Source of the DNA: a virus
Direction: 5' to 3' (one strand)
Virus record (IMG/VR): IMGVR_UViG_3300049783_001083
Span: 1-23,206 of that record
Length of the DNA stretch: 23,206 bases
The translations under genes and the position numbers were made by a program. Every line of letters starts with the position of its first letter. Position 1 is the first letter of the stretch. This document shows positions 1 to 23,206 of the stretch, piece by piece. The notes under the pieces are model-generated. The model did not search any database. It worked only from the letters and a program-made list of their open reading frames with translations, and was not told the DNA's origin.

Positions 1-1
1 G

Positions 2-1264
2 CCCACTACTTTTTCGACGTTCTATAAATATGTTGACCGACCCTTTGCAAATTTAAGAACCAATTTGACTGGCAGTTATACAAGCACATTTTTTAACGTC
101 CAAACAGGTGTGATTGTGAGCACAGGCGCAGGGCTTACAAGCGCCATAGAGGATTGTGGAAGCGGCTGGTATAGGTGTTCTGTGACGGTTCTGTCAGCGT
201 CAAGCACGGGTGACGCTACGGTAACGGTCGGTATGTCTGCGGATGGAACATCTGAAAGCTACACGGGTGACGGGACATCAAGCATCCTGATCTACGGCGC
301 ACAACTCGAAGCAGGCTCCACCCCTTCCTCATACACCCCCACAGCCGGATCGACTGTAACCCGTGCCGCTGAGACCCTGACCGCATCTGCGGCGAACCTG
401 CCTTGGCCTACGCTTGTAGAGACCACGGGTATTGAGCTTGTGACCAATAACGACTTTACCAACGGCACAACGGGCTGGTCCGGGTCTGGGGCCACACTTT
501 CTGTTGTTGTTGCTGGTCGGCTACGTGTAACAGTTGTGTCTAGTTATGGGTCCGCGAGGTCGTCATTTGCAACGGAAATAGGTAAAATATACCAATACAA
601 TTTTAATCGGTTTAATGGGACAGCAGGTAACAACTCAATACGAATTGGCACCTCAAATGGTGGCGCGCAAATATTAAATGTGTTTGCGTCTAATTCTGAG
701 GCACCAGTTTCAGGGTTTTTTGTTGCTACAGCAACTACAACTTACTTAACCCTTTATGCGTGGTCTACCACCGTGGGCAACTATGCGGAATACAACAACA
801 TCTCAGTCAAAGAGATCAACCCGCTGGCAGTATCCCTCCAGATTAGCGGCAAGATGAACTATAGCGACGGGGGCGGGGGCAATGGTGACACAATCGTTCC
901 GGTCTACTGGTACTTGAATTCAACCAACCGAATCACCAGTGCCATATCAACGATAACAACAAGGACTGGCCAAGTAACGTTTACACAGGTTGCTTCTGGA
1001 ACAAATGACAACGTCCAAGGTTCGCAAACGTCATACGCAGGTGGCCTAAATGTTCCGTTCAATCTTGCATCGCGCCACGGCTCTACCTTCATAAATGGTG
1101 CCATTGATGGGACGTTATTAACAGCCGACACGACGCCAGTTTCACTTCCTGACCTAGAAAACACTGACCTGCAAATAGCCCAAACCTTCATGGGCCACGT
1201 TCACCTTGTCCGGGTCGTGCCTGATGATCTCGGAAACACTGGCATCGGGAGATCAAGCACATGA
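2..1264 (+). CDS. Tail/head fibre protein, C-terminal part (5' end outside window)
   Basis: The reading frame is open from the first bases of the window, so this is the C-terminal 420 residues of a longer structural protein. The first 110 or so residues match the fibre-type module common in phage spike proteins: a GWYR motif followed by a beta-rich stretch ending in YGAQLEAG...PSSYTPT...TVTRAAE. A second segment (N-D-F-T-N-G-T-T-G-W onward) looks like a jelly-roll carbohydrate-binding module. The last third looks like a concanavalin/laminin-G-like beta sandwich. It probably sits on the tail tip or capsid surface and binds host glycans; that role is inferred. A TTG at 65 could be an internal start, but the open frame upstream (YKYVDRPFANLRTN) is coding-like. 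The stop overlaps the next gene's start (ATGA), suggesting co-translation. Confidence 0.8.
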   Translation, partial: PTTFSTFYKYVDRPFANLRTNLTGSYTSTFFNVQTGVIVSTGAGLTSAIEDCGSGWYRCSVTVLSASSTGDATVTVGMSADGTSESYTGDGTSSILIYGAQLEAGSTPSSYTPTAGSTVTRAAETLTASAANLPWPTLVETTGIELVTNNDFTNGTTGWSGSGATLSVVVAGRLRVTVVSSYGSARSSFATEIGKIYQYNFNRFNGTAGNNSIRIGTSNGGAQILNVFASNSEAPVSGFFVATATTTYLTLYAWSTTVGNYAEYNNISVKEINPLAVSLQISGKMNYSDGGGGNGDTIVPVYWYLNSTNRITSAISTITTRTGQVTFTQVASGTNDNVQGSQTSYAGGLNVPFNLASRHGSTFINGAIDGTLLTADTTPVSLPDLENTDLQIAQTFMGHVHLVRVVPDDLGNTGIGRSST

Positions 1265-1770
1265 CCGAGCAACTTGTGATCGACGGCGTTCGCATTTATG
1301 GGCAATGGGACCGTAGCAGCCTATGGTTCATGGGCAGGGCTACTGACAAAGCCACGTTTGACGCCCTAGCCTTGGGTGCCAAGCTCAAGGTCTATACGAA
1401 CCCGGCACAGCCTGAAACGACGGACCCCGAGACGGATGAAGTCGTAACGCCAGCGGTAGACGCGTCTGGTCCTATTATCTCCGCGCCGGGGATCACGATA
1501 ACAGAGATCGGTTCCGTTGTTTTAGTGCCGGGTGTTTACGACAGCGACGGCAACGAAACTACCGCGCCAATCATCGACAACGCGCATCACGTCAATTTCT
1601 GGCTTTCTCCGGTAGTTGTCGCACGGGGTGAGTGGATGCAATGGGCCACGCTTTGGACCTACTCCGGCGCGGCCATTGTGCCAAACAATGCCGAGGACGG
1701 TACGACTATGCAGGGCTTTGCCTTGATCGACCCCGCAACAACTTCCAGCCCTTCAAACCGACTACAGTAG
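1261..1770 (+). CDS. Hypothetical phage structural-region protein, 169 aa
   Basis: I do not recognise a named family. The protein is soluble, acidic and beta-rich by appearance, without a signal peptide or membrane segment. It carries a short Pro/Thr/Glu/Asp-rich insert near residues 45-65 (PETTDPETDEVVTPAVD). It starts at an ATGA overlap with the fibre gene, so the two are translationally coupled. Its place between the fibre gene and the lysis cassette suggests an accessory tail or fibre-assembly protein, but this is position-based inference only. The start is fixed by the overlap. Confidence 0.7.
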   Translation: MTEQLVIDGVRIYGQWDRSSLWFMGRATDKATFDALALGAKLKVYTNPAQPETTDPETDEVVTPAVDASGPIISAPGITITEIGSVVLVPGVYDSDGNETTAPIIDNAHHVNFWLSPVVVARGEWMQWATLWTYSGAAIVPNNAEDGTTMQGFALIDPATTSSPSNRLQ

Positions 1771-1778
1771 GAAAACTT

Positions 1779-2054
1779 ATGAGCCTGATAGATCGCATAG
1801 AACAATTTCAAGGCTCGCTCACTACTGCCGCTGGAGTCGGTGTTGTGTCACTTATTTTGGCGGGGCTCCGGCGCGCGTTCACAATTCAAAGGCAAATTGA
1901 CCTAATAAAAATGGACATAAACCACCGCGAAAAATCACGTATTGAAGACAATAAGCACCGCGACCAATCACGCGCTGAAGACCGCGAACTGATCTTGAAA
2001 GTTCACGCAGATGTGGTTGATATGCGAAACCACATAATGTCACGCGACAACTAG
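1779..2054 (+). CDS. Small membrane-anchored coiled-coil protein, 91 aa
   Basis: The ATG at 1779 follows an AGGAAA ribosome-binding site that overlaps the previous stop. A longer frame starting at 1632 lies inside the upstream gene and is not needed. Residues about 15-34 (TTAAGVGVVSLILAGLRRAF) form one predicted membrane segment. The rest is highly charged and helical, with an imperfect 11-residue repeat (HREKSRIEDNK, then HRDQSRAEDRE). It lies immediately before the endolysin, so it could be an accessory lysis protein (a holin or antiholin) or a tail-associated membrane protein. No family assignment is secure. Confidence 0.65.
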   Translation: MSLIDRIEQFQGSLTTAAGVGVVSLILAGLRRAFTIQRQIDLIKMDINHREKSRIEDNKHRDQSRAEDRELILKVHADVVDMRNHIMSRDN

Positions 2055-2064
2055 GGGAAAGACC

Positions 2065-2574
2065 ATGAACAAAATCTACGCAAGCTGGCGCGACTATCCG
2101 ATGGACCAATGGCGTTGGAAGTCGTTTAGCCCACAGGAAATGGCGTGCCGGGGCACGGGCAAACTGCTCATTGTCCCGTCAGCGATGGACAAGCTGCAGG
2201 CCCTGCGCGATCGGCTGGGCAAGCCTATTATCATCAACAGCGCTTACCGTAGTCCCGCGCACAATCGTGCGGTGGGTGGTGCACCAAATAGCAAGCATCT
2301 AGAAGGTCTTGCATTTGACGCTCGTATGGATAACCACAATCCCGCTGAATACATCGCCGCTGCCATAGCCGTCGGCTTTACCGCTATAGGCACCTATCCG
2401 CAGCAGAACTTTGTCCACGTCGACGCGCGGGGCAGTGCTGCAAGATGGGGTGCCTCTTTTCCTGAGCAAGCTGCAACACCTGGCTTTGCTCGTGAAGAAC
2501 CACGAGTAAGTAAGACACCGCTGGCTTCAATTCTTTCTGCGCTCATTAACTTATTCAAGGGAACAAAAAAATGA
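2065..2574 (+). CDS. Endolysin, peptidase M15A family (peptidoglycan peptidase)
   Basis: The protein matches M15A zinc peptidases of the D-alanyl-D-alanine carboxypeptidase type used by many phages as endolysins. The zinc-site pattern is visible: SKHLEGLAFD supplies His78 and Asp85, and FVHVD supplies His118 with Asp120. The preceding NSAYRSPAHNRAVGGAPNS is the usual family lead-in. Length (169 aa) is normal for a single-domain enzyme. It would cut peptide links in peptidoglycan at the end of infection. There is no signal peptide, so release depends on the holin encoded next, whose start overlaps this stop (ATGA). The ATG at 2065 has GGGGAAAG upstream. The last 40 or so residues (after RW) are a short tail not needed for the fold. 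Confidence 0.9.
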   Translation: MNKIYASWRDYPMDQWRWKSFSPQEMACRGTGKLLIVPSAMDKLQALRDRLGKPIIINSAYRSPAHNRAVGGAPNSKHLEGLAFDARMDNHNPAEYIAAAIAVGFTAIGTYPQQNFVHVDARGSAARWGASFPEQAATPGFAREEPRVSKTPLASILSALINLFKGTKK

Positions 2575-2750
2575 ACTACGCACCAATTGCACGGATACTT
2601 TTGCGTTACGCTATTGGGGGACTACTGGGAACAGAGTCAGGCGAAATCCTAGCTGGTGATCCAGACATTGTAGTGTTCGTCGCACTTGGTGTCGGCGTCT
2701 TTGTTGAGTTGGTGTATACTTGGGCTAAAAAGAAAGGCTGGGCAACTTGA
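2571..2750 (+). CDS. Putative holin, Pam3-gp28-like, 59 aa
   Basis: This short gene begins in an ATGA overlap with the endolysin. The translation starts MNYAPIARILLRYAIGG and ends ELVYTWAKKKGWAT. Two hydrophobic segments (about residues 5-20 and 31-50) are separated by an acidic loop (GTESGEILAGDPD). This pattern of LLRY..GG, then DPD, then two small hydrophobic stretches and a KKxGW end resembles the small Pam3-gp28-type holins often found in Rhodobacteraceae phages; that match is from memory of the family. It would form lesions in the inner membrane that let the endolysin out. The downstream spanin gene starts in a TTGA overlap with this stop. Confidence 0.75.
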   Translation: MNYAPIARILLRYAIGGLLGTESGEILAGDPDIVVFVALGVGVFVELVYTWAKKKGWAT

Positions 2751-2980
2751 TCAGCTGGCTTGTTGGTTTGCGCATTGGCAGATGGGTAGGTCTTGCAGCA
2801 ATAGGCGCAGCTTTGCTTAAACTGTTTGCATTCTTAGTGTCGCGAAACGCTAAACTTAAGCATCGCCTTAAAGGCGCGGAGGCTACAAATGAACTGCAAA
2901 ACGATATGCGCGAAGCTGCGGCTCGCACTAGCACTGCCAAGCCTGATGTTGTTAAGCGTTTGCACGATGCAGATTTCTGA
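2747..2980 (+). CDS. Rz-like inner-membrane spanin, 77 aa
   Basis: The gene starts at TTG in a TTGA overlap with the holin stop. Residues about 10-31 (GRWVGLAAIGAALLKLFAFLVS) form one N-terminal membrane anchor. The remainder is charged and helical (KLKHRLKGAEATNELQNDM and following), as expected for the periplasmic coiled coil of an i-spanin. It is shorter than lambda Rz but typical of short spanins in alphaproteobacterial phages. Its partner would be the lipoprotein encoded in another frame from 2889. It acts after holin and endolysin by fusing inner and outer membranes. The assignment rests on topology and gene order, not on a conserved motif. Confidence 0.65.
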   Translation: MISWLVGLRIGRWVGLAAIGAALLKLFAFLVSRNAKLKHRLKGAEATNELQNDMREAAARTSTAKPDVVKRLHDADF

Positions 2981-3131
2981 CGTTTGCCCGACGCTGTTTG
3001 TCTACTCCGCCGAGCGGCAGGCTAACGCTGCTAACGAGCTGGCCGCGCTGCCCGAGCCGTCCACACTGGCTGAGATGATCGCTGACTATGGGCTTGTGAG
3101 AAACGAGATCAGGGTTTGTTCGGGGGCGTAA
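2889..3131 (+). CDS. Rz1-like outer-membrane lipoprotein spanin, 80 aa
   Basis: This frame starts inside the Rz-like gene and runs 151 bp past it. The ATG at 2889 has a strong GGAGG six bases upstream, which supports it over the internal ATG at 2946. The N-terminus is a lipoprotein-like signal: basic start (KTICAKLR), hydrophobic core (LALALPSLMLLSV), then Cys25 in a slightly atypical lipobox LSVC. The mature part (DVCP..FVYS....AANELAALPEPSTLAEMIADYGLVRNEIRVC) resembles small phage proteins that follow Rz genes. It probably is the o-spanin partner. The 3' end overlaps the convergent methyltransferase gene by 23 bp. Confidence 0.65.
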   Translation: MNCKTICAKLRLALALPSLMLLSVCTMQISDVCPTLFVYSAERQANAANELAALPEPSTLAEMIADYGLVRNEIRVCSGA

Positions 3132-3693
3132 ATGTTTCGGTTCTTGCGTGAAAAATAGTCGGACCGGAATAGACACCGGTCTGGTCGAACAAATACCAAG
3201 CGCAATTGTCCTTGCCGGTCATTTTGCTGTCAGGAATCCACTTCACCCGGCCGACTGACACGATCTTGCGACAATGCTGCATCAGCTCCGGGACTGTCTT
3301 GACGCCATATTTTTTGGCCACGATCTTTTGCGTTGTGTGCACCCAGTCTGCGTCAAACAGCAACCAGGTCGGACGCAGCCTTGAAAAGTGATCAATCATT
3401 GGGTGCAACATCTTTCGATCCCATGGAGGATTGGTGATGATGAAATTCGCGCCGTGCATTTGGCTTTCAGTTATCCGCAAAGCATCGGCAGCCTTCGCCT
3501 GATCCCACTGGGGATTGATGTCACAAGCAAACACAGGATCACGCCCTAAAGCCCGACAAAGCGCCCCATCGCCCGCACAGGGCTCAACGTAGGCAAACGC
3601 GGGCGGCAGGTGCGCAAACAGTGGAATGACAGCCTGCAGTGGCGTCGGGTAGAAGTCGCGCGGCTGCCGATTAAAAGAACTGCGTTTACCCAT
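3109..3693 (-). CDS. Class I SAM-dependent DNA adenine methyltransferase, ~194 aa
   Basis: Two hallmarks are visible. The SAM-binding motif I is VEPCAGDG (residues about 36-43 from the ATG at 3693). The catalytic NPPW motif is at residues 88-91 (FIITNPPW). An N-terminal FYPTP stretch is also typical of these enzymes. This order (motif I before NPPW) fits an N6-adenine, gamma-type methyltransferase. It is small and has no obvious separate target-recognition domain. No restriction endonuclease gene is nearby, so it is an orphan that may protect phage DNA or control expression. The ATG at 3693 has AGAGGA at good spacing; an ATG at 3702 is also in frame. The start overlaps the preceding small ORF by 8 bp (ATGGGTAA), and the 3' end runs into the convergent spanin gene. 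Confidence 0.85.
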   Translation of the reverse strand: MGKRSSFNRQPRDFYPTPLQAVIPLFAHLPPAFAYVEPCAGDGALCRALGRDPVFACDINPQWDQAKAADALRITESQMHGANFIITNPPWDRKMLHPMIDHFSRLRPTWLLFDADWVHTTQKIVAKKYGVKTVPELMQHCRKIVSVGRVKWIPDSKMTGKDNCAWYLFDQTGVYSGPTIFHARTETFTPPNKP

Positions 3694-3853
3694 CGGAAGC
3701 ATCCTCTTGTGCTAATGATTTTCCAGTTTCCAAACCAGCTTTCCATATGCCCCAACCGATCAACGCCGACCCGAAAACGGCACCGGCTAAAAAGATTAAA
3801 AAAGCTGGCACGATAATTCTGCGCATGGGCCAATCTATTGAGCCGTTAAACAT
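3686..3853 (-). CDS. Small single-pass membrane protein, 55 aa
   Basis: This ORF starts at an ATG preceded by a near-perfect AAGGAGGG site. The translation begins MFNGSIDWPMRRIIVPAFL and contains one hydrophobic segment of about 24 residues (IIVPAFLIFLAGAVFGSALIG is its core), followed by a short polar tail ending ASDG. It overlaps the upstream 58-aa ORF and the downstream methyltransferase by 8 bp each, which strongly suggests translational coupling. The function is unknown. It is not a recognised holin and lies outside the lysis cassette. Confidence 0.6.
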   Translation of the reverse strand: MFNGSIDWPMRRIIVPAFLIFLAGAVFGSALIGWGIWKAGLETGKSLAQEDASDG

Positions 3854-4022
3854 CACTGCCCTCCTTTAATGCTTTGTGGGCGGCGCTGGCTTTCTTGATA
3901 GTGCAACTGCAAGGAAACGCCCTGCCTGCAACATACCCGGCATTAAATTCGTCGTAATGCCAGCCGGAACCGTCAATCCAAAACCCTAACGAAATTAAAA
4001 AATCTGCTACTTTATTGCGCAT
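3846..4022 (-). CDS. Hypothetical 58-aa protein
   Basis: The ATG directly follows the stop of the upstream 44-aa ORF (TAGATG), and an AAGGAGG site lies within that upstream ORF's last codons. The product begins MRNKVADFLISLGFWIDGSG and has Cys38 and Cys40 in CSC. It ends with ALKEGSDV, where the codons for LKEG also form the ribosome-binding site of the next gene. No family is recognised. Compact packing in this operon and the strong ribosome-binding site are the support for its being real. Confidence 0.55.
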   Translation of the reverse strand: MRNKVADFLISLGFWIDGSGWHYDEFNAGYVAGRAFPCSCTIKKASAAHKALKEGSDV

Positions 4023-4157
4023 CTATTTGCCCTCCTTAGATTTTGGCGGATAAAATTCTACAAGGTTAGGATACTTGCGTTTGATTTCCGCATTGAGCGC
4101 GGCGATCAGTGCGCGCTGTTCTGGCGTGTCTGGTATGTCCGGCCAATCGTGTTGCAT
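4023..4157 (-). CDS. Hypothetical 44-aa protein
   Basis: I take the start as the ATG at 4157 (MQHDWPDIPDTPEQ), because AGGAGG lies seven bases upstream. The ATG six bases earlier is too close to that site, and the longer frame starting at 4220 runs into the upstream gene. The product is short, charged and probably helical in the middle (ALIAALNAEIKRKYP), ending in PPKSKEGK. It has no signal peptide or membrane segment. The function is unknown. Confidence 0.5.
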   Translation of the reverse strand: MQHDWPDIPDTPEQRALIAALNAEIKRKYPNLVEFYPPKSKEGK

Positions 4158-4159
4158 AG

Positions 4160-4369
4160 TCATTCCTCCTTTAATGCTAAGGCTGCAACCCGACCGGCTT
4201 CTCGGCATCCGTCGCAGCATGTGTTGTCGGCTATAGATTGAAGCGCCGCGCTCAGCCGCGCTATTTCGTCAGCAGCCTTAGATGAAAGGTTTGGCTTATC
4301 TAGAGGATACCCACCCGTTGCGTTTTGAATTGCTGCACGGTCCCGCAGCCTTTGCAAAATGTCACCCAT
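4160..4369 (-). CDS. Hypothetical 69-aa protein with a paired-cysteine motif
   Basis: The product MGDILQRLRDRAAIQ...KAADEIARLSAALQSI resembles the short phage accessory proteins that begin with (D)I..RLR and carry an AADEIxRL helix. These are widespread in phage early regions and of unknown role. A CCDGC cluster follows (TCCDGCREAG). The start has AAAGGAGAG upstream and overlaps the preceding gene's stop by 8 bp. The last codons (GCATTAAAGGAGGAATGA) double as the ribosome-binding site for the next ORF. Confidence 0.6.
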   Translation of the reverse strand: MGDILQRLRDRAAIQNATGGYPLDKPNLSSKAADEIARLSAALQSIADNTCCDGCREAGRVAALALKEE

Positions 4370-4586
4370 CTTTGCTCTCCTTTGGTGCTAAAACCTTACG
4401 GGCCATTTTTCGTGCCTCACTGGCAAATTCTCCACCAATACGACGGCGAGCGATAGGGGTATCAAAGGCTCCAACCATTGCTTGCAAAGCCTCGCGTAAA
4501 CGACCGCCGTTTTCTTGCGCGGGTTCAGCACAAGGGCACATTCCGTCTTCGTCTTTTGGGTCGCCACATATCATGCAATCAACCAT
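4362..4586 (-). CDS. Small zinc-finger-like protein, 74 aa
   Basis: The N-terminus carries four cysteines in a zinc-binding arrangement: Cys4-x2-Cys7, then Cys17-x-Cys19 (CMICGDPKDEDGMCPCAEP). The rest is a basic amphipathic helix region (RLREALQAMVGAF, then ARRRIGGEFASEARKMARKVL). This may be a nucleic-acid-binding or adaptor protein, but there is no named family. The ATG directly follows the TAG of the upstream recombinase-like gene, with GGGAGG in that gene's last codons as the ribosome-binding site. Confidence 0.6.
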   Translation of the reverse strand: MVDCMICGDPKDEDGMCPCAEPAQENGGRLREALQAMVGAFDTPIARRRIGGEFASEARKMARKVLAPKESKDG

Positions 4587-5078
4587 CTATTCAGCCTCCC
4601 TTAATTTGGGCGCGTTGCGCGTCCCTAGATTGTCGTTGAGATGGTGACGCCGCACCCAGCTATGCCCTTGCTTGTGCGCCTCGGCCAGCGCCGCCTGCCA
4701 TGTGTAAATGTCTGGGCTGTGCCACTTGTGCGCGACCGCCTGCACGTCTGCCTCGGGTATGGTCGGCCACATAGGCTTGGGACCGGGCTTGCGTGGCGCT
4801 GGTGTGGGCGCTGCGGCGTCAACTAGGTCAACGGTTGCCCCGTGTGCCTGAATCTTGCGCACGGCCTCACCCTGGCCAAACCCACCGCTGCCAAGGTCCG
4901 CCATAGCAACGACGAAAACAATGTCACCGTCGCGCAGCCCCATAAGCATCTCACTAAATTCAGGCCGCACCGTCTTATCGGTATCAACCCACACGCGCAC
5001 ACTGCCAAACCCGTCGAGGTCCAGAGGTGCCTTGGCGAAGTCTAAGACTTGCCGATCTATTCCATATCCAATTTTCAT
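4587..5078 (-). CDS. Serine-recombinase-fold protein lacking the catalytic residues
   Basis: Residues 1-87 follow the N-terminal resolvase domain closely: IGYG at the start, VDTDKTVRPEFSEML, LRDGDIVFVV, ADLGSG, then a helix ending KIQAHGATVDLVD. In active enzymes the first segment reads Y-A-R-V-S and the later one L-D-R-L-G-R. Here the nucleophilic serine and its neighbouring arginine are absent (GYGIDRQ), and both arginines of DRLGR are replaced (ADLGS). Only the RP..F..ML arginine (Arg38) remains. A Pro-rich linker (APTPAPRKPGPKP) leads to a C-terminal domain of about 60 residues that could be helix-turn-helix-like. It is therefore more likely a DNA-binding or regulatory protein than a recombinase. 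As the first gene of the minus-strand operon, it is a candidate autoregulator. The fold is inferred by eye. Confidence 0.65.
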   Translation of the reverse strand: MKIGYGIDRQVLDFAKAPLDLDGFGSVRVWVDTDKTVRPEFSEMLMGLRDGDIVFVVAMADLGSGGFGQGEAVRKIQAHGATVDLVDAAAPTPAPRKPGPKPMWPTIPEADVQAVAHKWHSPDIYTWQAALAEAHKQGHSWVRRHHLNDNLGTRNAPKLREAE

Positions 5079-5096
5079 AAAGCGACCTTACAGCCC

Positions 5097-5133
5097 TATT
5101 TTATACAGGTCAACACATGCCTGATATAAATAG
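5097..5133. promoter_or_regulatory. Imperfect dyad in the divergent control region
   Basis: TATTTTATACAGG and CCTGATATAAATA face each other across about 11 bases. The outer five and inner four positions are complementary. The dyad lies between the minus-strand operon starting at 5078 and the plus-strand promoter at 5157-5186. A TATAAAAT sequence on the minus strand falls in one arm and could be the -10 of the leftward promoter, although no good -35 is visible. It is a plausible operator, with the binding protein unknown. Confidence 0.35.
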
Positions 5134-5156
5134 TTTGAGATTGTAGAAGATATATG

Positions 5157-5186
5157 TTGATATGTTTTTGATTGTCGGTGTATAAG
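5157..5186 (+). promoter_or_regulatory. Sigma70-like promoter for the plus-strand accessory operon
   Basis: TTGATA at 5157-5162 and TATAAG at 5181-5186 are separated by 18 bp. Transcription would start near 5193, giving a short leader with AGAGGA at 5206-5211 before the ATG at 5221. This is the clearest sigma70-type promoter in the window. A sequence ATATGTTGA overlapping the -35 is nearly the inverse of TCAACACAT at 5110-5118, which may be a paired regulator site. Confidence 0.55.
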
Positions 5187-5220
5187 TGGACAACAGAAAC
5201 GCACAAGAGGACGCCAGACA

Positions 5221-5403
5221 ATGAACCGCCAGACAATCACAAAAGGCCGCTACCAAGTCACAATCAGCCCGAACGGCTCAGGGTTTTATGCGATCCTAAC
5301 ACGCGATGGCCAGTGTCTCCCAGGCATCCCCGGGCGCGGATACGAAACACAAAAGCGCGCAGAAACCGGCGCAAAGGCAATGCTGAAAAAGGCAGGGGCA
5401 TAA
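5221..5403 (+). CDS. Hypothetical 60-aa protein, first gene of plus-strand accessory operon
   Basis: The ATG has AGAGGA nine bases upstream and follows the promoter closely. The product (MNRQTITKGRYQVTISPNG start) is basic and begins with what looks like a small beta sheet (YQVTISPNGSGFYAILTRDGQCLPGIPGRGY). It ends in a Lys/Ala-rich helix (KRAETGAKAMLKKAGA). No family is recognised. A direct repeat CGCCAGACAAT occurs at 5212-5222 and 5227-5237, on either side of the start codon. Confidence 0.6.
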   Translation: MNRQTITKGRYQVTISPNGSGFYAILTRDGQCLPGIPGRGYETQKRAETGAKAMLKKAGA

Positions 5404-5431
5404 GCCCCGCCCACATCTTACAGATTAGGAC
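5401..5431 (+). repeat. Intergenic leader repeat, copy 1
   Basis: The sequence TAAGCCCCGCCCAC, then a few variable bases, then ACAG-A/G-TTAGGAC spans the stop codon of one gene and the ribosome-binding site of the next. A second copy lies at 5586-5615, with three or so differences. Both contain the upstream stop codon and place AGGAC before the next start. This is probably a small duplication that accompanied duplication or shuffling of short genes. Confidence 0.7.
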
Positions 5432-5438
5432 CGAGAAC

Positions 5439-5588
5439 ATGACCAAAAAACAAACCTTAATAGAAAACCTTAATAATCTAAAATTAGCGGCTGGCGAACC
5501 TCCCGTTAGCGATAAATGGAAAAAGCGCGCCCAAACCTGGACGGTTGAAGCTCTTATCAAAATTTACGAAAAAGAGGCGGCGGCGTAA
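5439..5588 (+). CDS. Hypothetical 49-aa protein
   Basis: The ORF starts at an ATG after TTAGGACCGAGAAC. The product begins MTKKQTLIENLNNLKLAAG and is basic and probably all-helical, ending ALIKIYEKEAAA. A longer frame from 5172 overlaps the preceding gene and has no comparable ribosome-binding site. The function is unknown. Its flanking leader repeats make it look like a cassette inserted between similar control sequences. Confidence 0.5.
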   Translation: MTKKQTLIENLNNLKLAAGEPPVSDKWKKRAQTWTVEALIKIYEKEAAA

Positions 5589-5615
5589 GCCCCGCCCACC
5601 TTTACAGGTTAGGAC
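5586..5615 (+). repeat. Intergenic leader repeat, copy 2
   Basis: This near-identical copy of the element at 5401-5431 begins at the stop codon of the 49-aa ORF and ends in the ribosome-binding site of the next gene. It shares TAAGCCCCGCCCAC exactly, then differs by a one-base length change and two substitutions. Confidence 0.7.
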
Positions 5616-5623
5616 AATCCGTG

Positions 5624-5791
5624 ATGGTCACGATCAAGTTGACGCAGCAGGAAATCAACCTTCTTGAATACACATTCAAAAAGGCGCTTGAATTTACGGG
5701 CGGTGACGACACGCAACCCGATCAAGATTGCATTGACGCCGTTAACGAGAAACTGAGCAGCGCAATGATACGCGCAAGTAAGATTACATAG
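5624..5791 (+). CDS. Hypothetical 55-aa protein
   Basis: The ATG at 5624 follows TTAGGACAATCCGTG; a GTG at 5621 in the same frame is an alternative start. The product (MVTIKLTQQEINLLEYTFK start) is a compact, mixed-charge, mainly helical protein ending SSAMIRASKIT. No membrane segment, signal or known family is seen. It is supported by the ribosome-binding site, the tight spacing and the co-directional neighbours. Confidence 0.5.
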   Translation: MVTIKLTQQEINLLEYTFKKALEFTGGDDTQPDQDCIDAVNEKLSSAMIRASKIT

Positions 5792-5804
5792 AAAGACCGA
5801 TGCC

Positions 5805-6038
5805 ATGGCAAATAAATACGCAGGGACATGCTACAAATGCGGCAATCATTGCCCTGTTGGGTCTGGCGTTTTTGAAAAGGTCAGCCGCGTTTCTAGGAAA
5901 AAATGGCCAAATATGCCAATGGCAACCCGCTGGCACGTTCAGCATCACGAATGCGTCAGAGACTACGCGCAAGACGCGCACCATATATACAACTCAAAAC
6001 CGCCACTTGTGACGGATGCAACGTACCAACTAAATTAA
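5805..6038 (+). CDS. Small zinc-binding protein, 77 aa
   Basis: The N-terminal motif CYKCGNHC (Cys9, Cys12, Cys16) and the later HVQHHEC supply ligands for a zinc finger of the kind in many small phage proteins (a C..C near a Gly-rich turn, then W.V.H..C). A frame at 5800 overlapping most of this gene lacks the cysteine pattern and is rejected. The start has GAAAGACCG upstream. Such proteins often bind nucleic acid. Its position two genes before a Mom-like gene recalls the zinc-finger Com regulator of phage Mu, but the sequence does not clearly match Com. Confidence 0.7.
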   Translation: MANKYAGTCYKCGNHCPVGSGVFEKVSRVSRKKWPNMPMATRWHVQHHECVRDYAQDAHHIYNSKPPLVTDATYQLN

Positions 6039-6050
6039 AGGACCGATAAC

Positions 6051-6263
6051 ATGGATAATCTAAAAGACTGGCAGTTAAACACGCACAGCTTTCACTTGCT
6101 AAGCATGGAAGACGCCAGCGAAGCCCTTTCGTATCTTACAGAACTTGACGCTGAGTTGCAGGGCGCGATCCGCGTCTGTAGGGGCAGGGTTTCCGCGCTA
6201 AAAGATTTTAAGATTACAAGGCTTTCTGCTGAACTGCTTTGCGCGCAAATGGCCAAAAGGTAA
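6051..6263 (+). CDS. Hypothetical 70-aa protein
   Basis: The ATG follows AAAGGACCGATAAC, the leader used repeatedly in this operon. The product is acidic in its first half and helical (MEDASEALSYLTELDAELQGAIRVCRGRVSALKDFK), ending LLCAQMAKR. No family is recognised. It ends 11 bases before the Mom-like gene, so the two are probably co-transcribed. Confidence 0.6.
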   Translation: MDNLKDWQLNTHSFHLLSMEDASEALSYLTELDAELQGAIRVCRGRVSALKDFKITRLSAELLCAQMAKR

Positions 6264-6274
6264 GGGGATGTTTT

Positions 6275-6901
6275 ATGAGTGTAGATGTTCGGGCAGTATC
6301 AAGGCTAGACGTTAAGCCCTTTTTGCTTGGCATTCACTACGCGCGCAGAATGCCTAGCGTGTCTCTTGCGTATGGCTTATTCAGGTCCGATGACCTTGAA
6401 GGCGTTGTGACTTACGGAACCCCACCCAGCGCGCCCTTGCGCAGCGGGATTTGCGGGCCTGACCTTTCGGCGCATGTGTTGGAACTTAATCGCCTTTGCT
6501 TAAAGAGCAATAAGCGCAACGACGCGTCAATGCTGGTGGCTAGGTCTTTGCGAATAATCGAGGGCGACCGCATCATTGTTAGCTTTGCTGACACTGCTCA
6601 ATCTCACTTAGGGATTGTGTATCAGGCGTCAAATTTCTTGTATTGCGGCCTGTCTGCAAAACGCACTGACTGGAAAGTCAGAGGCAAGGAGCACCTTCAC
6701 GGGCAAACAATTGCAGACGAATTTCGAGGGATCAAGAACCGGGCTGCGGCCATGCGCGACAAATATGGCGACGATTTTTATCTTGAGCCCCGCTCACGCA
6801 AGCATAGATATGTAATGATTATTGGAAGCAAAAAGTTCAAGCGCGCAGCACTAGCCGCGTTGCGATACAATCAAGAACCATACCCGAAGCAACCAAATTA
6901 A
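6275..6901 (+). CDS. Mom-like DNA adenine-modification protein (divergent copy)
   Basis: This 208-aa protein shares the core of the Mom family: ELNR at residues 70-73, IIVSFAD at 100-106, His111, then YQASN at 116-120 and an RGKEH segment further on. The same pattern appears in the second Mom protein encoded at 18904-19584 (ELVR, IVSFAD, H, YQAGN, RGKLTH), so the two are homologous. Phage Mu Mom converts adenine to an N6-methylcarbamoyl-type derivative that protects DNA from restriction enzymes, and has a GNAT-like fold. This copy lacks the canonical WHYS..P start but has IHYARRMPS in the same place. I chose the ATG at 6275 because the longer frame overlaps the previous gene. It sits in the early accessory operon. 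Confidence 0.75.
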   Translation: MSVDVRAVSRLDVKPFLLGIHYARRMPSVSLAYGLFRSDDLEGVVTYGTPPSAPLRSGICGPDLSAHVLELNRLCLKSNKRNDASMLVARSLRIIEGDRIIVSFADTAQSHLGIVYQASNFLYCGLSAKRTDWKVRGKEHLHGQTIADEFRGIKNRAAAMRDKYGDDFYLEPRSRKHRYVMIIGSKKFKRAALAALRYNQEPYPKQPN

Positions 6902-6913
6902 AGGACCAAACCG

Positions 6914-7771
6914 ATGAACCACTACGAATTGAAACAGGAAGCCCGGCGGGATCGGTTAGAGGCCGCAGCTGATCGGGCAGATGCAAAGAGCGTTGCTCTT
7001 TATGTACGGTCAGACATGAGCGAAGCAACAACCGGGATCCCGTTCGGTCAGCCCATCCTGGTCGGACACCACAGCGAAGGACGGCACAGGGCAGCGATCA
7101 AGCGGGCAGAAAACGCCATCCGGTCCAGTGTTGAAGCCGGAAAGAACGCCAAGGAATTGCGGAGCAAAGCCGAGGGCGTAGGATCTGGCGGTATCAGTTC
7201 CGACGATCCAGCGGCCGTGCAGAAGCTGCAAGCCCAGATAAACGCGGCGACACACCAGCAAAATATGATGCGGGAGGCCAACAAGGTCATTCGGCGGGCG
7301 GTCAAGGCTGGCGTCAAAAACTCGGAGAGTGCCGGATATCAGAAGTTCAAAGACGAGATCGGCAAAGTCTACGAGCAGGCAATGCGGGATGATACTTGCA
7401 ACGCCCTGATACAGCCTGACTTTTGCGGGCGGATTGGTTTTCCTAGCTACCGGCTGACCAACAACGGCGCGAACATCAAGCGGATGCAAGGCCGGGTCGA
7501 TCAGTTGCGGATCCAGAACGCCCAAGCGGAAGCGGCAGGCGGTGAGGAAAAGCGGACAGTCTACGAGGGTGTGTGTGATCTGGTTGAAAACTTCGAGGAA
7601 AACCGGATCCAGATCGTTTTCGACGGCAAGCCGAGCGCCGAGGTTCGGGCCGAGCTGAAAGGAAACGGGTTTCGGTGGGCTCCGAGCCAAAGCGCCTGGC
7701 AGCGGCAGCTTAATAACGCTGGACGTTATGCTGCCAAGTGTTTCCTAAAAAGCCAAAACGTCGAAGCCTGA
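6914..7771 (+). CDS. DUF3560-family protein, 285 aa
   Basis: The N-terminal pattern of an Arg-rich helix (YELKQEARRDRLEAAADRA) followed by GIPFGQPILVGHHSEGRHRA is the hallmark of DUF3560 proteins, which are common on plasmids and some phages. The middle is helical with possible coiled coil. The C-terminal part (IQIVFDGKPSAEVRAELKGNGFRWAPSQSAWQRQL) is a short domain also found at the end of plasmid proteins of this group. The biochemical role is unknown. The start follows AAAGGACCAAACCG, the common leader of this operon. GC content is higher than in the adjacent small genes, and an antisense frame of more than 200 codons across it is a shadow. Confidence 0.8.
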   Translation: MNHYELKQEARRDRLEAAADRADAKSVALYVRSDMSEATTGIPFGQPILVGHHSEGRHRAAIKRAENAIRSSVEAGKNAKELRSKAEGVGSGGISSDDPAAVQKLQAQINAATHQQNMMREANKVIRRAVKAGVKNSESAGYQKFKDEIGKVYEQAMRDDTCNALIQPDFCGRIGFPSYRLTNNGANIKRMQGRVDQLRIQNAQAEAAGGEEKRTVYEGVCDLVENFEENRIQIVFDGKPSAEVRAELKGNGFRWAPSQSAWQRQLNNAGRYAAKCFLKSQNVEA

Positions 7772-7803
7772 AGCATACAACGAAGAATAGAGGAACTCAC
7801 CAC

Positions 7804-8025
7804 ATGAAACACTTTATCGCAATCACCACCGCCTTGGCACTAACCGCGTGCAGCACATCTGAAATGGTATCGATCGCCGCTTCCGAGTGTGACCAGATCG
7901 GATATGCGGTAGGCTCAATTGAGCACACGCAATGCACTGAGCGCGGATATAGAAACATCGATGCGGAACAAGACGCAGCGATCGGCGCCGCATTTTGGTT
8001 GCTTGTCCTTGAAGCCGCTTACTGA
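7804..8025 (+). CDS. Small lipoprotein, 73 aa
   Basis: The product starts MKHFIAITTALALTAC, a classic lipoprotein signal with lipobox LTAC and lipidated Cys16. The mature part contains CDQIGYAVGSIEHTQCTERGYRN, a small two-cysteine motif often seen in short bacterial envelope lipoproteins. The AGGAACTCACCAC leader precedes the ATG, and the longer frame from 7738 overlaps DUF3560. It would be anchored in the envelope during infection or lysogeny. A surface-exclusion or other host-altering role is possible but unproven. Confidence 0.75.
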   Translation: MKHFIAITTALALTACSTSEMVSIAASECDQIGYAVGSIEHTQCTERGYRNIDAEQDAAIGAAFWLLVLEAAY

Positions 8026-8046
8026 CTATAATGGATTATGTCGGTC

Positions 8047-8064
8047 AACAGCTTCGGCTGTTTT
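8047..8064 (+). terminator. UUCG-capped hairpin, possible weak terminator
   Basis: AACAGC and GCTGTT pair around a TTCG tetraloop and are followed by a short run of T. The T tract is only four bases and the stem six pairs, so it may attenuate between the lipoprotein and secreted-protein genes rather than stop transcription fully. Confidence 0.4.
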
Positions 8065-8101
8065 CCCGTGCAATCCCGCGCGAACACAAAGTGAGGACAC
8101 T

Positions 8102-8443
8102 ATGAGAAAACTTGCAATTACCCTATCAGCCCTGATCGGCGCTACCATTGCCTTTGCACTTCCAGGCTTTGCCGACACGACCTACTTTCGAGACGGTGTG
8201 AACGTGACCGGCACGCTAGTTGCTTTTGATCACGGCTGCGGTTCGTTCCAATTCTTTGACCTGGACGCCAGCGCTGCAAATATGCTCAAGAGCTCTGGCG
8301 CTTGTGCTGCTGGTTGGACGGCCGGAAACAGTGAAGACCGCGAAGAGCGTGAACGCTTGGAAGCATTGGAAGCTGAAGCAGAAGCCGCAGCCGCAGCCGC
8401 AGCCGCAGCCGAAGCTGAAGACGCTGAAATCGAAAGCATCTAA
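8102..8443 (+). CDS. Secreted Ala/Glu-rich protein, 113 aa
   Basis: The first 25 residues are a Sec signal peptide (MRKLAITLSALIGATIAFA then PGFADT), with a likely cut after GFA. The mature part has a short beta-rich segment with two cysteines (DHGCGSF and SGACAAG), which could form a disulphide. The C-terminal third is an almost pure Glu/Ala/Arg helix (EDREERERLEALEAEAEA then a run of Ala), encoded partly by tandem GCCGCA units. The start has GTGAGGACACT upstream. It would be exported to the periplasm. The function is unknown; with the preceding lipoprotein it forms a two-gene exported set closed by a terminator. Confidence 0.75.
   Translation: MRKLAITLSALIGATIAFALPGFADTTYFRDGVNVTGTLVAFDHGCGSFQFFDLDASAANMLKSSGACAAGWTAGNSEDREERERLEALEAEAEAAAAAAAAAEAEDAEIESI
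8384..8410 (+). repeat. GCCGCA tandem repeat within the secreted-protein gene
   Basis: Four and a half perfect copies of the hexamer GCCGCA encode a run of alanines. Such a tract can change length by slippage in steps of two codons without shifting the frame, so the alanine run may vary among relatives. Confidence 0.7.
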
Positions 8444-8470
8444 CATTTAACTTCGGAATCTACTAAAAGG

Positions 8471-8507
8471 AATAGCGCGATGGCATAAACCAGCGCGCTA
8501 TTTTTTT
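8471..8507 (+). terminator. Intrinsic terminator ending the plus-strand accessory operon
   Basis: AATAGCGCG at 8471-8479 pairs perfectly with CGCGCTATT at 8494-8502 around a 14-base loop and runs into seven T. It lies 27 bp after the secreted-protein gene and 14 bp before the end of the convergent minus-strand cluster. On the minus strand the stem is followed by CCTTTT, so weak bidirectional action is possible. Confidence 0.85.
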
Positions 8508-8520
8508 GCCTTGGATGATT

Positions 8521-8772
8521 TTAAGATTGCCGGCGCGCCATTTCGTGTGCCTGACGACCGAGCTTGTTTGAAAGATCCTCAAGCACTTCTGGCGTCATTC
8601 CAGGGTGATCAGATGCAAGCGTGTAAAGAATGTTCGCCGCGATGTCTGCGTCAAGGGGTGCTAGGTATTCGATGATGTCCTGCACTGTCGTCGGTTTGAT
8701 CACAAGAGAACCCCGCACCACCTTGATTGTTGGTTGGTCCATTGGTGAATAGCTGTCTAAAAAAATGCTCAT
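8521..8772 (-). CDS. Hypothetical 83-aa protein
   Basis: I take the ATG at 8772, which forms an ATGA overlap with the stop of the upstream ORF; an ATG at 8784 is in frame but lies inside that gene. The product (MSIFLDSYSPMDQPTIKVV start) has a beta-rich first third and helices afterwards (DIIEYLAPLDADIAANILYTLA, then PEVLEDLSNKLGRQAHEMARRQS). No signal, membrane segment or known family is seen. It ends the four-gene minus-strand cluster next to a terminator. Confidence 0.6.
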   Translation of the reverse strand: MSIFLDSYSPMDQPTIKVVRGSLVIKPTTVQDIIEYLAPLDADIAANILYTLASDHPGMTPEVLEDLSNKLGRQAHEMARRQS

Positions 8773-8966
8773 ATCTTTTCCCATTCTGTTTCTGATGTGA
8801 TTGGTTCGTTGATCTTTCCACTTGGTCCAAACTCGTTGTTTGTTTCAAGCTGAGTGGCTTTTATGACGAGATCTTTGTCCCGCGCGTAATAGAAGCCAGC
8901 AAATGAAAATTCAGGATCGCACCCTTCTAAGTTGAGCAATCCGAGGGCTCGGGCAGGGCTGATCAT
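8769..8966 (-). CDS. Hypothetical 65-aa protein
   Basis: The start at 8966 (MISPARALGLLNLEGCDPE) makes an ATGA overlap with the upstream 35-aa ORF; a longer frame to 9167 would overlap two other coupled genes and is not favoured. The product looks like a small beta-rich domain (FSFAGFYYARDKDLVIKAT) with a polar tail ending TSETEWEKI. The function is unknown. Confidence 0.55.
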   Translation of the reverse strand: MISPARALGLLNLEGCDPEFSFAGFYYARDKDLVIKATQLETNNEFGPSGKINEPITSETEWEKI

Positions 8967-9070
8967 TGCAGATCGCCCTGATAGTATTCGATCACGTTGG
9001 GCATTTTGGCGACTCCGTACCCAATAACAAACCAGCCAAGCGCCAGCAAAATCATCATGTAATTGTTCAT
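8963..9070 (-). CDS. Very small membrane protein, 35 aa
   Basis: This short ORF is linked to both neighbours by ATGA overlaps. The product begins MNNYMMILLALGWFVIGYG, a single membrane segment of about 18 residues, with a short acidic tail ending YYQGDLQ. Its size makes it easy to miss, but the double coupling argues that it is translated. Such tiny phage membrane proteins can modulate host envelope proteins, although nothing here points to a target. Confidence 0.5.
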   Translation of the reverse strand: MNNYMMILLALGWFVIGYGVAKMPNVIEYYQGDLQ

Positions 9071-9261
9071 TGGTTGCAAGCCTCCGCACCTTCACGAACT
9101 GTCTGCTGCCAATCTTTGCAAGCAACTTCCCAAACCATCGTGGCCCAATCCCATGCCGCCTCGTCATTGGCTGCCAAGGCGTCGACTCTGCGCTCCTGAG
9201 CTTGGTCCATCCTCATGCGCGCCGTATCTTGGTCGTTTCTATTTTTATCAGTGTTTGTCAT
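9067..9261 (-). CDS. Hypothetical helical protein, 64 aa
   Basis: The ATG at 9261 has AAGGGA upstream, and the in-frame upstream codons fall in the operator-like region, so the shorter start is preferred. The product (MTNTDKNRNDQDTARMRM start) is highly charged and helical, with many Asp/Arg pairs and a Trp-rich C-terminal half (AAWDWATMVWEVACKDW). It is the first gene of the minus-strand cluster transcribed away from the Cro-like gene. The function is unknown. Confidence 0.6.
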   Translation of the reverse strand: MTNTDKNRNDQDTARMRMDQAQERRVDALAANDEAAWDWATMVWEVACKDWQQTVREGAEACNQ

Positions 9262-9293
9262 TGTCTTTGTCCCTTGCCTCGGTGTCTCTCTAT

Positions 9294-9380
9294 GCAATTA
9301 AATTGCCACAACCGAAACCCACTTGCAAGCGATTTGTGCAATTTTCTTGCGTATCCCTTCGACGCCCCATAAATTGCAAT
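9294..9380. promoter_or_regulatory. Cluster of TTGC/GCAA operator-like sites between divergent genes
   Basis: Four related palindromic elements occur in about 90 bases: GCAATTAAATTGC at 9294-9306 (perfect dyad), CTTGCAAG at 9322-9329, GCAATTTTCTTGC at 9338-9350 (imperfect) and ATTGCAAT at 9373-9380. They lie between the minus-strand cluster starting at 9261 and the Cro-like gene at 9382, as in lambdoid control regions. A weak promoter (TTGCGT at 9347-9352 and TAAATT at 9370-9375) would place the transcript start on the ATG of the Cro-like gene. The regulator itself is the obvious candidate ligand. Confidence 0.5.
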
Positions 9381-9381
9381 C

Positions 9382-9567
9382 ATGGAAAATGTAAAACACA
9401 TCATCGAGGCTGCTGGTGGTCCGGTTGAAATGGCAAAGGTGCTGGGCGTTAAGCTTCGCGTCATTGCTCACCACGCACAACGCAACATATTGCCGGCGTC
9501 TTGGTTCGACGCCCTGGAAAAAATGTCTGAAAGGGAATTGCCAAGGAACCTTTTTTCGTTCAAATAG
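9382..9567 (+). CDS. Cro-like helix-turn-helix regulator, 61 aa
   Basis: The product MENVKHIIEAAGGPVEMAKVLGVKLRV... has the pattern of small Cro/YdaS or carph-isopro type DNA-binding proteins: I-I-x-x-x-GG-P-x-x-MA-x-x-LGV then a recognition helix (KLRVIAHHAQR) and NILPASWFDAL. The usual variable position after LGV is occupied by KLRVIAHHA. It is preceded by no recognisable ribosome-binding site (ATTGCAATC before ATG), so it may be translated from a leaderless transcript. It is the only gene between the operator cluster and a terminator, which fits a self-contained repressor or Cro unit. It probably controls the early genes on both sides. Confidence 0.7.
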   Translation: MENVKHIIEAAGGPVEMAKVLGVKLRVIAHHAQRNILPASWFDALEKMSERELPRNLFSFK

Positions 9568-9612
9568 AACGTTCACCCTTGCGGTGTTTCAGCGTGTTCC
9601 CGCTTTATGAAA

Positions 9613-9639
9613 GGCCCAGCTTGCGCTGGGTCTTTTTTT
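9613..9639 (+). terminator. Intrinsic terminator after the Cro-like gene
   Basis: GGCCCAGC and GCTGGGTC form an eight-pair stem (one G-U) with a TTGC loop, followed by seven T. It lies 46 bp downstream of the Cro-like stop and 15 bp from the end of the convergent replication operon. Confidence 0.85.
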
Positions 9640-9653
9640 GATCTCGCCTTGGT

Positions 9654-10277
9654 TTAGATCGGCGGTTCGTCGTCAGTGATGTCTTGCTCGTCGCTGACGT
9701 CCTGCTCGCCGGGTGCAGGTGCATCGGCTTCCGCCATAAGGCGCTTCAGTTCTTCCATGATCGGTTTGACTGCGTCGTGCTTTGTTGGATTGACACTCCA
9801 CCACTTCAGGAATTGTTCGCGGCCATGCTTGGCCTCTGCCCTGGCGTCGTCCTGCATTGGCTTTGGGTCTGGCGGTGGCTTTGCGCCGACCACGATCAGG
9901 GGCTGGATCGTCACAGCCCCCTTGGTGCCGCGTGTCTTGGTAAGCTGCAAGGTCCGTGGCTTGTCTATGCCTTCCATGTGAGACACGCGCACACCGCCGA
10001 CCGCAGCGCCTGCCCAAGTCACGGTCGGATCTTTGTAGATCGTGCAGGACATGCCGACCCAAGCTTTTGACTGTGTGCCCCATATTGAGGCAAGGCAGCG
10101 CGCAGCGGTCTTGCTGGGCTTCCATGGCCGGTTGTTGTCGCCTTCAAACCTGATGTGGATGGGCTGTTCAGTATCAAACACAGTCACGTTGGTGATCTTA
10201 ATGGTGCGTGGTTCCCATAGATCGTCCGCGTTTAGCTGGTCCGATTTTGGCGCTAGTGCTTTGGTTACGTCGCTCAT
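9654..10277 (-). CDS. Conserved phage protein next to YqaJ exonuclease, 207 aa
   Basis: The N-terminal two thirds (DDLWEPRTIKITNVTVF, then NNRPWKPSKTAARCLASIWG, then WVGMSCTIYKDPTVTWAG, then GVRVSHMEGI) belong to a family that I recall beside YqaJ nucleases in many phages, with no assigned function. The domain is beta-rich and could be an OB-like or single-stranded-DNA-binding fold; this is a guess from the pattern. The last 30 residues are very acidic (EQDVSDEQDITDDEPPI), reminiscent of the acidic tails of single-strand-binding proteins. The gene is coupled to the exonuclease by an ATGA overlap, which favours a joint role in recombination. A DNA-annealing protein is the best alternative. Confidence 0.7.
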   Translation of the reverse strand: MSDVTKALAPKSDQLNADDLWEPRTIKITNVTVFDTEQPIHIRFEGDNNRPWKPSKTAARCLASIWGTQSKAWVGMSCTIYKDPTVTWAGAAVGGVRVSHMEGIDKPRTLQLTKTRGTKGAVTIQPLIVVGAKPPPDPKPMQDDARAEAKHGREQFLKWWSVNPTKHDAVKPIMEELKRLMAEADAPAPGEQDVSDEQDITDDEPPI

Positions 10278-10960
10278 GTGATCACCATATCAACGTCGTG
10301 GCTCTGACGTTCTGTTTCAATCAATACAGCCCCGGCGATCCGATCTTGGTATGCCAGAACCTGCTCTTGGACTTTGGCTTCAAAGTCGGTGGCCGCGTCG
10401 ATGATCGCAGCCTGATAGACTGGGTCAGGGAAAACCCGGATCACCCACATCGGCATTCCTCCGCAAAAGCTGACGTAGTCCATCCAGTCCCATTCGGTCA
10501 CAAGAAGCCCTGTCTGAATTTGCAGCTTGTGGTCGGTCGGCACCTCGTTGGTGACAATGACTTCCGTCTGGAACTTCATCAGCCGCGACTTGGCTTCAAT
10601 GCCACCGTTGCTCAGTACCGTGACCCCATCCGGCGAGTATCCGATTTTGAATGCTCCAAAGTCGCGCGTGTAGAAACCGACTTCTTCCAAAGGCTCAACT
10701 CGCTCAGAGTACAATTGGCGCGCGATCACTTCGTCAGAGTGGCCGCGGTAGCCGTTGCTGCCGATAAATGAAGGCTCAGTGTATCCGTTGATCCGTTGCG
10801 CTGCGATTTCCCAGACATGCGCCCGGGTCTTTTCGTTGTTCGACGCCTTCAGTGTTGGCGTCAAAATCAGGTTCATCTCGCTGGCCGTGATGATGCCGTT
10901 GCGCGCCTGCAGCCATTCTTCGCTGCCTTGATCCATGTCGCGGAATGTTTCGATTGTCAT
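10274..10960 (-). CDS. YqaJ-type (lambda exonuclease family) recombinase nuclease
   Basis: The 228-aa protein has the lambda exonuclease/YqaJ signature: QGSEEWLQARNGIITASE near the start, GYSPDG with Asp111, GIEAKS with Glu122 and Lys124, and HKLQIQTGLLVT with Gln147/149. These form the D-(E-x-K)-Q metal site of the PD-(D/E)xK fold. Such enzymes degrade one strand from double-strand ends during phage recombination and replication. It is coupled by ATGA overlaps to the coiled-coil gene upstream and to the 207-aa protein downstream. No RecT, Erf or Redbeta homologue is recognised in the window. Confidence 0.9.
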   Translation of the reverse strand: MTIETFRDMDQGSEEWLQARNGIITASEMNLILTPTLKASNNEKTRAHVWEIAAQRINGYTEPSFIGSNGYRGHSDEVIARQLYSERVEPLEEVGFYTRDFGAFKIGYSPDGVTVLSNGGIEAKSRLMKFQTEVIVTNEVPTDHKLQIQTGLLVTEWDWMDYVSFCGGMPMWVIRVFPDPVYQAAIIDAATDFEAKVQEQVLAYQDRIAGAVLIETERQSHDVDMVIT

Positions 10961-11961
10961 ATTTTCACCTCACAGTGGGCTACGTTGCCGGAAAGAAGCG
11001 CAAGGGCGATCTCATTGATCGACGGGGCTTCGGATATAGATTTGATTGATGCAATGATATCAGACTGGATCTTTGCGCGATGGTCGGCGTCGGCTTCCCT
11101 TGCCATTCTGGCTTGGTCAGCCTGATAGGCTTCGTTTTCCACCCTCAACCGTTCGGAATTAACCGCCCGTTCATGGGCTTCTTTTTTGTCGGCTGCCGCT
11201 TGCAACAAGTCCGCCGCGCGTTTTGCGGTTTCAAACTCTGCCTTTTCTGCTGCCGCTTTAATGTCGGCCACCTTCTGGGCCTCAACTTGGACAAGGCGAT
11301 CAGCTTCCGCCCTTTCATTGGCAATGCGCTCTGCTTCAAGCCGTGCGGTTTCGTCCCGTGCCGCCTGATCAGCTATCATCTTTGTAATTTCTTCGCGTTG
11401 TTCCTCTGATTTCTTTACAGATGTATAAACGATGCGAAGGGTCGCCAAAGACTTGTCGCGAGCTGAATTGATCATAACAATGTAGGCGCCCCAATCTTCC
11501 GAAACCTCAACCGCCTTTATCTTATCAGCCAGAGTTTTAATCTGTTCGCTTGTTTCATCACCGACCAGTTCAAAGCCACCGACTTGGGACAGGGCAGCTT
11601 TGGCCGCATCGGTCCGCAGCTCTTCTTCGGCTTCGTATTTTGTAAGAGGCGCGCGGACCAGATCGCGGATCGCATCAAGTTCGTTTCCGACCTTAATTCG
11701 CGCGTCGTCGATCACCTTGATTTTTGCCTTCGCGTCTGCTGTCAAAAGCTTGGCCGCGTCTTGCAGCGCTGTTTTTGATCGACTGACTTTATAGGCAAGC
11801 GATCCGATTTCCTTGCGGCCCTTGCTAGTCGAAAGGTCTGGAACATGCAGTGATACTTCGTCACGGATCTTTTGAATGATCGGATCAATTGCGCCTGTTT
11901 CGGTGAAAAATGTTTGAAGGTTTACGCCTGCCAAAACAGCAAGTTCTGTTGAGTCTGTCAT
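10957..11961 (-). CDS. Long coiled-coil protein of the recombination operon, 334 aa
   Basis: Residues about 190-300 are a long Lys/Glu/Ala/Arg-rich coiled coil (for example AARDETARLEAERIANERAE). The N-terminal half has a TSKGRKEIGSLAYKVSRSKTALQDAAK segment typical of a family of phage proteins seen upstream of YqaJ or RecT genes and of unknown function. The C-terminus is a short helical domain. The gene is coupled to the exonuclease by an ATGA overlap. It may be an accessory or scaffold for recombination. A direct repeat TGATGTGGTTC (11961-11971 and 11976-11986) lies over the start and its leader. Confidence 0.75.
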   Translation of the reverse strand: MTDSTELAVLAGVNLQTFFTETGAIDPIIQKIRDEVSLHVPDLSTSKGRKEIGSLAYKVSRSKTALQDAAKLLTADAKAKIKVIDDARIKVGNELDAIRDLVRAPLTKYEAEEELRTDAAKAALSQVGGFELVGDETSEQIKTLADKIKAVEVSEDWGAYIVMINSARDKSLATLRIVYTSVKKSEEQREEITKMIADQAARDETARLEAERIANERAEADRLVQVEAQKVADIKAAAEKAEFETAKRAADLLQAAADKKEAHERAVNSERLRVENEAYQADQARMAREADADHRAKIQSDIIASIKSISEAPSINEIALALLSGNVAHCEVKI

Positions 11962-11986
11962 GATGTGGTTCTTTCTGATGTGGTTC
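11961..11986 (-). repeat. Tandem GAACCACATCA in the coiled-coil gene leader
   Basis: An 11-bp sequence (TGATGTGGTTC on the plus strand) occurs twice, 15 bp apart. On the coding strand it is AGAAAGAACCACATC before the ATG, so one copy lies across the start and the other upstream of the ribosome-binding site. A related GGAACCACGGCC precedes the ATG of the gene starting at 17146, suggesting a shared leader. Confidence 0.5.
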
Positions 11987-12006
11987 GTATAAAAACAATA
12001 GCTATT

Positions 12007-12348
12007 CTAGGGCGTCAAATCAACTGCTATTTTTACAGCATCTTCAGCAGATCGCGCAATTCCAGCCCGACCGCCTGCCCACGTCACGCGGTTTAAAAAA
12101 CGGATCTGTGCGTCGGTCGGCTGTCCGATCGCGGTTTTGCATTCAATCGCAATAAACCGACCGTCTCGAGCAACGCCGATAATGTCTGATGATCCTATGC
12201 ACAGCCCAAACTTTATAGGCCTGCCGGTCTTGTCTGGCAGTTGGCCGGTGTTGTTGCGCCAAACCAAGCACCCAGCGCCAGACAACGCGAGCAAACATTC
12301 ATTCAGAATATTAGCCTCTGAAGGTCCGTCCTTTTTATTTCCACGCAT
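12007..12348 (-). CDS. VRR-NUC domain nuclease, 113 aa
   Basis: This is a stand-alone VRR-NUC protein, a PD-(D/E)xK nuclease of the Holliday-junction resolvase-like group common in phages. The conserved pieces are SEANILNECL (Glu11), WRNNTGQLPD, GSSDIIGV (Asp55), and FIAIECKTAIGQPTDAQ (Glu69, Lys71, Gln76). The length matches the family. It probably cuts branched DNA during replication and packaging. I take the ATG at 12348; a longer frame to 12420 runs through the upstream small ORF. The AAAAGAGAAT leader before the ATG is a weak ribosome-binding site. Confidence 0.88.
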   Translation of the reverse strand: MRGNKKDGPSEANILNECLLALSGAGCLVWRNNTGQLPDKTGRPIKFGLCIGSSDIIGVARDGRFIAIECKTAIGQPTDAQIRFLNRVTWAGGRAGIARSAEDAVKIAVDLTP

Positions 12349-12488
12349 ATTCTCTTTTCCCCATCTACTGTGCGACGAACAATTTTGGCGTCGTCTTCTG
12401 ATAAATACCGAGCCCGACAAAATGCCCTGGCCACACTTAGCGACTTCTCATTTTCAACTTCAGAAAATGCTACATCTCCGGCCCTCAC
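12303..12488 (-). CDS. Hypothetical 61-aa protein between helicase and nuclease
   Basis: The ORF starts at GTG in a GTGA overlap with the helicase stop, with AGGAAGG upstream in the helicase's last codons. The product (MRAGDVAFSEVENEKSLSVA start) is charged, with an RARYLSEDDAKIV segment and a basic end (KRTDLQRLIF). It overlaps the VRR-NUC start by 46 bp in a different frame, which is unusual but possible in this packed operon. The family is unknown. Confidence 0.55.
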   Translation of the reverse strand: MRAGDVAFSEVENEKSLSVARAFCRARYLSEDDAKIVRRTVDGEKRICVEIKRTDLQRLIF

Positions 12489-13876
12489 CCCGCCTTCCTC
12501 TGCCGTGCCCGTAAGATGTGCATGGCGTTTCCCTGACTTTTTCCCATTGCCATAAGCTGTTCAAGCGTTCCTGCTCTGCCTTGTTTCATGCGCGCTTCCT
12601 TTTTTTCGCGGCGTTCAGTAATTTCTGCCAGTTCGCCTTCAACCTCTTCAACCATCCTGCTTTGGATTGGATAGACATAGCCGCAACCAGGGCATTCAGG
12701 CGTTGGCCGGTGGACCATGTAGCACTTAGGACACTGCCTGACCGGTATCGTCGGTTCAGACCCTTCGCGCTTCTTTTTTTGCCGGCCTTCCAATTGCCAT
12801 TCTCGATCGTCGTCGGGCAGCCCGTGGCCTCGGTCTGGATCGCTGTTTCCGGCGTGGTCAAATATCAAAGCCGGATCCGGCTTGTATCGCAAAACCCTGC
12901 CCCATTTTTGCAGCTGCAATGACAGCGACTTGGTGGGCCTCATATCTGACATCGCTTCGATTGTGACGTCCATTTGTGCCGCGCTGGCCAAGTCGAAACC
13001 AAACGTTAGCAAGTCGACGCTGGTCAGGACATGCAATTCACGCCGCGCAAATGCTTTGATCCGCCGGCTTCGTTCGTCCTGGTCCATTTCACCGCTGATC
13101 ATCGCTGCCGGGATCCCCCGCTCGTTAAACGCGTCGGCCACAATCCCCGCGTGCTTTAAGCTGGTGCAGAACGTCACGTTCAACCGGCCCGCGGCGTGCT
13201 TTGAATAGTGCGACACCGCATTGCCGATCAAAACCCGGTCGTTTTCCATCACGTCATTCAGCTGGCCTTTTGCATAGTCGCCAGCCGTGATCTTGACCTT
13301 CGAAAGATCAGGCGCCGACGGTGCAAACATGCGATATCGAGACAGGCGTTTTTTCTCTATAAGCTCGCCTATTGATGGGCCTTGTTCCATGTGGTCGAAC
13401 CAATCGCCCAAGCCCTTGCCCGACATCTTCCAAGGCGTCGCAGATAGGCCAATGACCCAAGCACCCTGTGCTTGATAATGCCGGATCACAGTTTCAAGTT
13501 GGGCCGAACCAAAATGAGTTTCGTCAACAAACACCACATTGGCTTTTGGTGCCTTATCTAGCCGCCTTGCAAGCGTCGGCCCTGATGCGATCTGCACCTT
13601 TGCAAATGGGTTTGGCACATATCCAGCCGCAAAATATCCAAACTCAATGCCAAACTTTGTCAAAGTTTCTGCTGTTTGTCTGAGAAGCTCTTTTCGCGGG
13701 ACAATGAAAACCGCCCGGTTCCCTTTGCTGACAGCGCTTTGGATCATGTAAGCGGCCATCACCGTCTTGCCGCTGCCCGTGGCTGATTGCATCAAGACCG
13801 ATTTGTGAGACCTAAGCGAATGACGAACACGGTCGACGACGTCCAATTGATCAGGGAAAAGGTTGATCTGGTTCAT
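12485..13876 (-). CDS. SF2 DNA helicase with C-terminal zinc ribbon, 463 aa
   Basis: Superfamily 2 motifs are clear: a Q-like start (FPDQLDVV), Walker A SATGSGKT (31-38), Ia (FIVPRKELL), DETH (118-121), SAT (145-147), and a C-terminal RecA-like domain with LTSVDLLTFGFDLA and a motif VI-like QKWGRVLR in place of the usual QRxGRxxR. After that, Cys382-x2-Cys385 and Cys395-x2-Cys398 form a zinc ribbon, followed by a charged helix. This is the common phage helicase of the type found beside primase genes. It would unwind or remodel DNA at phage replication forks. It is coupled to the primase-helicase by an ATGA overlap. Confidence 0.9.
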   Translation of the reverse strand: MNQINLFPDQLDVVDRVRHSLRSHKSVLMQSATGSGKTVMAAYMIQSAVSKGNRAVFIVPRKELLRQTAETLTKFGIEFGYFAAGYVPNPFAKVQIASGPTLARRLDKAPKANVVFVDETHFGSAQLETVIRHYQAQGAWVIGLSATPWKMSGKGLGDWFDHMEQGPSIGELIEKKRLSRYRMFAPSAPDLSKVKITAGDYAKGQLNDVMENDRVLIGNAVSHYSKHAAGRLNVTFCTSLKHAGIVADAFNERGIPAAMISGEMDQDERSRRIKAFARRELHVLTSVDLLTFGFDLASAAQMDVTIEAMSDMRPTKSLSLQLQKWGRVLRYKPDPALIFDHAGNSDPDRGHGLPDDDREWQLEGRQKKKREGSEPTIPVRQCPKCYMVHRPTPECPGCGYVYPIQSRMVEEVEGELAEITERREKKEARMKQGRAGTLEQLMAMGKSQGNAMHILRARQRKAG

Positions 13877-16527
13877 AGCGCAAATTCCTCATCGAATGGG
13901 TATTGCTCTTTGTCGACCAAATCGGCGCCTATTACTTCAGCCAATGGCAGCGACGTGACCTTGGATCGCAAACCGGCCATGAAGTAGACCGTCTTGTTGT
14001 CGTGATTGGTCGCGCCAGCAAAGTCTCCAAGGGTTCTCTGCCAAGGCGTGTAAGGTGTTTCGCGCAAGATCCTTTGCATGTTTGGCGCCGCGTTTGCAAT
14101 CAATATGCGGCCATCCTGAACCATTACCCCGTATGATCGCAGCGCCTTTTCGCTGGCTTCCCTCTGAAGGATTGAACCGCTGACGACGTGCTGGACCAGG
14201 TCGCCCATGGTCGCCTCGCGCATTGCCCCGTCGTGATCGTACCGGATCCGGGCTGTCATTAAGTAGGTGACCAGCTTGGCCGCATCGCTGTCGTCGTATG
14301 TTGAGGTGTGCCAATCCCAGTTCTGTTTCTCGATCCAATCCTTGGCTGCCGAAACCGTCACCGCCTTGGTCGTGGTCAGAAGATATGCGCCGGCCAGCAT
14401 CGGCCCGATTTGATCACCGCTGCGTTTGTTCCCAAATACCTGAGACGCCGCTTTGCTGAACACTTCCGCGTTATCAAGCAGGGTCTGCAGGTTCTGGATT
14501 GTCCGAGCCAAAAGCCTTTTTGAATATGCCGGTGTAATTGTCCCGTGAATGTCGCTCAACAATGCCGCAAAGATTTCGTCCCGATCCGGTCGGCTATCCT
14601 TCAAGACTTCCAGAAGCGTGATCCGTTCCTTGTCTGCGACTTGCTCAATCCGAGGAATAATAGCTGCCAGACAAAACGCCGATCTAACCTGAAAGTTTGC
14701 ATTGGCGTTTTCAACCACTGCGCCTGACGATGCGCCTCGGACCAAGCCCAAGATTTTCGTCAGCTCGGATTGTCGCTGTTGGTTTTCTGCTTCGGCTTCA
14801 TCCAAAACAAACGGCCGGCCACTGGATCCCAGCGCCTTGCGAACACCAGCTTCGGTTGTCCCGCCGTCACGCTTGATCCCGATTGATCCTATTATGGGCT
14901 CAACGATTTCATTGATGATCGTCGACTTGCCCGAGCCCGCGCGCCCCACAACCCAGATATGAGGGCGCCATCGCAACGCTGCCCCGATCGGTGCAATGAC
15001 CAACCAGCCCGCCAGCATGTCCCCGTATTGCGGTTTTTTCCATGTCAGGCGGTGGCAGATTGCGCGCAGGTCCGACGCTTCTTTGTTGGTCGCCGGTTCG
15101 ACATCAAGGTCGACAACCCGTGGCCCACTTTCATAAACACTCGTGCCGCGAAACTCTGCCGGATGCGCGCGCCGTCCGTCCGCAGTCACAATCATATCGC
15201 CGCAATTCACCAGCGGCACTCCGCCATCAATCCAAGCGCCTACGCCTCGCGTGTTTTCAGGCTGAAAAATCCCCTGATTGTGGCAAGCGTCCATCAAGTG
15301 CGCAGATGCAAACGCGCATATCTGACTGTCGCTTGTCTTGCCGTCTGGCGAATACGCCGCCTCCCAAAACGATCGAGGTGCAAGCAAATACAAGTTCTGG
15401 ATCCGGCCTAATGCGGTGGCCGGCAGCGTCACGATCTGCCCAGCCGTCTTTGGAAAAAATGAATACAGGCCCCGATTGTGGCCAAGCGGTCGGATCGCTT
15501 CAAGCGGATCAAACGTTCCTTGGTCGCTTTCCCATTGCCCTGGGTCCGGTTCATATTGCGGGGGCTGTTCTTCAGGTATCCGATCAAACGCGTCTTTGAT
15601 TGCCTGCAACCCGTCCGACCTTGCGATATCGTCCCAGTCGGTTCTGCGGCCAGGATCATCTGCCGGCACCTCTGGCGCTACAACTCGTCCGCCCCCGATC
15701 GCAACCGCTGCTTGCTGGGCGTGCTCAATCCCCGGATTGTAAGGCGTGCCATCCGGCTTTGCAGTCCATTGGTCATCGTCCGCGGCGAATATGATCTCAA
15801 CCTTTGGGTTCTTTTTGTGGATCGCCTTGGCCACCGACTTCAAATTGCCAGCGTCAAAAGCCACGATCACTGGCAACCCGAGCGCCGCGCGGACCGCTGC
15901 CGCCGTCGCATATCCTTCCGCAATAACAATCCGATCAAGCGGCTCACCTTTATCAGCCATCGCGTGATATGCGCCGTCTTTTTGCGAACCGGTCAAAAAC
16001 CGCTTTGATCCGTCCGCGCTGATAAATTGCAACCCCGTAATCTTGCTGTTTATTCGCATCGGCACAACAACCATGTCACGCCAAACCCGCGCGCCGTTCA
16101 GCTTTTCCAAGCCCTTCGTGGTCATGTATCCGGTCAGCCCCGTGGTCTCAGCCTTTGCCCAGATCCGGCCAGCCTTTTCTGCCGCGGACTTTGCCTCTTC
16201 AGCCGTCTTTTCGTCCCGAGCCTTTTTCGCTTCAGCCGACCGTCTCTTCCATTCGTCGCGCTGGGCCTGATCCGCTTTGCGATTAGTCTTGATGTGCCAG
16301 TTGTGGGTCACGCCCTGCTTGAAAGACCGAGCCCAGCCAACCGCAAAACCGTCCGGTTCCTGCATTAGCTGGTAGCTGCCGTTCCGCGTCTTCGGCTTAT
16401 CGTCTTCCAACCGATACCGCCGGCGCTTATCGTCCGATATGATTTCAGCCGGGTCATGTGGTCCAATCCCAAGGCTTCGCAGGTAGTCAATAAACTCAAC
16501 AATCGGGTCGTTCATTTGTTTTGCCAT
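13873..16527 (-). CDS. Toprim primase/helicase, 884 aa
   Basis: The protein has two visible catalytic parts. Around residues 199-275 is a Toprim domain: IVIAEGYATAAAV (Glu204), FDAGNL (Asp225) and IIFAADDD (Asp250-252), typical of primases. Around 525-700 is a P-loop ATPase with GRAGSGKS (528-535) and a Walker B-like FVLDEAEAE. The first 130 residues include a Lys/Ala-rich helix. The organisation matches large phage primase-helicases of the TraC-like, DUF927-containing kind. It would prime and unwind phage DNA. An ATG at 16515 (MNDPIVEF) overlaps the upstream stop as ATGA and is as likely a start as the ATG at 16527; neither has a strong ribosome-binding site. Confidence 0.9.
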   Translation of the reverse strand: MAKQMNDPIVEFIDYLRSLGIGPHDPAEIISDDKRRRYRLEDDKPKTRNGSYQLMQEPDGFAVGWARSFKQGVTHNWHIKTNRKADQAQRDEWKRRSAEAKKARDEKTAEEAKSAAEKAGRIWAKAETTGLTGYMTTKGLEKLNGARVWRDMVVVPMRINSKITGLQFISADGSKRFLTGSQKDGAYHAMADKGEPLDRIVIAEGYATAAAVRAALGLPVIVAFDAGNLKSVAKAIHKKNPKVEIIFAADDDQWTAKPDGTPYNPGIEHAQQAAVAIGGGRVVAPEVPADDPGRRTDWDDIARSDGLQAIKDAFDRIPEEQPPQYEPDPGQWESDQGTFDPLEAIRPLGHNRGLYSFFPKTAGQIVTLPATALGRIQNLYLLAPRSFWEAAYSPDGKTSDSQICAFASAHLMDACHNQGIFQPENTRGVGAWIDGGVPLVNCGDMIVTADGRRAHPAEFRGTSVYESGPRVVDLDVEPATNKEASDLRAICHRLTWKKPQYGDMLAGWLVIAPIGAALRWRPHIWVVGRAGSGKSTIINEIVEPIIGSIGIKRDGGTTEAGVRKALGSSGRPFVLDEAEAENQQRQSELTKILGLVRGASSGAVVENANANFQVRSAFCLAAIIPRIEQVADKERITLLEVLKDSRPDRDEIFAALLSDIHGTITPAYSKRLLARTIQNLQTLLDNAEVFSKAASQVFGNKRSGDQIGPMLAGAYLLTTTKAVTVSAAKDWIEKQNWDWHTSTYDDSDAAKLVTYLMTARIRYDHDGAMREATMGDLVQHVVSGSILQREASEKALRSYGVMVQDGRILIANAAPNMQRILRETPYTPWQRTLGDFAGATNHDNKTVYFMAGLRSKVTSLPLAEVIGADLVDKEQYPFDEEFAL

Positions 16528-16760
16528 TTTTGTCTAAACATAAACTTCAATATGCGGTCTTTTTGGGCTTTCTTCAGAATAGCCGCTTCGGCCTCCGCTT
16601 TGTCTTCCTCTTCCCTTTGATTTTCATACTTGGTCACGATCGGAATGTCAGTCCAAGGCCCGTCACCCAGCTTTGTTTGAATCGTGTATCCGGCGTCAAA
16701 AGTGTTTCTATTGAAGTCGGTGACGACATAATTCACTGCCCGGACTTGAAGATCGCTCAT
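16512..16760 (-). CDS. Hypothetical 82-aa protein, start of replication operon
   Basis: The start at 16760 (MSDLQVRAVNYVVTDFNRN) overlaps the upstream stop as ATGA and has AAGGGCT before it. The first half looks beta-rich (AGYTIQTKLGDGPWTDIPIVTKY) and the second is a charged helix (NQREEEDKAEAEAAILKKAQK). It has no signal, membrane segment or named family. Its place directly upstream of the primase-helicase suggests a replication accessory role, which is inference. Confidence 0.65.
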   Translation of the reverse strand: MSDLQVRAVNYVVTDFNRNTFDAGYTIQTKLGDGPWTDIPIVTKYENQREEEDKAEAEAAILKKAQKDRILKFMFRQKWQNK

Positions 16761-17146
16761 AGCCCTTCGCCTTCGTGGAATGTGATCTGTATAATGGCGA
16801 TACAATCAAGCGCAGCGCTAAGAGAAGCGTTGGACTGAGTACCCCATAGGATCCCTCCGCATTCTCGCTTGTACAAGTTGATCCACTTGGTGTGATAAAC
16901 AGGCAGGTCATGCAGCTTGCCAAACAATCCATGTAGATCACTAGAATTTCCGTACCGATCCCAAGTCGCTTGAGTCCATATGCCCTCATATTCTTCAATG
17001 AAGCCAATCAGGCGACCAGACTTCGGCGTAATAAAACAGACCCGAGCACGCCTAGTTACGTTTATGTAATCCTTAGCAACGTACTCAGTGACCGTTCCGT
17101 CGTCGACAAACTCAGTGAATTTCCGGGTGGGGATCTTGCTGTTCAT
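16757..17146 (-). CDS. Hypothetical 129-aa protein, first gene of replication operon
   Basis: The start at 17146 (MNSKIPTRKFTEFVDDGTV) has GGAAGGAACCAC upstream; a longer frame to 17212 runs into the repeat-rich control region and is not preferred. The product is a mixed alpha/beta domain with several Trp/Tyr residues (IEEYEGIWTQATWDRYG, then YHTKWINLYKREC). It has no motif I recognise. As the first gene after the candidate origin, it could be an initiator or regulatory protein for the operon, but this is not shown by sequence. Confidence 0.65.
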   Translation of the reverse strand: MNSKIPTRKFTEFVDDGTVTEYVAKDYINVTRRARVCFITPKSGRLIGFIEEYEGIWTQATWDRYGNSSDLHGLFGKLHDLPVYHTKWINLYKRECGGILWGTQSNASLSAALDCIAIIQITFHEGEGL

Positions 17147-17221
17147 GGCCGTGGTTCCTTCCGTTTGAACATGCAACTTTTTTGCGTGTTTCCGACCGGT
17201 TTGCAAGCCCAAAAATGCAAA

Positions 17222-17531
17222 GTTACCCGATCAGGTTACCTTTCAGAAAAAAAGTGTAATGAAATCAAAGGCCCAGCGCACCGGTAACCGTAACCCAAAT
17301 ATAAATTGATGCCCCTATGTAATAGCAGAAACCAATATACATCTCAGCCCTTACTCAAAAGACCCCCTTCTATATATATCTATTTTTTAAAGAGAAGAAG
17401 AAGAAGAAGAAGAAGGCCCGTAAGTCTTTGAAAACAAAACAGAAAATGAGGTAACCCAAACGTAACCCGGACCCCATAACCCTTTGATTTTATTAAGTAA
17501 CTTTTCCAAGATCAACGGTTCACAAGTTACC
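17222..17531. repeat. GTAACC/GTTACC repeat region, candidate origin or master operator
   Basis: The 475-bp gene-free stretch 17147-17621 holds repeated hexamers. They occur as GTTACC at 17222 and 17235; GGTAACC at 17283-17289 directly followed by GTAACC at 17290-17295; GGTAACC at 17450-17456 followed 11 bases on by GTAACC at 17462; GTAACT at 17497; and GTTACC at 17526. Pairs are 6, 11 or 13 bases apart. Between the clusters lies an AT-rich segment (TATATATATC, then TATTTTTTAAAG at about 17371-17392) and an AAG tract. This layout of iteron-like sites, AT-rich DNA and divergent transcription is what phage replication origins or large operators look like. No initiator is identified. Confidence 0.55.
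17395..17415 (+). repeat. AAG trinucleotide tract
   Basis: Seven perfect AAG units form a pure purine strand directly after an AT-rich segment, between the GTAACC clusters. The tract is non-coding. Polypurine stretches of this kind can affect local duplex stability, and the length is likely to vary by slippage. Confidence 0.8.
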
Positions 17532-17621
17532 AGACCCGATTGCGCACCTGATCAGGCTTTTCCCCTTGCAATTTGTTTGCCATTGGCTTCATATATATGT
17601 GTATCAATAGGAGGCACACAG

Positions 17622-17864
17622 ATGGAAATTGAACAGGGGATACCAGCCCCACCGATCAAACAACGCGCTGCCCCTCGGTCCTGGCCGTTCAAATACATGA
17701 ATGTCAACGACAGCGTGTTTTTTGCCAATCAGCCAAACGGCACATCTTCCAGGCCACCGGTGATCGCACACAACCTTGCGTGTCGACGTCGGGCAATCGG
17801 TAAGGCATGCAAGTTCACCGCGGCTGCCGAAGATGGTGGCGTCAGGATCTGGCGCGTTGAGTGA
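17622..17864 (+). CDS. Small phage early protein, possible DNA-binding, 80 aa
   Basis: The ATG has AGGAGG nine bases upstream, the best ribosome-binding site on this side of the control region. The frame can be read back to 17484, but that part is non-coding-like. The product MEIEQGIPAPPIKQ... has the layout of small widespread phage proteins that start with MEIE.GIP.P, continue with a (Y/W)PF..M.V.DS.F motif (here WPFKYMNVNDSVFF) and end with GGVRIWRVE. I believe these belong to a DUF7303-like family of unknown function. Basic stretches (CRRRAIGKACKF) suggest nucleic-acid binding. It is the first gene rightward from the repeat region, so probably an early regulator. Confidence 0.7.
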   Translation: MEIEQGIPAPPIKQRAAPRSWPFKYMNVNDSVFFANQPNGTSSRPPVIAHNLACRRRAIGKACKFTAAAEDGGVRIWRVE

Positions 17865-17986
17865 TTGAAAAAGGCGCGAGGAGGAAACACCCTCGACCCG
17901 CGCCTGACGATCGCGAGAACCACTCCGCTTTCGTTGCCCTGAAATTTAACAACACCGGAAAGAATATGCAACATGCTTGCAGTTAA
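17861..17986 (+). CDS. Possible 41-aa ORF coupled to the upstream gene
   Basis: A GTG at 17861 forms a GTGA overlap with the previous stop, and the frame stays open to TAA at 17984-17986, overlapping the next gene's start by 14 bp. The product would start MIEKGARRKHPRPAPDDREN and is very basic. There is no good ribosome-binding site. The same bases hold a GC-rich hairpin (AGGCGCG at 17872-17878 with CGCGCCT at 17899-17905), so the stretch may instead be a structured leader. Confidence 0.3.
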   Translation: MIEKGARRKHPRPAPDDRENHSAFVALKFNNTGKNMQHACS

Positions 17987-18332
17987 ACGCAAACTTACAC
18001 CAGCAGATGTCTTCCAGATCGAATATGCAAGGCTCTGGAACCAGCTGAACGACGCCGAACCAAAACGCAAACACTACAGCGGAAACGGGAACGCAGGCAA
18101 AATCTCGCTGCACATCAAACAGCGCTTCAAAAAGATCATCGCGCTTTTGCATGCTGAAAACGCGCTGTCTAAAAACCAGATCACAAAATTGCTGAAGACA
18201 TCCGGCCCAACCCTTAACGATGATCTGGCGCGCATGAAGGCCCTGGGTTTGGTCACGTTTTCAAAGGCTGCGAAGTGCAACACATGCACATATCGGATCG
18301 GAAAAAAGACCCTAGAAACCCTTGACGATTGA
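17973..18332 (+). CDS. Winged-helix-like transcriptional regulator, 119 aa
   Basis: The C-terminal half has a helix-turn-helix of the winged type: KKIIALLHAENALSKNQITKLLKTSGPTLNDDLARM..LGLVTF, then a short wing and CNTCTYRIGKKTLETL. The pattern of a short helix, S.NQI.KLL..S.PTL..DL..M..LGLV is that of small replication or transcription regulators. The ATG at 17973 follows GGAAAGAA. The N-terminal 45 residues are basic (VKRKLTPADVFQIEYARLWNQ is part). Two cysteines in CNTC may bind metal. It lies just upstream of the ParB-like gene and may regulate the modification cassette or the late genes. Confidence 0.65.
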   Translation: MLAVKRKLTPADVFQIEYARLWNQLNDAEPKRKHYSGNGNAGKISLHIKQRFKKIIALLHAENALSKNQITKLLKTSGPTLNDDLARMKALGLVTFSKAAKCNTCTYRIGKKTLETLDD

Positions 18333-18383
18333 TTGCCGACGGGCTTCAAAATGATTTGCTTTTACCCTTTAGAGGATTTCCAC

Positions 18384-18917
18384 ATGACCGAACACAACTG
18401 GCCGGCCGACAACATCATGCGGCGCAAGGTGGCAGACCTGATCCCATACGCCCGAAACAGTCGCACCCACAGCCCCGAGCAGATCGCCCAGCTTGCCGCG
18501 TCAATCCGTGAATGGGGTTTCACTAACCCGATCCTGATCAACGAAGCCGGAACCATCATCGCCGGTCACGGTCGCGTGATGGCCGCGCAAAAACTGGGCA
18601 TTGAAGAACTGCCTTGCATGACCGCAACAGGATGGACCGACGCCCAGCGCCGCGCATATGTAATTGCCGACAACAAATTGGCGATGAATTCAGACTGGGA
18701 CATGGAAATTCTAAAGGTCGAAATGCAAGATCTGGGCGATTTCGATCTGACCATCACAGGTTTTGACATAGACGAACTTACAATTTTGTTTGATCAACCC
18801 GTTTTTTCGCCTGGCACAGAAGATGATCAAGGCAAACTAGACGAACTATCGCCAAAAATGGTAACATGCCCGCATTGCGCGGCTGAATGGGATTTACGTG
18901 AACATGGGCAAGGCTGA
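18384..18917 (+). CDS. ParB/Srx-type N-terminal domain protein with C-terminal CxxC
   Basis: The ATG at 18384 has AGAGGA at good spacing; the TTG at 18333 in frame is weaker. Residues about 13-125 form a ParB N-terminal domain: VADLIPYARNSRTHSPEQIAQLAASI, then GFTNPILI, then IIAGHGRVMAAQKLG (nucleotide-binding motif, 59-70) and AQRRAYVIADNKLA. In many phages this domain is fused to a methyltransferase. Here the protein instead stops after a short tail with Cys162-x2-Cys165 (VTCPHCAAEWDL), half a zinc ribbon. The last 14 bp overlap the mom gene. It could recruit or regulate Mom, or bind DNA as a partition-like protein. No ParA is present in the window. Confidence 0.85.
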   Translation: MTEHNWPADNIMRRKVADLIPYARNSRTHSPEQIAQLAASIREWGFTNPILINEAGTIIAGHGRVMAAQKLGIEELPCMTATGWTDAQRRAYVIADNKLAMNSDWDMEILKVEMQDLGDFDLTITGFDIDELTILFDQPVFSPGTEDDQGKLDELSPKMVTCPHCAAEWDLREHGQG

Positions 18918-19584
18918 TCTGCGCATAGACTGGGCAACGCATGAGGCGGCGAAGTATGCTTGCGTAAACTGGCATTATAGCAAGTGTTTGCCCGTTGGAA
19001 AGTTGGTCAAAGTCGGTGCGTGGGAACATGGCAATTTTATTGGGGCTGTATTGTTTGGGCGGGGTGCTACTCCGAATCTTGGCCGCCCGTATAAATTAAA
19101 CCAAGATGAATGTGTCGAGCTTGTCCGCATTGCTTTAACCGATCATATCAACCCCGTATCGCGGATAGCAACGCTTGCCATGAAATTTTTGAAGCTAGCA
19201 AACCCTAAACTTCGGCTAATTGTTTCATTTGCCGACCAATCTCAAGGACATCACGGCGGCATATATCAAGCAGGAAATTGGGTTTATAATGGCCAAGGGA
19301 CTTCTGCAAAGTTTTATATGATACGAGGGAAACTGACCCACCCGCGTTCAATCGGGGCAAAAGGGTTTGTGCAAAACATATGCGGCGCGCGCAACATTGA
19401 CCCAAACGCTTCTGCTGTTGATGTCCCAGGAAAGTATCGCTACTTAATGCCCCTAGACAAAGACATGGCCAAGCAGATAGCATTGTTGTCGAAGCCATAC
19501 CCAAAGCGTGTGAAGCAGGCGATCACCGACGACCAGTCGGCAGAGCGACGGGGCAGAACCGATCCACACGCTCCAAAATCCTAA
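18904..19584 (+). CDS. mom: Mom DNA-modification protein (canonical copy)
   Basis: This 226-aa protein matches the phage Mu Mom family well: WHYSKCLP at 23-30, WEHGNFIGAVLFGRGA at 40-55, ELVRIAL at 72-78, LIVSFADQSQGHHG at 105-118 and IYQAGNWVYNG at 120-130. Mom modifies adenines at N6 to a methylcarbamoyl-type base, making phage DNA resistant to many restriction enzymes; the fold is GNAT-like. In Mu, mom is controlled by the overlapping zinc-finger gene com. Here the gene instead overlaps the end of the ParB-like gene. I prefer the ATG at 18904; a GTG at 18898 is in frame. A divergent paralogue is encoded at 6275-6901. Confidence 0.88.
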   Translation: MGKADLRIDWATHEAAKYACVNWHYSKCLPVGKLVKVGAWEHGNFIGAVLFGRGATPNLGRPYKLNQDECVELVRIALTDHINPVSRIATLAMKFLKLANPKLRLIVSFADQSQGHHGGIYQAGNWVYNGQGTSAKFYMIRGKLTHPRSIGAKGFVQNICGARNIDPNASAVDVPGKYRYLMPLDKDMAKQIALLSKPYPKRVKQAITDDQSAERRGRTDPHAPKS

Positions 19585-19632
19585 ATTTTGCATATATTTA
19601 TGACCTAGTTTTTTAACGGGATTTGCTGCCTA

Positions 19633-19661
19633 TTTTCAAAACAATAAAACTGCCCTATCTT
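19633..19661 (+). promoter_or_regulatory. Possible promoter for the packaging/head operon
   Basis: TTTTCA at 19633-19638 and TATCTT at 19656-19661 are 17 bp apart, in an otherwise gene-free 100-bp AT-rich gap between mom and the terminase genes. The match to sigma70 is moderate. No terminator is visible after mom, so read-through from upstream is also possible. Confidence 0.35.
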
Positions 19662-19686
19662 GTGGCCAACAACCAAAGGCGAGCAA

Positions 19687-20079
19687 ATGACCAGCGGCGG
19701 AACCAACAAGCACATCCCAAACGATAAGGATCGAAATGTCGTCAGGTCCATGACGGCTTACGGAATACAGCAAGACGTGATCTGCAAGGTCCTTGGGATT
19801 AGCAAGCCGACTCTGCACCTCCACTATCGATCGGAAATTGATGTCGCTGCAGCCTTGGCAACCAGCAAGGTGGCGGAAAGCCTTTTCAACAATGCGACAA
19901 AGAAAATGAACGTGTCGGCGCAAATGTTCTGGTTGAGAGCCCGCGGTGGATGGCGGACCGTTGAGGAAGTAAACCTGAAAAGCGAAGACGGCTCAATGTC
20001 ACCGAAAGCCCTTGATGGGGAAGCGCTGGGCAAGGAGCTAGACGCGCGGGGCATCCGCAGAAACATTCTTGAAGAGTGA
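19687..20079 (+). CDS. terS: Terminase small subunit, 130 aa
   Basis: The protein starts with a helix-turn-helix: NVVRSMTAYGIQQDVICKVLGISKPTLHLHYRSEID, the DNA-recognition domain of small terminases. Then come helical oligomerisation segments (AAALATSKVAESLFNNA, MNVSAQMFWLRARGGWRT) and an acidic tail. It recognises the packaging site and guides the large subunit. The ATG at 19687 has AAGGCGAG upstream; the in-frame ATG at 19660 falls in the promoter region. Its stop overlaps the large subunit start (GTGA), as usual for terminase pairs. Confidence 0.85.
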   Translation: MTSGGTNKHIPNDKDRNVVRSMTAYGIQQDVICKVLGISKPTLHLHYRSEIDVAAALATSKVAESLFNNATKKMNVSAQMFWLRARGGWRTVEEVNLKSEDGSMSPKALDGEALGKELDARGIRRNILEE

Positions 20080-21509
20080 AACACCGCACCGAATATGATC
20101 TAGATCTAGTCGAGGCGCGTATGGTGGAGCAGTCGCGCCAATCGTTCTGGGCATATCGGCAATATATGCGGCCAAAGCTAAAGCTGGGATGGTTTCACCG
20201 ACAAGTTGCGCACGACCTGCAGGCGTTTGGCGAAGCTCTTATGCGAGGTGAGGCGCCGATCCTTCTGATCCAAGCCCCGCCACAGCACGGTAAAACATGG
20301 GCGGTCATTGATTTCGTTTCGTGGCTTGCCGGTAAAGATCCCGATCGGCAGGCGATCTATAGCAGCTTCAGCGAGCGCTTGGGGATCCGCGCAAACCTGA
20401 TGCTGCAGCGAACCTACGACAGCGCAAAATATCAAAAGGTCTTTCCTGGGACTTTGATATCGTCAAAAGTTTCTGCGACTATTTCAGGGCTGACCCAGCG
20501 CAATCGTGAAATCATCGAATACGTTGGGCGCGACGGCTATTTCAGAAACACCACCGTGCGAGGACCGATCACCGGAGAAGGCATGGGCCTTGGAATAATC
20601 GACGACCCGGTCAAGGGGCGCGAGGAAGCCAACAGCCCTACCATGCGAAACAAGACTTGGGAATGGTTCACCGACGACTTCATGACACGATTCACTGACG
20701 ACGCCGGCGTGCTTGGGATCATGACACGCTGGAACGTCGACGACATATTTGGCCGATTGATGAAGATGCGGCCAGACGCAATTGTGCGAAAGTATCCCGC
20801 CATTGCCGAAGAGGATGAAGAACACCGCAAAGAAGGCGAAGCGCTTTTCCCAGAGCTGAAAAGCATTGAATTCCTTCTGCGTCAAAAGTCGACCCAAAGC
20901 GATGGAAGCTGGCAGTCGCTCTATCAGCAAAACCCGTCCATTCAGGGCGGCAACATGTTTAAAGACGATTGGTGGAAGTTCCTCGACGTGCCGCCTCCCG
21001 TGGTTTGGCGTGCGATCTATGCCGACACTGCCCAAAAGACAAAGACGTCAAATGACTTTAGCGTGCTGCAGTGCTGGGGCGCTTCAACAACCGGGCAGGC
21101 AATTTTGCTCGATATGCTGAGAGGTCGTTGGGAGGCGCCAGAGCTTTTGGAAATGTCGCGTGCATTTTGGGCCAAACACAAAGCCGTGACCGGTATGGGA
21201 AAGCTGCGCAAGATGGGTGTCGAAGATAAAGTTTCCGGCACCACGCTGATCCAGACACTGCGCCGCGAAGGGATCCCGACAATTGCGATCCAGCGAAACA
21301 CCGACAAGGTAATGCGCGCGCAGGACACCTTGCCATATATCGAAAGCGGAAACGTTGTTCTGCTCCGAGGCGTGCCAGGGCTGAGTGAAATGCTGGAAGA
21401 GGCAAGGGGATTTCCGAACGCAAAGTTTGACGACACGCTGGATCCGATGATGGATGCGGTTGACGATATGTGCGGTGGTCCTAAACTCAAAAACCAGTTG
21501 ACTTGGTAA
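20076..21509 (+). CDS. terL: Terminase large subunit, 477 aa
   Basis: All ATPase and nuclease landmarks are visible. Walker A is APPQHGKT (67-74) and Walker B GLGIIDD (171-177), with MTRW at 216-219. The RNase H-like nuclease has Asp317 (YADTAQKTKTSNDFS) and Asp452 (FDDTLDPMMDAVDD). The length is normal for P22/Mu-like large terminases. It powers DNA entry into the prohead and cuts concatemers. It starts at GTG in the GTGA overlap with the small subunit. A long antisense frame over residues 137-319 is not a gene. Confidence 0.95.
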   Translation: MKHRTEYDLDLVEARMVEQSRQSFWAYRQYMRPKLKLGWFHRQVAHDLQAFGEALMRGEAPILLIQAPPQHGKTWAVIDFVSWLAGKDPDRQAIYSSFSERLGIRANLMLQRTYDSAKYQKVFPGTLISSKVSATISGLTQRNREIIEYVGRDGYFRNTTVRGPITGEGMGLGIIDDPVKGREEANSPTMRNKTWEWFTDDFMTRFTDDAGVLGIMTRWNVDDIFGRLMKMRPDAIVRKYPAIAEEDEEHRKEGEALFPELKSIEFLLRQKSTQSDGSWQSLYQQNPSIQGGNMFKDDWWKFLDVPPPVVWRAIYADTAQKTKTSNDFSVLQCWGASTTGQAILLDMLRGRWEAPELLEMSRAFWAKHKAVTGMGKLRKMGVEDKVSGTTLIQTLRREGIPTIAIQRNTDKVMRAQDTLPYIESGNVVLLRGVPGLSEMLEEARGFPNAKFDDTLDPMMDAVDDMCGGPKLKNQLTW

Positions 21510-21562
21510 AGACTTATTGACCAGCCATTTTTTCGCGTGTTACGTTCCGCCAAATCAAAAGG

Positions 21563-22849
21563 ATGTGCATTTTGACAAGCCCGTTAGTCGGACGCAGTAA
21601 ACTCGCAGGCGCGGCGGGCACCAGTTTTGACGGTGCGCGCGATCTTTACCAGGTCATGGGATATCCGCGAGAAATTACGATTGCAGATTATTTTGACTTG
21701 TACAAAAGGCAGGACATCGCCGGCCGCATTGTCGACGCGTACCCAGATGCGACTTGGCGGGAAACGCCTGACTTGGGTCAAGGCGAAACCAATCTGTCGC
21801 AGGAATTCAAGGCAATTGACGATAAACACAGGATCTTGCGCGCGTTGCACAGGCTCGATCGTCTAACCGGGATTGGTCACTATGGCGTCCTGATCCTTGG
21901 ATTAAGTGGCGCCGAAGACATGGCTCTTCCAACATCTGGCAACAACTACAGCCTGCTTTACGTCCAGCCCCACAGTGAACGAACCGCGGAGATTATCCAG
22001 TGGGAAGATAACGCTTCGTCGCCTCGATTTGGCCGGCCTAAATCTTACAACATCACGACCGGCGTTAACTGGACTGGATCAGGTGCAGGCCAAAGGATTA
22101 TGCGCGTCCATCATTCGCGCGTCATTCACGTGGCGGAAAAGGCACTTGAAGACGAAACGATCGGGACGCCACGCCTAGAACGCATCTGGAACCGCTTGCA
22201 GGATCTGGACAAGCTTCTCGGTGGATCGGCTGAAATGTACTGGCAGAACGTCGCAATGCTGATGCAGTTGAACGCTGATGCAAGCGTCGAGTGGGATCCG
22301 GTCGAGCAAGAAAACCTAAAGGATCAGATCGTCGAAATGCAGCACGGGCTGACCCGCTGGCTTCGGACTCGTGGCGTAACTGCGCAAAACATCGCGCCAG
22401 GACTGCAAGGCGCCGACCCATCCGGCCACATCGACAAACAAGTCGACATCATCGCTGGCGCCGTTGCTATTCCAAAGCGAATATTGATCGGCAACGAGGC
22501 AGGCGAACTTGCATCGTCGCAAGACGAAACGAACTGGGCAGGCCGCATTCAGGAACGCCGGCAGCAATTTGCTGGGCCTAGCATTATCTTGCCGCTGATC
22601 AAAAAGCTGCAATTTCTCGGTGTCATTTCGAAAGGTGCGTTTGATTGCATTTGGCCGGAAAGCGACACGCTTGGCGAACTGACCCGCGCAGACATCGCGC
22701 TCAAAAAAGCCCAGGCAATTGCCACATATGCCAGCTCACCAGGTGCCGAATTGATTGTGAGCCCTGAAGAGTTCCGCGGCTATCTGGGAGAGGAAATGAC
22801 CACGCCTGAATTCATTGAAGACGAAGATCTCTTGGACGATGAGCTTTGA
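21563..22849 (+). CDS. Portal protein, DUF1073 family
   Basis: The protein carries the DUF1073 portal pattern: YFDLYKRQDIAGRIVDAYPDATWRE, then GHYGVLILGLSG, then RIMRVHHSRVIHVAEKALEDE..GTPRLERIWNRLQDL, and IPKRILIGNEAGELASSQDE. These portals form the dodecameric ring at one capsid vertex through which DNA passes. The length (about 428 aa) is normal. The AAAAGG before the ATG is too close to serve it, so the in-frame TTG at 21572 (MTSPLVGRSKL), nine bases after AAAAGG, may be the true start. The acidic end (EDEDLLDDEL) overlaps the next gene as TTGA. Confidence 0.9.
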   Translation: MCILTSPLVGRSKLAGAAGTSFDGARDLYQVMGYPREITIADYFDLYKRQDIAGRIVDAYPDATWRETPDLGQGETNLSQEFKAIDDKHRILRALHRLDRLTGIGHYGVLILGLSGAEDMALPTSGNNYSLLYVQPHSERTAEIIQWEDNASSPRFGRPKSYNITTGVNWTGSGAGQRIMRVHHSRVIHVAEKALEDETIGTPRLERIWNRLQDLDKLLGGSAEMYWQNVAMLMQLNADASVEWDPVEQENLKDQIVEMQHGLTRWLRTRGVTAQNIAPGLQGADPSGHIDKQVDIIAGAVAIPKRILIGNEAGELASSQDETNWAGRIQERRQQFAGPSIILPLIKKLQFLGVISKGAFDCIWPESDTLGELTRADIALKKAQAIATYASSPGAELIVSPEEFRGYLGEEMTTPEFIEDEDLLDDEL

Positions 22850-23206
22850 ACTGCTCTTGCCCAGCGATCCACACGCATGCGGCAGCCATTCGATATGACC
22901 CGACAAAGACGACCAGTCTGCGCAGGAAGTTTGAAGGCGAGGCCGCGCTTCGTTTCCGAAAGCTGAAAGGCAAAATCAACAGGCTTTTGATTGACGATGA
23001 CGCATTTGGACTGACAACCAATAAGCGCCAATTCGCTTTCCCGAGGTCCAGCGAAAAAGTAAGCGCGTTTATGGATTGGCTGGAAACCCAACAGAAAGCG
23101 GGGATCTTGGAAGTTTCTGCCGGCGTCGGATCCCGAAGCGCTGCGTCGACGTCTTGGTCAGCGGTTTATGTTCGTTCAGCGTATCAGCGAGGAATGTCCC
23201 AAGGGG
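22846..23206 (+). CDS. Phage head-morphogenesis protein (SPP1 gp7-like), N-terminal part
   Basis: The frame starts at TTG in a TTGA overlap with the portal stop and is open to the window edge, giving the first 120 residues. The product (MNCSCPAIHTHAAAIRYDPT start) continues with TSLRRKFEGEAALRFRKLKG and later SEKVSAFMDWLETQQKAGILEV and WSAVYVRSAYQRGMSQG. This is the N-terminal pattern of minor head proteins of the gp7/Mu-F type, which sit next to portal genes and help capsid assembly. The TTG start follows from the coupling; a TGA two codons earlier excludes a longer frame. The rest is outside the window. Confidence 0.8.
   Translation, partial: MNCSCPAIHTHAAAIRYDPTKTTSLRRKFEGEAALRFRKLKGKINRLLIDDDAFGLTTNKRQFAFPRSSEKVSAFMDWLETQQKAGILEVSAGVGSRSAASTSWSAVYVRSAYQRGMSQG

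Follow-up and report, generated by a model that had tools for sequence, protein, structure and literature searches.

To our knowledge, it has been an open question for decades where Mom obtains the glycine unit it places on adenine. The product that characterizes the Mom family is N6-carbamoylmethyl adenine in DNA. Among enzymes of the GNAT fold, FemABX, which works with a non-translating tRNA-Gly, and Aat are aminoacyl-tRNA-dependent transferases, and GNAT toxins act on Gly-tRNA. The product of phage Mu Mom is named as adenine glycinamide in a title cited in PMC3146451, and one published view has Mom drawing on an acyl-CoA, for example glycyl-CoA (PMC7824862).

A related locus has been described in the ssrA genomic islands of Dehalococcoides, where a putative tRNA-Gly is embedded in mom-like genes (McMurdie et al. 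2011, PMC3146451). The locus consists of parB, mom and a tRNA-Gly-like sequence whose 5-nt anticodon loop contains 'DCC'; a structure was predicted for 16 reported copies, the position was given as the opening 150 bp of the gene, and no link was drawn to the glycine chemistry of Mom, to phages or to a clade (PMC3146451). This was the only publication connecting Mom with tRNA found in our literature search, which was made without preprints and with few subscription papers, and an earlier publication of a tRNA donor is possible.

Two Mom-family proteins in one phage fragment

The window analyzed here is a linear fragment of 23,206 bases from a viral record, and the number of two mom genes is a count within this fragment. 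A preliminary description had placed two Mom-type proteins at 6275-6901 and 18904-19584, and both ORFs were found there on the plus strand; we call them mom-A (protein P0001) and mom-B (protein P0002). The profile match, the structure search, the tree and the conserved residues all bear out their assignment to the Mom-family GNAT proteins. Against the Pfam Mom profile (PF25680, curated cut-off 27.1 bits), P0001 scored 126.7 bits (E = 1.2e-36) and P0002 164.9 bits (E = 2.5e-48), both over the full length, and both matched phrog_1384. The top PDB match was phage Mu Mom (8bv8) both for the AF2 model of P0001 (pLDDT 91.7; E = 5.7e-11) and for the model of P0002 (E = 2.4e-12). A non-Mom identity of P0001 was rejected on the basis of its Pfam score, its match to Mu Mom (E = 6e-9) and its fold match to 8bv8.

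The motifs noticed earlier, along with HY and a serine, do occur in the same order in P0001 and P0002 (HY, EL(N/V)R, Ser85/86, SFAD at 103/108, His at 111/116 and YQA at 116/121), and the two proteins are 26% identical over 198 aa (pairwise BLASTP, E = 3e-11). The equal spacing that had been claimed holds from SFAD to YQA, which is 13 in P0001, P0002 and Mu Mom, but not from ELxR to SFAD (33 versus 36). The HY, ELxR, SFAD and YQA residues are conserved in both proteins, and the catalytic serine mutated in the inactive Mu structure (8bv8 S124A; Mu S114) is kept as S85 in P0001 and S86 in P0002. Mu Mom has the fold and all of these residues in common with both proteins, but it has Com, lacks a tRNA-like element and a ParB-like partner, and is less than 30% identical to them.

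The suggestion that one protein is canonical and the other divergent was rejected: the two are about equally far from Mu Mom, and P0002 scores higher than P0001 against both Pfam Mom and Mu Mom itself (E = 5e-13 versus 6e-9). ELNR and YQASNF are common to P0001 and Mu Mom despite the lower score of P0001. In the tree, P0001 and P0002 fall into two well-separated clades, A and B, with a support of 100/100 for clade A; the position of Mu Mom is uncertain (branch 4.12).

Gene arrangement around mom-A and mom-B

Directly 3' of mom-A lies the gene of a DUF3560 protein (6914-7771, plus strand; PF12083, E = 4.7e-28). mom-B belongs to a plus-strand cassette in which a ParB-like gene (18333-18917; PF02195 ParB_N, phrog_620) overlaps its start, a tRNA-Gly-like RNA element is embedded in its 3' end, and the genes for the terminase small subunit (19660-20079; phrog_309, E = 1.2e-13) and large subunit (20076-21509; PF03237/PF17289, phrog_38) follow downstream. 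The concrete difference between the two genes is this embedded RNA together with the ParB-Mom-terminase cassette, neither of which is found with mom-A. The ParB-like ORF is a constant partner that adjoins 75 of 80 clade-B mom genes, whereas no conserved gene partner was found for mom-A, the top neighbor cluster being present at 11 of 80 loci. Different operons under different control had been proposed for the two genes. They lie in separate plus-strand blocks, with a minus-strand block between them at about 8.5-17.2 kb, and are therefore likely to be transcribed separately.

A tRNA-Gly-like RNA element in the 3' end of mom-B

The final 70 nt of the P0002 gene region (19506-19575, plus strand), overlooked in the preliminary description, form a tRNA-Gly-like element that has no D-arm. 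It comprises an acceptor stem of 7 bp (19506-19512/19565-19571), an ACC anticodon (19532-19534), a T-like arm with one mismatch and one wobble pair (19547-19563), and a 3' end of U73 (19572) followed by CCA (19573-19575). The element was missed by ARAGORN and by the Rfam tRNA model; it scored 87.1 bits (E of about 1e-20) with the covariance model R1, of which the window is one of the 19 training sequences, and 28.2 bits (E = 0.0013) with the independent model R2, and its fold z was −2.36. Residues 204-226 of P0002, which are encoded by the element and the sequence just 3' of it, are predicted to be disordered (pLDDT < 50).

All 80 of the 80 clade-B viral loci have the element at the 3' end of mom (R1 detects it in 78, ARAGORN in L153 and L161), with 47 distinct sequences among them, and the fusion of a tRNA-Gly-like gene to mom was found in viruses and in bacterial assemblies of several phyla. 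Across 57 distinct copies, 98.6% of cells are paired, compared with 26-44% in slid controls; compensatory changes occur in 13 of the 16 pairs, with 197 double changes observed versus 44 in shuffles, and the acceptor, anticodon and T helices are all supported by covariation. G1-C72, C2-G71 and U73 are invariant (57/57), CCA is encoded in 51 copies, and the anticodon loops, read by eye, are NCC. The glycine identity set of tRNA-Gly consists of G1-C72, C2-G71, U73, C35 and C36, and the element contains it. However, the D-arm is missing in most copies, U33 is mostly lost, and the T-loop/D-loop contacts of a translating tRNA are absent, and we therefore refer to the element as tRNA-Gly-like. Across loci it lies in all three mom reading frames, and the mom stop codon falls inside the element at 6 loci and precedes it at 3, which argues that the constraint acts on the RNA. 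Together with the compensatory changes, this led us to reject conservation merely for coding.

The Dehalococcoides locus has the same combination of parB, mom and embedded tRNA-Gly-like sequence as mom-B. However, it belongs to a genomic island rather than a phage packaging operon, its element was placed near the start of the gene rather than at the 3' end, and the mom-B type of element, unlike that description, is mostly D-armless.

Distribution of the element

R1 found no match in 0.92 Mb of clade-A loci (84 clade-A sources), and nothing exceeded 14 bits in 33 whole clade-A records. Among 78 TerL loci used as a control, the only matches were one real tRNA and two loci holding a clade-B mom, and a search of 299 genomes gave two matches, a known Mom locus and a locus beside a DAM-like+GNAT enzyme (G246). 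These three controls rejected the element as general background. A tRNA-like element near clade-A mom was also rejected; a weak stem match overlapping the mom end at L075 is not common to other clade-A loci and is detected by no model. A recognizable element is absent from Mu, phiEf11, all clade-A loci and the clade-B mom of Yersinia, Serratia, Paenibacillus and Pseudonocardiaceae, and therefore a cis tRNA is not required by every Mom.

A ParB-like gene is also present at G246, and in Megabear and Clawz, Gly tRNA elements lie immediately upstream of relatives of its enzyme, so that such elements adjoin this DNA-modification enzyme in three lineages. These fusions of DAM-like-phage1 and GNAT-phage-like domains (PF22555, PF22559) resemble mom-B in the GNAT DNA-modification context, the ParB-like neighbor and the adjacent Gly tRNA element, but their GNAT belongs to a different family and the element lies upstream and not in the 3' end.

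Proposed role of the element

The glycine tRNA-like RNA in the tail of the mom-B gene suggests that Mom-B takes glycine from tRNA to modify DNA. We consider it likely that clade-B Mom modifies DNA as a transferase dependent on glycyl-tRNA, for which a dedicated tRNA is encoded in cis; mom-A carries no such tRNA. The RNA would be cut out of the mom transcript and charged by the host glycyl-tRNA synthetase, a step we propose because G1-C72, C2-G71, C35, C36, U73 and usually CCA are retained. The charged RNA would be the dedicated donor from which Mom-B, shortly before packaging, may place the glycine unit on the N6 of adenine in phage DNA, and rearrangement of the N6-glycyl product could yield the glycinamide known from Mu. 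With no D-arm, mostly no U33 and no normal T-loop contacts, the RNA should not compete for translation. For Mom-A, the donor is probably host Gly-tRNA, the RNA of Mom-B or some other molecule. The two proteins may divide the labor, be it by target, modified base or timing.

Both the retention of the serine in P0001 and P0002 and the glycinamide product of Mu speak for a glycyl-tRNA donor; the usual acyl-CoA dependence of GNAT folds, the mismatch and wobble pair in the T-arm of the window and the elementless Moms speak against it. The structure search with P0001 and P0002 also counts against it, having ranked no tRNA-dependent transferase above generic GNATs. FemABX, Aat and GNAT toxins, like the proposed Mom-B, use or recognize charged tRNA with a GNAT fold, and the Fem pathway has a dedicated non-translating tRNA-Gly; however, their acceptors are peptides or the amino group and not DNA, and the resemblance to Mom lies in fold and tRNA use.

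Somewhat more tentatively, we favor the view that DNA base modification with an aminoacyl-tRNA donor is a class of its own, to which both clade-B Mom and the DAM-GNAT enzymes belong and in which a dedicated non-translating tRNA-Gly is encoded within the enzyme gene or next to it. The glycine donor missing from Mom chemistry would then be accounted for, and the phage studied here would pair a tRNA-carrying with a tRNA-less Mom. The occurrence of a mom-fused tRNA-Gly-like gene across phyla makes the modification of DNA from a charged tRNA a specific and quickly testable proposal. If true, it would connect GNAT tRNA-dependent transferases to DNA modification, explain the glycinamide-like appearance of the Mom product, and provide a case of a D-armless tRNA retained for chemistry and not for translation.

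Alternative explanations

The element could instead act in cis on the mom transcript: as a tRNA mimic that RNase P/Z cuts or that GlyRS, Mom or ParB binds, it would set mRNA stability or expression and have no donor role. It overlaps the mom ORF just upstream of the terminase genes, and the loss of the D-arm and T-loop contacts means that it is not an ordinary tRNA. However, the frequently encoded CCA and the invariant U73 and NCC point to charging, and the tRNA on the opposite strand in Appa and the upstream position of the DAM-GNAT elements are unexpected for a 3' mRNA element, which makes this explanation unlikely.

Another explanation concerns only the pairing of mom-A with mom-B, which may be a one-off or an assembly artefact in a contig joining two phages. 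The pair is absent from the roughly 150 related viral records examined for co-occurrence, and the record is a fragment; primase relatives were found at one locus only, with no Mom. On the other hand, the gene order is that of a single phage (tail-lysis, early, replication, ParB-Mom, terminase, portal), G+C ranges from 0.47 to 0.58 without a step, and other phages (G051, G075 and G094) also have two Mom-family genes. We regard such an origin of the pair as quite improbable; it would be compatible with a glycyl-tRNA donor for Mom-B.

Redundant or, as the preliminary description suggested, target-split adenine modification by both Moms with an ordinary CoA donor, the RNA being unrelated, is consistent with the conserved residues and fold of both proteins but leaves unexplained why all 80 clade-B loci have a linked Gly tRNA element, and we give it very little credence. 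Slightly less credible still is an ordinary phage tRNA-Gly that boosts the decoding of glycine codons, or an att-site remnant: the L161 and Appa copies resemble standard tRNAs, but most copies have lost the D-arm and U33, the ACC anticodon is common, the full cloverleaf or three-armed structure covaries over its length and is not a 3' fragment, by which the att-site origin was rejected, and the element is always of the Gly type and always adjoins a DNA-modification GNAT.

Two Mom family proteins of separate clades

The preliminary description named two Mom-type open reading frames, and both are real and belong to the Mom family by profile, PHROG, PDB match, and structure. P0001 (the mom-A product, 6275-6901) and P0002 (the mom-B product, 18904-19584) scored 126.7 and 164.9 bits against the Pfam Mom profile (cut-off 27.1). 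Both matched the PHROG 'Mom-like DNA modification protein' and, by sequence in the PDB, Mu Mom; to each other they are 26% identical (E 3e-11). Their AlphaFold models (pLDDT 91.7 for P0001 and 86.7 for P0002) had the Mu Mom structure 8bv8 as top structural match (E 5.7e-11 and 2.4e-12, respectively), followed by generic GNAT acetyltransferases. The assignment of the 6275 protein, which had been left to rest on profile and structure, was thus borne out by both. The S124A substitution of the inactive Mu crystal structure corresponds to Mu Ser114 in 231-residue numbering, the counterparts of which are Ser85 in P0001 and Ser86 in P0002. Because this residue is kept in both proteins, together with H48, Y49, E98, L99, R101, S136, D139, Y149, and Q150 of Mu Mom, P0001 and P0002 look like intact enzymes.

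In a tree of 92 Mom proteins, clade A (P0001 and its relatives, 31 rows) and clade B (P0002 and its relatives) were split with support of 100/100, the branch between them measuring 3.4 changes per column; the branch leading to Mu was very long, and the placement of Mu is unsure. ELNR and YQASNF are common to P0001 and Mu. The contrast drawn between a canonical and a divergent protein did not hold, as P0002 scored higher than P0001 against both the Mom profile and Mu.

A tRNA-Gly-like RNA embedded in mom-B

The last ~70 nt of mom-B (19506-19575, plus strand) form a tRNA-Gly-like element with the acceptor GCGTGTG...CACACGC followed by U and CCA, an anticodon-like hairpin (CCGAC-GACCA-GTCGG, anticodon ACC), and a T-like arm; the D-arm is absent. 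It was undetected by ARAGORN and Rfam, has a fold with an RNAfold z of −2.4, and was found by the independent long-class (D-arm) covariance model R2 (28.2 bits, E 0.0013). Past residue 203, P0002 is mostly encoded by the element and predicted to be disordered.

An alignment of 19 elements was 98.4% paired, with both sides changed in 10 of 16 pairs; none of 500 shuffles equalled it. In eight longer copies, which have a D-arm, 93.5% was paired and both sides were changed in 12 of 21 pairs. Of 80 clade-B loci, picked by similarity to P0002 and not by the element, 78 have it at the 3′ end of mom according to the short-class covariance model R1, and ARAGORN covered the remaining two (80/80, 47 distinct sequences). 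Among 57 distinct copies, 7 of them from bacterial assemblies, in an alignment fitted to the model, 98.6% of cells were paired and compensatory change was seen in 13 of 16 pairs; double changes numbered 197 versus 44 in shuffles, and slid controls gave 26-44%. All three mom reading frames are represented at the element start, and the mom stop codon follows the element in 71 loci, falls within it in 6, and precedes it in 3. As judged from these comparisons, the constraint is on the RNA. G1-C72, C2-G71, G3, and U73 are invariant (57/57), CCA is encoded in 51 of the 57 copies, and the anticodon-loop sequence is NCC (N is A, U, or C). In bacterial tRNA-Gly, G1-C72, C2-G71, U73, and the C35 and C36 of NCC are glycine identity positions. 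The translation features of the element (D-arm, U33, and T-loop) are degraded.

In two viral loci, ARAGORN called a tRNA-Gly within the 3′-terminal part of the mom ORF, and an annotated tRNA-Gly directly adjoins the ParB-Mom pair in Salinibacter phage B2_17 and Microbacterium phage Appa. A 76-bp tRNA-Gly-like locus, with the anticodon 'DCC' in a 5-nt loop, was described by McMurdie et al. in 2011 (PMC3146451) as lying within a mom-like gene adjacent to parB in 16 Dehalococcoides islands and one marine fosmid, without a link to Mom chemistry. Our literature search, with preprints and many journals beyond its scope, found no paper tying an embedded tRNA-Gly to that chemistry.

Limits of the linkage and a second enzyme family

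Clade-A loci gave no element matches in 0.92 Mb, and 33 whole clade-A records had no match above 14 bits. Among 78 loci fetched for terminase or primase, the long model matched a real tRNA-Asp and two others, exactly the two with a clade-B mom. With the short model, 299 Pseudomonadota genomes yielded two matches, the already known Tolumonas mom and the genome G246. No recognisable element was found at the clade-B mom of Yersinia, Serratia, Paenibacillus, Lysinibacillus, Pseudonocardiaceae, or one Methyloprofundus and one Rhodobacteraceae assembly, nor at the mom of phage phiEf11 or Mu; such Moms may use the host tRNA-Gly or a different donor.

G246 has no Mom; its element lies directly upstream of a fusion gene (locus L352, 1106-2413) for a DAM-like-phage1 plus GNAT-phage-like protein, which a ParB-like gene (assigned by eye) adjoins. 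In Mycobacterium phage Megabear (L355, 3893-5335), an annotated tRNA-Gly(tcc), unscored by R1 and R2, is directly upstream of a gene of the G246 type, and in Gordonia phage Clawz (L356, 3823-5326) an unannotated Gly tRNA element is in this position and a ParB-like gene is present too. An annotated or evident ParB-like gene is downstream in two of the three loci. From these three loci, gene arrangement shows a second family of putative GNAT DNA-modification enzymes with the same Gly tRNA linkage.

Proposed mechanism

Charged tRNA is used by the GNAT-fold Fem and Aat transferases, and the Fem pathway has a non-translating tRNA-Gly. By analogy with the latter, a D-armless tRNA would stay outside translation. 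If glycyl were transferred from the tRNA onto adenine N6, the product would be N6-glycyl adenine, which is isomeric with the Mu glycinamide; its free amine would then attack C6 and the original N6 would be lost to leave the glycinamide, a rearrangement that we infer. The Mu Mom product is adenine glycinamide according to the title of Swinton et al. (1983), cited in PMC3146451. The embedded RNA of clade B makes the question of the Mom donor directly testable.

A ParB-like gene is present at 75 of 80 clade-B loci, and its product may bring Mom-B to phage DNA. The terminase genes directly behind mom-B suggest that modification by Mom-B precedes packaging, as in Mu. mom-A lies in the early region and has no element, and comparison of neighbours across loci found no constant partner gene for it.

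Co-occurrence of two Moms and the surrounding genes

No second Mom was found among the 50 largest viral records with a clade-A Mom, and 4 of 50 clade-B records (G051, G075, G094, and G099) carry a second Mom-family gene; a fifth candidate, G098, looks like a single gene split by a frameshift. In none of these records is A paired with B. A search of 50,697 phage records gave at most one place per record for each query, a result that, strictly taken, leaves room for a further gene, of the other clade, in the same record. G051 (L225/L226) has two ParB-Mom-tRNA cassettes, one at 919-2143 with 83% identity to P0002 and one at 35727-36795 with 58% identity; the latter lies at the contig end, where its ParB is cut. 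In G075 (L229, 497-1763), two Mom genes stand in tandem, and the single tRNA-like element follows the second of them. G094 and G099 have a divergent Mom relative of 281 residues, that of G094 (L230, 4592-5437) being ~25% identical to P0001 and P0002 and sharing its record with a clade-B cassette.

In the window, a 23 kb linear fragment, the genes are arranged as in one phage (tail, lysis, early genes, minus-strand replication block, ParB-Mom, terminase, portal), although it may be a chimera. A run of gaagaagaagaag repeats (17395-17420) lies in the divergent intergenic region between the replication block and ParB-Mom. The 4.5 kb contig L236 (IMGVR_UViG_3300047667_000238) has a terminase 100% identical to that of the window, and a second relative (L237, 66%) has the same sample prefix. 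The record G001 (L003/L223) shares with the window mom-A (~80%), the 4587-5078 gene (65%), and the M15 peptidase (70%); by this comparison, therefore, the mom-A neighbourhood travels together. Directly 3′ of mom-A, in the early accessory block, is a DUF3560 protein (6914-7771), and a short protein at 3109-3702 on the minus strand matches the phage DNA methyltransferase profile phrog_799.

Follow-up and report, generated by a model that had tools for sequence, protein, structure and literature searches.

A GTAAC repeat array beside a phage primase-helicase operon as a probable replication origin

Gene setting and structure of the array

The window, meaning the whole stretch of DNA that was analyzed, is a 23.2-kb phage fragment from IMG/VR. 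Genes at 9654 to 17146 run leftward and comprise a replication/recombination set (YqaJ exonuclease, VRR-NUC-like nuclease, DEAD helicase, and primase-helicase), while the rightward genes from 17622 onward lead to a ParB-like protein, a terminase, and a portal; the names VRR-NUC, terminase large subunit, and portal are what we take these genes to be from their translations. A repeat array was located in the gap between the two gene sets (17147 to 17621), which has a GC content of 41% compared to 52% for the whole window (Table 1). A nucleotide search with the array region against known phages detected no similarity.

Eight copies of GTAAC/GTTAC, five in the plus and three in the minus orientation, were present within 309 bp of this gap (17222 to 17530), out of 20 in the whole window. 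The first-pass annotation had described at least seven copies of one hexamer in both orientations within about 310 bp. The clustering and the two orientations were confirmed, but the true unit is the pentamer GTAAC, because GTAACC reads GGTTAC and GTTACC reads GGTAAC on the opposite strand, so that neither is the reverse complement of the other; these different hexamers each had five copies in the gap and have the core GTAAC in common. Across the whole window, the hexamer showed no excess (7 copies versus 5.05 expected) but was clustered in the gap. After dinucleotide shuffling of the window (1,000 times), no 312-bp stretch held more than five GTAAC-core copies. When all 5- and 6-mers were considered, the observed cluster had a P value of 3e-10 compared to a best value of 9e-9 in 200 shuffled windows, none of which was comparable, and the score of the array in the both-strand scan described below was 7e-11.

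An AT-rich stretch and a pure AAG tract had also been reported between the clusters in the first pass, and both were present. The long inverted repeat listed in Table 1 centers on the AT-rich core. An 18-bp direct repeat (AAGTTACCCGATCAGGTT and AAGTTACCAGACCCGATT; 78%) was observed at the array ends (17220 to 17237 and 17524 to 17541), with a further GATCAGG copy beside the array end at 17546 to 17556.

Table 1. Coordinates of genes and sequence features in the window
Feature	Position	Strand	Remark
DEAD/DEAH helicase	12485..13876	-	Besides the primase-helicase, sole window gene present in most array-bearing relatives
Primase-helicase, 884 aa	13873..16527	-	Toprim primase (EGYATA motif) and D5/SaPI-Rep-like helicase; proposed initiator
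Predicted C-terminal winged-helix domain (residues 745-812)	14092..14295	-	Proposed iteron-binding domain
Putative recognition helix (residues 786-798)	14134..14172	-	From model
Iteron, GTAAC core	17222..17226	-	
Iteron, GTAAC core	17235..17239	-	Pairs with 17222 copy, 13 bp
Long inverted repeat, left arm	17257..17271	.	Partner 17481-17495, 14/15 complementary
Iteron, GTAAC core	17284..17288	+	
Iteron, GTAAC core	17290..17294	+	Pairs with 17284 copy, 6 bp
AT-rich core TCTATATATATCTATTTTTTAAAG	17369..17392	.	Separates left and right iteron clusters; has TCTATATA-type box
(AAG)n tract	17393..17415	+	Pure, 23 nt
Iteron, GTAAC core	17451..17455	+	
Iteron, GTAAC core	17462..17466	+	Pairs with 17451 copy, 11 bp
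IHF-consensus match	17477..17489	-	Sole match in window
Long inverted repeat, right arm	17481..17495	.	Partner 17257-17271
TTGATTTTA word	17484..17492	+	Overlaps the only IHF-consensus match
Iteron, GTAAC core	17497..17501	+	
Iteron, GTAAC core	17526..17530	-	
ParB-like protein	18384..18917		About 1 kb from array

Arrays in relatives of the primase-helicase

Relatives with a homologous primase-helicase (25 to 55% identity) were taken from IMG/VR and from named phages. In the first relative (L001; primase 46 to 47% identical), GCAACC copies facing both ways surrounded an AAG tract in the corresponding gap, and therefore the layout had been kept while the word had changed. Clusters of any 5- to 7-mer within 350 bp were first sought across whole records, and a rule of at least three copies per strand was then applied. 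Of the 24 genomes or contigs examined, all with a homologous primase-helicase, 20 had the array as the top-ranked place in this unbiased both-strand scan. These 20 were the window, G001, G003, G004, G005, and G007 and the phages phi1422 (GGTAACA), MQ-4 (GTAAC), Mwe-JY13 (ATTACC), KLER1-1 (CTTACA), ZRG1 (CTAAC), S-H1 (CGTTAG), Acjo_20 (GTTACA), MinM1 (CTCACA), ST4 (GCTACC), PHB04 (GATACC), Touem01 (GGTAAC), Dolphis (GGTTAC), phiT5282EW (TGTCACA), and fHe-Yen8-01 (GGAACA). In P4, the positive control, the top two places in the scan were crr and ori, recovering the annotated iterons (TGTTCACC), and the best clusters in the negative controls T7, P2, and HK97 reached merely 3e-9 to 1e-8. The arrays of G004, G005, and Mwe-JY13 (5e-8 to 2e-7) and of KLER1-1 (4e-9) were top in their own genomes and within the negative-control range.

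The scan gave no individually convincing array in G006 or G002, and PY223 failed the both-strand rule (2 and 5 copies), its array leading a strand-blind scan. No array was found in the whole genome of Mecenats66, the sole 90-kb-class relative without one; a GCAGCC/GGCTGC cluster that was top in the strand-blind scan of this phage was dropped, because all its copies face the same way and it resembles a coding repeat of the alanine type, read in frame. A profile search of genome contigs with the primase alignment detected no relative. Second both-strand clusters of CTAGA were observed in phi1422 (17150 to 17334; 3e-10), around a divergent gene boundary, and in G007 (1920 to 2258; 2e-9) and are possibly a shared operator. 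A dense tandem-like cluster (CGTAGGA, CCCGATC) was present in the ZRG1 record at 39851 to 40033, far from the helicase.

The motif drifted between phages (GTAACC, GCAACC, CTAACG, GATACC, GCTACC, TGTCACA, and TGGAACA), the majority form being NNNAC followed by A, C, or G, with looser forms in G003 (GTCCA) and Mwe-JY13 (GGTAAT). The layout was constant, with same-orientation pairs 8 to 10 bp apart, both orientations, and an AT-rich core, often accompanied by a (TAA)n, (AAG)n, or (TAG)n tract. Spacing between same-orientation neighbors was mostly 6 to 13 bp with a peak at 8 to 10 bp, and among gaps of up to 60 bp, a distance of 14 bp or less was found in 88 of 114 same-orientation cases versus 19 of 69 opposite-orientation cases (P4 included). 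Conservation in related phages, on which the first-pass annotation had staked its proposal, was thus detected, but in the layout and not in the exact hexamer.

Seven distant members were aligned, and a scan with this alignment gave an independent set of 80 new IMG/VR loci. A both-strand array scoring below 1e-9 was present near the enzyme gene in 39 of these loci, compared to none of 80 shuffles, and 41 loci had no array within the DNA stretch scanned. Most of the arrays had a GTAAC core, and many started just downstream of the helicase match, within tens of bases of its end. A few of the 39 (TTAAA, ATTAA, and TGATCAA) are probably not iterons and were excluded from later counts. Overall, the association between array and primase-helicase is widely conserved.

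The settings of these arrays bear on a second reading from the first pass, that of a large shared operator, in which a phage regulator bound to the repeats would govern the two divergent early operons without any start of replication there. The array is indeed between divergent transcription units in the window, ST4, PHB04, Touem01, Dolphis, PY223, and Mwe-JY13. An operator array would, however, always be found between the promoters that it regulates, whereas the genes flanking the array run in the same direction in phi1422, MQ-4, ZRG1, S-H1, MinM1, and fHe-Yen8-01, and in several of these phages the array directly follows the helicase gene. Furthermore, no conserved regulator gene was found near the array, a promoter scan of the gap detected no excess, and an operator would not need an AT-rich core or a triplet tract. 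The co-directional settings in six relatives weaken this reading, which we regard as unlikely. The constant partner of the array is the helicase and not the promoter arrangement.

AT-rich core and triplet tracts

Triplet runs of at least 11 nt were present in 17 of 44 nonredundant arrays and were, in every case, of the TAA, AAG, or TAG class; the numbers of arrays expected to have such runs were 0.15, 0.01, and 0.06 for the AAT/TAA, AAG, and TAG classes, respectively. Among the first 19 arrays, 11 perfect runs of at least 12 nt were detected in 17 kb of array DNA versus 44 in the other 1.06 Mb. The runs within arrays were of the AAT (n = 7), AAG (n = 3), and TAG (n = 1) classes, compared to 0, 2, and 0 elsewhere, these 19 arrays holding 11 of the 13 runs of the three classes in 1.08 Mb. 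The orientation of the triplet tract relative to the iterons, compared by eye, was inconsistent across arrays, and no polarity is claimed.

Other short elements recurred. A TCTATATA-type box was detected in 15 of the 44 arrays; of the 16 copies of this box in 1.28 Mb of genomes, half fell within array DNA. The TTGATTTTA word was present in 9 of the 44 (0.33 expected), and the TCAATGAC word was likewise overrepresented. A further stretch of the window, CCCCCTTCTATATATATCT (17363 to 17381), was near-identical in the arrays of Mwe-JY13, G004, and ST4 and consists of a C-run followed by TCTATATATAT.

The candidate initiator and the origin reading

The primase-helicase matched Toprim_3 and DNA primase PHROG 35358 in annotation. 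An AlphaFold model of the protein (mean pLDDT, 78.5) matched the folds of SCCmec Cch, AsfvPrimPol, poxvirus D5/E5, SaPI5 Rep, and NrS-1, which correspond to the D5/SF3-type group; the best match was SCCmec type IV Cch (5dgk), and SaPI5 Rep (7ola) was also among the matches. A sequence search of solved structures with the protein gave nothing convincing. The last domain was predicted, with good pLDDT in both models, to have a helix, hairpin, helix, helix, hairpin order, which is that of a winged helix, and a fold search with this isolated C-terminal domain found no significant match (best E, 1.2).

When window genes were sought in relatives, every genome tested had the primase-helicase, and 22 had the DEAD helicase. 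The proteins put forward as binders in the first pass (16757 to 17146, 17622 to 17864, and 17973 to 18332) had no homologue in any array-bearing relative, except for a 17622 match in L017 alone. Judged from gene content, the candidate binder common to the relatives is the 884-aa primase-helicase, and we infer by analogy that its C-terminal domain binds GTAAC. It is very unlikely that the origin is bound instead by another phage protein, such as a small operon protein or the wHTH product of 17973 to 18332, which would recruit the primase-helicase. The latter gene adjoins the array and gave a weak winged-helix/MarR match, but the distribution of homologues speaks against such a binder, and the P4 and SaPI systems work without separate initiator proteins. 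It is highly improbable that the ParB-like protein or the terminase binds the array as a partition (parS-like) or packaging site, for despite the short clustered sites and the ParB-like gene 1 kb away, ParB-like homologues were present in just 8 genomes and terminase homologues in 2, and the position of the array was independent of the terminase genes.

The reading of the array as an origin bound by the primase-helicase can be compared with known systems. In P4, the alpha protein binds the origin repeats with a winged helix, its C-terminal domain being the part reported to contact the origin, and unwinding and priming follow (PMC4234260). Like the window protein, alpha has a Toprim primase with EGYATA fused to a helicase (36% over 143 aa). 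The 8-bp P4 repeats (TGTTCACC) occur in both orientations beside AT-rich DNA, with annotated pairs 9 to 11 bp apart, and crr is directly downstream of the alpha gene, as are the arrays of phi1422, S-H1, and MinM1. In contrast to P4, which needs separate ori and crr elements about 4.5 kb apart, there is one leading array per genome here, with a different motif (GTAAC rather than GTTCACC), and P4 ori showed no triplet tract; the arrays are therefore not P4 ori/crr proper.

In SaPIs, the iterons adjoin the helicase gene and are recognized by the C-terminal domain of the self-loading helicase, and SCCmec Cch2 binds 5-nt iterons (AAGTG) downstream of its gene via its C-terminal domain (PMC7581432). 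The SaPI Rep origins (SaPIbov1 and SaPI5) resemble the arrays in having iterons near the helicase gene, and SaPI5 Rep was among the fold matches, but these Gram-positive satellites have a separate or different primase, and no sequence relation to a solved structure was recognizable. The putative SCCmec Cch2/CCPol-MP origin likewise has 5-nt iterons, and Cch is the best fold match, but it has merely three direct repeats and a polymerase-derived primase. A lambda-type origin, with iterons inside the initiator O gene, does not fit the intergenic window array. A DnaA-dependent, oriC-like origin does not fit either, as no DnaA boxes (TTATNCACA) were detected in 20 arrays. The DnaA-trio of oriC, for which a wider [T/A] position is allowed, offers a further comparison, since all array triplet tandems of at least 11 nt (TAA, AAG, and TAG) fit 5'-[T/A]A[G/A]-3'. 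The motif itself is 3'-(G/A)AT-5' (PMC10797057). Unlike oriC, the arrays lack DnaA boxes and the initiator would be a D5-type helicase, and the resemblance may reflect AT-richness. It is conceivable, although doubtful, that a D5-type helicase initiator, unrelated to DnaA, reads the sequence of the conserved (TAA)n/(AAG)n/(TAG)n tract to open the strands, so that the tract would be the phage counterpart of the DnaA-trio, beside iterons that co-evolve with the recognition helix of the initiator.

Two of the features of a P4/SaPI-type system were found, namely a D5/SF3-like helicase with a primase and, in noncoding DNA, short iterons that are paired, face both ways, and adjoin an AT-rich core. 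The array at 17222 to 17530 is probably a DnaA-box-free replication origin of the P4/SaPI type, bound by the primase-helicase. The proposal of an origin bound by an operon protein is supported in its first part by the conserved layout, while the binders named for it lack homologues in the relatives. In the mechanism suggested by the known systems, the C-terminal winged helix would bind paired GTAAC iterons in both orientations, two hexamers facing opposite ways would form around the core, and after melting of the AT-rich TCTATATATATCT/(AAG)n element the helicase would load itself and unwind the DNA, with priming by the fused Toprim domain. As there is no DnaA box in the array, host DnaA is probably dispensable there. 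The array probably also influences the promoters of the divergent operons, because in the window it is located between them. The cumulative GC-skew minimum was 10 bp from the array center in Mwe-JY13, 140 bp in G001, and 445 bp in Acjo_20. In most 90-kb genomes the extrema were off the array, and matches were confounded by divergent transcription. GC skew, a check proposed in the first pass, thus gives weak support, with minima less than 500 bp from the array in three genomes, a minority, and neutral or contrary results elsewhere.

A search of open-access papers found P4, SaPI, and SCCmec as precedents and no description of these arrays, and genome analyses of phi1422 (PMC3391216) and Mecenats66 (PMC9503643) make no mention of a replication origin or iterons. 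What is new here is one family with a drifting iteron on a fixed plan, often with a triplet tract. Across the phages, iteron sequence and initiator have probably changed in step, and such joint drift would reserve each origin for the initiator encoded by the same phage. At least 582 relatives of the primase-helicase were present among the contigs examined in one IMG/VR scan, and the arrays supply a testable origin for this large and mostly unstudied family. The family looks like a set of naturally paired initiators and iterons that could reveal the code by which the C-terminal domain recognizes its sites, and it offers a way to test, outside DnaA, what triplet tracts do during origin melting.
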